NCBI GenBank assembly: GCA_016617855.1
Contig: JAECUM010009736.1
Span: 1-64,000, forward strand
Length of the DNA stretch: 64,000 nucleotides
Direction of reading: 5' to 3'
Source: Megalonaias nervosa
Taxonomy: Eukaryota; Mollusca; Bivalvia; Unionida; Unionidae
A program made the translations under genes and the position numbers. The notes below the pieces were generated by a model. It made no database searches, had not been told where the DNA came from, and saw nothing but the letters and a program-made list of their open reading frames with translations. This document shows, piece after piece, positions 1-64,000 of the stretch (position 1 is the stretch's first letter; each line of letters opens with the position of its first letter).

Positions 1-107
1 TTTATTACAAAGAGAAATATATCCAATTCTGAGCCAAACACATTTGTTCTTTGTTCCAATCATTATATATATACTAAAATTTTAATTTAAATACTTGTCT
101 TAATTAT

Positions 108-1277
108 ATGGAGGAATTATCGGCAATTGAACCTCAGATAACCAGATTTGATCTTGACAGACTATCAGAATATAACTTTAGTACTTTGATGCAAGATCTG
201 GCATTAACGGATGAGGATAATATCGAACGTATTCGTGAAGCAAAAAATGAATTTCGTGACGATGGTGCTGCTCATGTATGGTCAACATTCAGAGTCGGAA
301 ATGTTACTAATATGATGAATGACAAACGAGGAAAGGTAATTATTAATCACCTTGATGATCAAAAATATTTTATTTTAATAAAATTTATTGCAAATACAAA
401 AGAAGATATTTGGATTATTCGTGACAAACGCGATCCAGTACACATACAATCAGGAAATAATATTGTTCTCTTAAATAATAAATCTAAGCCCGGAATACTA
501 ACAGGTGTTGACAAATTATATTATATACAGAGTTATCCAACAACTGCAGTTGTATATGGAATATTTCCGTTGAATAATAAACCTGATGTCGGGGATCTAA
601 AACCTATGAAATTGTCAGAATCAAGAATAAACTGTGTAGCTGAACGAGTTACAGAACATTTTACAAATGCGATACGTGGTAATGGTTTAACAGATTTACG
701 ACGTAAAAAAATAAATACTTAGGCAGAATCAGTTAAAGATACCGGAGCGTCTATCAAAGATGTCGCTGAACTAGAAAAGAAATTAAGATTTCCAATAACA
801 GTAAAAACGCTGACAGGAGAGATTTTATATAAATCGAAATATGAATCAAGAGGAGCTCCAATAGATATTATTGATCATAATTCGCACGCATGGACCTCAG
901 CAGTAACAGTATTTCCACGAGATAGAAAAGTTAAATTTTATGATGGTCATATATTTGATTTTATCAAAAATATCAGTAAAAGTGACCCTGTGTCTGTTTG
1001 GTTATTTCAAAGTTCAGAATATGATCATTACGATCAGTTTGTACGGCCTAATGGTGACATTTACCGTACAGAATCTCTTAATGTAGAAATGGAAAATCTT
1101 GCGCTGAAATATACTTCAGACGATGTCAAAATTAGACAATTATTAAATAATTGTTTTACAGTTCCATCCGTAGCAGCTCATTTTGCTCAGGAGAAAAATT
1201 TATGGAAACCAACACGATCGGAATTTCTTGAGGATATTCATAAAAGTTGCGTAGAATATGGACAAATACAACTATAG
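108..1277 (+). pseudogene. N-terminal part of the element A polymerase-like protein, one in-frame stop
   Basis: One reading frame runs from the ATG at 108 to 1277 and is broken only by a TAG at 720-722, after which the same frame continues for 185 codons. The second half contains a compact conserved-looking stretch (for example ESRGAPIDIIDHNSHAW near 850-900 and AHFAQEKNLWKPTRSEF near 1175-1225). It leads directly into the polymerase motif A region that continues in another frame from 1258. I recall similar long proteins predicted in arbuscular mycorrhizal fungi, but cannot check this. I infer that this is the N-terminal, possibly exonuclease or terminal-protein-like, part of one large protein. 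No catalytic motif is recognised with certainty in it. The stop may be decay, a sequencing error or read-through. Confidence 0.55.
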
Positions 1278-1893
1278 TGACATTATATCCGTCGATATGG
1301 TGGCATGTTATCCTGGAAGTTTTCTTGGATACGGAGAATGTTCTAAATACTTTAAGAGATTCGGACATCCATCACACGAAATGACCAGGGTTGCAATAAA
1401 CGGACATTTACCAGATTTTGATTTAACAGGATTTGCTCATGTAGAATCATTCGAATTTGCAGAAAATCTCCATCCGATTACTTATACTTGGTTTGGAAGA
1501 CATTTTTCAGAGCGATGTTGGGTTCCAATAGTACTATTGCGATCTATGCTTGATGTTGGAATTTTAATATCTTTACAGGTGAGTGAGGCGATTATATCAT
1601 ATAGTCCACAGAAACAAATTTGGTTACCAGAACCAAATAGATTTAATACTGATGATGTCAGGAAAGAATTCCCTAATCTTAATGAAGATGATATTATTAA
1701 AATTACTAATAATATACGTAAATGCAGAGACGAGCATGATGAAAAACTTGCAAAAGATCTTGGTAGAAGGATAATTGGTAAATTTACTCAAGGAGGAGCC
1801 TATGATCATAAAAGACACTGTACAAGATTAATTATGGACGATGCTGAACTCGATTTTATAATTGCTGATACAACAGAAAAAACACATTTATAA
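1258..1893 (+). pseudogene. Element A family B-like DNA polymerase, palm region with motif A
   Basis: The frame is shifted relative to 108-1277, and the two overlap by 20 bp, which marks a frameshift near 1250-1258. The segment SVDMVACYPGSF (residues about 11-22) fits motif A of family B polymerases (an aspartate followed by a YP pair). The segment GRRIIGKFTQGG (about residues 162-173) lies where a template/dNTP-binding motif would be expected. The frame closes at 1893, just after a run of six A at 1876-1881. The downstream frame from about 1880 continues the same protein, so a one-base slip in the A run explains the break. I infer a role in element replication. The polymerase family assignment rests on short motifs only. 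Confidence 0.55.
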
Positions 1894-1910
1894 ATCGGAG
1901 TAATGCTTAT

Positions 1911-3629
1911 TTGTCAGACGGAACCAAACTAGGTACAATTGTGAGTTATCTTGATGGTGACTCACCACAATTTACTCATTTAAGATCATCTATGTTGGCA
2001 TATGTTTCTATAAATCTACTGTCTATGATAAATAGATTTCCTCGTGATGCTGTCAGAGTAGCAACGGATTCGTTTTATATAAATAAAAAATATACGGATT
2101 TATTAAAACCACTACTTGGTAATGGTGAATGGGGGTCATGGAGAATAAAACAAGAAAATATATTTAGTTATTCTGAATCTGCCGACGTTGAAATTAAGGA
2201 AATATATCACAAAAATAATAATCAGGTATCAAATTCATCAGCACCATCTGTATATGATCCTATATCTAGACATAAAACTGTTTATCTTAATGGATGCGGT
2301 GGTTCAGGTAAAACAACTCGTGTGATTAAATTATTCATGAATAATAATTCGGATATAATTGTTTTGACACCGACACATAAATTAGCCAGAGAAATAAAAG
2401 AACGAGGAGTAAAATCGTGTACTTATCATAGTTTCTTTAGATGGTGTGGAGACACATGGACTCCCGAACGAATGGGTGAAAAATATATACCTAAAATTAT
2501 CATTTGGGACGAGATATGCACGGTGCTGTTAGAAATATTAAAAACATTTCTTGAATGGTTATTGACGAAAAATACTGCTGTGATAATGTGCGGTGATCAT
2601 GGTCAACCACCACCCTTTGTTGGACAGTCTCCACATGAATGGCTGAAGAATAATGTAGATTATTATGAAGAAATAAATGATGATCATAGAGCTATTGATG
2701 AACCACTGAAGGAATTTAAAAGATTAATCAGACTACAACCAGACAGAGTACAATGTGAAATAATGCGAGGAGTAATTCCAGAGACTTCTATGAGTGATTT
2801 TCTAAATTTATGGAATCCCGCTGATTTAATAGTTGCAAGTAGAAAGATAGTTCGTGATGAACTACAGAATAAATTATTTCTGTTACATAAAGAAAAGTTT
2901 TCAGATCAACCAGTACCCTTGTGTTATCGCCCAGCAGATACTCGACGACAGAATATTGATGTTGAAATTCCTGGTGGAGATACTGAAAGTATCCGAGTAC
3001 AGAATCTTGTCTTGAATGATATTGTTTTAGTCGATATTAATGTCGTTGAGAATGCGCTGAATATGAATAAATCACCGTGGACATTAGGATATGCTATAAC
3101 AATCCATTCTTCACAGGGGTTAACTATTTCTGATACAAATATTTGGATTATAGATGATCGGATCGAATGGTCGAATTTAGTCTATCTCGCAGTTTCTAGA
3201 GTCAGAAGAATATCTCAACTACATAGGATTATTATGAATTTCATAGAAAATAATGATCAGACTGTTAACGATGACGTAATAAGAAAACAATTATCTGGTT
3301 ATAAGCAGTGTGATAAAAAAAAAAATAATCGTGATTTTGATATTAATGTTGAATTTATTATAAAACTAAAACAACTACAGAATAATAATTGCGCAAGTTG
3401 CAACTGTAATATGTTGTGGCAATATTTGAATAATAATCCAAGGCAATTTACCGTAGATATAATTAATAGTGATCTTGGTCATACACGTGATAATGTGATG
3501 CTGACCTGTCTTGAATGCAATCGACGTCGGGGCGCTGCACGCCCTGGTTCTGGTTATGTAATTGTATGTGGTGGCAATTGTGTGTCTTCAGGGATTACCT
3601 GTAATTGTTCACGTACAAATCCACGTTGA
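1911..3629 (+). pseudogene. Element A polymerase motif C fused to SF1 helicase and HNH endonuclease domain
   Basis: A 572-codon frame without an ATG at its start (TTG at 1911), because it is the continuation of the upstream polymerase frames. In order: residues 48-56 RVATDSFYI resemble polymerase motif C; residues 129-136 GCGGSGKT are a Walker A; WDEI near 200-203 is a Walker B; GDHGQPPPF near 229-237 is SF1 motif III; TIHSSQGLT near 405-415 is motif V; and LAVSRVRR is motif VI, so a Pif1/RecD-like superfamily 1 helicase is clear. The C-terminus has CASC, then GHTRDNV and CLECN, the pattern of an HNH/treble-clef nuclease. Polymerase, helicase and nuclease on one chain would unwind, copy and cut DNA together. 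The last 25 codons overlap the convergent integrase gene, so the original stop may have been earlier. Confidence 0.75.
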
Positions 3630-4533
3630 GGTGCGGTAGAATCTAATCTGTAGATTGGAGGTCTACCAGTGGATCTAACCACACTAGAAATTGTATGTGT
3701 AGTCACGCTCCAGATAGGATCGGTTGCTCTTTTTTTACCACCTTCAAGTTCACCAGGTTCGTATAAATATCTTACAATTACATTATCTAATACTGGTTGA
3801 GGTTGATGTCTGTCATTACTACGGGGTATATATTTTTTTGTGATCGCAATAGAAGGTTTCATGGAAGTTGAACGAGTAATTTCATTATTTAATGCAGATA
3901 TCACACTTGGTAACCTCGCAACCCATTCACGAGATCTCTCACCGGATTTAAAGTCAGTAGATATTTCTTTTGCATATTGGTATCCAAATAACCGCTCGGC
4001 AAGTGTTCGATTAAATCGTTCAACAATTGCCTGATCACGATGAATTTCAGTATGTCCTCGTCTGATTTTAACGTTATATTTCTTCATCAACAATAATACT
4101 GTACCAAGAAATTCTTTGCCCGGATCAACCTGTAATAATTGTGGCCATCGCAAAGGTCCTCGATGATAAATTCGTTCGAACGCAGATGCAACTTCGGATG
4201 CTGTCTTTGTTGATAATGGTTCAGCATCTTTATATTTACTTGCAACATCAACGACAGTTAATGCGTATTTGTATGTGCGTGATTTTCGTCCACGTGTTTT
4301 AACAGTATCATGTGGTAAAAACAAAATATCTGCTTGATGAACCTCATTAGGGACGCTGACATCAAAATGTGAATATTGAATATTTTTAGGTGGTGGTAGA
4401 TAAATTTGCCATATTGCCTGTCGTGCTAACCACGCTGCAGCAACAGAACGTGAGACTTTGCTGCTTCAGATAATTTAGTAATCGCTGATCTACCTCTCCA
4501 ATATCCTCTTGGGCTATAATAAATGGATTCCAT
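3554..4533 (-). pseudogene. Element A retrovirus-like (rve) integrase, one frameshift
   Basis: The likely start is the ATG at 4533. The first 26 codons are in one frame and the rest, down to 3554, in the next, so a single-base slip lies near 4456-4464. The DDE triad is visible: the first Asp in VHQADILFLP (codons near 4340), the second in LLQVDPGKEF and the Glu in IVERFNRTL. The C-terminal third (RPPIYRLDS...REQLQVIP) looks like the small SH3/DNA-binding tail of Polinton integrases; no chromodomain is seen. The protein would insert linear element DNA into the host genome with short target duplications. The gene is convergent with the helicase gene and overlaps its last 76 bases. Confidence 0.85.
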
Positions 4534-4549
4534 TATAATATTTATATAA

Positions 4550-5065
4550 TTAATTACCAGCCCCTAACATTATTTTACTTTTCATGGCAGATTTTACTAG
4601 AAAACTAACTAATTTATCTCTAACAGATTTATTTGGTATAGAATTTAATGCATGAATCAATTTTACATCTGCGAGATGCCTTTGTTGTAAATCTTTACTT
4701 TTATACGCAACATCATGAACATGACACACTTGATCAATCTTATTTACTGGATGCTCTCCTGGTCTTGGTTGATCTTGATCATCAAGTCGGATATCAAGTC
4801 GAGTTCCAGGACCACAATAATTATACCCTGGTAAGTGTTTTTCCCCCGGATATTTAGCCCACGGAGTTCCAGGTAATTTTCCTAATAAAGCGGCTATATC
4901 TCCACCTGTATTTGTCCCTGAATCAGACATGGAGATAAATTTATATTTTTTCGTGCCGCATTTTACACATTTACCTGTTAATGCACGTCGTTTATTTTTT
5001 GTTATTATTGTTGTCAGTCCAGTAGTGGGTGTAGATAATCTACATCGAACACAATATAGACTCAT
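4550..5065 (-). CDS. Zinc-ribbon (DUF5679-like) protein fused to a parvovirus-type phospholipase A2 domain
   Basis: I start at the ATG at 5065 rather than further upstream because MSLYCVRC is where zinc-ribbon proteins of this kind begin and because the divergent ATPase starts at 5078. The protein is 171 residues. Cys5, Cys8, Cys33 and Cys36 form a four-cysteine zinc ribbon. Residues 80-90 (GYNYCGPGTRL) give the YxGPG calcium-binding loop of secreted/parvoviral PLA2, and residues 111-121 contain the HDxAY catalytic His-Asp pair. In parvoviruses this domain breaches the endosomal membrane during entry, and PLA2-like genes are known in some Polintons. I infer a virion entry role. The reading frame is intact. 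The tail is basic (KSAMKSKIM). Confidence 0.8.
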   Translation of the reverse strand: MSLYCVRCRLSTPTTGLTTIITKNKRRALTGKCVKCGTKKYKFISMSDSGTNTGGDIAALLGKLPGTPWAKYPGEKHLPGYNYCGPGTRLDIRLDDQDQPRPGEHPVNKIDQVCHVHDVAYKSKDLQQRHLADVKLIHALNSIPNKSVRDKLVSFLVKSAMKSKIMLGAGN

Positions 5066-5077
5066 ATTATTAATAAT
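5066..5077. promoter_or_regulatory. 12-bp divergent spacer between PLA2-like and ATPase genes
   Basis: Only 12 AT-rich bases (ATTAATAATATG and its context) separate the two start codons, so the promoters and 5' leaders of both genes must overlap the other gene's coding sequence or be extremely short. Confidence 0.4.
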
Positions 5078-5746
5078 ATGGATATAATTGACTTTTCGGC
5101 GACACGAAAACAGGAGCCAGTGAAGCACCATTCAGCATTACCAAATTCGATAAGGATGATTATAATAGGTCCATCTGGATCAGGTAAAACACAACTATTA
5201 TTAAATTTAATAATGCGATGGTTAAAATGGAGTAAATTGTATTTAGTAGCACCATCCGTAGATGATCAACATTGTTACGAAGTACTTAAGGATTTTAACG
5301 AGAAAGTGAAATCAGTTAATAAAGACGGAGACGATGTTGTTGACTTTATCACCGATATTGATGAAGCCCCATCTGTAGATGACCTAAATGGATTTATTAA
5401 TAATTTAGTGGTGTACGATGATATTATGTTGGACAAACAATCTAATCCGGCTAGAATATTTTCTCGAGGTAGACACAAGAATACGGACGTGATTTATGTT
5501 ACACAAAGATATACACAAATACCTAAAGTGATCAGAGACAACTGCAATATTTTGGTTGTGTTTAATGGAGTAGATAATTATACTTTACAGAATATTTATT
5601 ATACTTGGTGTTCGGGGGATATGGACATGATGAAATTCAGAAACTTCTTTTCAAAAGCACAATCTGCTCCGTTCGGATTTATAACAATAAATCTTCATGA
5701 CCCAAGATCCAGATATCGTATAGGTCTGGATAAAATCTTTGGTTAA
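5078..5746 (+). CDS. Element A packaging ATPase (A32/FtsK-HerA type)
   Basis: The 222-residue frame is intact. Residues 31-38 GPSGSGKT are the Walker A motif, residues 111-116 VVYDDI the Walker B, and SRGRHKNTDVIYVTQRY (about 128-144) matches the conserved stretch that follows in A32-like ATPases of Polintons and large DNA viruses. In this family the enzyme pumps viral DNA into the preformed capsid. The length fits the family (about 200-260 residues). It is divergent from the PLA2-like gene and is the last recognisable gene of element A. It is the least damaged gene in this element, which suggests that the insertion is not extremely old or that the damage is random. Confidence 0.88.
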   Translation: MDIIDFSATRKQEPVKHHSALPNSIRMIIIGPSGSGKTQLLLNLIMRWLKWSKLYLVAPSVDDQHCYEVLKDFNEKVKSVNKDGDDVVDFITDIDEAPSVDDLNGFINNLVVYDDIMLDKQSNPARIFSRGRHKNTDVIYVTQRYTQIPKVIRDNCNILVVFNGVDNYTLQNIYYTWCSGDMDMMKFRNFFSKAQSAPFGFITINLHDPRSRYRIGLDKIFG

Positions 5747-6144
5747 TCTGTGATTAACTCTGCTCCTCCTCTGCTAGAGAATTATTTCCCCTTTCTATGT
5801 ATGTCTGTATGTATGCATGTTTGTCTGTATTTTAATTTATCAAAAATAATCAGTAGATCCCAGCGATTACCCTTCAATGGAGCCCCTCGATAGCCTGTGT
5901 GACTTTCATGGGGTCCTTACATTGTCATTCTCTCTCTTATGACTATTATGCGGCACACCCATGTTCTGTTTCTTTTGGCTAACACCCTTTCTGGATGTTT
6001 ATTTGGGGGTTCTTCCATGGGGCAGAGAGCTCAAGGCATACTACTGATTATTTTAGGGGGGGGGGGTATTGCATAGACACACCTCCCGGCGAATTTCTAA
6101 TCGACGAAAGTGAAATATTAGCAATTCAGAAGGCTGTCTAGGCA

Positions 6145-6375
6145 TTGCGATTTCGATAAAACCCCCACGAAACCCCGGGGTAGAATCCAAAATGGAACCC
6201 GATCACGAGATACGTGGTGATTTATCGAAATCTCAGGGGATGCCTCCCCCCCCCACTTATTAAAAGACGTGGGCGACCCGGGGACCCGAACCCATCTCGG
6301 CGAGATCTGGGGTCGAACAGCAAACATCAGTATTAAAGTTTCCAACAACTTTAACATTGAGCTAACGAACTCGAC
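6145..6375 (-). repeat. Possible tRNA-derived SINE-like repeat
   Basis: On the minus strand TTAGCTCAATG (near 6357-6367) resembles a pol III box A and GGGTTCGGGTCCC (near 6275-6290) resembles a box B, spaced wider than in a plain tRNA. No acceptor stem can be closed, so it is not a functional tRNA. The 3' part holds a perfect 12-bp inverted repeat, GATTTCGATAAA at about 6147 and its complement at about 6221. No target duplication was found. Confidence 0.35.
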
Positions 6376-7130
6376 TACAAATATATGTTTTAGAAATTAT
6401 TATATGTGATTATTGTGCAATAGCATTTGATATCTGATTTTACAAATAAATAAATATTTATAATTTTATTAAGATATTTTGCCATTATATATATGAACCG
6501 ATTAAAAAGTATTATATATAAAATTAAAACACGGAAATAAACTGCACACAAATACCTGGACTATCGATAAACACAACTATTGTTTGAACTACTACGTCAC
6601 ACGTCCTTGAAAAATCGGTACGCATACCTATCTCAGTACATATATTATGTATGACTCACTTCACACTGTATATACACGCAATATCTGATCTGGATAAATT
6701 CATAGCAGCAGGAAGGGTGAATGACCACATATGTGTGTAAGATAACAGCAGACAAGAAGGGAAGATGATATGCGCGGTATGGCAGTCGAACCCTACACAT
6801 TTGTCTTAATCATAATGCAAAATTTGCTCGAAACCAATTTGTAGGGTCCACCGCAGCAAGGGGGGGTGGGGGTGGACAGACATTTGGTAATGAATATGTT
6901 TGCCTGATGATTAAGACAAATGATTTCGCGGTATGGCAGTCGAACAGACCACTTGCCTCAATTATCACTAAAATTTGGCTTAATTATAAGAGTGGTCTGT
7001 TCACCCTTCCTGCTGCTGTTTATATCTGGCAAACCCTTATTAGGAATCTGCTTGCCCAAGTACTTGTCAGTTTATTGATACTTCTTTTGTGTCTCACTTT
7101 CAAATCATGAATATAGAGCAACATTTTGGA

Positions 7131-7132
<2 letters not shown>

Positions 7133-7220
<88 letters not shown>
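7133..7220. repeat. (AT)n microsatellite
   Basis: About 44 uninterrupted AT dinucleotides. The open frames that cross it are low-complexity artefacts. Confidence 0.97.
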
Positions 7221-7223
<3 letters not shown>

Positions 7224-8720
7224 TATATAAACTGACAATCACTCGCTCAATCAGATTATATATATGTGTATGTGTGCTTGGAATTATGCAGAGCTGTTTA
7301 TGGAAGCTACATTGACAGCCAGTCCATCTGACTGAATAGAGATACGTTCACATTTATATAGCAGTAACGTTGTCACAGCAGCAATTGCAATAGCATCACG
7401 AGAAGGTCCATACATAAACATATCAAGTCTTATTGTGAACTCCTAAAAGCATTGTAATACGTGCGCATAGCTCACATAGTGCAAGTGCAATACCGCGCAA
7501 AATCAGCCCACATAGTAATTATACTTAGACAATATAAGGACACTGAATAATAGAAACTACATTAAAACTCCGATATTACAGAAGATTTATTTCTCGAAAC
7601 AGAGGCATCTCAAAAAGAGGAAAGAAATCTTCTGGTGGTAAACTGTAGATTAGGAACATAGGGATAGAGACAATCACGTCTGCTATTGGAAAAGTCTAAA
7701 CCTAGTGGGTGCCTTAAAGACTGAAAGGACAATAGCAGAAACATTTGCGGACGTTTGCTTCACGGCGAAAAATAAATACAATACTTTTGGAAGCAACAGT
7801 GGAAATATTCCATGAGTTGTTTATATTAGTATCAAATAAGTAAAAATGGGGTCAGTTCCAATGTATCCAACTGTAGAAAACATAGGCGCGGACTTTAAAC
7901 CTGGATAAATATAAAGACAAGAGCCTGAATACGTTCTGCTATGTCCATGAATATGAATTTATTCTCTGCTGTTTGTATTAACAACTTAATGAAAGCTGTC
8001 ACGCCTGGTAATGGTGTTACAGACTTAGAATCAATTAGTCACTACAAACAAGCGCTGATGCATTCTAATCCCCCGACAGACCCTTTCTGTTCATTAATTT
8101 TGGCTTGAACATCCTGCTGAGGGGTTTGATCTGTTTAGAGTATAGACGACGGAAAGAAACAAAACCGCAAGAAGTGCAGTGTACACCAATATTTATGCAT
8201 TGCTTTATATGTATCAGCATACAATACGATTGTAACAGTTAACTTAATGGACGTAAGAGAAAGCAAATCCATAGACGTAACAGAAAGCAAATTCAGCAGT
8301 TGAAATTCCAAACAATAATAGGACCCTCAAACAACGTCAGATTCTATAGGATCGGGGAATAGAATATGGTAGGAAAAAAGAATAAATCGCAGTATTATCA
8401 AGTGATCTACGAAGAAGGACGCATATAAGAGCGAGAGGCCGTGACCATGCCAGAAAATAATTACTATTATAGGTTGCGACAGCCGAAAACAAATATACAC
8501 TCAGGAAAGTATAAAACATGTGAGATATCACAATGCAAACGTAAACCACATCACAGCAAAGGCAAGGACAGTCTGAGACACCTTGTTCAGATGAAACTCA
8601 AGCAAAGATCATTCTTAAAAAAGAATAAAAAAGAATAAAAGCTTTGGAAGAAAATCCACCTAAAGCCGACAACAATAACAGGATACTGATAAAGTAACAG
8701 AGACAGACAGACAGGCAGAC

Positions 8721-8721
8721 A

Positions 8722-8793
<72 letters not shown>
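8721..8793. repeat. (GT)n(GA)n compound microsatellite
   Basis: Ten or so GT units pass directly into about 26 GA units. The second duplication copy has a GA-only array at the same place. Confidence 0.97.
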
Positions 8794-8797
<4 letters not shown>

Positions 8798-9359
8798 ACA
8801 TACATAAACATCAACATTAAAACAGAAAGCAAATGAATGACAATTCAAGAGAAGTTGAGCTTTAAGCCCATAAACACAAAGATAGAAACACAGTAACACA
8901 CACAATTTCCAAAATGAGGATAGAAGTAAAACACATTAGATTTTCGAAAGTGGTGGAATAGAAAGTAAATGACGACCGACACAACGTATAGGGAGGGAGG
9001 TGAGCACTGACCTAGAAACATCTAACACAAGACACCTTGGGTATTTTGGAAATCAGAAAGATGAACCTCAGTCAAAGTTTTATGAAATACTAAGCATTCA
9101 GCTTCCACCTCCTTTACATCGACTACTCTGTGTATACAGTGTAAATGCATGTGTCATGTGGAACAGATTTTACAAAAATAAATGTCATATCAATCTGTGT
9201 GGATATATTCTTATCTCCTATGTAATTACTGTATCCCATTCACACTATCAGTGTAAAGAAAATATGTCAATATAACAAATCTATATGCGCAGCGGTTTTT
9301 ATCACCAGGGAAAGAGAGTGGATGGTGGGCACATCAGCGTAATTCATAAGCTGGATGGT

Positions 9360-9597
9360 GGGACTAATCTTCGCAGAGACGCACCAGAAATGCGTCGCTT
9401 TTGCGACAGGCGTTGTATTTAATCCACGAGGAGTAAAGGTAATTGATACCATCTCAGTTTGTTCAAAAATACTTCAATATTTGCAAAACTCATTTGCAAA
9501 TTTAGGTGCTGTCTCATTTCATACGTTAGTGGTAATAGTTAGATTAGGAGTAAACTATTTAATTGGTTGGTGCGATTTTAAATCTATTGAAAACTAG
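9360..9597 (+). other. Short open frame kept in both segmental duplication copies
   Basis: The 3' part of this frame (LQYLQNSFAN...LGVNYLIGWC, ending in TAG at 9595) is matched by the frame ending at 40,316 in copy 2 (PQYLQNPFAN...LGVKYLIGWW). The downstream half looks like one hydrophobic segment. Both frames read through the same positions, but the N-terminal parts differ. I do not recognise it. It may be the last exon of a duplicated gene or a fragment of a repeat. Confidence 0.3.
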
Positions 9598-10320
9598 TCT
9601 TTCCCTGATTTATAGAAAAGAAACTGATCAATAAACTTTATTTGTTGAAATAAAATGATCATGAGGTGTATAAATAAACGAATATCTGGTTCGAAGGAAC
9701 TCCACTTTTCAAAACGGCGAATGTTAAATGATTGGTTCCTTAAGGTTCATTGCATTTCCTATTCATCAGCGATCTGCATACCAACATAATTAAAAACATT
9801 ATTTAAAAACAAGTCATTTGACTATTCGTTGCAATATTGTATTTTTTGGTTTACGAGTCGGTAATCATATTCGTATGTATTTTCTACGGTAGACCCCTTT
9901 GCCAGGTACATTACAGATTAGTTATTAAATGTGAACTGACGTCAGAGACAGTTTAATGTGGTACGTTTTCATATCTGTATTTTGTTTGTAACTGTTCAAT
10001 AAAGGCCATCATGCATGGCTCAAATTTACAATAGTATTTAATTAGCAAACATGTGACTTATTTATAAGCATTACTGCCAATGTATCGTTCACCTTCCTTG
10101 ACTTGGATGTCAGTCTTTTCATTACTTCTAAACATAAACCTATACGTTTGCAACTATATAAAATACATCCAACATATAAATAGACATAACATAATAAATT
10201 TTAAAAAATGACGAATTGGAACTGTTCTTAAAATGCTGTTAAATTGACCTAAAAATAAATCGTCCATATATCTTGACAACTTTCAACGAATACTGGTTTA
10301 ATATGTGATGCATGCAGGTT

Positions 10321-11862
10321 ATTTAATGGTGATAATGATACGGATATAATTAAAATACAGAGAGAAATAGACAAGGGAATAATTAATGGAATCAAAACTG
10401 CATTGCATAATAAAAGAATCAACTCATTGGAATGAATTTAGCCTGTGCACAGTAAAACCAAAAACAAATAGACAAAACGGAATCTTTCATAGCTACATTG
10501 TCAAGCTTTGTGTTTTGGTAAAAAGGTAATTAATAATACAGAAATACAACTTAACAGTTCAAATTATAATGTGCCAGAAATAATGATGCCAGCTTTGACA
10601 TGCTAGCAGTAACTACAAGAAAATACATCGGCCGTGGAACAAATGATTCTCGGGCTAAATTAAACTTCTCCCACACTAATAAATGAAAACATGTATGGCT
10701 TGTTTGCCAATTTAATAAATGAATTACTATTGTCTTTAATATATTAACAAAGACTTATATAACATGGTCAGATACGTTGATTCTTGCAACTCTTTTACAA
10801 TGAATGCTGGTGTTACGGTTTTGTAAAACCAATGTGTACAGTTAGTCCCAAGTGAATGTTTGCTTTAGCTGACAGTTTCTTAAAGAAGTTAGTGATGTTG
10901 TTTTGATATTTTTTGCATTGCGGATTTGTTTTAAAAATATATATTTTAAGGAATGTTCCCAGTTATTAGCGAGAGCATAATATAGATGATCTTCATATTT
11001 TTCCCTCGGATTAACAGTTATAAAGAGAGGTTATTCATTTGCTATTGTCACTGCGTTTCCTTCAAGTGTCATTGACATTCTGCATTGTAAAACAAAAAAA
11101 TCGTTTGTAACATAACTTCACAGATATCGCCCCCTTTTCCTCAAATCGACTGTACACCACAGTTTTAGTACGACATAATCTTGCGAGAACGCCTTATAAA
11201 ATGTATACCCTTTCCAAGGAGATATGAAATATATTTTTAAATTACACTCATCTAATCACACACACTCAGATCTAGCATTAAAACTGTTTGCCTCAGCTTC
11301 CTAGCTCTAAATTAAACCAAGCTCATGTCGCAGCTGCATAGCAAGGGTTTGGACTTGTGATCAGAATACCAATGTAGAACAAGCATTTACAAGCGATAGA
11401 TAAAGGAGCAAGACAGTTCTCGTCATTGTCCTGATACACCTAAGTTGAGCATTATGACAACATCAACAACACTGAATAGTTCTGGTATAATAAAAGATCA
11501 GGTACGAGGTATTTAAGGATTGCATAACTTAAGCTTATGATTGATGGATTAAAGAGGTCAGAGTGACCAAAATACCGTATTATAGTAAGAAACTTGAGGA
11601 GACTATTGTTTTACTAGATTAATTGCCCATTCTTAAGAAGGGGGAAAAGTATTAAAATATGAATGACATTGGAATTAGCGAGTTTAAAGGAAAGATTAAA
11701 AACCTAATGCAATGAGTATTTAAAAAATGAGATGTATCCGTAAGTTTCAATCCAAATCCTTTTTGCCAGCCGTGACACACATAAAGGGAAATGTGGTTGT
11801 CTATAAGATAAGTTGCCGTTCTTTAAACTTCTATACTGATCCGTGAGTGGATTAGAGCTGGC
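10321..11862. other. Host-like spacer, no gene seen
   Basis: AT-rich sequence without long frames, repeats or recognisable RNA genes. The last six bases (11,857-11,862, GCTGGC) are the left target-site duplication of element B. Confidence 0.5.
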
Positions 11863-12023
11863 AGTAGTGTAGTGGGATAGTTTGGGGCATATGAGGCCAA
11901 AGAAGGAACATCAGCCTGGGACTGTTTGGGGCACAGATTCCAGTCCTTTTCAAGCCTATCCAGTACGTATGATCCATCCATCATCCAATACCAACTGTCT
12001 TTCAATTGGTTAAATACTTCCAT
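11823..12023 (-). CDS. Small element B gene running out through the left terminus
   Basis: The ATG at 12,023 lies 11 bases inside the promoter palindrome (12,034-12,047). The 66-residue product starts MEVFNQLKDSWYW and shows no recognised domain. From 11,934 outward the frame is made of the terminal repeat and its last 13 codons are in flanking host DNA. In a free linear genome the frame would therefore have no stop, so either the terminal part was lost or the gene is a remnant. A frame in the right terminal repeat encodes a related tail (PKQSQA and YAPNY recur in both copies). The shared promoter links it to the genes starting at 13,525 and 14,323. Confidence 0.45.
   Translation of the reverse strand: MEVFNQLKDSWYWMMDGSYVLDRLEKDWNLCPKQSQADVPSLASYAPNYPTTLLPALIHSRISIEV
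11857..11862. repeat. Target-site duplication, left copy
   Basis: GCTGGC directly outside the left terminal repeat, identical to 31,706-31,711. The identity extends to seven bases (AGCTGGC) if the base before it is counted. Confidence 0.75.
11863..11934 (+). repeat. Left terminal inverted repeat of element B
   Basis: AGTAGTGTAGTGG... is the reverse complement of the right end, with mismatches (for example GGGATAG against GGAATAG). It contains the short motif CCTGGGACTGTTTGGGG at its inner edge. Confidence 0.85.
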
Positions 12024-12086
12024 CTTGATAGGTGTTGACTAGTCAACGTAGGTAGCGATACGGACTAGCGTTCCGCGCTATATACA
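12024..12086 (-). promoter_or_regulatory. Shared promoter cassette, copy 1
   Basis: A perfect palindrome GTTGACTAGTCAAC (12,034-12,047) lies 31 bp from a minus-strand TATA box (GTATATAG, 12,079-12,086). The palindrome sits where transcription would start, 11 bases before the ATG at 12,023. Confidence 0.7.
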
Positions 12087-12129
12087 TTAATCACTGACGT
12101 GAACGAAATCATCCCTTGCACTCACTTTG

Positions 12130-12735
12130 CATATTATCTACTATCCACAATAACGGACACAAATGTATAAAACATACCATATCTACTATCCACACAAATG
12201 AACGAGAACTCATAAAACATACCATATCAACTATCCACACAAACGACAGAGAGCGCATAAAACAGACACACATATATACTATCCACACAAAAGAACGAGA
12301 ATGCTTAAAACACACGATATATACTATCCACACAAACGGGAAGAGAAGAAAAAACACATCATACCTACTATCCACACCAACGAAAGCGAATGCATTAAAC
12401 ATACACACTATGCTCTCCACACAAACGTACGAGAATGCATAAAACACACCATATTTACTATCAACACAAATGAACAAGAATGCATAAAACATAAACACTA
12501 TACTATCCACACAAACGGGAAGAGAAAAAAAACACACCATACCTACTATCCACACGAACGAACGAGAATGCACTAAACATACACACTATACTATCCACAC
12601 CAACGAACGCGAATGCATAAAACATACACACTATGCTATCCACACAAACGAATGCAAATGCATATAACACACCATATTTACGATCCACACAAACGAACGA
12701 GAATGCATAAAACATACACAATATGCTATCCACTC
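12130..12735 (+). repeat. 45-48-bp minisatellite inside element B
   Basis: About 13 diverged copies of a unit built around CTATCCACACAAACGAACGA followed by GAATGCATAAAACA. A single related unit lies near the other end of the element (about 31,415-31,455) in the same orientation. The frames that cross the array repeat one peptide and are not genes. Confidence 0.9.
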
Positions 12736-12753
12736 AAATGAAGGAAGAGAAGA

Positions 12754-12775
12754 AACACACACACACGCACACACG

Positions 12776-12863
<88 letters not shown>
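12754..12863. repeat. (AC)n microsatellite
   Basis: Long AC run with a few GC or AT interruptions at its left edge. Confidence 0.97.
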
Positions 12864-12864
<1 letters not shown>

Positions 12865-13125
12865 CAGTAAAAGAGTGAGTGCTTATAGTCACAATACTCT
12901 ACATCACACAAATTGGCAACTTGAATAGTCTCTCTTTTCTAGAGATTTGGCTTTTTTTCTTGGAACTCCAATTGCACCTGGCTAATGGTGGCATCTACCA
13001 GGTCTAGCCCCGCAGACGCAACGTCGGTTCCAGTCCTGCCCCCAATTGATGCGTGTTGTTGGGAGCGCAGAGGGAGCTTGACTGGCTTCATTGTTCCAGT
13101 CTTCAGTCTGAGGGATAGTAAACAC

Positions 13126-13525
13126 TTATTCCCTCCTTCTTCTATTCCAAACCCTGGGATGATATTGCTGAAGCTGCGGCTCCCACTCTTGCCGCTGTCT
13201 TTCCAACTCCTCCAAAGCCTCCTTCTCCCAATTTTTAATTTGAGTGACAGCGGCTCTCGGTCTTTGTTGTACTGGTAGTGGCTGCGGTGTTGGTAGTGGT
13301 TGTGTAGGCGTCTTCACCTCAGGTTTGACCTCACAGACAAGTCTTATCACGAGATGAAACAGGATCCCTCTCTTCTTTTCTTCTTCTTTTTCCTTCTTCT
13401 TTTTTTTCCTTCTCTTCTTTTCACCCGGCTTCCTCCTGTACCGCCTCCATAGCCACCGCATCTAGAAGGCGCCTGGCATGCTCCAGGTGCATCTGGAGTT
13501 CCAACAGTATTTGTAGTCTGCTCAT
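13126..13525 (-). pseudogene. Element B coiled-coil, basic-region protein with shared promoter
   Basis: The ATG at 13,525 follows the second promoter palindrome by 10 bases. The first 34 codons (MSRLQILLELQMHLEHARRLL...) form an amphipathic helix with leucine spacing like a short coiled coil and stop at a TGA near 13,422. A different frame continues with a Lys/Arg/Glu tract and then a Pro/Gln-rich and Glu/Arg-rich helix (NWEKEALEELERQRQEW). I infer one gene with a frameshift near 13,420-13,460 in the K/E-rich tract. No family is recognised. The coiled coil plus basic stretch would suit a DNA-binding regulator, which is inference only. Confidence 0.4.
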
Positions 13526-13588
13526 CTTCTTTTAAGTTGACTAGTCAACAGTGGTAGCCAGACTGACGAGTGTTCTACCTTATATTCC
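13526..13588 (-). promoter_or_regulatory. Shared promoter cassette, copy 2
   Basis: Palindrome GTTGACTAGTCAAC at 13,536-13,549 and a minus-strand TATA box (GAATATAAGG, about 13,579-13,588) exactly 31 bp away, 10 bases before the ATG at 13,525. Confidence 0.75.
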
Positions 13589-13800
13589 TTGAGCACGAAC
13601 GTGAGGGAAAACACCCCTTTCACCAAAGCGTACCATAACCAAAAACAAAACATCAACTGCAGGGACCTAACAGAGACACTCACGTTGACTGTTTTACTTG
13701 CAAACACAGGTATGCACGATTTGACAATACAGAGAAACAAAGGGTGGATTTTTTTTACTGACAAAAGAAACGAAGTGCTTATAGATACACTTCTTTTTTT

Positions 13801-13802
<2 letters not shown>

Positions 13803-13867
<65 letters not shown>
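13803..13867. repeat. (AC)n microsatellite
   Basis: About 30 AC units within element B, in the spacer between two promoter-sharing genes. Confidence 0.97.
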
Positions 13868-13869
<2 letters not shown>

Positions 13870-13917
13870 AATTTGTTTTGCAATTTTAATTGGTATGTCT
13901 TTTCTATAGTATTGCGT

Positions 13918-13933
13918 AGCCCTGAAAAGGGCT
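13918..13933 (-). terminator. Histone-mRNA-like 3' stem-loop, copy 1
   Basis: On the minus strand AGCCCTTTTCAGGGCT forms a perfect 6-bp stem with a TTTC loop, differing from the metazoan histone consensus GGYYCTTTTCAGRRCC only at the outer pair. An A-rich leader precedes it (ACAAAAAAACC) and the purine motif AGAAAAGA follows 12 nt later, like a histone downstream element. It lies 37 bases past the stop of the gene at 13,970-14,323. Confidence 0.7.
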
Positions 13934-13969
13934 GGTTTTTTTGTTGATGGGGAGTGATGGCAATCTTTT

Positions 13970-14323
13970 CTACTGTCTAAGATTGCGTCCCCGTCTGGCA
14001 GCAGGCTTTCCTATACGATACGGCCTGCTTCTGCGGAAAAGGAAGGGAAACTCTTTGGTGTCCACACGGCAGTCGAAAAAACCTCTGTCTGGTTCTTGCT
14101 GCTGCTGCTGTTGTTGTTGCTGTTCTCTCTGCTTCTCAGGTCTGTACTTCTCTGTCCATTGTTCTTTTTCTTTCTTGATTTCCTCTCTGAAGACCTCTTC
14201 TATCAGGTCTTGGGCTATAGCTAACATCCTGACATTCTCCATCTCTTTCAGGCTTAGGTATTGGGTTTAGCATGACACGATGTAAACTTCGTTCAGCTTG
14301 GCTAGTCTGGAAGGCATCTTCAT
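13970..14323 (-). pseudogene. Element B glutamine-rich protein with shared promoter and histone-like 3' end
   Basis: The ATG at 14,323 follows the third promoter palindrome by only 2 bases. The frame has a TAA after 18 codons (near 14,267) and then stays open to 13,970. The readable part has a charged helix (AIAQDLIEEVFREEIKKEKEQ), a run of nine glutamines encoded by CAG/CAA (about 14,095-14,125) and a basic tail (RRSRPYRIGKPAARRG). No enzyme motif is seen. Its 3' end carries a histone-like stem-loop. A polyQ plus basic tail suggests a nuclear regulator, by inference. It resembles the genes at 13,126 and 30,225 in composition rather than in alignable sequence. Confidence 0.45.
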
Positions 14324-14377
14324 AGGTTGACGAGTCAACAGTGGATGACCAGACAGGAGACCAACCCGCTTTATATG
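14324..14377 (-). promoter_or_regulatory. Shared promoter cassette, copy 3
   Basis: Near-palindrome GTTGACGAGTCAAC at 14,326-14,339 and a minus-strand TATA box (CATATAAAG, 14,369-14,377) again with a 31-bp spacer. Confidence 0.75.
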
Positions 14378-14499
14378 GTTCATACGCGGACGCGATAGAA
14401 AACATCCTTACTTGGTTTTTGTTGAGTTGGAACGTTATGAGAGAAAGTCAAAGAGCATATATTCACAGTCTTTTTCTCAACAAACAAACACAGTTTCCA

Positions 14500-14535
14500 A
14501 AACACAACATCATTTATTCAACCAACAATCAACTA
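14500..14535 (-). promoter_or_regulatory. Candidate polyadenylation signal after the protease gene
   Basis: GAATAAATG on the minus strand (about 14,512-14,520) lies just past the protease stop, so this gene appears to use ordinary polyadenylation, unlike the neighbouring stem-loop gene. Confidence 0.4.
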
Positions 14536-15112
14536 CTAACAATTAACAATAATATCAAACAATTGTTTTTGACAAGGTTGACAACGTAGCGAAATCATGT
14601 GAGATTTCCATTGACGGAAGTCATGAGGCCATTGATGTACACTAAATTTCATAGCTAAAGACAAAAGATAGCCAGAATGGTCACAAAACCATCGATCTAC
14701 TTTCTCATCGTTTCTAGAAGAGTGCCGATCAAAATAAGTCACTACATGTTCTAAAGGGTATTCAAGACTGCGTTGATGAAGAAAATACACACAATATTGT
14801 CCACACACCATGGAATATGTGCCTTGTAATTTCACATTATTGAATCGTGTCGTCTGGGCATTTCTTCTCATAAAGTCAATGATGTCGTCTTCCAAAGGGG
14901 GTAATCCATACGAATCAAAATATTCCACACAATCCTCTTGAGGGAAGTAGACGGCAACCCAGTGAGTTCCTGGGAGATGACTTTCGTCCGTGTTGATGAC
15001 ATAAGCTTGAAGGTTTGCGATGAGGTAGTTCATCTTTAGCGCACACGACAGGATTCCAAGAAGCTGTATACGAACTATTATTCAAAAGGTAATAAAGTTC
15101 CCAGGTATCCAT
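14536..15112 (-). pseudogene. Adenain-like cysteine protease of element B, one frameshift
   Basis: The first ~35 codons (start 15,112, MDTWELYYLLNN...) are in one frame and the rest, down to 14,536, in another; the slip lies near 15,000-15,030. The second part shows the C5 protease triad: His in GTHWVAVYF, an acidic residue in EYFDSYG and Cys in MVCGQYCVYFL, with an oxyanion Gln before the Cys pair. In adenoviruses and Polintons the enzyme cleaves capsid and core precursors at short GG/GX motifs during virion maturation. Several element B proteins carry GG motifs that could be substrates. Length (about 190 residues) fits the family. Confidence 0.85.
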
Positions 15113-15136
15113 TTTTTGTTTTGTTGTTTGTTTTTT

Positions 15137-15643
15137 TCACAGGTAATGATAAGTCATCAATTCAATTCTGACTTTTTGTTTGAAACGCTCTGTCAAGTAG
15201 CCGTTTCTTCGCCTTGTCTCCCAACTCTGGGCTAAGAGAGCTTCGATGCGATAGATCTCTAGAGTAGTCAATGGAGGGCGGGAATGATCACGCAAGTCTT
15301 TATACCACCCATGCAACACTGCTTCTTCTGAGATGAGACTCCAAGCGTCGTCCAGATACTCGTCCAATTTTTCTTCTTGACTCATCATCAGACATTTATC
15401 GTGTTGAATTTGACTGGGATGATCGTTTTGACATCCATAACAATCTCTCTTGGTCAATTCAATAATTTTATCCGCCAGGTGCTTAGCAAAACAGGACACT
15501 AAATGTTGTTCTTGTTCTGGCCATCTGGATTTGCCCACTACCTCGTCCTTTTTATCTTGGAGTTGGGGTTCTGTTTTCACGCTATCCTCCCATTCCATTT
15601 CCAAAGATTCTCTATCGTTCAATGAGGGATAGGAGTCTTCCAT
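15137..15643 (-). CDS. Conserved Polinton-type small protein of unknown function
   Basis: A 168-residue intact frame starting MEDSYPSLNDRESL. A cysteine/histidine cluster (DCYGCQNDHPSQIQHDKC, around residues 65-84) resembles a motif I recall from adintovirus/Polinton hypothetical proteins, possibly a metal site. The N-terminal third is acidic and the rest helical and charged. It lies between protease and major capsid genes and overlaps the capsid frame by about 25 bases, which suggests tight packing of late genes. I cannot assign a function. Confidence 0.6.
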   Translation of the reverse strand: MEDSYPSLNDRESLEMEWEDSVKTEPQLQDKKDEVVGKSRWPEQEQHLVSCFAKHLADKIIELTKRDCYGCQNDHPSQIQHDKCLMMSQEEKLDEYLDDAWSLISEEAVLHGWYKDLRDHSRPPLTTLEIYRIEALLAQSWETRRRNGYLTERFKQKVRIELMTYHYL

Positions 15644-16983
15644 TGTTTCTGATAGTCTAGAATGACTTCTCTCAAACTGTTGATTTCGATGGTATTATCG
15701 AATTCGGCATACAATATGACGTTGACCGTCTCGGTGAGAGCTTCTGCAAAATAAAGTTCCACACGCAGTTGACCAGATTTTATAGGGTGGAAATGACCCT
15801 TGTCGCTGCCTTGGTCTGGAGTGAAATCAAAGGCCCACAAAGTGTAACCTCCTACATAATCTTCGTACGAAATACCGTGACTGGTGTTGGTTCCTAGTTG
15901 TCCGGCAGCTTTGTACAGGGACAAGTACGATCTCAAGTAATTCTTCTGGGCAAAGTTAGGTTCAAAGGGTCTGGTACACAAGGTCTTACCATCGCGACTG
16001 ACTTCGATCTTGGATACTCTGTAGTGCTTAAACTGGAAAGGATTTTGATCGTGGGCTCCGTCGAGGGCTGCATTACTGACGATGCCAACTATTAAACCTT
16101 TGGGCTACTGTCCTTGAACAGATGATCTTCGATCTTGGATCGGAGTCCAGCAGCAATGGTGAATGTTTTCACTTCTACAGGTCGTATCGGATACTTGGTG
16201 GTCGATCTGCTCAATGTTTGACTGATGACGTTTCCCGCTTTAGGTAACACTTCTACGCGACGCAAGTAAAGTCTGGCTTCTTTTATGATGGTTTTGTACT
16301 CGTTGGCATGAGCCATCCAATGGAAAGCGGCACTGCTGCGATTGAGTCTCAAGCGAATATCCACTCTGTTCAGCAAATACTTGTCTTGCAACCACATGTC
16401 CAAATGCAAGTGATCCATCAGTTCGAAACTACGAGCTTGCAGGATTTTCCTTCTACGGTTGTTAAAACCCACATTGAGAGGATAGTCATCGGGCTGTGTC
16501 GTTAAACGTGTTTTTACCTGCGGTGTCAGGTTTCCATACCACAAAAGCATCTAGATGAGTGTTCCTGACCTCTTTTCCTTACGTCAAGAGATTGTCTAGG
16601 TACGCTCGGTAAGGGTAAGTATCCATACTGCTGCTGACCAGTTTGTCATTCAAGTACAAATCCACTTCGCTGAACAAGGAATGCATGAAATTGATGACGG
16701 GAACTACTCTGGCATCGGCTCCCGGATTGGTGTTGTCGGTTTAGATCACTTTCAGTTTCAGATACAAGTAACTGCTATCCAGATTGATGTAATCTTCGGG
16801 CTGTCCTTTGATTTCAAACTTGATGGGAGATGAATCCGTCAAAGAGGAGACGGGATGAAATTCGACCCATTGGGATTCTTGCATCGTCATCATGGTGGGT
16901 GGCATGGCAAACAGATCCAGTTCCGACTTGGAACAAGCACAAGACTCTCGGTGCATCATTTTCTTTCTTTTATAAATAGTCAA
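15619..16983 (-). pseudogene. Element B major capsid protein (double jelly-roll, F54H12.2-like), broken
   Basis: Four collinear pieces read as one protein of about 450 residues: the start (16,983, or the ATG pair near 16,957) with KSELDLFAMPP and DYINLDSSYLYLKL; NFMHSLFSEVDLYLN and YPYRAYLD near 16,590-16,690; the middle 16,092-16,550; and the end with GYTLWAFDFTPD and AEFDNTIEI. In-frame stops lie at 16,741-16,743 and 16,579-16,581, and frameshifts near 16,500 and 16,100. The signature is that of the F54H12.2-like family widespread in animal Polintons, which I take to be the hexon-like major capsid protein. Capsid assembly from this copy is impossible as sequenced. Confidence 0.75.
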
Positions 16984-17422
16984 AAACGTCTAACTCTCGG
17001 ACAGTTTTTCTTTTCTTAGTCTTTCTAGCTCTAGTTTTGTGAAATCCCCTCAAGGGCTGTTTTCGTCCTCTTTTTCTGCCTTGTCGTTGCTGTGGCGTCA
17101 GGGAATCAGGAATGCCTGACTCGGCATTGCCCAGGGCATTTATAGGAGTTTTTCGCCGACCCAGAATGTCTTTACCCGTTTGAAGCAAGACATTTTTGCC
17201 TGCTCTCAAGAAAGCTTCTTTATGATTTTGTTTGTCAATGATGACATTTTGGAGAAATTCTTTGCCGTACGTCAACGCGACATCTTTTAAGGTGTGCAAT
17301 CCCCGTGACACCATCGGTTTCAAAACGGGAACCACTGTACGAAAGGCTGATTTTAGCATATCACCTAAACCATATCCTCGCTGTCCAGCGACCCCTTGGT
17401 ACACAGGATACATGACGGACAA
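16970..17422 (-). CDS. Core or minor virion protein with basic tail
   Basis: A 150-residue intact frame. The N-terminal part has a small glycine-rich segment (GQRGYGLGDMLKSAF) followed by an amphipathic helix, as in the pVI/pX-like cement or core proteins of adenoviruses and Polintons. The C-terminus (RKRGRKQPLRGFHKTRARKTKKRK) is strongly basic and would bind DNA and enter the nucleus. GYGLGD could be a protease site. The frame overlaps the capsid gene start by 14 bases. The identification rests on composition and position between the two capsid genes. Confidence 0.55.
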   Translation of the reverse strand: MSVMYPVYQGVAGQRGYGLGDMLKSAFRTVVPVLKPMVSRGLHTLKDVALTYGKEFLQNVIIDKQNHKEAFLRAGKNVLLQTGKDILGRRKTPINALGNAESGIPDSLTPQQRQGRKRGRKQPLRGFHKTRARKTKKRKTVRELDVFDYL

Positions 17423-17426
17423 AAGG

Positions 17427-18340
17427 TTAGAGTAATCGTTTTCGAAAATGGAGTTTCACTGTGACTTTCCCTTTGGTGAATGGAATATTTTGTCCCAGAT
17501 CTCCTTTTATAGTAATGTTGACATTGTCGAAATAAGACTTACTGACGGGCAAATAGTGAGGATGTACAAATTCGCGGTGAACGTGATAGGTGTTTCCACC
17601 TTCCTCGTCAGCGTTCGTGGCAGAATCCACTTTGAAAGGAATGACACGCAGTAACGGTACGGAGGTGTGTCCCACCACGTTGTACTCCACCACATCGGAG
17701 TACACAAAATATAAAATTCAGTCCTTGGTTTATTTCTACAGGAAATCGAAAATATTTCGCAAAATCCAAGTTCACGGTCACGGTTGGTATTTCGTTTCTC
17801 ATCTTGATCATCCTGCGGTCTCACCAAAAATGTCATATAAGTCAGGACAAAATGTAATGGCCAATACTTTGTCCTCTGAAAATTTGATCAGTAGGCGACG
17901 AGCTATTTTGTGGTTCTCGATCGTGACACTTCTTCTGGCTTTCACCAAGCTTTTACCAAACATGAAAATGAACCTGTCGGCGATGGAGCTCACCAAATGT
18001 TGACCACTAAAATAATAGCCCGCAGGAATTGTCAACAGATAAGTGGAGCGATTAGTTTTGGGGTCTTGTGTTTTCATAAAGTCAGTTATAGTGGCACGTT
18101 CATTCATGGCTTGTTGCACTTGCGGGTCATGAACTCGCACCGTAAAAGTGTTTTGATTTTTGACGATTTTTATTTGTGTAGGGTGAATCATTTCCACCAA
18201 AGCCACTTCCCAATGGGCTTCGTGATCCAATTGGATGACTTGAGGTAATCTGGCCGTGAAACAGCACAAAGTGTTATTGGGAAACACCTCCATGGAACTG
18301 TCACTGGGTAACGTTAAGTAAAATTGGTTGTTCCTAATTC
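17427..18340 (-). pseudogene. Element B penton-like minor capsid protein, frameshifted
   Basis: The best N-terminus is in the frame with FYLTLPSDSSMEVFPNN just upstream of 18,293, a stretch typical of Polinton minor capsid proteins; no ATG precedes it, so the start was lost or is the internal Met at 18,293. The segment 17,808-18,293 has WEVALVEMIHP. The C-terminal piece 17,427-17,705 (VVEYNVVGHTSVPLLRVIPF ... KVTVKLHFRK) ends as expected. At least two frameshifts lie between 17,705 and 17,808. In the family this single jelly-roll protein forms the vertex pentamers. Confidence 0.72.
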
Positions 18341-18385
18341 CACAGTTCTAGTGTCCGAGGGGTCACTGGAAGTCAGAGGAGTGTC

Positions 18386-18649
18386 TTAAAGAGGATGATT
18401 AGGGTGACTGTTGGAAGGGAGACTAACGTTGGACACAAGACTCCCGCTCTTGCATCCGTTAGAGGAATATTTCAGAGACGGATTGGGAAGAAGGTAACCA
18501 ATGCAACTGCTATGTAAAATGATCCACCATTGTTTGTCTCCTTGTTGCAAACTCAAATTGGTAATGGCAGCAACGATGACACAATACACCACACAGATTT
18601 GGCAGAAAAAGACGATTTGCGTTTTAGGCACACGTTCTCCACACCACAC
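18386..18649 (-). CDS. Small membrane protein conserved in Polintons
   Basis: The 87-residue frame starts MWCGERVPKTQIVFF. Residues about 10-33 form one transmembrane helix (QIVFFCQICVVYCVIVAAITNL), and a second weaker hydrophobic segment contains SSCIGYLLPNPSLK. This two-part pattern with a GYLLP-type ending is one I recall from hypothetical proteins of animal Polintons. It probably sits in a host or viral membrane. It overlaps the tail of the integrase frame, so only a short integrase extension or a shared segment is possible. The frame is intact. Confidence 0.5.
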   Translation of the reverse strand: MWCGERVPKTQIVFFCQICVVYCVIVAAITNLSLQQGDKQWWIILHSSCIGYLLPNPSLKYSSNGCKSGSLVSNVSLPSNSHPNHPL

Positions 18650-19837
18650 ACTAGGATTGCTTTTGTGGATTTTGCAGAGAAGAACTGGGCGACGGAGTGG
18701 TTACTGCAGTAGCTGAGGCTGTGTTGAAGTGCATGATGGTCATTTATTTTATAGTCGATGAGTTGCGAAGCGTCGATCCAAGAGTCAAAACTGGGAGGAT
18801 ATCCTTTCCAACGTACTTTGACTTCTTTTGCACGTCGTTTTCCCATTTTACGAATTCTTCGATCGAGAATGATTTCTATCTCGTACACGTCGTCTTCTTT
18901 TTTGGTCACACGTTGTAGCTCGGGCAAGTAAAACGTTCCTTTAAACACTTTCCCGTTCATGTCTTCCAATTTATAGACAGGAGGATAACGGCCACGCACT
19001 CGTTCAGTGACACGAAACAATTCGGTGGTCCAGTTGGTTAAGTAACCTTTGTCGAAAGTGCGTTTGGTTTTGCCAATGCGTACCCAATCTCCTGATGCCA
19101 ACATTCCACCTTTCTTGGGGACAGTCACTGTTGGGACGTAGCAAACAGGCGCTCGAGGACGGTCACTTCGCTGTCGGGAGTCACTTCTTGGGGGGCAAGC
19201 CCAATGCTCCGATGGTAAGATTGGTTGTACAATTGGACGAGGTGTGGCAAGACGTCGATGTACTTGAGAGTGTGTTGATGCGTACAATATTTCCACATGC
19301 GTTCTTTCAAGGTGCGTTGAAAACGTTCCACGATGCAAGCTTTGGTTTCGGGAATCTCGGTGGTAAAAAAAAATGAATGTCACGTTTCTTCAATTCTTTT
19401 TGGAAAGCTTGGTTCAGAAATTCGGTGCCTTTGTCAGTTTGCCATCGAAGAGGATGACGACCGCTTTGTTTCAACACCAGTTTGAGGGCTTTAACTAACT
19501 CACTGCTCGATTTGGAAGTCAATGGCACGACCCAAGCAAATTTGGAAAAGACGTCGATGACACAAAACAAATATGTGTAGGTGGCCAAATAAGAGGCATC
19601 AGCTAAATCGGCTTGCCATTGATTATCGATGCCCTTCACTTGGGTGCCACTTCTGGGAAATGTTCGTCGAATGGGTTTGTGTAAGGTGTTCGTGGCTTGT
19701 TCTTGTAATCAGCGTTGCACTTGAGGTAAACGGATACTTTTCAGTCGAGTTTTGGCAGCACAATACAATTTCTGAACTCCTCCGTAACCTGCGGAATGAA
19801 CTGGATCGTAATAAATGTTGGCTAACACCTTCACCAT
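18553..19837 (-). pseudogene. Element B rve integrase with chromodomain, one stop and two frameshifts
   Basis: The start is the ATG at 19,837. A TGA lies at 19,709-19,711, a frameshift in the A9 run near 19,366-19,374 and another near 19,140-19,160. The catalytic triad is present: Asp in WQADLAD, Asp in RWQTDKGTEF and Glu in the MERFQRTL segment. The C-terminal part carries a chromodomain (YEIEIILDRRI ... VRWKGYPPSFDSWI), typical of Polinton integrases and thought to steer insertion to certain chromatin. The true end may lie shortly after the chromodomain, as the last 50 codons overlap the small membrane gene. Confidence 0.88.
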
Positions 19838-19840
19838 TTT

Positions 19841-20513
19841 TTAATAAGTGATCCACTCTTTACTGATGCTACTCTGAATGGGACGTGGGGGTGGTTTAGA
19901 AACGGATTTACGTGTCCGATGTGCCACGGGTGTAGAAGTTGAAGGTAGTGGTGGTGGTGGTAATGGGATGGCTTTGGTGTTCTTTTGTTTTTTCCCTTCT
20001 GGTTTCCCTTCTTTCTTTTCCACTTCTGTCGAAGGAGGAGTGGACATCATCTTTTTAACCCAAGATTTAAGTTCTTCTCTTTGGGGTGTAGTGGATGGGG
20101 TCAACAAGGACGCTGCAATCTTGCTAGGGATGGGAACTGCTGACGGTGTTTGAAAGACTTCTCGTACCTCTTCTTCCTCAGGCATCCGTGGGGATGAGTC
20201 TGTCTTGACCACTGGGGGTGATGGTGATGGACTTTTCATCAGAGACTTAAAATCTTTCAGTGTGGGTAGAGCTGTTTCGTCTAAAGCTTTCTGGTGAAAG
20301 AGTTACATTCGTTGCAACAATTGACCGTACCGTTGCGATTTTTTCCTTTTCTGACAAATTGCTGCGATCCATCAACAATTGCAATTCGTGTTGTAACTGG
20401 GAAATTTCGGTCAAATTAGGATTGGGAGGTAAATGCGGTGTTCGTTGTTCTTGCCAAATATGGTATTCCATCCATCGTTTGTAAAGCACTAAAGCCAGTT
20501 TTCGTCCTTCCAT
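19841..20513 (-). pseudogene. Element B helical/proline-rich protein, one frameshift
   Basis: Two frames join by a one-base slip near 20,285: the N-terminal part (20,247-20,513, MEGRKLALVLYKRWMEYH...) and the C-terminal part (19,841-20,239). The first has a helical segment, LQHELQLLMDRSNLSEKEKIA, that resembles a short conserved segment of Polinton proteins of unknown role. The second is rich in Pro, Ser, Lys and Glu and is probably disordered. The stop lies three bases from the integrase start. Function unknown. Confidence 0.5.
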
Positions 20514-20585
20514 CGAATTTCATGGATCACGTCTGAGATCGTTTCACTCGAAATGTCCCTTTGATCGTATTGGACCTTTTTATCT

Positions 20586-21050
20586 TCATTCTTCCAGGAT
20601 GTTTCCCATTGCTCCTTTCAGCAAGGGCCCTCCTATTTTTCCCATTACTCCTTTCAGCAACATGGGCAAAATTGGTAAAATTCCTCCGCGTTGCACCAAC
20701 ATCTTTTTCTTTTGACTAATGTGTATTTTCTTTTGCACCATTTGGCGAAGAACGTGTCTATGTTTGGCTAAGCATTCTTTCTGGTGTTTAGACAAAGGTA
20801 TTGTGCCTTTCAAGACATTCAGACAACATTCGCACATTGTACCGATGACGTCTTTGGAGGCAGTTTGAATTAGTTTATTTTGCATGGGTGGAGGAGTTTT
20901 GGACAGGACGGACAACATGTCCCAATGTTTGGCTAAACGAGGTGCAGTCCTTTCCTTTTCTTTCCTTTGGGGGTAGAAGAGGAATGTCTTTTTGAGGTGA
21001 CATCTTTCTAGGTTGGTTCGTTGGTTCCGTGGCACACAGCAAAAATACAC
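20586..21050 (-). CDS. Basic virion-like protein, paralogue 1
   Basis: Residues from about 40 on form a recognisable unit: a helix with CECCLNVLKGTIPLSKHQK, a basic stretch (KHRHVLRQMVQKKIHISQKKKML) and QRGG followed by a Gly/Leu/Pro-rich hydrophobic end. I recall this arrangement from many Polinton and adintovirus small proteins; the QRGG fits an adenain cleavage site. The start is uncertain: an ATG at about 21,002 lies in another frame. The gene at 21,380-22,097 carries the same unit, so the two are paralogues. Probably a capsid-associated or core protein. Confidence 0.5.
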   Translation of the reverse strand: MYFCCVPRNQRTNLERCHLKKTFLFYPQRKEKERTAPRLAKHWDMLSVLSKTPPPMQNKLIQTASKDVIGTMCECCLNVLKGTIPLSKHQKECLAKHRHVLRQMVQKKIHISQKKKMLVQRGGILPILPMLLKGVMGKIGGPLLKGAMGNILEE

Positions 21051-21078
21051 TAACGTCGGTGACTTGTCACACGGTCTT

Positions 21079-21372
21079 TTATCCTTTTTTGGGGACTATC
21101 GCTTCGTCATAAAGGTGACGATGTGTTTTCCAAAATCGCCAAAGAATCCTCCTCTTTAATGGCTCCTCTTTTTCTTTGGACGAGTGTCTTTTCTGGGAAT
21201 GACGTCGATGTTTGGCTAAGCGCTTTTTAGGATGCCGTGACGGTCTTTTTCCTTTTCCTTTTCCTTTTTGGGACCGAAGAAGGATCACAACGGTAACGGT
21301 GTGTACTTCTTGGAGGTGACATCTTTGGGCGTTCAGCAGCACAAAAACGCTGATCTGTATTGTTTGCCTCAT
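21079..21372 (-). CDS. Small Lys/Arg-rich protein
   Basis: A 97-residue frame with a basic middle (QKGKGKGKRPSRHPKKRLAKHRRHSQKR). Its DNA resembles the 5' part of the next gene (both have AGGTGACATCTTT and TTTGGCTAA near the same spacing), so the two regions may be a tandem duplication of a core-protein gene. The frame could be a remnant rather than a working gene. Function, if any, would be DNA condensation, by composition only. Confidence 0.35.
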   Translation of the reverse strand: MRQTIQISVFVLLNAQRCHLQEVHTVTVVILLRSQKGKGKGKRPSRHPKKRLAKHRRHSQKRHSSKEKEEPLKRRILWRFWKTHRHLYDEAIVPKKG

Positions 21373-21379
21373 GTCTTTC

Positions 21380-22097
21380 TTATACTGGAATGCATCTCCA
21401 ATGGTTGTCTTTACGTCTTATCAACTTGATGACAGGCAACACACGGGACAGTTCTTGCTTGGACAAATCCAGTAAACTCTGTAACACACCCGTTCTCTCT
21501 TGAACTTTGATTTTGGTGGCAGGTACTTTGTGAGCAGCGGAAGAGGGTGTCACCGCTGGAGGATAAGTTTTTGGAGACGTTGATTTGCGGGTAGAAGCTG
21601 TTTTCTGTGGACTTTTCTTTTCCCGAGTCTGTGAGTTAGTCTTGACACCATTGCTCTTTTTCTTTTTTTCTGGGTACGCTTGGGCGTGGCTTTTTCTTGG
21701 GGACGACTTTGGGAGCATTAGGATCCCATTTTATGAAGGAACGAATGATGACACCTCCTAGAGAACCGCTACCTCCAGGTTTCAAAATGATTTGCTTTTT
21801 AGTTTGAGTGTCGATGCGAGGATCGGCTAGCTGCGTCAAGGCGACTTTGTTTCTCTCACAAAAATGTTTGGTTTGATGTGGAATCTGAATGACGCCTTGC
21901 AGTAATTGACGTGCTGTCACCGTAAACCATCGTAAGACTTCTTTTTGAGACGAGCGTCTAAGACACGAGCAAGTATTTGTGGATTTTTTTCGCGACTGAT
22001 ACCGTACGAGACACGAGTCAATTTGATGGGAAGATGAGACTGAAGGGACGTCATGTTGACGATGTGTGAGACAAAGCCAAAGTGACCGAGTTTTCAT
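21380..22097 (-). pseudogene. Basic virion-like protein, paralogue 2, one frameshift
   Basis: The N-terminal frame (21,636-22,097) contains the unit seen in the gene at 20,586: TARQLLQGVIQIPHQTK, a basic stretch with CERNKVALTQLADPRID, and a GG motif (LKPGGSGSLGG). The C-terminal frame (21,380-21,718) continues with a Lys/Ser/Pro-rich tail and a helical end; the slip lies near 21,640-21,710. The GG motif is a possible protease site. As in its paralogue, a structural or core role is likely. Confidence 0.45.
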
Positions 22098-22119
22098 AGG
22101 CTGTTTTTGGTGATTGTGA

Positions 22120-22848
22120 TTAAGTCCACAAAGGGGACGTGTACATGACAGGCCCTCCGTCTTGGCACCAGTGGTGAAACAGATGGGTACGAAATAGCAA
22201 ATAATCGGGAGTGGTGGGTTTTAAATCCACAAGTAAATAAGCGTGTGCTGTTTGAGAGGCATCGTCGTACGCATGAGTCAGCCAAGGCGTTCCTAACTGT
22301 TTGGCTAAGGCTTGTACATGCGATTTATTTCTAGGACTTTTAAACCAACACGAAGTAATGAGCATTGAGATTGATGGTACGATGGGTTTTACTTTGTTGA
22401 AACAAATTTTGTGTGATGTAAATGACACTGCATTACGATGATGCCCTTTTCTCGTAAACTAGAGTTTAATTTCTTCTTCGTCTTCTCCTAACATGTCGTA
22501 AAAAATAAACATATGAGTTTGACTAGGGTCAGACACGATCCCGTCGTCCTCGCCAGGAATGCCTTCCACAAAGACAATGGAATCGCCTTGACTTTCTCGC
22601 AGAAGGCTGCACGCCGATTGCCACTCTTTGTATTACCACACGATTCGTTGAGGTGGACGATCGATGAAATGATGTTTATGTTCGATCAAACGTTTGAAAA
22701 ATTCGGTTTAGCCTGAACCGCTAGGTCCGGCAGTGAGCATATCAAAGGGATGGCAAAGATACAAGGCCTCCCAACTAGTCTGATCTACGTGTTCGTCAAT
22801 GACTTTGACAGAGGAGGAAGAGGGAGTAGAGACAGTAGAGGTTGCCAT
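22120..22848 (-). pseudogene. Element B packaging ATPase, three in-frame stops
   Basis: The start is the ATG at 22,848. The frame stays the same over the whole gene but is stopped at 22,708-22,710 (TAA), 22,633-22,635 (TAA) and 22,459-22,461 (TAG). The first stop replaces exactly the lysine codon of the Walker A motif (GPSGSG then the stop then T). A Walker B-like FIFYDML precedes the third stop. The C-terminal half (FKSPRNKSHVQALAKQL ... AHAYLLVDLKPTTPDYL) is well preserved and typical of Polinton A32-like ATPases. Only point mutations, no indels, have killed it. Confidence 0.82.
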
Positions 22849-22893
22849 AGTAGTGTAAGAAATGTCATGTTTGACACGAAGAAAGAGAAGACA

Positions 22894-22906
22894 ATAGTTT
22901 TTATAC
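22894..22906 (-). promoter_or_regulatory. TATA box of the packaging ATPase gene
   Basis: AGTATAAAAACT on the minus strand, about 50 bases upstream of the ATG at 22,848. Confidence 0.6.
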
Positions 22907-23239
22907 TTTTTTCAGGACACGTTTATTGTCATCTTTAATTGTGAACAACACAAAAGACAAAAATACACAAAAGCCAGATGGTTAAGTACATGAATAAAAC
23001 ACACATCAAAACGATCATAGTGGAATATAAACAAGTCTCCGTACAACATTTGCGGTGATCAAGGGGTGAAATCATAGGGGTAGTGTGTAATGTTCTTAGA
23101 GTCTTTACACTCCTTGGCACAGTCACACAAGAGTCCTCACGGAATGGCCTTTCGGGGATGTCGATAACGGTCCTATCCTGAAGAGAGTGGTTTTCATTCT
23201 TTCACGACTTCTTCTTCTGACACTGTCACTAACATTGAT
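22907..23239. other. Spacer between ATPase and accessory genes
   Basis: I see no convincing frame; the open stretch 22,935-23,126 (-) has a hydrophobic end but no recognisable start context or family. Confidence 0.3.
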
Positions 23240-23742
23240 TTAAAATTTACTGTTTTCACGGAATTTTTTAATTTTTTTAGGATTACAAATCGTTTGCATA
23301 GTGTGCCACTTCTTTTGTCCAAGGCTCATAACCCCAACTTTTCCAGTCACGTACATCTTACCAGTGAGGGTTAAGTCACAAGCTACACACACGTCGTCGT
23401 ACACATCTTCAGTGCCTAAAAGTTGATGAATCTTGTTTTCCTGTAGAGGCTGAGAAGTATCAACATGAAAGCGCAAAGCTTTGAGCAGAATGAGTCTCTC
23501 GTGTACATTTAAAGGACCACTTTCATGCTTTTTGGAGTGGTATGTACTGTTCGTAAATAGTCCACAAGGAATCGGCTGGTAAACGAAATCCCAGAAAGCA
23601 AGTCACTAAGACACACATTACACGTCGACCCCAATTCAATGGACACAGTTCTCGTAATAGACGATCGTAATCCTCTACCGTTTGAATAGTGTCATTGATT
23701 TCCTTCCACGGAATCTGTTGTATCGCGAATGATAAAGGTCGT
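23240..23742 (-). pseudogene. Accessory protein X1, lost start and frameshift
   Basis: A TATA box (GGTATAAAAACGG, about 23,756-23,768) precedes a frame whose expected ATG appears as ATA at about 23,740 in a good start context. The first part (TVEDYDRLLRELCPLNWG ... FRLPADSLWTIYEQ) resembles X2 and X3 in having an LPxxSL/LPxEL-like helix, and ends in a stop near 23,535. A second frame to 23,240 carries KALRFHVDTSQP and a possible metal cluster (CVAC ... HTMQTIC). I infer one gene with a frameshift near 23,520-23,540. No known family. Confidence 0.4.
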
Positions 23743-23755
23743 GTTATGGTAGTCC

Positions 23756-23768
23756 GTTTTTATACCCT
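23756..23768 (-). promoter_or_regulatory. TATA box of accessory gene X1
   Basis: GGTATAAAAACGG on the minus strand, close in sequence to the TATA boxes of the ATPase and BIR genes. Confidence 0.5.
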
Positions 23769-23886
23769 CTTTGGTGTAAGGTAATAAGTGTCCTTTTTGA
23801 ACAGCCTCGATTTTTTTTAGTACCGTACCAAAAATGTTCAGTCCCTAACTCACACACCACACGTCGCACAGAAGTTTCCTCTTGAA

Positions 23887-24213
23887 CTAGAAGAATTGTT
23901 CTTGTAAAGATTTGTTGTAATCCTCTAACTCGTCAATTGGAATTCGGTGTATTAGGATCACCTTGTAAGTTGAATGAGTGGCATCCAAAAATTTATGAAT
24001 TTCACGCGATTCATAAATGTCTGACCACTGGAACACTTTCATCAGAATCAGTCCTCTTATAGCATTCAGGTACCAGTGGTTCAAACATCGGTGACGTAAC
24101 GGAAGCAATGGTTCTTTGCGTTTCGCTTGTATTTTGACGAACTCGCAGTAAATGCGTTCTCTCAATTCCAGGGGCAAACCACGAATCTTCTCTTGTAAAG
24201 TATCCATAACCAT
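23887..24213 (-). CDS. Accessory protein X2 with F-box-like N-terminus
   Basis: 108 residues, intact. Residues about 10-26 (IRGLPLELRERIYCEFV) match the LPxELxxxIY pattern seen at the start of F-box-like domains. The following part is helical with two His/Cys-containing stretches. X3 directly upstream has LLTLPKDLKEKIYKEIW at a similar place, so the two are likely tandem paralogues. An F-box role would mean hijacking of a ubiquitin ligase, but only the first helix is recognisable, so this is a guess. No similarity to a known viral family is claimed. Confidence 0.5.
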   Translation of the reverse strand: MVMDTLQEKIRGLPLELRERIYCEFVKIQAKRKEPLLPLRHRCLNHWYLNAIRGLILMKVFQWSDIYESREIHKFLDATHSTYKVILIHRIPIDELEDYNKSLQEQFF

Positions 24214-24214
24214 G

Positions 24215-24607
24215 TCAATTAAACACTTCTCCTAGAGCGAAAGTAATGGACAAAGTGAGTAATTTCTGACCACTACCATTCCAGGAATCGGTCAAGAACG
24301 TCAATACAATCTTCAAATATAAATGATCTAAAGCGGAATATTCGGAAGAACGCACCCTTGATCCAGAGACATCTGACTTGCTTGTTGACTTTGTCAATTT
24401 CCTCTTGTGAATTTCTCGACATAAAAGTTCTAAAGTCACATAAAGAGATTTGGCTCTGGCAACTCCCAGCCAAATTTCCTTGTAGATCTTCTCTTTCAAA
24501 TCCTTTGGTAATGTTAGAAGATTATTTTTCAAATTGGGTTTAAATATTTGTCTAGGGGATGTCCAACGTTTGACTCCTAGCCACGTAGGTGGTTTCTTAC
24601 ACGACAT
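24215..24607 (-). CDS. Accessory protein X3 with F-box-like helix
   Basis: 130 residues, intact, ending one base before the X2 start. It begins MSCKKPPTWLGVKRW, a basic aromatic leader, and has LLTLPKDLKEKIYKEIWLGVAR at about residues 30-51, parallel to X2. The middle is rich in Arg/Lys/Ser, and the end is hydrophobic (LTFLTDSWNG). I infer a paralogue of X2 and, more distantly, X1. Function unknown. Confidence 0.5.
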   Translation of the reverse strand: MSCKKPPTWLGVKRWTSPRQIFKPNLKNNLLTLPKDLKEKIYKEIWLGVARAKSLYVTLELLCREIHKRKLTKSTSKSDVSGSRVRSSEYSALDHLYLKIVLTFLTDSWNGSGQKLLTLSITFALGEVFN

Positions 24608-24619
24608 GGTGTGCCCACT

Positions 24620-25227
24620 TCAATGACGAGGTCCCACTAAAGGTAGGTAGTGACAATCCGGAGACCATCCAGCATGTTCCAGGTAATCTTTCTTCTCCCA
24701 CTCGTGAAGTAACACACCACAACTGAAGCACTTGACTTTATCCCCTTGGCCCAAGTAGATAAATCTTCGGGGGTAGGTCCTCCCTGATATTTTGGCCATT
24801 TTCTTCGGAAGGTTTGGATACGACTTTCATAGTCGCAGTATTCAGGCAAACGCACATGGAACGAATATTCGTCTTTCACATGTTCATTTCGATGAGGGTA
24901 CTGTTAAATATGTAGGAGTTTGCTCAGTTTTACATGACATCCGTAGGGTGGTAGCCGCATGGTTTCATAATAATGACATTCACCATGAAAACCAGTAAAG
25001 TGAACAGGTGTACGATGACGAGTGGCATCGCTTTCGCATCCGTCAGGTTTGACACGCACAGCATCACTTTCCATGGTAGGCATGGTAGTAGTAGTTATAG
25101 CAAAGTTCCCATGATGATGTGGTGCTGAATCGCTAACGTCATAGCGTACGTCATCCCTGCCATCGCAAGGCACAGCATTGCACTCGAGTGTGCTCTTGCT
25201 TGATACTTGCTGTTTGAAAGGATTCAT
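24620..25227 (-). pseudogene. BIR-domain (IAP-like) protein of element B
   Basis: The likely start is the ATG at 25,227 (a TATA box lies at about 25,285-25,296). One frame runs to 24,637 with a TAA at 24,904-24,906; near 24,748 the coding continues one base out of phase to the TGA at 24,620. Across that slip the pieces form a BIR domain: ESRIQTFRRKWP, then PTPEDLSTWAKG, then CFSCGVLLHEW, an EHAGW histidine and a final Cys. The zinc ligands C-x2-C-x16-H-x6-C are all present. Viral BIR proteins block host cell death or act on innate signalling. The 110-residue N-terminal part is unrecognised. No RING domain follows. Confidence 0.82.
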
Positions 25228-25283
25228 CTTTCTCTCGCTTGGCAATGGTAGTCACAATGAACTATCGGTCTCGAACGTTGTCC

Positions 25284-25296
25284 TTTTTTATATGCT
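25284..25296 (-). promoter_or_regulatory. TATA box of the BIR gene
   Basis: CATATAAAAAAGG on the minus strand, about 60 bases upstream of the proposed ATG. Confidence 0.55.
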
Positions 25297-25343
25297 GACC
25301 AATATCGTCGTGACCGTACTGTAAAGTGAAGTGATTGGGAAGC

Positions 25344-28300
25344 CTATATTCGCTTCTGGTACACGATTTGATAGACTTTTTCCAAGGGCCTGCTATCGAT
25401 TTTGGTGTGTGGGTAAACGTACAATCTTGTGCGGTTCGTGGGTGGTCACTTTAAAATTTCCATCCTGCCCAGACTGCAATGCTTCTTTCAAGAAGCCAAA
25501 GTTCACCAGTCGACTGGTGCGATAATTGAGAGTCAATCCTTTCACTTTACACTCCATTTGTACTTTTCCTTGTGAGTCTCGGTATTCGTAACCGTAATTT
25601 TTGGGATCGCCACTTGCAGAACTTAGAATCTTGTCGTCGGGATGCTCGTCCGTCCAGGTTTCTGAACGGTCTCCTTCGATGACAGGGTGAGGTTGACCCA
25701 GACCATCGATGTAAATGCAACTGTCCGTTTCAAAATACAGCACACGATCTCCTAACAGTTCTAATGCTTCGTACAGTTTTAAACGAGCATGGGCTGTCAC
25801 GTAAGCCGCAATGATGACATTTCCAAATTCGTCGGCTTCTACAAAGTCCAGTTCGTCTTCGTAATTGACTAGAATCAAGGCCTCACGAACGACGTCCACG
25901 TGTTTCAAGTATTTGGTTTTGTTGTGAATCATCTGGAAGTAGCGAGAAGGTTCTGTCAAATACTCCTTCTTGGGTAAACACGGTAGTAGTGCCATTTTGC
26001 CCCACAAATAATATAACATCACTTTGGCAAACGATCGCCTTCCTTCGTTTTTCTCGACGTGATCTAAAGTGAAGCCTTCCTGCTCCCAGTATTTCTCTTT
26101 AAATTTCTTTTGTTCTTCGGGAGTGTCGCACCAGGAAGTATAGCCACTGGCTTCTTTTTCAGTTTCAAAAAAGCATTCACGTAGTCTTCGAAAATGCGAT
26201 TTTTTGTCTCGTCGCCCTTGTGCTATTTTCTCTCTTGGGAAAGTGATAAATTTCGTACACTTCTAACAGTTGGTATCCCGAGTCCAGAGCTATAAACAAT
26301 TCCACGCTGACCCACGTTCCCGTCAAGGCGCGGTCTTCCTGAGTGTGCTGACATGGTTGGTCTTGGTTTCACGTTTCGGCACAAGTACGCCACCAGGGAA
26401 ACATCAACTTTCCTTGGCAATGGTGAGGTAAAACGGGATGGTACAAGCACGTGGGAGGCAAGACTTTACATTTGGTCAATCCTTCGTATTGGCGAATGTT
26501 GTCCACGTTGATGCGTTCCGTCAGCAACTGTGGGTGCCCTGCGGAAAAGTGATAGTATTTGCACACGTATGGATACAGCGAACACACGTCCAAGTATTTG
26601 ATTTCTTCTCCTTTCTCTTCGTCGGCTTGGTATAGCAAACAGGTGGCATTCGTCCGTCCTCCGTACAAGTTGTCCCTTGGGTTCAGTGGGCCCACCAGCT
26701 TGTAACTTTCCACGATACGCTTAAACTCGGGATCGGTTTTCAAACAGTGATCTTACTCGTGTTACTACATTTCTACCACTTGGTATCCTTGCTCTTCTAA
26801 CTTCAATCGCCGCTGACAAGTGGCCTGGTACAAGTCTTCCATGGTCCGTTGTAAAAACTGATTTTTAGTGTTACGTTGAGGGTAGCAGATAGGACATCCA
26901 TAAAATAAGCACCCGTTAAACTAGTACACGATCATGGGGTTTTCTAAGCCCCAGCCATCCACTGAATACCTTCCGATGGCTTTCTCGCCTTCTCCGTTGC
27001 GAGCGTGTTGGATACATTTGTCTTCCTTGTCGCACAAGTAATGTAACCAGCGTAGGGCTTTGACCGAGTATTGACGTTTGGCAAAGTTGGTCCTTTGAGG
27101 ACTGATGACAGCTAGGGTGCTTTCGGGTATGAATCGTTAGCGGTACACTAAGGAACACGCTTTGGCAATGTTGCAGGCTTCTTTCAAAGGATCGATTCCT
27201 CCGTGCTCCATGAATAATTCTCGAAATATTCCACAGGTACTCCGTAAAATGTCTACGTCGGAACGACAATATTTTAAAATTTCTTCCTGAAAGTCGAAAG
27301 GGTCCGAGGCGTGAGTGTGGTATCATACGTAGAAAGCTTCTCGTTGTTCGGTACGCATGTTGTCGGGGTCGTAGTAGTGAGCCTCGGGCAAATGAGGTAG
27401 AACGGTGTGTTGATTGGCTTCGGTATTGAAAAAGTGCGGAAAATAGCCTTTGACCATTTCTGTCATTCCAAACCTTTTAGGCAAGCGACTCAAAGGCATG
27501 GCCAAGTAACTCATCGAATCTTTAAACTGCACTTGTCCCACTTGCATGGAAATGATTTTGGCTCCGTTCAAAGTGACTTTAGGACGTTCGGTACTTTGTT
27601 CCGTATAGTATCTGAAAAGAAAGTGCCCATCGTATCCTGAGAAATTGTGAGCCATCACCGTCGCATAGCGATGATAATCTCCATAACGTTCGATGTCTTC
27701 TTGGCTCCACGTCTCGTCGATAGGGTTTAAGATCCATTGGGCGCAATCGGTCAGCGTGTTCGGTCTACGAAAGGTTTTTCACGTCCTCCAGGAATTTTGC
27801 TACAGTGAGGGCAATGAGTAAAGATAGTCTCTTGGATGTACTTCCCACACGCTCGATGAGCCACGCAGAAATTAGGAATGTGAATGCCAGTCTCTTGCAT
27901 GCATTCGAAATCGAAAAAGATGAACTGACCTTTCTTCTCGTCATTATCTTCTTCTTCATGTTTGGATTGGTATTTTTGAATGTAGCATAGGTGTTCCAAG
28001 TCCACGATTTGGCGACAAATGTGACATCGCTTCTTTCCTGAACATACGTGCGCCTTGGCATTATTGGTACGTATGCCTTGTCCACAAGTAGGGCACAATC
28101 TCAGGAGCTGACAAGCACTTTTCTGCTGTGAACCTTGCGTCTTTAGATGTTGTTGGTAACAGAAAGGGCCGATAAACGTGCGCTGACAAGCTGGGCAATG
28201 CACTCGTTCTTGTCCTTGGTCCAGACAGGGTTTAGAGGCTAAACATCCCTTACATTTCGATCCACAATGCTTGTGTTGCTCTCGATTGTTATAGCCATAG

Positions 28301-29343
28301 TCACATTTCTCACAGTAATAACCGTATCCCAGAAATGCAGTGATACTGGTAATAGCATGGAAATGTTCATCGTGATGATAGACGTGAATGTATTTTCCGT
28401 CTTTGAAATTTTTGCCTCGAAATAACAGAGGTCAGCGCACATCTTGAGGGTGTATTTTCAAGATGTAGCGTGGAGCCAAGACGTCTTGCAACTTTTGTAT
28501 TTCAGGAATGCCACAGGGTGTGCCTTTGGATATCCCCGCTTGCTGTAACAGGAGTTCTACTTCTATTTGTTGTTTGACTAGGTTAGATTTTTGAATAGTT
28601 TGCCAGGTTCTTTTACATTCTGCCGTGTCGTTCTTGTCGGCATACGTTCCTTCCACCACGATGGCACGGGCTAAACACACCTTGACTTGAGTGTTGTTAA
28701 TTTGAACGAGGCTCTTTTTGGTGCTGCGAAGATTTTCTACCAAGATCACCTTTTTGCCATGTCCTGTCCCTTGGGGAAGAGACACGTGGGTCATGAACAG
28801 TGTCGCTTTTCCGTTGGTGATGTGAAACTTGTCGTTGGACTGTTGCACGTGTTGAATCTTGTCCATGACTTTGGAAGGTGTCAATTCTGCCGGGCTGCTA
28901 AACTCGATTCAAACGGTGGACTTCATACTGTCATGATGAACGGAAAGTCTCAAGCGATTGTCTTCTTTGGCTTTACATTTCTGTTTCAGTGTAGTTACCA
29001 AAGAATTCCACACATTGGTGATGAACCCCTCTACTTTTTCCAACGGTACGTCGGACTTGAAATCTTTAAACTTTACCGTGTACGTGTAGGCTGTGGTTCT
29101 AAATTTTCTACAGGAGCGTTTGTCAGTCTCTCGAATGTGGTAGTAATTTTCAGGGTTTACTGGTGGTGATAGACTTTGACTTGGTATAGACTCTCTGGGT
29201 CTGGATTCTGGTTCACTCATCTCATCTTCAAAATTGCTGGCATGAATTTGAGCCAAGACTTCAACTATTGTGCGAGGCGATAAATCACGTTTCTGCATCT
29301 TACTTTCTTCTCCTTTCTTTACGAAATGATGCGATCGTTTCAT
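25344..29343 (-). pseudogene. Element B protein-primed type DNA polymerase B, many frameshifts
   Basis: At least eight collinear pieces make one protein of about 1,250 residues. N-terminal part 28,432-29,343 (unrecognised). A Cys-rich zinc region lies at 27,751-28,203 (CPACQRTF, CPTCGQG, CHICRQ), followed by exonuclease motif I (FIFFDFECM). Exo II is at 27,630 (HNFSGYDGHF). Polymerase motif A (DVCSLYPYVCK) is at about 26,570, motif B (RRSFAKVMLYYLWGKMA) near 26,030 and motif C (YFETDSCIYI) near 25,730. The C-terminal end lies in another frame to the TAG at 25,344. This is the Polinton replication enzyme, which copies linear DNA from a terminal protein primer. Length and order are normal; the frame is not. 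Confidence 0.88.
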
Positions 29344-29384
29344 CTTGAAAGCAAAACGTCAAAATGACTACATTTGAAACGCCA

Positions 29385-29479
29385 TGGACCGCTATATATC
29401 CATGTCAGGCTCGGTGTATATATAAAGGGTTGCTGCCTTCCCTCTCAGTATTCATTTCGCTCTCAAGCTGACCAGCACG
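29385..29479. promoter_or_regulatory. Divergent promoter between polymerase and zinc-knuckle genes
   Basis: Minus-strand TATA GGATATATAGCGG (about 29,390-29,402) lies 50-60 bases before the polymerase start; plus-strand TATA TGTATATATAAAGGG (about 29,415-29,429) lies 50-60 bases before the ATG at 29,480 and is followed by an initiator-like CTCAGTATTCATT. Confidence 0.6.
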
Positions 29480-29947
29480 ATGGAGGAACCTACACAAATC
29501 GAACTTCTGATTAGAGCTTTGCGAGGTGTCATAAGAAAGTTTTCTTCAGACAAACCGACGGACCACTCTCCCTCCTTTCGAGATAAAAGTCAAGATCCTT
29601 GCTATATCTGTCAGAAGAAAGGGCAATGAACTACGGAATGTCCAAATCGTCAAAAAAGCAAGACCAGTGTCAGAAGAGACAAAGTTCAATATACCTGTTA
29701 TCATTGTCAAGAGAAAATATATTGCTCTTCAGACTTCCCTAAGAAACAACAGTAGCAGGAGGAGGAGGAAGAAGAAGAGGTGCCCTCGGGGAAAGAAGAA
29801 CTCCGCCACGTTCAGAAAGAGAAGACAGCATAGAAAAGAAGACGAGAAAAATGTGAGGAAGAAGAGGAGGAAAAAGCTGTGAAAGTGAAGAAAATCAGAA
29901 AACAGAGAGAGTGTAATAAGAAAAGAAGATACAGAAGAAGTCTATGA
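29480..29947 (+). pseudogene. Zinc-knuckle (CCHC) protein of element B, three in-frame stops
   Basis: One frame of 156 codons from the ATG at 29,480 to the TGA at 29,945, broken by TGA 29,627-29,629, TAG 29,753-29,755 and TAG 29,831-29,833. The first stop falls inside a CCHC knuckle (CYIC, then QKKG, then the lost His position, then C). A second, degenerate knuckle CYHC follows. The C-terminal half is Glu-rich, then Lys/Arg-rich. CCHC knuckles bind single-stranded nucleic acid. It is one of two genes on the plus strand of element B. Not previously known to me in Polintons. Confidence 0.6.
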
Positions 29948-30178
29948 ACTTTTTAAAAGTGTTGTGTTATGTTGTATTGTGACATTGAATTGTAAATATT
30001 TGTACCAGAATAGACCAGACTGAAAAAACGTAAGTGTCTCTTGGTTTTGATTGTTTCGAATAATAAGGACTTACAATCACGCACTCAGAGCACGTATATC
30101 ATAGGGAAAAACAAGGGATTTTTTAGTTTTAATTGATTTTAGCAAAATGAATACTATCTCTTTTCGAAAGAAGTGAGT
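29948..30178. other. Short spacer, no gene
   Basis: AT-rich sequence between two convergent genes. No AATAAA on the plus strand was found in the first 100 bases after the zinc-knuckle gene. Confidence 0.4.
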
Positions 30179-30194
30179 GCCCCTGAAAAAGACC
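30179..30194 (-). terminator. Histone-mRNA-like 3' stem-loop, copy 2
   Basis: Minus strand GGTCTTTTTCAGGGGC matches the histone consensus at 14 of 16 places; the stem has one mismatch and two wobble pairs. GAAAAGAGA follows 13 nt downstream. It lies 30 bases past the stop of the gene at 30,225-30,854. Confidence 0.55.
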
Positions 30195-30224
30195 GTTGTG
30201 TGTTTCTTTTTTCTTAGAACAAAC

Positions 30225-30854
30225 TTAGGAACGAGAAGCAATCAACTTTAACTGCCTTAAGCCTTTGCCACTGCCAAGGCCTACTTCTGGACTTGTTCCT
30301 GTCAATGATTTGGTAGAAATCACTAGGGGTGGTATCTCCGGTGTAGTAACAGGGTTAGACTGTTTGGCTCGGGAAGGTCTTTTTCTCTTGGGTCGTAATA
30401 AAGAAGTCTGATACATTTGTTTCAGACTTCTCAACTAGGCCAAAAGTTCCAAGAGTACCGTTACTGTTTGAGGTTCACTGTTCTCCTTCCCTCATAGACC
30501 TTGTGTCTTCTCTGCTGCTTCTTCCTGTCGCTTCCTTCTTGCCTCTTCTTCTTCTCCCTGTTGCTGTGCAAGGAGAAATGCTTGTTCTGCCTCTTTCTGC
30601 TGCTGTAAAAATTTCTCCAATTCTTCTTTCTGTCTCTGTTTAAAATCCTCGACGTGTGGTAAAGAAGGAGAAGGTGGCGAAGGTACTGGTACTGGAAAAA
30701 ATTCTTGCGAAGAGAGAAAATCTACTAAATCCCAATTGAGATCGATCTCGTCTGGACGTAGCGCTGTGTTAACTTTGGTAGCCACTGCTATGCCATCGCT
30801 TCTCGTCTCCACAGCCGGTGCACCCCAATTCATTGTCTTCTTAGTTTCAGTCAT
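30225..30854 (-). pseudogene. Element B Gln/Glu-rich coiled-coil protein, two in-frame stops
   Basis: The ATG at 30,854 opens a frame that stays in phase to 30,225 and is broken by TGA 30,492-30,494 and a TAG near 30,436. The product (about 210 residues) has an acidic patch (DEIDLNWDLVDFLSSQEFF), a proline-rich spacer, a long coiled coil (QRQKEELEKFLQQQKEAEQAFL) and a basic C-terminus (LRPKRKRPSRAKQ). The acidic-aromatic patch resembles transcriptional activation domains, so a regulator is plausible. The TATA box is at 30,904-30,916, and a histone-like stem-loop follows the gene. Confidence 0.5.
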
Positions 30855-30903
30855 GTTTCACAGAACAATGTCGCATCGATTCACTGCGCACAGACGCTAG
30901 CGC

Positions 30904-31045
30904 ACCTATATAGGGAATGTGACATCACAGGTAGCTTTCTTCGGATCGGAAGACAGACTCCGCGAAGTGACTGAATTTTGTAACGCATGTTGGGATTGGT
31001 GAACAATTTCAATCCTTTTCGATCCGGTCTTCCACTATAAATAAA
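30904..31045. promoter_or_regulatory. Divergent promoter region near the right end of element B
   Basis: Minus-strand TATA CCCTATATAGG (about 30,904-30,914) serves the coiled-coil gene. Plus-strand TATA CTATAAATAAAC (about 31,034-31,045) lies about 45 bases before the small plus-strand gene at 31,087. The region between holds related inverted pieces around GATCGGAAGAC and GATCCGGTCTTCC. Confidence 0.55.
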
Positions 31046-31086
31046 CGCGGTTCACTTCATTCCCTCCACCTGTTCCTCTTCACAAG

Positions 31087-31305
31087 ATGTGGAACAATGT
31101 GGAATCGTCTACTTTCGTATCGTTTTTGTTTTTCCGTACGGTCTTGCCCATGTAGGTGAGGTCATCATGGAGAATCATTAGGATCACCGAGACATGCTTT
31201 TGGAAAAGAAGGACCTATGTGGAAAGACAAGGTTGTCTGAAGCGAGTTCTGATTTATGGACCAGAGGTTAGACGAAGTTTGAGGAAGAGAAGAAGACCTA
31301 TGTGA
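31087..31305 (+). pseudogene. Small basic protein gene with histone-like 3' end, one in-frame stop
   Basis: From the ATG at 31,087 one frame runs to the TGA at 31,303-31,305 with a single TAG at about 31,153-31,155. The 72-residue product has a hydrophobic N-terminal stretch (TFVSFLFFRTVLPM) and a basic C-terminus (EVRRSLRKRRRPM). It has its own TATA box (31,034) and a histone-type stem-loop 43 bases after the stop, which together argue that this small frame is a real transcription unit. No family is recognised; it does not look like a core histone. Confidence 0.45.
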
Positions 31306-31347
31306 TGCCCTCTATGTTAACAAAATGTTGCTAACATAAAACCCAAA

Positions 31348-31363
31348 GACCCTTTTCAGGGCC
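31348..31363 (+). terminator. Histone-mRNA-like 3' stem-loop, copy 3
   Basis: GACCCTTTTCAGGGCC matches the histone consensus at 15 of 16 places, is preceded by CCCAAA and followed 13 nt later by AAAAAGA. Confidence 0.75.
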
Positions 31364-31457
31364 ACTCCACTGTCTCAAAAAGATTTATTCTTTCTTGCCT
31401 AAAAAAGATTTAAAACATACTATACTATCCACTGACACGAACGCGAATGCATAACAC

Positions 31458-31570
31458 TTTGTATAGAAATGAAACAGGTGGCATGACGTCACGGTGCTTG
31501 CTACATTTTTGCAAGTGTCCAGTACCGTGACGTCACCCTACCTGTTCCATTCCACTTGTCGCTATACAAA
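31458..31570. repeat. Subterminal palindrome with two CRE/ATF sites
   Basis: TTTGTATAG and CTATACAAA close an imperfect inverted repeat of about 110 bp. Its inner arms TGACGTCACGGT (31,484-31,495) and ACCGTGACGTCA (31,524-31,535) are perfect and each contains the CRE/ATF octamer TGACGTCA. It sits about 140-220 bp inside the right terminus. Confidence 0.75.
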
Positions 31571-31636
31571 ATTCCCATATTCCCCAAACAGTCCCAGGCA
31601 GTTTGTTTGGGGTTTTTTTGTCCCTATAAAATTGTT

Positions 31637-31705
31637 CCCCAAACAGTCCCAGGCTGTTTTTACTTCTTTGGCCTTATATGCCCCAAACTATTCCACTACA
31701 CTACA
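31637..31705 (-). repeat. Right terminal inverted repeat of element B
   Basis: Reverse complement of the left terminus from GTAGTGTAGTGG inward. The inner motif CCCCAAACAGTCCCAGGC occurs a second time at about 31,586-31,603, so the right arm has a small internal duplication. Confidence 0.85.
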
Positions 31706-31711
31706 GCTGGC
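31706..31711. repeat. Target-site duplication, right copy
   Basis: GCTGGC, identical to 11,857-11,862. Confidence 0.75.
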
Positions 31712-32584
31712 GACTACAACATCCAGTGACCTGCATGTAGTATTATGGGTTCTTTGACCGATTTTATTCTGTTAAAGACACATATTTGTATCCACGTACA
31801 AGCATGCACCCGATATTAATTTCTCGTAAAAAAATATAAATTAATATAAGGAGAAAAAATTAGGACCATAACCCTAAGCTGGCTACCTTTACATAGAGGC
31901 CGCTTTTGCTTCTGCCTTTGTGTAGCTGATATTGACAGGTTTGACTGAATGTCGATTTGTATATTGTAAAGCAAATAACACCAACACGTAGAATGTGTGA
32001 TCGGTTTCGCTTTATTGCTTCATCAGACATCATAACAGATTGATAAATTTAATAATTTGCAAGATTTCTCCTTTCAACCTATTGTTACAGCTGATTCTGA
32101 GATGGAACGTCTGCTAAAGGAAATCTATTGGATTCACCGTCTTAATACGGTATATCCAAAAGGTCTAAAATCCAAAACACTATTCGACATTCATTAATCT
32201 AATTTTTTTTAAATTATATCCCCTGTTTACAAATAGCTGAGAATAATTTTATATTATTCAAATTTACTGAATAACTTAACTAGTGAAAGTACAAACAAAT
32301 ATCATGAAAATAAGTTTAATAATTCATTAAAAATGAAAGGGCATTCTAAATCAATTCTGAAAATATTATGATTAATTATTTATAGAATACTTATTTATTT
32401 TATGATTATAAGTATTATGCACACCATAATTTTTTAATGATTGTTTATTATATAATTTGAATTCTGATACAATAGTGAACATTCATTAATAATATATCAA
32501 GATATTATATATATGTATATATATATATAAATGTGTATTATACAAAATAAAAATATTAATAAACTGTTTCTATCTATTCATAAA

Positions 32585-32643
<59 letters not shown>

Positions 32644-34214
32644 AAATGTGCATTATATCAAATAAAAATATTAATAAAACTGTTTGTCTCTATTTATTCA
32701 TAAACATTTTTGGATTTGTATATTGATATATAGATAGACAAATCCATCGGTGCATCTATAAATGTGCAGACGAATGGATTGACACCAATAGGTAGCTATT
32801 GTCACGAAAACAATAAGTTTAAAATAAGATGTAATAATAAGACGTCTCATACACGAATCATATATAATAAATATTCTTTGTTTATTGTCAATGATGCAGA
32901 ATATTGTATATTGTGTGTATATGTGTTGCAATGTATATGTAATTTAATTACTTGTGTGTTACTTTTGAACTCGTTTTTTATTTTTGTTTCATTGCATTTT
33001 ATTGTAAGAATAATATTTTTACTCGATTTTATATTCTTTCCCAGTGAATTTGGTATTTGGTCTTGACCTGATTAGGACGCAAAAGGTTGCCTTTTCACTA
33101 TTTTTAGCTCATCATGGTTGAGACGTTTGTAAACATTGAATGAAAACGATTGGCTATTACCAATGTCATGTTCGGACCACGTGTTAGCTAAGTTGTAAAC
33201 AGCCTTTCATTTTCTATTTATTTCCAGTGTGGGATTCCGATTCTTAGATAGGTCTATTCTAAGCTACGTGCTAAATGGCAATTGTTTTTTTTTTTTACTG
33301 CGCTGTTCAAATTAGTGATCACATAGCCCCGTCATGTAAGCCACCATGTGATCTAAAATCGTGGGTTAAAACAGACGTTTCTAGTACATTTAGGCAGTCG
33401 TATCATACACCTTTAAGAGCTCAAGATGGTTTTTTTATTGTTGATGCCAGTTTGTTGTAAATTTCATATATTTTGGGGAACTGAATAATTTATATTCTCT
33501 GGAAAACAACATAAGTGCGTTTCTTTATAAAAATTCTGAGACAAAGACATTCAGTGGAAATTTATTCTGGAATTCTAAACAGAAAGTTATAAATTGTGAT
33601 TCATTGAGGAACTGTTTCCATCAGTACAACGACTTCATCTGACGTCATCGCCTTCCATATTGGAACTTCATCGAGATTCGAACCTGGATTTAGTTAAAAC
33701 TGTTTAGTGATAGAACTTATATTTTTCAATTCTAGGATTCATTTTTTGGATTATATTCAGAAACCGTAAGTCCTATTTCATATTTTTATCTTGTTTTCTA
33801 TGGAAATAAATTATTTTGTTAAAATTGACAAAGCTTGTTGGCTTCACTCTTTACTTTTGTTACTTTTGTACGAGCCTACACGTAACAACGTCCATTGTAA
33901 AATCCCGGCCTGAGAGTTCCTATAAAATGTTATTCATTTTACGGTCACCTTGCCGTTTGAAATGGTCACTATTGCGTACGAACAGTCTTTGTGGGATCAG
34001 GGAGGGATTGTTTAGATAAAGTAATATACATTCGTCTCTCTCTTTGTACATTCGGTACTACGTCAAATTTGAATGCAAAACTTTTTATTGTATATGTTTT
34101 TTAAGATAGGAAACAAATGTAATGGCCATTCTAAACGAGACTCATGTCGGTGTTACATGGCGTGTGTTGTGGTTTGGACATGTGAGCAGAAATCTAATAT
34201 TTATGCAAGACACG
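31712..34214. other. Host-like DNA without a recognisable gene
   Basis: AT-rich sequence with an AT microsatellite (32,588-32,639) and two related copies of a stretch (AAAATAAAAATATTAATAAA at 32,543 and again near 32,659) flanking it. No RNA gene or conserved frame is seen. Confidence 0.45.
32588..32639. repeat. (AT)n microsatellite between short direct repeats
   Basis: About 26 AT units. The flanks (AATAAAAATATTAATAAA...TCTATT.ATTCATAAA) occur on both sides, so the array lies within a local tandem duplication of about 110 bp. Confidence 0.9.
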
Positions 34215-36455
34215 ATAGAAAAAGTGAAAACAATGCGTACGCTAGCATGTTAGTATGTCACTAACAAGCTACTAGCATAAAGTGGCAAATCATTAAGTGA
34301 CTAGCTAAATCGGACGCTCAGACGTCCGCTAACTGTTTTATAGATGCTGCATATCATAAACTGTGTAGACATGGTATAATCAAGACAAGAGCCATGGTGG
34401 ACTTCCATTCTTTGAAGTTGCATATGAATCATTTCAATTAACATTCAGCTGCAAGGACACGAAAACACAAATTAGAGCAGAAACAAGTAATTATTGAAAT
34501 TACTACGTCGCTAGAACACAGCGAAAGTGCCGTTTTAGAAATATATAACCCTGTTAGGAACTTATGCAACTTAGATAAGGTAAACCTTAGCGTTGTTTGA
34601 CGGCGGTCTAAAAAAAGAACGTCCCGTACGGTGAGAAAATCACAAACGAATTGGCGGAAATTACATAATAATGTACACCACCTGCATTAGATCAATAAAT
34701 CCACACAATAAGTCTGAAATGAACCTTGGATGGGCCCATAGGAACACAATGGAGGTTGAATTGTTCGTCGTGTGGTCTATACAACAGCGAAGCTAAACAC
34801 TGGCAACATCTGGCTGTGCCAAGGGGAGGAAATGGTCAATAGTTAATGCCTTCGTCTATTGATATTGACAGGGAAAGACGATTGTTCTTTTTAGTATAGC
34901 TGGAATTGCGATGAAGTAGGCCACTATTCCTAATGTAATGTGATTGGGGAGCGTATTCCAAGGAGAATGTTATTTGTAACTGTAAAAGTGATCTGCACGC
35001 ATCAAATACATTTTAGAGTAAAATGTATATGAAACTATATCGCTTGCTTTATTAGCAACCAAGCAAACAATGATGTTTAGATAAATTCAACCACGATTGT
35101 GACACTGTGTAAGATAATAATTTCATATAGCTATCATCAAATAAGCGTTAAAATGGAACTTATGTCTTCAACTGATTCAGATGTTTTCTAAACCGAAACA
35201 TTCGGAGCATATTTAAAGCAGAATGTTTGGGTTTTTATGTATACTGTGCATGTACCATTGAAGCTGTTAGAAAAAAGAGATTCAGAAATTATTCTTCTCG
35301 GTTATGTTTCCAATTTAAAAATACAAGTTGTCAAAGGCTGACGAGGTTGCAAGAACTAAGATGCACCTTACACATCAAAAATGAAACTAAGGTATGAGAA
35401 AAATACAAAGGAAAGGATTTTTTATTGTGATGACAGGGCTCTGTCTCTCTTGCTTATTCATAAAAATTTATTCAGATTAGGTATTATGGTCCTTACAAAG
35501 TCAAGAAGAATATGAATGGGTTAAAGTATAATAGTAGTACTCCTGGAATGTTAAAGCAAATGAGTACCGTTACGTTGATAGAGAATCCAGCCAGTCTAAA
35601 AGCGAAATATCGTCTTTCCCTGTCTATACCAATAGACGAAGGACAATAATTCTTGTCTAATTGCCTCCTCTTGGCACCGCCAGGTGTTACCATTGTTTAG
35701 CTTCACTGATGCACAGACCTCACGTCGTATAAAAAATTCTCCGACAATCCAGACGTTGTTGTGTTCCTATGGACCCATCCAACGTACAGTTTGTATTTAT
35801 TTTGCGGATTTATCGGTCTAATACAGACTGTAAATATTATTTTACTATTTCTGCCAATGTCTGAGTGATTCTGGAACCTTTCTTGACTTAGTCTTTTAAG
35901 ACCACCGTCAATCCACGCTATCGTTGACCTTATACATGCTCATTATGAGTTAGCGTACATTTGACTTTGTTCGCTTAGTCCGTCCGTCTTATTAGCGCAA
36001 TTCGAAAGTCCTGCGTGAAATGTATACTTAGCTTATTCATATTTCACGCTGTTATGATATAATCATGGTTCACTTATTAATTAACCTTGTGCATAAGTTC
36101 ATGGCAGGGACAGATATTTCTGATACGACACTTTCACTACTATGTTAGTCACGATATTGCTTTAGTATTTTCACTGCATTACTTGTCTCTTCTTTAATAC
36201 GTGTTTTCGTGCCGTTGATGTGGAATGTCCTTCTAAATGATTTATATGCAACTTCAAAGGAGGAAAGTCTAACATGACTCTTGCTTTTTATATTATATAT
36301 ACACCGTATGATATACAACGTCTATAAAACCTCTTCAGTGGAAGCCTAGGCTTCTGATTTACCTAATTAGTCATATACTGACTTGCCAATTTAGGCTAGT
36401 AGCTTGTTAGTCACATACTGATATGCTAATCTATGCTTTGTTTTCCCTTCTTGTT
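34215..36455. mobile_element. Foldback-type element with long inverted arms
   Basis: The sequence near 34,240-34,790 returns as a diverged reverse complement near 35,715-36,440. Matching landmarks: GTTAGTATGTCACTAACAAGCTACTAGC against GCTAGTAGCTTGTTAGTCACATACTGA, and TTGGATGGGCCCATAGGAACACAA against TTGTGTTCCTATGGACCCATCCAA (each compared in pieces). The roughly 0.9-kb centre has no transposase-like frame. It looks like a non-autonomous foldback or long-TIR DNA transposon. I did not find a clean target duplication. Confidence 0.6.
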
Positions 36456-37823
36456 TTGTTTCAGGAGAAACGTTTATGATTCGAAAGAAATGCCAATTCA
36501 AAGCAATCGTCCTTTCAGCATTAAAGGGAAGGAAACACGGAATAAATCAAGGAAGACAACCTATGGGTCGTTGTTGTCGTTACCGATTCATTGGGGAGTA
36601 TTCTTCAGTTTTAGGCAGCCCACGAGAAGGAAGTTCCCGAACATGTGCGAACTTTGACTTCGGGCATGTAAGTCAGTGCTCATTGGGTTCATGCCAGATC
36701 CGGTGGATCCAATACTTAATACTACAGTACTGTTACCAACCGTCCAACCATAACCGGCCGTCCCGACATATCCAACCGGCTAGGGGGCAGGGGCAGTCCA
36801 ACCGACAACGCCTGTCCAGCTGCTTCAGCATGAGGACCTTTTCATTTAAATGGTCCAGCAAAATAGTTCCTGCGGGGTCTTAGTAATAGATCAGTCCGTG
36901 CAGCCACGCCTTCGGCATCTTATCATTACGTTCAGCCAGGCTTTTGGTACGGCCGATACCGACGATTGCTGAATCGTTCTATATACCGCCAGCATTCCGA
37001 CCCACCAGGCGCCGTTCACACCGTATCCATTGGGTCTAATGCATATTAAAACCGAACCGTCACCAGCTGTTCAGCAGTTCCAACATGGGGACCTATGCGT
37101 CAAATAGGTCCAGCCAATTACTATTTACGGGGATCTTAGTGGCAGAGCCGGACTTCCATAAATTCACTGGTTGTCCACAAGGGAGAGCTAGATATGTTTC
37201 ACTAGGGATGGAATTGAGTCTTCATATCACCTGATATGTCTTCTTTAGCCCTACAAGTAGACCCAGCTGAGCCTCGGGGCAGAGTGAGTACGACGGAACT
37301 CCTTCAAATCCACCATCTTTCAAATCTTACTCAAACCTGACCATGGAACGGACCCAAGTTCAGTTTTCAAACAGCCGTCGATGACACTTTTAGGGTGTTT
37401 GCTGCTTCATAATGTCTTCCACCCTAAGCTCAGCTCTAAAGAATATGTAGGTCTTGATGAGGAGGAAGAGATAGACATAAAGCGACAGTCACCTACAGAA
37501 TCGATCTCATAGCACGTCACAAGAATTTAGTAGGTGCTGTAAGTACGTTCGTCTGTTTCATAGCGCGGAGAAATCTGCTCCGTGACCTATCCGATCTTTT
37601 AGACTTTTGGTCTCAATCGCCCCAAATCCCTCACTATTTTTCAAAATCTAAGCAATACTCTGGTAGGTCTAATGGCGTCAGCACAGACGGCCACCAGACC
37701 CAACAGGATCAATCAACACAGCCTGTTGGCTTTTCTGGATCCGCTGGTGAAATTGTGTAGCGAAAACCATTTCAATAATCGTCTTTTTAACCGTATGTTA
37801 TGTTCACAGGTTATATTTCAGAT
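36456..37823. other. GC-richer spacer with an imperfect tandem duplication
   Basis: The stretch around 36,690-36,895 (GGTGGATCCAATACTTAATA ... TGCGGGGTCTTAGT) partly recurs at 37,020-37,150 (CCATTGGGTCTAATGCATATTA ... TACGGGGATCTTAGT). I see no gene. Composition differs from the flanks. Confidence 0.35.
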
Positions 37824-39247
37824 TGGAATCATGAAGAGGCATTGACAAAAACTGCCATCACTGCCAGTCCATCAGACTGAGAAGGGATACTGTCACATTT
37901 ATGCAGCGGTGAGGTCGTAACAGCAGCAATTGCAATATCATCCGAAAAATTCCCAATATAATTATATTAAGTCGTTTTGCAAATTCGAAATTCAACCCAC
38001 GTAGTAATTATACTAAGAAAGTACAGAGGCAAGTGAAACAAGGAAAAATAATCTCCTGGTGGCAAACCATATAATAGCAACATAAAGGATAGAGATCTTC
38101 ACGTCTGCTAATGAAGGATAGACATTCATGCGGAGATGGGCTCATTACTCTAATGGAGAAAGGACTACACATAATAGATATCCAAGGCTTGACAGATAGT
38201 GGAAAGGGGATATTCGAATAACACCCGATACATAGACAACCGTTATGATGATCCTCATCGGTCAAATGGAATGACTAAGTGTAGTTGGTACCCTAAAGAA
38301 ATATATGACAATAGCAGAACAATATATAGAAGTTTGCTTCACGGTAAAAACCAATGAACTACTGCGTGAAGCAACAGTGGAGAGACTCTAAGAAACAGTT
38401 TGTTTTATATTCGTATAAAATAATCAAAACTTAGTATAATCCCAATATTTACAACTGTACAAAACAAGGGCGGTGAATTTAAGCTGGACAAATACAAAGC
38501 CACTAGTCTAAATAAGTTCGTCTATACCCATGTATGCGTGTTTCTTCTTTGCTATCTATATTAGCAACATAATAAACAACTGGTAATGGTGTGACCGACT
38601 TCGAATCAATTACAAAAAGATAAATTCCAAGCCGCACATACACACTTTGGTGCCCCTTAATTTTGGTTTGAACATCTTGTTGAGGAGTTCGTTCCATTTA
38701 AAATATGGACGACTGAAAGAAAAAAAAAACACACAACAGAAAAACCTCAACAAGTGCAGTGTACACAAATATTTAGCAGTGTCTTTATAAATACCAGAAA
38801 GAAAATTCCGAATAGAACTGTACATGACAATTGTAAAACTTGTCTCAATGAACGTAAGTGAATGCACATCCACCGTCGTAGCCGAAAGCAAATGCACATA
38901 TAAAAGTCCAACAAGAATATGACACCACCACCACCCACCCACAGGCAACGCCAGCATGACATGCGACCGGGGAAAAGAAGATGAAAGGAAAGAAGAATAA
39001 ATCAAATGACCTTCAAAGAAATAAGTATAGGATAGAGAACGGTTGTGTGCCAAGCAAGTAAAGAATTGCTATTACAGGTTGCGACAGACGGAAAAGAAAA
39101 GATACAACGAGGCAAGTACGAGATAATCTGCGACTCCTTGTCCAGATGAAACTCACGCAAAGATCGTTATTAAAAAATGTAAAGAATAGAAGCTTTTAAA
39201 GAAAGTCCCTCAAAATTGTACACCAACAATAGCAAGTTACGGGCAAA

Positions 39248-39250
<3 letters not shown>

Positions 39251-39340
<90 letters not shown>
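39251..39340. repeat. (GA)n microsatellite
   Basis: About 45 uninterrupted GA units at the position that matches the GT/GA array of duplication copy 1. Confidence 0.97.
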
Positions 39341-39341
<1 letters not shown>

Positions 39342-40082
39342 AGATACGTAAACATCAACAGTTAAACAGATAGTAAATAGATTACAATTCAAGAAAGGTT
39401 TGCCCTTTAAGTCCATAAAAATAACATTAAAAATAAAGCAACATACACATTTTTCAAATTAACAAGGAATACAACTTAAGATATTGAGGGTTGGAGTTTC
39501 ACACATTACAAAATTAAATGTGGTAGAAAGAAAAATATAAATGCCGACCGACAGAACCTATCTGGAGGGAGTCGTGCACTGACCTGGAAACGTCCAAAAG
39601 AAGATAACATGGCTATTTTCAAAAACAGAACAATGAACCGTAAGAAAAGTTTGATTGAAACCTAAACATTAAGCCTTTGGGGTATTTATAACGTTTTCGA
39701 ACAGACAGCTCGAACACTCTAACCAGGCATTCTATTAGGTAGGACTTAAAGTTATCCACAACACACCCATATAAATATGGTGCATATGCCTTTCATCTGT
39801 TTTTCGCAGCCAACGTTCAGACGCTTCCGAACCAAATAAATTCTTCATCCCTCCTTTTCACTGACTGCTCTATATATCCAATGGAAATGTATGTGTCGTA
39901 TGGTATATACTTTTCTTACATAAGGAAATGTCATATCAATCAGTGCGTATTCAGTCTTATCTCGCTTTTGATTACGCATTCTAGTCATAATGTCAATGTA
40001 AGTGAAAAATGTCAATACAGAAAAGTTGAATTCGCAGCAGTTTATATCACCAGAGAAAGAAAGAGACGGGTGGGGAGAGTGG

Positions 40083-40316
40083 ACATCGGAGCACTTCCTA
40101 AGCTGGATGGTGGGACAGGTGACCATGAGGAAAGAAACTATTCATATCATCTCAGTTGTTTCAGGAATACCTCAGTATTTACAAAACCCATTTGCGAATC
40201 CAGGGTCGGGTTCATTTAGTGATGCGTTAGTAATAATAGCTACATTAGGAGTAAAGTATTTAATTGGTTGGTGGGACTGGACATTTCTTAAAAACTATTT
40301 TCACCCTGATTTATAG
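40083..40316 (+). other. Second copy of the short frame shared by the duplications
   Basis: Frame ending at 40,316 with PQYLQNPFANPGSGSF and ALVIIATLGVKYLIGWWDW, parallel to the frame at 9,360-9,597. One hydrophobic segment. Not recognised. Confidence 0.3.
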
Positions 40317-40741
40317 AAAAAAGAAATTAATCAATCGTTCTTTATTTGTTGAAATAAAAAGATCATGAGGCGTAAAAACAACGTATATCAGGATCGAATG
40401 AGCTAAACGTGTCAAACCGGCAAATATTAAATGAATGGTTTGTTAAAGTTCCTAGCATTCCATATTCTTCAGCGGTTTCCCATAAGCCTATTCATTTGAC
40501 CTCGGCGAGCAAACAACTGGTTAATCCAGGTATTGCTTTGAAGTGTGAATACCTGTTCCTAAATATTATTACGCATGCTGGCTACTCAGATGGCTTGTCT
40601 TCTTTCCCAAACATAATTAATCTATCATTGAGTTATTGAATGTATAAAAGATAGCAGGACAATAATATTGCGAGCAACGTAACTTTGAGAGAGAACAACA
40701 TATGCATGCGTATTGAAATTTTGTTGACCAGTGCACTAAAA

Positions 40742-41040
<299 letters not shown>

Positions 41041-42467
41041 AGAATAGTAATAATGGCAATAATATTAAAACAAGTACAAAAGTCAATGTAATCAGAATAA
41101 TGACCATTTTAAAAACACTTTTAATGATTCTGATATTTGACGCATTGTGTATGTCACAAAAGATAAGCTGGAGAGGCATCACCTGTCAATAATGACCAGC
41201 TTTACTTTTCCCACTGGTGGCCTCTAATGACACTTTTAACGGAATATGGACTGCCATAACGGTACACTACTAGACTGGCTGTAGAACATAATAAAGCAAT
41301 ATACTGTAACTAGCTTTATGATGTATCTACATTGTGAGAATCTCTTATGTACACAAACTATAACTGAAACACCAAATCTCAGCGATGACTTTAATATTTT
41401 ATTTTAAAACATTTGCTTCAAAATCCTTATTAGATTCGATTGAAGACATTGTCATTTGGAGATTCCATAGAACTAAACAAGCTTGATAGAACACAATTTC
41501 CCTCATAGAAACAAAATAGTAAGATATCATACATCTGGACTGAGGTCAAAAGTAGTTTGATTTTGTGACAAAGTTAGATAAATCTGCTTCAGTATTTTTA
41601 ATTAATATCAAAATAGGTATTTAATACTTTATCAACATTATACTTACAAGTACAGGCAATTATTTCTGAATCTTTTGTGCTGAACCTTTAACCTATATTT
41701 ATAGTAATGAATTATGTTTCGCCTTATACCAGATGAATAGGTTATACCAGATGAATAGGTTCACAGTTCTTCCACCTTTGTCTATCTACGCTTTTGTTTA
41801 ATACGTTCGATGCTGGACAACACAGGTTTTAATATGCATATGCGGGAAGTACACATACTTTGAAATCAAATATATTTGTATTCATGCATCAGTAATCATA
41901 ATCGAATGTATTTACTACAGTAGACTACTTTGCCAGCAGAAGGTACATTATAGATTACTTATTAAATGTGAACTGAAGAGGTAGACTAACTATTCAATAA
42001 CGACCATCTTGTATGGATCACAGTTCAGAATATTATTTAGAACCAAAAATTTGACGTATTTATAAGCATTACTGCCACTGTATCGATCGCCTTCCTTGAC
42101 AAGGATGGCAGTCTTTTCATCACTGCTAAACGTTTTCTATATGCTTGGAAATATCATATAAAATATATCTAACACACAAATAGACAACATATTACATTTC
42201 TCAAAATGACAAATTTGAACAGTTCTTAAAAATATTGTCAAATGTAAGTAAAATAAATCGTCCATTTGCATTGATTACTTTCACAGAATTCTAGGCTAAT
42301 ATGTGATGCGTAATTTTTAAAAGACCTTCTTCACCTATTATTGAAATATCGGCAATAGATATCATAAATAATTCGTTATCATATTTATACAAATAAAATT
42401 TATTTTTTCGGCTTACTTTTCGATGACATTCAAATAACTCTTTCATTGCTATCCTGGTGAGAACATA

Positions 42468-42584
42468 CTAACCACCAATTGCAAAAATCTTCGACCGGTT
42501 CAGGTCAATATTTATTTTTGTGCATTTTTCTTGACTGATCTTATCGTGAAGAATATCGTATTTCGGCATAAGCTCATCTCTCAT
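42468..42584 (-). pseudogene. Short lysine-rich coding remnant at the left end of element C
   Basis: A frame MRDELMPKYDILHDKISQE... to a TAG at 42,468, also open upstream of the Met. It reads like coding sequence (charged, helical) but is too short to assign. Confidence 0.25.
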
Positions 42585-42774
42585 CTTTTCAAAACAATCA
42601 AAATATTTGCTGTTATCTGATTTAATAAGCGTGAGTTTATTTTATCCAATTTGCTAAAACAAATACCTAAAATGTCATCAATAATTCAGCTGCTAATTGC
42701 TGGCCATTAACCATTATTTTTTTTTTTTTTAATTTTGCTACTTAGCCCGTCAGCTAATGATACATTTTTGAACA

Positions 42775-45700
42775 TTATTTATAAAGTTTAGACAGAATTG
42801 CGTAGTGTCCAATATTTAGCGTATTCATTCCGTCCTCGCAATATCTCTTATCATCAAAATTACTTAGTGCACATTTTATAATTGTATCTGTATCAAGTTT
42901 GTGATGATTTGGTCTGATAACATTTGTTTTAATAAAACTAGCGCAGGTGTTTAGCGCTGCTTTAAAAATCATCAAATTTCATACACTTTTATTTTACATA
43001 TCCGCGAGGAATACCTTTTGATTTTTTGTCAGTTTCTCCTCATCTAAAATTACGGCGTACATTTTACTTCTTAGTCCAACAAATTCCCTAACTGGCGCAA
43101 ACATAAATTCATCTTTCATCTTGTCGATGACGTTTTTATTTGCATGATCATGAAATACTCTACTTACTGGATACTCCGATAAATCAAATAAGTTTGTATT
43201 GTTATAAACATCCTGATAAACATCCTCACATTTTATGTTATAAACAAGTGAATCCGTATCAGTAAAAAACAACTCCGGATCTGGAAACTGCTTTTTGGTA
43301 AAATTATAGTGAAAGTCGCACATTAGCCATTTTGATATATCAAGTACAGCTGCATCAACATAGATTGGTTTATTTAACTTTAAATTTGTTTCTCGTCGCT
43401 GTATTGCATCAAGATTTTCATTAAATATTTTCATACTGACAAAACCGTCATCGTTGACTGATTTATTCCTGCGATTTACATCATTTACAATTTCAATATT
43501 GACTTGCTTTCCGATATTTTCTGTCGGTTTACCGAACACGGAATTGTTTATTAACTTGACAAAGTTTTTCTCAAAGTCGGTCTTAGCAATAGCACGACGT
43601 TTGGTATTTAAATCAATATAATCTGCCATCCACCGTGATTGATTGAATTTTCTCAGAATTAGTCCAGCATCCACTGCTTGTTTTAAATATTTGTAATGTA
43701 TCACGTAATTTCTTTTATTTAACAAATTTGGAACTAGCTTGTTAATAACCGAATGTTTTACTGTTGTCATTGCCTGTTGTTCAGGTGATAATAAACTATA
43801 ATCGGTCCTCGCTGACTCTGATAGTCGTTATGTAGATCATGTAACGAACTAGAACAATCGAGATCAACTTCAACAAAATAACTGCAATTTTCTTCTAAAT
43901 CTTTTTCAGTTTCTTTAAGAAATTTTTCCGGAGTTATCCAATGAAATCCACTACACGGCATTGGCTCTGACATAGCATAATCGTACACAATATCAGTGTT
44001 AAGATAAATGATATAATTTTACTCTAAATGTTTATCGTAGTTGTTCAATATTTATTATTACCAACCACATATTTGTTTTTGTTATGACTCTAATTCCGCC
44101 TCGAATCCCTTTTTCAATAAAATTAAACATATCAACATCAGTTAAGATATCCAATTCTATCCTGCTTGTTTTTAGCAGTGCATCCCATGACAATATTGGC
44201 ACAGAATAGTACCAACATAGATCTAATCCAAAATTGTCATGACTAACTTTACGAAAGCTCTCGAAAACATCTGCTAGTAATAATACATTTGTTTTTAAAT
44301 ATAAATCATGATAATCACCAAGTGTCTTACAACCAAATTTATTCCACATTTCCTGTGCATATTTATACTAGTCACTTGAAATGTTTTCATTTTTTAGATG
44401 CGACTAAAATTTTCCTTTGCTAGAAAGAGAAGTTTCATCAATTCTGCGCCAGTCGTCGAGGTACTCTTACGGAAAGACAACCTTTTTTTGTTAGAGAGAC
44501 CTAGTCTCCACCAAAGCAACATTTTAAATTATTGAAACTGCTACAAACTTTTACAAGCTCGTCTAATGGGGCTGCCATAAAATGCAGACTGTCGATGAAA
44601 CGTAATATGCCAAGCGTGACTGACATATACTTTTAAAAATTGTTTGGAATACATTTTATTATATTATTTAGTTTTAGTTTAGATTTAATGTCCTCATAGC
44701 CAAATGCTTCGACAATGATATGACTATCATAACCACGAAAATTATGTAACACGACAGGAATAAAATCTGACGCATGAAATTTCAAATTAGAATTATCATG
44801 TGCTGCTCCGTGATATTGGCCAGTTAGATGACAGTGACCGCGCACCTTATCGCCTGAACTTTGCTCAGGCAGGGATTTCTCGCAGATATGTCACTTAACT
44901 GCCTCATCAAAATCAACTTGTTGTTTGGATGTTATTTTTATTGGAGCTGTTTTAGATAATCTGTTGAAAATTTTATTAACACCGTCTATTAAATTGTTTA
45001 GTAACCACACGGCAGGATTTTTACCTCTGTACAATTTTATTGGACTTGAAAAATTACCGTTAGCACAACAAACTACTTTATAAGCTGCTCCACAGGGAAC
45101 ATGTTGTTGTATTTTTCTGGTGCTCCATTTATTGCGATCATTTTCTGCGCCTGCCCCAGAAACAAGTAGACATTCAAAATCAGCGCAAATAACAAACGGA
45201 ATATTTAATTTCTGATTATAATTTTTCAATTTTAATACTTTTTCTTCTTCTCCTGGCATTGTTATAGTTTGAACATTAACACAGTATTTAAGATACTCTT
45301 GCAGTGTTCCATCTTTAGAAAAACCTTGTAAACAACAGTAGCAGAAATATGTCTTATTTTATTTTTATTATGGTTTCTGCCAAATAGGGTGTTGAAGTTT
45401 TTTATCCAAACCTAATGATTCCTGTAAAACAGCAAGTTTATTGTCGATTGCGAAGCTATTTCTGAAATATACCTTGGATAATCATTTTCACTCTCGTCAA
45501 AACCAAATATCTTTATTGAAATATTATTTTGCTTTTCGAACATTGGTATTTGATTTTCTGCACCTGGAAAGTCAATGCCATTAAAATTTAATTTTGATGC
45601 GTGACGAAAATACTTGTCAACGCGATCAACATTTTTTTCAGAGTTCTTTACGTTTTTGCAACATTTTTTGTTTTTTAACTTTTTGAGGGAGATCAACGTA

Positions 45701-45960
45701 AGAACTACCGCTAAGTACATTATATTACTCTAGGTGAAATAAAACTTATTTGATCATTTCAAATTCCCAACCTGATCCTAATGCAGTAAATTCTTCCAAT
45801 TGTTTATTTGTTTATTGTTGTATTTCATCGGCGACTTAGGAAATATTTGTTCCAGCTAATATATTTCGTGATTTAGCTGTTAAATATGGTTCGGCAATCT
45901 CGTTGATGAAATCTACATTTCAAAGATTATATCAAGTATATCTTTGTGAGGTGCACGTAA
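42775..45960 (-). pseudogene. Element C DNA polymerase B (DNA_pol_B_2 type), many frameshifts
   Basis: Collinear pieces from 45,960 to 42,775: an N-terminal part (GSGWEFEMIK near 45,770; GIDFPGAENQIPMFEKQNN near 45,560), Exo I (FVICADFECLL, 45,190), Exo II (HNFRGYDSHII, 44,740), Exo III (LGDYHDLYLKTNVLLLADVF, 44,310), motif A region (YDYAMSEPMPCSGFHW), motif B (INNSVFGKPTENIG, 43,530) and motif C (FFTDTDSLVY, 43,250), ending with DDKRYCEDGMNTLNIGHY near 42,830. The set and spacing are those of protein-primed family B polymerases of Polinton-like elements. The tyrosine-containing core of motif A is damaged near 43,990. It is a different lineage from the element A and B polymerases. Confidence 0.9.
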
Positions 45961-46264
45961 CTTTGATAAAAATAACATGATACTGCACTATTAGCTTAAT
46001 ACCTGTATGCACTGCGAGTTCTTGCGTTACAGTCGGATGCAGAAGATGAAAAAAAAATTGTAGAGTTAAAATTTGCTAAAATATTTTGATTACCAGATTT
46101 AAAACTGTTATCAAATCCTGCAAAAGCGGTAGCAATTTTTATAGTTTCTCCTATAAGGCTCTACCTGGCAATATCTCACAATTTCAGCATTATATTTAGA
46201 TAACATTTTATATTTAATTAATTGATTGTTCGATCGGTTACTCACCGCACTGCGCAGGCGCTAG
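45961..46264. other. Spacer with a faint minus-strand coding remnant
   Basis: Short frames with GFDNSFKSGNQNILAN-like content near 46,080-46,140 (-) suggest a decayed reading frame. Nothing assignable. Confidence 0.25.
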
Positions 46265-47090
46265 TTGAACAACCAATTAGAGATATACAAGTGCTTTATA
46301 ATAATGAAACAAAATCTGACAAGCGCCAACGACCAAGAATACTATTATGTTCATCCAAAGTATAAGTTATACGCAGGAAATATGTTAGGGTCGGTGATTC
46401 ACATCGAATACGGACAATTGTTCGGTAAATCAACACCAGCTGGTTATAAGATATGCGTTAAAGGTGATAATGCTGAGAGTTGAAATGTTTAGGAAAGATC
46501 TTTTTTTTTACACTTTGTTTTGCGGAGACATACCAGCTGGACAACGAGTATATCATGTCAACTGATGATAACATTGAAAACTTGTCTTTACAAAGTGACG
46601 TTCAATCTCATCCCATGTTTAATCTCTACAAAGCAAATGATAATGGAATTATTCGAAATATCCAAACGAAAAACAGTTGTTGGTTTTATGAAAAACAGCG
46701 GTTATCTTAGAATAAGTGTCAGAGGAACACAAACATATCAAGTTGGTTACTGTGGAAACAGATTTGTTTACGAAACTTTTAACAGACCTATATCTGATGG
46801 TTTAGTAATAGACCACGTCAACGGTGTTTAAACAAATAATCGTCTAGAAAATATCGAACTTGTTACGCCTAAAGAATATAACAGACAAGGACGAGGAGTT
46901 GGCATTAATTTCAGATGTCCTGCTAAACCTATAATATCATATAACATTAGTACAGGTAAGGAACTATAATTTCCTTCTATAACAGCTGCAGCAAAAACAT
47001 TTTGATATTAATCCTAGAGCAATACAATTTGTTGCAGATGGAATAACAAATACGGCAAATCACAATCAACATTTCACAAAATTATCTTTA
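46265..47090 (+). pseudogene. HNH endonuclease with repeated N-terminal module and NUMOD1-like end
   Basis: Pieces in three frames read as one protein. Two similar modules open it: HPKYKLYAGNMLGSVIHI (46,350) and HPMFNLYKANDNGIIRNI (46,610), each followed by a GY.I.V-type strand. Then VYETFNRPISDGLVIDHVNG and ENIELVTPKEYNR (46,760-46,880) give an HNH_3-type domain, with a stop at about 46,829. The end (FPSITAAAK ... INPRAIQFVADGI, 46,970-47,050) resembles the NUMOD1 DNA-binding repeat of homing endonucleases. It would cut DNA at a defined site, perhaps as a selfish gene inside the virus. Frameshifts lie near 46,480, 46,690 and 46,990. Confidence 0.7.
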
Positions 47091-47351
47091 GATACGACGA
47101 TTAATTATATTTTCTAGCTCGTATTTAGTTACGCAATTGTGAGCAAACGCAATAACATCATCTTTATTAAATTTCAGCGCAATAAATGCACTGTCATTAG
47201 GTTTATATGTTTCTGCTGCTGTTAGTAGAATTTTATCAGAATCATCTTGCATAATAATAACGTCAACAGATAAACATTTTCGCACTGTTTCGGCTAATTC
47301 TCTGTAATTTAATATATCAACTTTCTGATGATTCTTTTTCTCGTTAGTCAT
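47088..47351 (-). CDS. Small protein of unknown function in element C
   Basis: 87 residues, intact, acidic and lysine-rich, starting MTNEKKNHQKVDILNY. It has an alternating strand pattern (DVIIMQDDSDKILLTA; AFIALKFNKDDVIAFAHN) that could be a small alpha/beta fold. It is divergent from the next small gene with a 35-bp spacer containing TATATT. No family recognised. Confidence 0.4.
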   Translation of the reverse strand: MTNEKKNHQKVDILNYRELAETVRKCLSVDVIIMQDDSDKILLTAAETYKPNDSAFIALKFNKDDVIAFAHNCVTKYELENIINRRI

Positions 47352-47386
47352 TTATAATAATACATTAGATAAACATATATTATAAT

Positions 47387-47623
47387 ATGGATTTAATGAA
47401 ACTACTTGCTGATATATATGCTGACGATAATTTTACGGCAGGAGATGTTGTCTCAAGAGATTTCATCTCTGGCGATATAAAGTGTGAGTCGGTCGGTTAT
47501 ACAGAAGACGAAATTTTATTTAACACTGACGATGAACAAGACGAGATCGTGGTTGATACAAATAATTACAGCAGACCGACAACTGAACGATATGATGTTA
47601 AGTATCATATTGCCAAAAAATAA
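47387..47623 (+). CDS. Small acidic protein of unknown function in element C
   Basis: 78 residues, intact, with an acidic centre (YTEDEILFNTDDEQDEIVVDTN) and no membrane segment. It is convergent with the integrase gene. No family recognised. The acidic nature and size are like many small viral regulators, which proves nothing. Confidence 0.4.
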   Translation: MDLMKLLADIYADDNFTAGDVVSRDFISGDIKCESVGYTEDEILFNTDDEQDEIVVDTNNYSRPTTERYDVKYHIAKK

Positions 47624-47745
47624 TAAAATTTAATTTTACTATTGCCGAGCAAAACTATTTTGGCAATTTACAAAACCTTTTCTTAAGCTGAAAAGTGCTG
47701 GCCAACAAAGGAGCATAAAATACGATTTTATGTTTGGTAAAATAT

Positions 47746-48260
47746 TTAATTTAATGGCAGTCGATAATGCAAGAAATTTATATTTAATGTCGTTGTGTTG
47801 ACCGGCCAAATGTAAATTAGTGCTGCTAAAATATTTATTTTTGGTCGGAGAAATTTTAACTTTATCACCAACTTTATATTTGTCTGCTGTTCATGTTTTC
47901 TTTTGCAAGAGATCGGATCTTTAATTGCATCATTTGGTGACATGTTTATTGATCTGTGCTTCGTGTTATTATATTTATCAACAATCTGCTGTAGATTGTC
48001 AATATACTTATTTGTATTTTTAGCTGTCAAATGTGTATGTATCAGCTCGTTGAATGTACGATTAAATCGCTCGACGATAGCGCTCTTACCTTCATTTCCA
48101 GTAACATATTTTTTAATGTTATTTTATTCCAGAAACTGCTCAAATTTTTTTTTATTAAAAAAACTCCGCTCCATGATCGGTCCAGATTCTGTTTGGTTTT
48201 CTTTCTGTACTTTTTATTATTTGTTTTAGTGAATCAGTTATCGATATTCCTGTTGTATGG
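47746..48260 (-). pseudogene. Element C rve integrase, C-terminal part only
   Basis: Visible pieces are SITDSLKQIIKSTERKPNRIWTDHGAEFF (catalytic Asp in WTDHG; near 48,170-48,255, in several words here because a frameshift in a T run follows), KSAIVERFNRTF (catalytic Glu; 48,060) and YNNTKHRSINMSPNDAI (47,925). The piece with the first catalytic Asp is not readable upstream. A TAA interrupts the stretch after the second Asp near 48,120. This was an element C integrase; it cannot work now. No chromodomain is visible. Confidence 0.75.
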
Positions 48261-48721
48261 TCCAGTTTATTTATGGCCTGGAAATGTCCATCCTCCTTTT
48301 AGTTTTGGTAATTTGCCAATTAATTTATATATATATCTATCCCTGTTCCAATTATTTCTCTGTTGTTGCATTTCTGACAGTACGTAACAATTTTATTTTG
48401 CTCCAGACAGAGATCTATGTCACAAACACACTCGCATATCATTATTTATTAATCATCGATTAAAATAACCTTGTCTCACGTTCAAGCTCTGGATAATTCC
48501 TTTAAAAACGTACTTTTTCTTTTTCCACAGATTAAACAAATACAGTTTAGCATGATACTATTTTTTTTCTTCTGTTGTTTCATCTTTATTTTCCGTTTTA
48601 GTTTTGCATTTGAGACAAAATGTTGACATGTTCCTTAGTTTAGAAACAATTAATTGCAATCTCATCATTAACGTGAGAAGGTTCATTGTCAAACTGTAAC
48701 GTAAACTTTTAAAAATTGAAT
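48261..48721. other. Decayed upstream integrase region and spacer
   Basis: A CxxC pair (YCQKCNNRE near 48,380, minus strand) may be left from a zinc-binding N-terminal part, but frames are broken throughout. Confidence 0.3.
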
Positions 48722-49220
48722 TTAGGCAGGAATATTTGTTTTATAAACAATTATACAAGAGTATCCACAAGCTGATGTTCCTACTGGTTGAATTTGATTA
48801 GACGAATAATTTATTATTTGATATTTGTTGTTGATATATTTTTTACTACATCACTGGGAGGAATTCCAAATGAATCAAAATAGTTGTTATTGTAAACTTT
48901 TACCCAGTGTGTGCCAGATCCATCGTTAAAATCTTGTATATTTATCACACACGAACCAACAGCTGGTGCATTGTCAGGTTCATCTTTGAAATAAACTCCG
49001 TAGAAATCTTGTATTGTTTTAGCTTATCAAGTATATCAAAGTTACTTGACCCGGACATGTTTCTGGTAATGTCAGTCCTCGACCTATTCCAAGCAGATTG
49101 GGCAACAGACTTCCCGCTACTCCCTCCAGTAATAGTCCTATACATCCGTCTTTTTCTTTTTCGCGGTCGAGTCTTTTTCTTCGCTGTTGTCTTTCTTTTC
49201 GCTGTCTTTAATCGGGGCAT
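48722..49220 (-). pseudogene. Basic packaging-type protein fused in frame to an adenain-like protease
   Basis: From the ATG at 49,220: a strongly basic stretch (KTAKRKTTAKKKTRPRKRKRR), then TITGGSSGKS, then from an internal Met (residue 57) SNFDILDKLKQYK. After a frameshift near 49,005 come GVYFKDE, THWVKVYNNNYFDSFG (catalytic His) near 48,890-48,920 and, in yet another frame, TSACGYSCIIVY (catalytic Cys) near 48,760. The end is the TAA at 48,722. The N-terminal part looks like an adenoviral pVII/pX-type DNA-condensing protein, and the rest is a C5 protease. Either the two genes were always fused, with the GG as a self-cleavage site, or a stop between them was lost. Confidence 0.68.
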
Positions 49221-49232
49221 TATATTAAAGTT

Positions 49233-49622
49233 TTAGACAAAACATTTCTTTATACCATCTACAGAGAAAACCTTTTTTGCTGCGCCAGATACTGCGCCAG
49301 ATATTGCTGCTAATCCTAATGTACCAATTATGGGCAAATTTTTAGGTATTAACGTTTTCTCTATTGAGGTCATTGCCGGCCAAAAGAAACCGCCTCGCTT
49401 AGCCATTACAGTTACTTGAGACGTGCTTAGATTTAAAACAAACGGTTTACAGCGATCGTATTTATTTATCTGCGTTTTAGTTAGCATTAATTTTGTTAAA
49501 ATACCGCCCGTTGTCGATGAATTAATTTTTAGTGAAACCGACATATGCTTAGCAATAGCAGCCGCTAATTTTTTAACTTGATCGACAGTCAAATATATCT
49601 CTTTTTCAATGTAGTTTGTCAT
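49233..49622 (-). CDS. Element C small virion-like protein with GG motif
   Basis: 129 residues, intact. It has two repeats of a beta-rich unit (YLTVDQVKKLAAAIAKHMSVSLKI and LTKTQINKYDRCKPFVLNLS), then MAKRGGFFWPA, a possible protease site, and a hydrophobic Gly/Ala-rich end (GTLGLAAISGAVSGAA). I recall this design from proteins next to capsid genes in cnidarian Polinton-like elements. It lies directly downstream of the capsid gene. The likely role is a cement or membrane-active internal capsid protein. Confidence 0.6.
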   Translation of the reverse strand: MTNYIEKEIYLTVDQVKKLAAAIAKHMSVSLKINSSTTGGILTKLMLTKTQINKYDRCKPFVLNLSTSQVTVMAKRGGFFWPAMTSIEKTLIPKNLPIIGTLGLAAISGAVSGAAKKVFSVDGIKKCFV

Positions 49623-50225
49623 ATATCAAGAGAATTGTATTATATTCAAACTTGGACTGTCATTTCACCTCCGACAGAGACTGTTGTTATAAATATGTCG
49701 CTCATCAGCAGAGCATAAACGTACAACGCATATGCTGGAACCATAGCTAATTATCAGGTAATTTCAATGTCAGCTGTCGAATCAACACCTCGCTCGTTGC
49801 GTTTACTAACATCAAAATAAAATATCGGATAAAGTGTACTAAATTTCTCTACTGATATTTGAGATCCATCTCCAACCTCCTGATATTGATGCGCTGCGTC
49901 CATAAGATACATGTACGGTCGATTAAGAGTTTTATTAGTGATATCTGCGAAATTGCATTCTATCGCTCGTTCCGGATACTGCTTGGAATTTATTCTAGCA
50001 TATATTCTCCTAACATCAGCGTTATCAAATATTGCGTTATTTTGTTACTTGTTACCGCGTCGCGCTTGTCGCTGAAATACAACAAATAATTGTTGTGGTA
50101 GTTGTTCGCTTGAAGTTGTTGTGACGCGCCATGTGTGGTCGGTAGTATTTGGAACTGCATCCTGAAATATTTTATGTTGCTGAAAATAAATTTTCTTCGC
50201 ATACTTTTGAATCATATAATTTAAT

Positions 50226-50239
50226 TCTACTGCTTTTGT
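50226..50239. repeat. SINE target-site duplication, left copy
   Basis: TCTACTGCTTTTGT, identical to 50,491-50,504. Confidence 0.92.
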
Positions 50240-50490
50240 TGTTGTTGTTGTTGTCATAGGGTTTAACGCCATTTATCAGCACAAGATAGGCTATACATGG
50301 CGGCCAGTATTAATGGTGGAGGAAGAACCCTGGAAAATCCCGGGAAGAACCACCGACCCACGAGAAGCTACTGGCAGGCTTTCTCACGTACCCACGTTAG
50401 CCGAGCCTGGACTCCAACTTACGCAGACAGAGGTGAGATGGCAGTGATCCGTAACGGTCAGCGCTTTAGACCACTCGGCCACTCTGGGCC
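50240..50490 (-). mobile_element. tRNA-derived SINE inserted in the capsid gene
   Basis: The sense strand is minus. The head at 50,490 reads GGCCCAGAGTGGCCGAGTGG, with a Leu/Ser-tRNA-like box A, and GTTGGAGTCCAGG about 70 nt on is a box B. The tail is a short (ACA)n run ending at 50,240. Perfect 14-bp direct repeats flank it. Confidence 0.88.
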
Positions 50491-50504
50491 TCTACTGCTT
50501 TTGT
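50491..50504. repeat. SINE target-site duplication, right copy
   Basis: TCTACTGCTTTTGT, identical to 50,226-50,239. Confidence 0.92.
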
Positions 50505-51390
50505 AAATGACAGTGTATTCGTAGCATCCATAAGGCACGTTTGTTTAACTTCACGACGTGTGTGTTTAACTCCACGAAATACTTTATTGTAATCGCGACA
50601 AAATCCAAATATTGTACTTAATGGCAGCATCATTGTAATTTGACGTGATTCTGCTGCAAGCGCTCCTCTCCTAGCATAACTGTCATTGTAACGTTTATTT
50701 ATTACGCTAATTGCGTTATTAATCAAATGTAACATTGCAATAACGTCCGCAGCTGTGCCTGGTGGTGTTATACCAAGATTATTAGAAGAAGCAATAAGTG
50801 AAACTCTTATAGCGTCTGCGGGGCTATGCCAAAATTGACAGCATTAGCAATAAGAAAATTTCTTACAATTACAACCTCTGCAGCTGCATTAGCCCCCTGC
50901 GCTAATGTTCCGCTTGAAATAAATTCACCTGGCACAGCTTCACCAGCTCCATTGTCCTTCAACCAGATCATGTTAGTCGCAGTCGATCTAGAATAATCGT
51001 CACTAAACGAAATAATACTTTGTATTGTACTTGCAACTTGAAGGTGACTTGAAATATCTTCCATTGTTTGATTAGCTAGCTGACACCTAGCCCTTTTAAA
51101 TAGGCTCCAACCGTTGTTTATGAGACCTATTTCTGCTCCAGCTGCAATTTCAGCAGGTGGATTAGCTACTGTCATAATCTGGCCACGAACTTCCAACATT
51201 ACTTTATGAGGCAAAAATAAATACATCCTTATCGCGTGCATTAAATGTTCTAACGCCAACTTTATTAGGCTCATTAGAATTTTCTTCGAGATATTCAACA
51301 TACTCAAATTCTGTTACTGTATAATCTACGTCATAGGTCTCCGCCAAGTCGAGGTAATTTTTAACAGACATTTTTTATTTGTTAGATTAT

Positions 51391-51720
51391 CTAAAATTTG
51401 GTGCTGTTGCCTTAGATATTAATGTTTGTATAATTTGCTCTCCTCTTGGCGATACAAGTTTTTTTGTTGTCCTTATCATTGCACGTTTAGTTTCTTCCGT
51501 CGGTGCGATTTTTGATATAACTTGTTTTATTTCTGTCCTGTTGCCTTTTATTTTATCAGCTATTTTTTGTAGAACCGCAGTTGCACCGGTAGATGCAGCT
51601 CTGATTGCAAAGGCTTTTGATTCGTCCAGTGCATTTGAGCAACTATTTGTGCCACCCCACGAGCACTTTCAATAATTTTAGTAAATATATTTCCTAAAAT
51701 CCTCCAACTATTTTTCTTCC
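51391..51720 (-). pseudogene. Element C small minor virion protein, one frameshift
   Basis: The C-terminal frame (to the TAG at 51,391) reads DESKAFAIRAASTGATAV, a helical middle (KIADKIKGNRTEIKQVISK) and KLVSPRGEQIIQTLISKA. The upstream part (ILGNIFTKIIESARGV, about 51,675-51,715) lies in another frame; the slip is near 51,660. No domain is recognised. Its place between the two capsid genes and its Ala/Gly-rich helical nature suggest a pVI-like or minor capsid-associated protein. Confidence 0.45.
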
Positions 51721-52519
51721 GTAAACCTTTTTCTTTGTCTCATGTGATACAACGAGGTTGTACAAAACTCTATTGCGTTCGTAGGTATAGGTAATAAGTA
51801 ACAACTTCATTATTAAGATCAAGTTTTCGACCAGATCCGTCAGTTGCATATTTATTTATGTTATTTGTTCTTCAACATTTAGCGGATAATAAAAAAACCT
51901 GACATAGATTAATTTGTATAAGGGAACTTAGCGGAAGGTCCTGCGAAAAACTTTATAATATTTCCCCTTTACTGCCTTTAGCCAAGAAAGATCCAGCTGC
52001 AATAGAGCAATTTATTAATATTGTGTTTACGTCAGGTATATTTACTGGCAGGTCACCGTCATATGTTACAGTTTGTTCCGTATTTAATCCATATCGTGGA
52101 TGATAAAATCCGGGCGGTGATGCAATGATTGCTGGAGATGAAAAATCGATCATCATATTAGTCGTTAATGTTATTCTAGCGCGTAACGTGTTATAATTTG
52201 GTGTTAGCACAAGTTGTCAGCGTCCTCGGTGTTATTTTTTGCAATAACCTTTTTTATTGTCTTATTTAGATCAGTGATCTTATAAGCGCCTTATGGAATT
52301 GTAAATTTTATCAACGACGACAATTTCTGATGAAATGTAAATTCATCATTAACATTAGTTTTTATGTTAGCCATAGAATGCCACGCCGTGCAGAGAATTA
52401 GTCCAATTTCTTATTTTTTTCTCAGGATCCAGTTGTATCGGTTGAATATAATTCACTGAAAACTTTGCGCTATCTTTTGTAGCGGTGCTAGAGTCAAGTA
52501 ATAATGTTGTTAAGATCAT
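51721..52519 (-). pseudogene. Element C penton-like minor capsid protein, broken
   Basis: The ATG at 52,519 starts MILTTLLLDSSTATKD and leads to FSVNYIQPIQLDPEKKI, as at the start of Polinton-like minor capsid proteins. A stop follows near 52,370. The next readable part (51,953-52,210) has ITLTTNMMIDFSSP, GFYHPRYGLN and VNIPDVNTILINCSI, a pattern I recall from these proteins. Downstream of 51,953 frames are poor. The length (about 260 residues) would suit a single jelly-roll vertex protein. Confidence 0.6.
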
Positions 52520-52544
52520 TATTTATTAGATTATATAATTATAT

Positions 52545-54128
52545 CGCCCACGAATGTATCGCGGTGTAGAATTTTGTATCCGTCCGATGTTAGTAATTCT
52601 TTCTATCTTAGTGATCAATTATATCAACTACTTCATTGTCAATTTCAACACCAATATTTCCAGCTTCTTTCGATCACACCAACAGCATTAATCTGCCTAT
52701 CATATCGGCTGTTGCTCTAAACGCTCTTACTCCAGTTCCAAATTTTTCCTATGGCGATCTTTATAGTGAAGATCAAATAATTCTTTAAAGCGATATCCTT
52801 CAACAATTTTAGCTTTAAATACTAATACTGTATTCTTAAAAACAGAAGCAATAATGCCAATTCTAAAGATGTCCTCATATTTATGAAGATCTTCAACGTT
52901 TGTAATTTTGTTCTTTTCATCGTAAGCTCGATTAGCGGCTTTTATAATATCGTACAGATTTTTTAAAGTAGAATAAGATTTCTTTCTCGCTCAATATCTG
53001 ATGCAACCGCTTGTTGACTAATGTCCCCTGTTACAGTTGGCTCAACTGTTGTTTTACTTGCCGGAACTGGATCTTGCTGACTATCCGTCACAGTTGGCTG
53101 TAGTCTTTTTCTAATTTCATATGGATTATCAATCGACCGATGTAGTTCAGTTTGTCTGGAAGCAGAGACATCTATATACGCCACAAGTGGCATGGCTAGT
53201 ATTCGGTTTTCATCCATTTCTTTTGCTTTGGTGCTCAAAATATTAAACTGATGATTGTGCCGTCCTTGCTTTATTTGATTAATGGCTTTAATGTAAAGAT
53301 CGGCGATAATACTGTGTCGGAATTTTCTAATACTTTTGTGGTAATTTTTATTTCTTGGCACTACTTCGCTGATACATTTCTGATTTTCTTCCGCTATCTC
53401 AATTAACTGTTTAATTTTTTCATCAGCGTTGTATTCTTTCTTTAAAGTCTCGTGTACTCTTGAATCTTTCCAATTGTGTTCTTCGTTGAACGACTTATAC
53501 TCGTAATCTCTTATTTTGTTGTTTATACTTTCTAGATCATCATTGAAACTTTCTCTGTCTTGAACATCTAATCCATGCTTGTTTCTAAAAGTTTGTCTTC
53601 TAGCTTCTTCTTCCTCACGCATCTCCCTCAAAGATTTATCAATTTTATTTTCCTTTCCAGTTGTTCTTCTTTTATATCCTCCATCATCTCCATCATCTCA
53701 TCCAACCTTCTTTCCTCTGGCTCAAGTGTCACACTCTGCGATAATCTTCGTTCAAGTTCTAACGGAATGTTGATCAAACCAATTTATCTCAGTTTGTCTT
53801 TTGTCAGAATTAATCGTATAATCTGTAAGTTCCTCAGACAAACTTCTTCTTTGTTCTTCATCAAATCTTGCAGTAGCGCTTGTTGTTCTTTAATTAATCC
53901 AAGTAAACCTTTTTCCTGTAATTGTTTATGTTCTTCTTCCGATGGCGGTGAAATTTCAGGTTGTTTTCGATGTAAAGCTCCAGTAGCTGGTTTTAGAATT
54001 CTAGCTGATTTCTCCGTGGCAATTACTTGTCCACGTCGTGATTCTTTAACTGTTTCCCTAAATTTTGCATGAGATTGAGCAATTTGTTTAGGTCTTCTAT
54101 ATATTTTCTGTCCTTTGCTCGTTTATCC
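52545..54128 (-). pseudogene. Element C long coiled-coil protein, several frameshifts
   Basis: Starts at the ATG at 54,128 (MDKRAKDRKYIEDL...), slips near 54,090, and continues with GQVIATEKSARILKPATGAL and a very charged coiled coil (53,640-53,780, EPEERRLDEMMEMMEDIKEEQLE). The intact middle frame is 52,963-53,631, ending with a Thr/Pro-rich linker. After a slip near 52,965 it goes on with NLYDIIKAANRAYDEKNK and FRIGIIASVFKN to about 52,700. The total is about 500 residues. A scaffold or tegument-like structural role is possible by shape only. It sits between minor capsid and ATPase genes. Confidence 0.5.
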
Positions 54129-54276
54129 ATTATTATTCATTAAGAGTTTGATTAATCTGTACTATAGATAATGTGTAATACAGCAGCGGAATATTGTTGG
54201 GGGATCAAAGGCAAATTTATCGAATAAGAAGAAATTAAATGTATCTTTCGTTGCCTTATGATATTGTTTAATAAAT

Positions 54277-54841
54277 TTATTTTTTTTTACGCCGCCACGT
54301 TATCGTTTGCAATATTTCTGAATTGAACGTTGTCGATTCCGGGAAATAATGTAAAGCAACTTGTATTTCGTCTAATAAATTTATCGACGTCGTAAAATCC
54401 CTGTGCGAGATAGAAATAGTTGTATTTTTTATGACATGACAGTGAAAAACAAGATCGTTTTTATTCATCTCCTCATTATTAAGTGGAATATCATCAAAAA
54501 TAACTATCTGATGCTCATCTGAGCCAAGTTGATTAACTGGAATAAGTTCCTCTGGTGGTCTAATAAAAAAAAAAAAAATCTTCACCAGCCTCAAGATCAT
54601 CAGAAAGCTTGTTATTGTATTCGTTTAATAATTCGTATTTATCCTGCTGTGGATTGATTGTGTAAATATAAACTCTGTCATAGTTAAAATTATCGCCTAG
54701 CAGTAAATTCATCAGCAAATTTGTTTTCCCTGATCCAGTTCTCCCAATAACGAGATAATGACAATCTGGCAGATCATTGTTGTGTTTATGTTGCACCAGC
54801 CGTTCTGTGTCAAAATGTAATATCGACGTTGGCTTTGTCAT
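54277..54841 (-). pseudogene. Element C packaging ATPase with a slip in an A run
   Basis: The ATG at 54,841 opens a frame with GRTGSGKT (Walker A, about residues 33-40) and VYIYTINPQQDKYE. The frame is lost in the run of 13 A at about 54,567-54,580 (on the plus strand), and the second frame carries HQIVIFDDIPLNN (Walker B) and ends at 54,277. This is an A32/FtsK-HerA-type ATPase of about 180 residues, somewhat short. The run length is the sort of place where sequencing errors occur, so the gene might be intact in reality. Confidence 0.82.
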
Positions 54842-54889
54842 TGTTATAAACTAAGTTTATATAAAATTGTCAGACAATACACAAATAAT
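54842..54889. promoter_or_regulatory. Divergent AT-rich spacer between ATPase and spike genes
   Basis: TTTATATAAAA at about 54,855-54,865 can act as TATA box on both strands; no ATG is found at the expected spike start. Confidence 0.4.
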
Positions 54890-55965
54890 AAGCTATTTTA
54901 CAAAATTTGGGACAACATTAGGAGATTCGTCGGCTGTAGGTACAACAATAACAAATGGCAACATTGATTTATCAGGCTACTTGAAAAGACAGGCAATAAA
55001 ATGACAGGCTAATTGTTGATGTCAAATCAACGAGTACTAGGTTTAGAAACAAATTATTTGCCAATAACTTTTGTTAATACACAAGCTGTTAACTATGAAC
55101 AACGACAATCTGTTGACGATAACAAACTTTCATTGACAGGGAGAACTTTAAGCGATAACTTCGATATGTCAGGAAAAAAATCATAAATTTAGAAACCGCG
55201 TATCCGCCAAGAAACTTAAATCAAACCAAAGTGGTAAGTTTATTTGCAGTTGAAGTATGTGGATGGCAAAAAGCTTGATAAATCTGGTGGAACGGTCACC
55301 GGCAATACGAATATGTCGAGTAAAAAACTTATTGGGTTGGAAACTGAGTATCCCCCAGCAAATGTTGATAATACACAAGAGGTGAGTTATGCACAACTAA
55401 AATCTGTTGACGATAACAAGCTCATTAAAGCTGGAGACACGATGGCAGGTAACCTTGTAATGAGCAATAACTCAGGAATAACTGGATTACTGATAAATTT
55501 ACCACCAGCTGATGATACTAGTGTTATTAGGTTTGCTCAATTAAGAGGAGCACTGGTCTCGTATTTCATACAATCCGGTGGACCAATGTCAGGCAACCTA
55601 AATATGAGAAGTAATAAAATAACGACGACATATGTTCCGGTTGACCCTAATGATCTGACAAATAAAGTGTATGTTGACAGTATATCTGCAAAGCGAACTA
55701 AAATAATGTTGGATATATTCCAACACTTTTTAAGGCAACTGATAATCGATTTGGGTATGAGGTAAGTGCATCGACATATTACCCTGACAATTATCCTCAT
55801 CAAGCTTTCTCTGATAGACAAGAATGGGCTACTAACGGAGAAGTTGAAAACTTTTGGATTAAAATTAAATGTCCCATTGCAGTTGCTATTTGTCAATTTG
55901 ATTTGTGAGGTCGATTAAACTCTAGTGTAGGTCGAATTTATATATATGCATCGTGTTGTTAGGAA
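54890..55965 (+). pseudogene. Spike with phage-tail-fibre-like repeats and discoidin-like head
   Basis: Coding runs through three frames without a good ATG. An N-terminal stretch (FGTTLGDSSAVGTTI) is followed by five repeats of 45-49 residues (from about 54,985 to 55,680), each with a G-x-x-M/T-x-GN-x-x-M core (for example GDTMAGNLVMS, GGPMSGNLNMRSNKI), a YPPAN-like turn and a QLKSVDDNKL-like link. This is the repeat style of bacteriophage tail fibres (KYVD-type ending: NKVYVDS). The head (55,740-55,910) has FGYEVSASTYYPDN, EWATNG and NFWIKIKCP, like F5/8-type C (discoidin) sugar-binding domains. It probably recognises host cells. Frameshifts lie near 54,990, 55,175, 55,235 and 55,705, with a TGA at 55,906. 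Confidence 0.72.
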
Positions 55966-56787
55966 AGGCCACGTTCCCTCGATGGATCTGTTTGCTTGAG
56001 TTTGCACAGGAGGACAAAATTTGGGACGCAGTTTATGGACTGATTTCGGGTTGTTTTGTTTCTGCTTTTTATCGTGGAGAGGAAGTTTAGAATTTAAGAA
56101 CGGAATTCACGCTGCTTGCTTGAAGAAACGTAACAAAACTGATGTTGACCGTATTGAGCATTATTTTATCATACGCAATCTTCATTTAAGTTATGATAAT
56201 GATATCCAATATATCTGCATTTCATGAAATGATGCTTCACTGTCAGACAATTAAAGCTCTAGCCTTCATGTTTACACTACACCTAAAATCTGCGTTAAAC
56301 AATAATTCTGGACCGGTCGCTGCCCTGATCGATAAAAGTGCAGCAATTAAATAACCAGAATGTTCTAATTATTAAGCTTCTGTCAAAGTTGTTTGTACCA
56401 TAGATTGATAAAAAGAACTTACTTCAAATACCCACCTCACCACAGTACTACTTCCCCTACATCCCACTTTTTGGTCGAGAGACATGTGCAATTCATCTCG
56501 TCATTATCACGAACGGACCTACATCTTGGCCTGTAAGTTACAACGCTTTTTATGAGTCAGCGTTGTTACGTTATGGAACAGAAAGAATTGTCCTCCGTGT
56601 GAATAAGTTTGTTCCTTCGGATCTAACGATGAAAATTATTCAGACTACATCTTCTGAATTGAGCACTGCTAAGATACTTGCAACTAAACATAATTATTTA
56701 AAACTCGCCTGTCTAACTCGTTGAGTAGCTCTGACCTAAGTAATTAATCTTCCTTGGTTATAAAGTTACGGTAGAGTAGCCTCCGAG
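55966..56787. other. Host spacer upstream of the P450 relic
   Basis: No gene recognised. The right end of element C lies somewhere in its first part. Confidence 0.4.
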
Positions 56788-58050
56788 ATGTATACAACTA
56801 TATTTGGTCTTACACTTTCCACGATTCTCGGATTATTCAATGTTTTTTTTTTTGTTTGGTATCCTATTCTTGAGACAGCACAATCGTGGAAAAATGCCAC
56901 TAGGGCCTGCCTGGATCCCTCTGGTGGGTAATAGAAGGAAGCTGAGGTGTGACTCAAATTTCACAATATCCCTAAGAAGGGTACAGAAGAAATATGGTGA
57001 CATCTATAAATTGTACCTAGGACCCAGTCCAACTATACGAGAGATCTTCATCAAACGTGGGGTAGAGTTTTCAGACAGACCAGCTCCCAATCTTGTGGCA
57101 ATTATTCTTAATGGCGGAGAAAGGTCATCGTTCTTTTTGTCTTCGCCTCTTTCTATCTTTTTCTCTTCCTCTCTCTGCATATTATGGTTTCAAATCTATA
57201 GTGTTTTAAGCCCGTGCAAACGACAATTCGAACTTTATAATGCGACAGTCATCTAATTTGGAATCTCAATATATAGAAAACAATCTTACGGATCTTATAA
57301 AACCATCAAATATATTAGGCTTATAGAGTTTACATAATTTCAGTTACTTTGAGCAGTGATCCGACACGTCTCTGTTAATTTATTGCCTCGTAAGCATAAC
57401 TGGAAAGACGAAGTCTTCACCACATTCAACATGGTTGCCATCTTTATTAAAGAAACTCAAACATATATTTATTACATTCTACAACGAATCTCAATAACAG
57501 TTATTGCTTGAATTTTTTAACAGGTATCACAGCGGTTTTGGGTGACACGTGGAAGAATGAAAGGAAGTTTGTTCTTGTGACTCCTCGACTTTTTGTTATT
57601 CGGAATGTCGAAACTCGAAGATAAACTTCATACGGAAGTAAAGCTCCTTCTGTCCGAAATAGAAACACGCAACCAAATTCCTTTTCAAATGGTGGCCCCT
57701 ATTCAGACAAGTGTTGGAAAAGTTATTTTACATCTCGTTTTCTGTGGTCACTTCAGCCACGAAGATCCCAGTTTTAAAAACACTGATGGATGGTTTCAAT
57801 TCCTTTCTACAGTTCGTCTGAGTTGGATCTCCGGCGATATTCTGGCTCATACTAAGATTCGTTCAAGGAGATTTCTTTGGGTCTGAAACATTATTCAAAA
57901 AAATGCAAGAGGTAAAAGATTTTGTGAATTAACTAATTGAGGAACACGTGAAAAAGTTTAACGATGGAAATATCGAGGATTTCGTTGATGCTTTTATAAC
58001 AGAAATGAAGAAGGAGAAAGATGGAGAAAAGAATAGCTTTTTACAAGTAA
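56788..58050 (+). pseudogene. Host cytochrome P450 (CYP2-like), N-terminal exons, disabled
   Basis: Exon 1 (56,788 to about 57,122) starts MYTTIFGLTLSTIL, a membrane anchor, and after a frameshift in a T run (near 56,842) continues with MPLGPAWIPLVGN and KKYGDIYKLYLGP. A run of about ten codons is missing before IREIFIKRGVEFSDRP. Exon 2 begins at about 57,524 after a CAG acceptor (ITAVLGDTWKNERKF). A slip near 57,590 leads to FGMSKLEDKLHTEV and GKVILHLVFCGHF; a second slip near 57,860 leads to FFGSETLFKKMQEV, with a TAA at about 57,928, and KKEKDGEKNSF before a GTAAGG donor at 58,048. These are the N-terminal CYP2-type motifs; the heme-binding exon is not in the window. Confidence 0.8.
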
Positions 58051-61000
58051 GGAAATATTTAGCCTTTGACATCGAACCATTTTATTGTCACTACCAAAAT
58101 ATGAAAACTATCAAATGAACCTATTAGCAATGTCCTTTCGAGGCAGGTATATGGACAATGTCCTTGATGAACACGTGTGTCCTTTTGAAGAAGGACCATG
58201 TGCTTTATAAGCATATGTTCTTTTCAATAGGGATATTGTCATTTATGAGAACATGCCCATTTAGAAGAAGCATTCTCGTTTATGGATTAATGTGATTTTA
58301 ATGGGCTAATTTATTCTTTATGAAAAGATGTACGCTGTCAACAGAACATGTCTTTTAGGAGCGGGATTCATTTATAGGTGGAATATTTTCCCGTATAAAT
58401 TCATCTTTTCTGACGATAATATATAGACAAAGGACCGTAATTAATTGACCACTAACTGCCTTTGCTGCCAACATGTGGCACTAGTTTTAAGCTATCTGCA
58501 GTAAACTAAGAGATCCATTCACTTGTACTCCCTAAACCAACGTGATATTTGTGCTATTGTTATCCCATCTATTGAGGCTTACGTTAATTTCGGACTTATT
58601 ATTACTCAACAAGTAATATTATTATTACATTTAATTTGGAGTGTTTGCTGCTTTACTCGTATGGTTATATGTGACGTACATATGTATTTTGCAATTGATC
58701 TTAGTCCAAATTTACGTTAATTGTAAAACTGTAAGCAACATAATACATACCTAACATCTATCTGCGATGATACATTAAATATTCTGATCATTACTATTGA
58801 AGGTAAACATCTTTATTTTAATCAGAGTCTAGCAAGTTATTTTTCCACTTTAAAAGTCATAAACTTGTTGACAAATTTAAATGGTTTGGAAATAAGAATG
58901 ACCTACATCCTGGGTCTATTATTATTTCTTAATTGCTTTTATTTCAATGTTGTTTACCTTAACATCCTAAGTGGAATCAGTCTTAACGTACTGTTCAGTT
59001 TTCAATCTGGGCGGTTTTATTTCTTTAAACCATTCACTGGAATGAATAAGTGCTCATTAATGCTAAATCCTTAATCTGCTATTATAGTGAATTCAGTCAA
59101 TGATATTTTGGATTATATTATTCTGGTACATCAAAACCTTTCAACACATCACTACATTCCAGGTCATTAGCACATTCGATACTATTGGCACATCATCACA
59201 TTCAATATTGAAATTTATTTTGAACACCACTGCAAAATCAGGATCACCTCTTTACATTTGGACTTCTGATAGAACTATTAGGATTATGTGGGATTTAATT
59301 CACAATACTGTAATCCTTTTAAATTTTACTTTGTATTATATGGAAATAAATTATTTGTTGAATTGTCTAAGTTTGCTGGTTTTCGCTCCGTTTTGTTCCC
59401 TAGATTAAGACAACACATTTTTAAACAAACATTTTCGACCAAATTTAAGTGAACCTTTTTCACCTACGTGGACTTGTTCTCTGCGTTCTATGACTGCTTG
59501 GTCAACACAGCTACATTGTAGTAGAAAAGCGTGTTTGTAGTTCGTCTTCGCGTATGCTATTTATTGAACAGCCCCAATATAGCGGGTGTGTCTGATATTA
59601 TTAACGATCTTTCTTTCTTTTATTTCTTCGTCCTCTCAGAACCATCACACTAAGTGTAAGAAATTCAAAGCCAGCGAAGATTTAATTGATTGTTGCTTCG
59701 CTTGTATAAAGTAGTTATTTTCGGCTGCATGCAACACGTGCGCCACATTTTCAGAAACTGCACTGTCGACAGTTCTAAGGAAAACTTCAAAGAACAGGGA
59801 TCAACTTAGAAAATGTAAGACTAAGAGTATTGATGTCTTGAGGATTCACCCTAATAAAATTTTTGGTTCTGCCTGATGAGCCTCGCCATTGACCCCCTTC
59901 GCAAACAGAGCTAATTTGATCGTTTATTTTGATACTGTTACATTTAGGTAAATGGAGGAAGCTGCACGTGCGTTGTTCTGTACAGCAAGCGACAACAGTT
60001 TATTAGTTCTGGCCACGTTTTCCCGGTCCGTCCGACTTAGTCTGTTTCAAGGGAGAATGTCTGCACTCTGGGGGAGTGCCTACCCACTTCTTGGAGGGCA
60101 AACGGGAGTAGCCCCACCCCACCCCACCCGTGCGTATACGAGTATGGCCTTGGAGCCTGTAAATCATTGTGAATGAGTTTTATGAATGACATGTATGAGC
60201 CATGCCCTATAACCGCACCTCCGTTTGATGCCATACCGTTCAGTGATCGTTGTAACAAGATAACCGAGTTGGGATTTCGGATTCACAACAGAACACTTTT
60301 GATGGTGACACAAATACAATGTTTATTGCTATATGGCTTGAATGAGAAAAGAATATTGATTAATACGTGCGTGTTTAAGATCCAAATATTGGACACATTA
60401 ACATAATACGAACGAACCTAACAATGCAACAAATATAAATACAAATAAATGACCTGACACAAGGGCAATGGTGAACAATTCACGGTAATTTCACACGATG
60501 AAAACAATGGATATTTTACTCAATAGTAAAAATGATGTATTCACTCAACTAATGAAAAATGAGATCTTTACTCAAATAGTAAATTGATGAATTGATTGGG
60601 CAGATATCATACAAAAATATCTTTACACTCCCAAAAACAATGGGTATAACAAAACCCCGAAATTAGCCCACGGCTCAAATATTACATGCATGGAATAATA
60701 CAAAACACTCCAACCGATATCACACTTGGCTACCAGTCACACCGGTCAATCAAGCAAGTATCATTATAGGTAGTCACCGACCACCATTCAATTCCTTGGT
60801 CAATCAAGCAATCAGCGCCCACCAATTTGGTCTGCAACGCCCGATCACCTACTACTCGACCAGCAACACTGTTCACTCAGATTACGGCTCCTATAGTTAA
60901 CTTCTATGGTTAGCTCTATGGCTGGTACCACGTCGACTACGATCACCATGGATCACTCTGGACAGCTGAAAATACATCTAACACCGTGTGCAACGCATGA

Positions 61001-61620
61001 CACGGCATATGCGATAAAGCGTAACGACATTATATATGGTCAGTTATACAAATCACATTATCGGTACAATATTACAAAACAATAAACAGGTTGAGAAGTG
61101 AACCTGTGTCCGATAAGATTCCTATGGTGTTAAACGTTTCTTAAGAAAATGCAGCTTTATATTGCTAATATAAATCTCTTGCTATGTAACAAACAGGAAT
61201 AGAAAATACTTCCGTTATGTCACGCAACCCAAAGCTACATAGAAAATGTACAAAAATAAACGTGGTGGTATTATAGCTGTAACTTACATTTTACACAGGA
61301 AATAATATACATAAGAAATTAATAAATTGCATACCGCTACAGCTGACGATGTGCAAGTCCCTAAGTAGACTGCTTACTGACAAGACGTTCCGTAATGTGA
61401 AGATATCACTTTACTGTTAGGCATTTATATACATACGATGTAGCCGTGCTAGATGTAAATAGGTTGTTCTCATCGAGCGGCAGGGATGATCCGAAGTCAC
61501 CATTTCGAAATATTGTACAATATACAAAAATCTCCCTCGGGTATCTTTGTACACAAAAAACGAAACCAGAGTACGTGCTTTTAATAAATAGAGGGATTTA
61601 TACAATTCCGTGACAATCGT
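58051..61620. other. Host intergenic or intronic DNA, no gene seen
   Basis: AT-rich with scattered short frames, a (CCCCA)n-like patch near 60,110-60,130 and two similar stretches around ACTCAATAGTAAAAATGATG and ACTCAAATAGTAAATTGATG near 60,518 and 60,574. None of the frames has a recognisable domain. Confidence 0.45.
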
Positions 61621-61854
61621 ATGGATTCCGTTGTGTATCGTTCAATGCCGTGGAATGCTAACTTTGCCGGCGATCTATTTGATAGATTAGTCCGTTCGCC
61701 TTTCTCGACCACATCCCTGGTAGTATCATACCCTTCACTATCGTTTGTACGACTAACTCCAGTACCCCTCGATATTAATCTCGACAAGCTTTCGGAGCTG
61801 ATCCGGGTACTCCATCCTACGAATATGGCTAGCCGTTTACTCACGGTACCGTGA
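61621..61854 (+). CDS. Unidentified open frame U1
   Basis: 77 codons from ATG (MDSVVYRSMPWNANF...) with varied composition (PVPLDINLDKLSELIRVL). It stands at the start of a 2.4-kb stretch where GC content rises and frames are dense. No family recognised. The antisense frame is also open, so coding is uncertain. Confidence 0.25.
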   Translation: MDSVVYRSMPWNANFAGDLFDRLVRSPFSTTSLVVSYPSLSFVRLTPVPLDINLDKLSELIRVLHPTNMASRLLTVP

Positions 61855-61876
61855 CAGCATTAGAGTTGACCGTATA

Positions 61877-62288
61877 TGTCTTCGACTATGCAATATCTGG
61901 ATTTAGATCTTGATCCTGACCAGAATGATCCACATATTTGAGTGGGAATGAACCGGATAGTTTACACTCAGATCCCACCCTGGATAGGACTGACTATAGA
62001 TTTAAAGCAGCTACAGAGAAAATTTATCGGAACTCAGAATGTCTGCCGTCTCAATCTTCTGTCCCAGTCGTTAATGGTGATGCGAAAATCAGCAACGTTT
62101 CATCTCCTCCTGCAGTCGGAAAACAAATTTCAAAGGTAGTTGAAGAGAGACTTTCTGTGAAGATAAAAAGCCCAAGCAATTCCAAGCCTTTTTTTAAGAA
62201 TCAACTAAAAACGTTATTTGCATCTCGCTGCTATAAGACTTATCCCAACGCCTTCTCTATAGATCTCTCGGAGTTAGACAAAAACTAA
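61877..62288 (+). pseudogene. Unidentified open frame U2, one frameshift
   Basis: Starts at the ATG at 61,877 (MSSTMQYLDLDLDPDQ), slips near 61,938 and continues as NEPDSLHSDPTLDRTD ... to the TAA at 62,288, about 135 residues in all. The acidic, then Ser/Lys-rich composition suggests a disordered regulator-like protein. No family recognised. Confidence 0.3.
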
Positions 62289-62317
62289 GTCGCTGTAGGA
62301 ATTTCCCTTTCATCGCT

Positions 62318-62941
62318 CTACGCAACAACATTCGACTTATAAATAATGTCATATTCACCCTCAAAAACGTGATGGAAGGTAACTAGAGGATGCGGGATCG
62401 TTCGCTTCTCATCCAATAAACCATCAGCGACCGCGAACCTGCACGCGGAGATTATCTGTTGTGCAGTATTGTAGGCAGTCATTTCTCGGAGTTTGGAAAC
62501 ACAATTTCTCTGCCCCAAGCTTCTCCTCTCTCACCGGGAAAGTGTGTCCCCATCCGCCAGCAGACATCTATCCGGTAAACGCCAGACTCTAATTTTTCAA
62601 ACAGTTCTGGATCGATCTCATTCCGGCAGGCGAGTTGGAGATCCCAATTGTATCCGGCTTGCTGAGGCTTCGGGTCTCGTTTGCGAACCCCCTCCCATTC
62701 GTCATCTCTAATTTCTGACGGAAATACCTTCGGAACTGATAAAGGATACACCTTTACCACAGAAGATTAGAGCGCTCACCGAAAGCGGGCGTTTGTGAGT
62801 GTCTGGAACGTACAATCTCGAGGGTTTTGTTCCAATATTTTTCTTGCCAATAGCAAACTCAGACCAGTCATCAACTTCAATCATATAAATCAGTTCATAC
62901 GTCAACCAAAATGCAAGACTGAGACCGCCAGATGAGTCCAT
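62318..62941 (-). pseudogene. Unidentified gene U3, two frameshifts
   Basis: Three overlapping frames are collinear: 62,708-62,941 (MDSSGGLSLAFWLTYEL..), 62,479-62,760 (VYPLSVPKVFPSEIRDDEW ... ELFEKLESGVYRIDVCW) and 62,318-62,518 (MTAYNTAQQIISACRFAVA ...). Together they give about 205 residues with the look of a folded protein. I do not recognise it. The dense arrangement with U1, U2 and U4 suggests another degraded virus or a compact gene cluster. Confidence 0.4.
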
Positions 62942-63710
62942 TTATCCATCCATCCGAAAGAATGTTCAATCAGTCTGCATCTCACAGACGCATATTCTCG
63001 CTTTGCTATTAATCCGTCTTGACCCAGATTCCTGCAGTTCGCTCACCTACTAAAGTGTAATCATTTTCACGTCCTTCCCTTCGGTTTAAACATAAGGCAT
63101 CGTGCCTTTAAGACACTACTCATCTCCGTCGTCTCCCTGTTCCGTGCAACAGCATCTACTCCCACGGCGACGTATTTACATTACACCATCTCGAAACATT
63201 TAGTTAACTTATAATCTAGGCAAAGAAAAGAACCATATCTTTAACTTTTTACATCACCTATGATTTCTGATTAATTGGAAAGAGTCCGTTATTCGTTCGT
63301 CCTAACATTTCTTCTATCTGGGTATGAAATTTCTTTCTCACCTAAACCTGACACATCTTCTCTCACTCAGGTGGTCCAAGTCGTCGATCTAGCAGTCTAT
63401 TTCCACCAAGAAATGGATTACAGCCCGGGAGTTTCTGCATGTCCTGGGATTTATCATTGCTTCAGCGGATCTTATCTTCCTCGTTTGCTTCTACATCCAC
63501 CCTTTGCAGATGGCTTTACTCTCTAAATGGCACCCCTTTCAAATGGTCCTTCCATCCGACGGTTTTTTTTTATCAGATTTGCCAGCTATGTCAGCGTCTG
63601 ATTTTCGATCTTTTCGAATCAAGGTGGAAGCAAAATCTGCCCAACATCATTTGGTCAGTCGATGCTCGTTTCTCTCGCTTGGGAGAGTCTGGATTAACGA
63701 TCTTCTTAAG
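62942..63710. other. Stretch without a convincing gene
   Basis: Open plus-strand frames at 63,275-63,526 and 63,504-63,908 exist but overlap, lack recognisable domains and run against U4. I leave them uncalled. Confidence 0.3.
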
Positions 63711-64000
63711 CTAGTGATAAATATACCCATGAATATTCAATCGAGGCAGAATTGTCTCAAGTGGAATCGGACCCATGCGTTCCATCTTTGCCAGGCCTGC
63801 CTTCTCCAAATGAATGTTTTTTTGTTTGCTTGTTTTTCTGGAGCATTGCATAAAAATACATTCAACCCTATTGTTTTGGAAAGAATTGACAGGCTTGAAG
63901 ATCTTTAACTTTAATGGCTTACGATCAGAAGTAGCTTCGTATTTAGGGACTGGTGCAATGTCATATCGTCTCAGTGAGTTCCTCTTGCCCACCAGTAGAT
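63711..64000 (-). CDS. Unidentified open frame U4, open at the window edge
   Basis: The frame ends at 63,711 and is open to base 64,000, so the start lies outside. It reads GKRNSLRRYDIAPVPKYEA ... KIFKPVNSFQNNRVECIF. Basic, no recognised domain. Confidence 0.25.
   Translation of the reverse strand, partial: LLVGKRNSLRRYDIAPVPKYEATSDRKPLKLKIFKPVNSFQNNRVECIFMQCSRKTSKQKNIHLEKAGLAKMERMGPIPLETILPRLNIHGYIYH

Follow-up and report, generated by a model that had tools for sequence, protein, structure and literature searches.

Gene content of element B

The window, i.e. the whole 64,000 nt stretch of Megalonaias nervosa contig JAECUM010009736.1 (GCA_016617855.1) that was analysed, contains a decaying Polinton/adintovirus-like provirus, here called element B, whose signals are partly damaged in this copy (Table 1). 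Like Polintons and adintoviruses, element B has inverted ends (68 of 75 bases identical), a PolB (DNA_pol_B_2, E = 1.2e-11) and an rve integrase with a chromodomain (rve, E = 1.7e-12; Chromo, E = 5.7e-9), both in broken gene pieces, and an adenain-like protease; a 6-bp target duplication was identified by eye at both flanks. The protease matched Peptidase_C5 under the 21.3 cut-off (18.5 bits, E = 0.0017); it retains the conserved residues, and 72 homologues were identified, PF00770 being present in several of them. The piece at positions 16092-16550, for which no Pfam match was found, is by its position a candidate for the double-jelly-roll major capsid protein (MCP).

Table 1 Features of element B in the window.
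Feature	Position	Strand	Remarks
Left inverted end of element B	11861..11935	+	AGCTGG flank, by eye
Purine motif GAAAAGAGA at gene L end	12931..12939	-	without stem-loop
Gene L	12939..13535	-	frame-shifted; upstream limit approximate
Purine downstream motif AGAAAAGA of SL1	13898..13905	-	
SL1 histone-type stem-loop	13918..13933	-	2 mismatches; A-U closing pair, complete 6-bp stem
SL1 gene	13970..14323	-	one in-frame stop; stem-loop 36 nt past end (stop)
AATAAA of adenain	14513..14518	-	
Adenain-like protease gene	14536..15112	-	neighbour with ordinary poly(A) signal
Purine downstream motif GAAAAGAGA of SL2	30157..30165	-	
SL2 histone-type stem-loop	30179..30194	-	3 mismatches; weak in window copy
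SL2 gene	30225..30854	-	two in-frame stops; stem-loop 30 nt past end (stop)
Gene R, small basic protein	31087..31320	+	two in-frame stops
SL3 histone-type stem-loop (gene R)	31348..31363	+	1 mismatch; A at second stem base
Purine downstream motif AAAAAGA of SL3	31377..31383	+	
Right inverted end of element B	31633..31707	-	AGCTGG flank, by eye

SL1, SL2 and R are real viral genes, although the window copy of each contains one or two in-frame stops. In environmental data, SL1 has 8 relatives and SL2 has 11, nine of which are 193-210 aa long; a low-confidence structure model of the SL2 protein predicts a single long helix. The product of gene R is 77 aa in other copies, and a TATA-type box lies at position 31036 in the window (TATA is found 50-51 nt upstream of the R start in 32 of 42 cases). 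A reading of R as a non-coding RNA was dropped, given the open 77-codon frame in 14 of the rows compared. Gene L ends in a stem-loop in other copies and has none in the window copy. Pfam searches gave no match over the cut-off for the proteins of SL1, SL2, R and two further gene classes, S and T.

Histone-type stem-loops in the window

The coordinates and strands given for the three stem-loops in the original prediction proved correct on re-check. Matches to GGCYCTTTTCAGRGCC number 14 in SL1, 13 in SL2 and 15 in SL3, so that the earlier counts hold for SL1 and SL3 but not for SL2, to which 14 matches had been assigned. At all three sites, AC directly follows the stem and AAAAGA starts 14 nt past it. 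For SL3, the distance to the stem is 42 nt if counted from the basic frame's stop and 27 nt if counted from the gene end that the 77-aa relatives define.

As a chance control, 5128 dinucleotide shuffles of the window yielded in total 12 matches with 1 mismatch, 206 with 2 and 2975 with 3 (about 0.6 three-mismatch matches expected per window). The combination of AC and AAAAGA at 10-15 nt accompanied 2 matches across all shuffles; two AAAAGA-bearing matches occurred in 0 of the 5128, compared with three such matches in the window itself. Thus, the three window stem-loops are real, beyond chance.

The window copy is nevertheless damaged: the second stem base G is missing in SL3, pairing is lost in SL2, and only SL1 retains the full stem. 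Folding gave a complete stem for SL1 (-9.0 kcal/mol, z = -2.6), 4 retained pairs for SL3 (-4.3 kcal/mol, z = -0.6) and a weak structure for SL2 (-2.7 kcal/mol, z = -0.5). A search of the whole window with Rfam at the gathering score gave no match; in E-value mode, which was required, two sites scored 32.5 bits (E = 1.7e-5) and 24.9 bits (E = 0.012) with Histone3, both missing the curated cut-off of 34 bits, and the site at 30179 scored 11.0 bits, also below it. The three window copies showed no significant covariation. With a covariance model built from the three window ends, neither the window nor seven adintovirus-like contigs yielded another strong copy, the best other matches being locus L067 (E = 0.16) and the gene L tail (E = 0.79).

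Copies of the signal in the host genome

The host genome (2.19 Gb) was searched with Rfam Histone3. The 75 scored matches, which are the best 75 of 423121 first-look candidates and hence neither a census nor a random sample, include neither the window's own sites nor the host histone sites. Among them, 67 fall within stretches holding element-B genes, and none (0/75) adjoins a core histone. In the covariance-score check proposed with the original prediction, the window sites stay below 34 bits, and 66 of the 75 scored host-genome matches lie above.

Removal by hand of 4 rows from 113 as presumed chance or antisense matches, namely L092 (-), L113 (+144), L121 (+1715) and L137 (+1626), left 109 stem-loops. 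The perfect 16-mer GGCCCTTTTCAGGGCC is present in 63 of these, a G-C second stem pair in 108, the TTTC loop in 100, AC after the stem in 104, AAAAGA 14-16 nt past the stem in 98, and CCAAA or CCAAC ahead of the stem in 83. The signal was also found on gene classes L, S and T in host-genome copies, so that the three genes originally named do carry it but do not mark its limit: taken together, the copies show a histone-type end at as many as five viral gene slots, namely R, SL2, SL1, L and a variable slot holding S or T. Some stem variants are gene-specific: SL1 is closed by an A-U pair, L has AGCCCTTCTCAGGGCT, and GGTCC is common in SL2.

Given that loci were picked by Histone3 score, conservation was assessed on stem-loops through which the locus had not been found (R type, n = 17; SL2 type, n = 14), a secondary set that reduces the selection bias, though not fully. 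In the R type, the stem-loop and purine block show 95% pairwise identity, the UTR just ahead and the spacer 66-67%, and the sequence more than 40 nt downstream 37-53%; identity in coding stretches of R reaches 93%. The R-type stem-loop and purine block are, accordingly, conserved islands among diverged non-coding flanks. In the SL2 type, identity is 88% in the stem-loop and 86% in the purine block vs. 45-54% in the UTR, and the stretch 41-60 nt downstream (82-89%) is conserved like the stem-loop. Of 32 gene ends other than the primary match, 28 retain the signal (SL2, 12/13; R, 16/19), and it was found in 0 of 3890 random stretches.

Host histone genes and U7

A host H2A.X-like gene ends in the identical 16-mer stem-loop followed by AGAAAAGA, with the purine element at 13 nt compared to 14-16 nt in the viral copies. 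The 16-mer also lies behind an H2B-like host stretch and, with one mismatch, behind another H2B. At L154, the H2B-like frame runs through its own stem-loop, and the host histone comparison therefore leans on L157 and L159. Together, the conservation in dozens of host-genome copies and the same stem-loop on the H2A.X-like gene strongly support the claim that element B carries histone-type 3′ ends. A search of the host with the Rfam U7 model gave no match and recovered no control either; a U7-like pattern gave 14 matches vs. 18 for the backward control, with no convincing gene among the 8 of 14 that were inspected.

Searches beyond the host genome

No relatives of the adenain, SL1 or SL2 proteins were found in the viral contig set with single proteins or alignments. 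A strict stem-loop pattern had 0 matches in viral contigs, and looser patterns matched 53 and 13 contigs. AAAAGA at 10-15 nt is absent from all 53 of the former, which are IMG/VR contigs matched through an 18-mer (22 distinct 35-mers). The latter 13 contigs, preselected for the AAAAGA motif, were rejected: at most 5 of the 6 pairs are present in any of them, and the site is crossed by an open frame of 128 codons or more in 13/13. A Histone3 scan of other adintovirus genomes, suggested along with the original prediction, gave 0 matches in seven adintovirus-like contigs that lie inside bacterial MAGs and are distant (30-44% in adenain); SL1 or SL2 relatives were not found in these contigs. A literature search found no earlier report of histone-type 3′ ends in such viruses.

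Discussion

Animal cells otherwise reserve the histone-type 3′ signal for histone genes, and we know of no earlier user of the whole signal outside host histones. The element-B signal resembles the 3′ end of replication-dependent histone mRNAs (RF00032) in its stem-loop, loop, 5′ flank, AC and purine element, as well as in the distance of the stem-loop from the stop codon (~30-40 nt). Unlike histone genes, those of element B encode products that are not histones by Pfam, and some of their stems are gene-specific. Unlike Polintons and adintoviruses, it has accessory genes with histone-type 3′ ends, which the seven distant adintovirus-like contigs lack.

We consider it likely that element-B genes with this signal give rise to SLBP/U7-processed, poly(A)-less viral mRNAs. 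In this host, a Polinton/adintovirus-like lineage carries the full histone signal behind several small genes (R, SL2, SL1, L and either S or T), i.e. CCAAA or CCAAC, a 6-bp stem, a UUUC loop, AC, and a purine element ~14-16 nt past the stem. Host SLBP and U7 snRNP would cut the transcripts a few nt past the stem, as in replication-dependent histones, the resulting mRNAs would have no poly(A), and small basic proteins would perhaps be supplied during viral DNA synthesis. Cleavage of the viral transcripts by SLBP/U7 is very probable; viral expression timed to DNA replication, which would follow from this cleavage, is a possibility towards which we lean because the signal has that effect on histone mRNAs.

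Chance resemblance as an explanation of these ends has a negligible probability: the site at 30179 is weak alone, and three-mismatch matches are to be expected in a window of this size, but the host-genome copies already refute this explanation, and the shuffles, the kept gene ends and the lack of AAAAGA in the 53 IMG/VR contigs likewise speak against it. A passive origin, in which a host histone gene was the source of the viral 3′ ends, these have no function and their likeness reflects recent spread, would agree with the identity of the 16-mer to host histone genes and with the relatedness of the copies. However, in R-type ends the non-coding sequence on either side of the stem-loop and purine block has diverged far more than these have, and three stem variants are tied to different genes, which argues that the signals are old and kept; we regard such an origin as very improbable.

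The element could also be conserved and viral with the mRNAs polyadenylated downstream, the stem-loop then acting in another step, such as stability or translation that depends on SLBP; alternatively, the genes could produce ends of both kinds. A possible poly(A) site, ATTAAA within 100 nt, is present in 28 of 37 SL2-type ends, ATTAAA also lies 28 nt past the stem of the window SL1 and is followed by GU repeats, and, according to PMC1924863, poly(A) signals follow the hairpin in the histone genes of C. elegans and Drosophila. Among the 70 scored ends of the other types, nevertheless, just 1 has ATTAAA and 2 have AATAAA (AATAAA within 100 nt in 3 of all 107 scored histone-type ends, in addition to its presence behind adenain), and the purine block, which U7 cleavage needs and SLBP binding does not, is as conserved as the stem-loop; polyadenylation downstream thus appears unlikely.

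It is reasonably probable that the up to five genes form a histone-like regulon, with SLBP/U7-made, poly(A)-less mRNAs that track DNA synthesis, which would be the first viral and the first non-histone animal user of the signal. The regulon genes would be separate, at least some of them TATA-driven and with basic C-terminal ends, and their proteins would be made during viral DNA replication. According to PMC11071296, the 'Histoid' genes of adomaviruses and tailtomaviruses likewise link small animal DNA viruses to histones; these genes encode histone-like proteins, whereas element B has the histone-type RNA 3′ signal only.

The copies of element B provide many natural variants of the histone 3′ signal. 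These observations suggest that element-B viruses may use the host histone-mRNA machinery in place of poly(A) tailing, in which case these transcripts would escape RNA-seq based on poly(A) selection, and point to a possible route by which viruses of the Polinton type may link the expression of their genes to DNA synthesis in the host.

Histone-type stem-loops in element B

The three histone-type stem-loops predicted in element B, a Polinton/adintovirus-like provirus, were confirmed at the coordinates and strands listed in the table. The original prediction counted 14, 14 and 15 matching positions, which holds for the sites at 13918 and 31348, whereas the site at 30179 has three mismatches and hence 13. 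The predicted purine motif, resembling the U7-binding downstream element, is likewise present: at all three sites, AC directly follows the stem and AAAAGA starts 14 nt past it. The 64-kb window was dinucleotide-shuffled 5128 times. In the shuffled sequences, matches with one, two and three mismatches totalled 12, 206 and 2975, respectively; AC and AAAAGA (at 10-15 nt) occurred jointly on only 2 matches overall, and no shuffle (0/5128) contained two matches bearing the purine motif, compared with three of three sites in the window. Both the motif and its distance came from the original prediction, so what the shuffles test is the composite in its reported form. With the Rfam model Histone3 (RF00032), the 30179 site scored only 11.0 bits and the two others 32.5 bits (E 1.7e-5) and 24.9 bits (E 0.012); all three lie below the curated cut-off of 34 bits, and the window has no further match up to E 10. 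In SL3, G7, the second stem base, is missing.

Features of element B and of its surroundings in the window
Feature	Position	Strand	Remarks
Stem-loop SL1	13918-13933	-	2 mismatches to GGCYCTTTTCAGRGCC
Stem-loop SL2	30179-30194	-	3 mismatches to GGCYCTTTTCAGRGCC
Stem-loop SL3	31348-31363	+	1 mismatch to GGCYCTTTTCAGRGCC
SL1 gene	14323-13973	-	tblastn; 1 in-frame stop; stem-loop begins 36 nt past gene end
SL2 gene	30854-30228	-	tblastn; 2 in-frame stops; stem-loop begins 30 nt past gene end
Gene R	from 31087, 77 codons	+	tblastn; 2 in-frame stops; stem-loop begins 27 nt past end
Gene L	ends at 12939	-	tail with purine motif, without stem-loop in this copy
BIR (inhibitor-of-apoptosis) domain gene piece	24620-24826	-	Pfam E 1e-10
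Palindrome GTTGACTNGTCAAC	12034-12047, 13536-13549, 14326-14339		just upstream of left-side minus-strand gene starts
Unit containing CTATCCACAC..AACG..AATGCATAAAACA	12100-12740		tandem, near left end (by eye)
Same unit	31415-31455		single copy, near right end (by eye)
Left region with genes of other virus-like elements	1-5746		helicase 1992-3629; integrase-like match near 4103
Right region with genes of other virus-like elements	42994-54600		adenain-like match near 48.8-49.0 kb

Genes carrying the stem-loops

Element B is a provirus of ~19.8 kb, with inverted ends identical at 68 of 75 bases and AGCTGG on either side (read by eye). Its gene pieces include a B-family polymerase, an rve integrase, a chromodomain, the BIR-domain gene and an adenain-like protease, the last with a Pfam score under the cut-off, yet with 72 homologues. 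With several of its genes frame-shifted or interrupted, this copy is decaying. The SL1, SL2 and R genes, which end in SL1, SL2 and SL3, are real genes: environmental data contain 11 relatives of the SL2 protein (identity up to 81%; 9 of them 193-210 aa) and 8 of the SL1 protein (66-81%). All three proteins have basic C-terminal ends, and Pfam identified none of them as a histone. The palindrome GTTGACTNGTCAAC, preceded by a TATA-like box at the copies at 13549 and 14339, is a candidate shared promoter or replication motif. No Histone3 match was found in the two flanking virus-like regions.

Copies elsewhere in the host genome

Searching the 2.19-Gb host genome with Histone3 yielded 75 scored matches among 423121 first-look candidates, 66 of them above the cut-off. 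In the stretches around all 75 (mostly 2.4-3 kb), no core histone was found (tblastn, E 1e-4); at least one element-B gene was present in 67 and none in 8, and 72 showed blastn similarity to element B. These stretches contain 113 stem-loops with at most 3 mismatches, of which 109 were retained after 4 were removed by hand. The sequence is GGCCCTTTTCAGGGCC in 63 and GGTCCTTTTCAGGGCC in 15; the second stem pair is G-C, with G7 kept, in 108/109, and the loop is TTTC in 100. Right behind the stem, 104 have AC; the distance to the start of AAAAGA is 14-16 nt in 98, and 83 have CCAAA or CCAAC just before the stem-loop.

Gene L carries a stem-loop, AGCCCTTCTCAGGGCT, in other copies (L078, L096). Locus L152 has adenain, then the SL1 gene (37-residue match), the L gene and gene S, and all of these except adenain bear their own stem-loop; together with R and SL2 at the element's other end, this gives up to five such gene slots, although no single fetched stretch contains all five. 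At L151, ~1 kb holds both the SL1 gene and gene R, facing apart, as if the element core were absent or rearranged. TATA precedes the start codon of gene R by 50 or 51 nt in 32 of 42 copies.

Conservation of the 3' ends

As the loci were found by Histone3, the comparison was moved to stem-loops other than the locus-finding ones (37 rows, including 17 R-type and 14 SL2-type). Among the R-type, pairwise identity is 95% in the stem-loop, 95% in the purine block (columns 11-20), 66% in UTR columns -27 to -12, 67% in the spacer (1-10), 83 and 65% in columns 21-40, 37-53% in columns 41-100 and 78-93% in the upstream coding part. Among the SL2-type, the stem-loop (88%) and purine block (86%) exceed the UTR (45-54%); downstream columns 41-60 likewise reach 82-89%. 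Among gene ends not serving as the primary match, 12/13 SL2 and 16/19 R ends have, within 100 nt, a stem-loop with no more than 3 mismatches. In the remaining SL2 end the mismatches number 4, and in the remaining R ends 4, 5 and 8. Of 3890 random stretches drawn from these loci, each 200 nt or more away from every listed stem-loop, none has one. Since the elements tested still carried one or more good stem-loops close by, the sample is not fully unselected.

Poly(A) signals and host histone genes

Poly(A) signals were scored at 107 of the 109 stem-loop ends, 2 being too short. AATAAA occurs within 100 nt past the stem-loop at 3/107 ends; in adenain, it lies 48-52 nt past the last residue in both distinct copies examined (the window and one host locus, appearing as L104 and L150). 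ATTAAA within the same distance is found at 28/37 SL2-type ends (L074-L148) and 1/70 scored ends of other types, and 28 nt behind the stem of SL1 in the window. The SL2-type signal may be a backup poly(A) site for one gene; histone hairpins with poly(A) signals behind them are described for C. elegans and Drosophila (PMC1924863).

PF00125 matched 11 loci in the host genome, and at 3 of these the gene strand carries a stem-loop differing from the consensus at 3 positions or fewer. One, an H2A gene (97% to typical H2A over 120 aa), ends in SQEY, which we take to be H2A.X-type, and has GGCCCTTTTCAGGGCC 41 nt past the stop, then AGAAAAGA, with AAAAGA at 13 nt. Thus, the commonest viral stem-loop is letter-for-letter that of a host histone gene. 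An H2B gene has a one-mismatch 16-mer 30 nt past the stop, followed by AGATAAGA; a third, H2B-like locus carries the 16-mer, but its reading frame continues through it. A downstream motif of like kind stands behind the stem-loops of host histone genes and element B. A search of the host genome for a U7 gene found none.

Scope and proposed mechanism

The original prediction called for scanning other adintovirus-like genomes with Histone3: further element-B copies in the host genome matched, whereas seven distant adintovirus-like contigs (41.5 kb total) did not, so that the trait, seen here in one host genome only, may belong to one lineage. These contigs (L067-L073) come from GTDB records of bacterial MAGs, which they probably contaminate. 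In agreement with the original statement on Polintons, our search of literature on Polintons, adintoviruses and other viruses, thin for subscription journals and judged mainly at abstract level, with PMC11071296 among the sources, found no report of histone-type 3' ends.

U7 snRNP base-pairs through its 5' end with the downstream element and cleaves histone pre-mRNAs 4-5 nt past the stem (PMC7026596); SLBP recognises G7, contacts A3-A5 and rises ~20-fold in S phase (PMC12775136). The simplest reading is that the viral transcripts would be cut as histone pre-mRNAs are, and hence lack poly(A). Given the S-phase rise of SLBP, viral expression timed with DNA synthesis would, we infer, follow; our guess is that the SL1, SL2 and R products are DNA-binding or virion proteins supplied in step with viral DNA.
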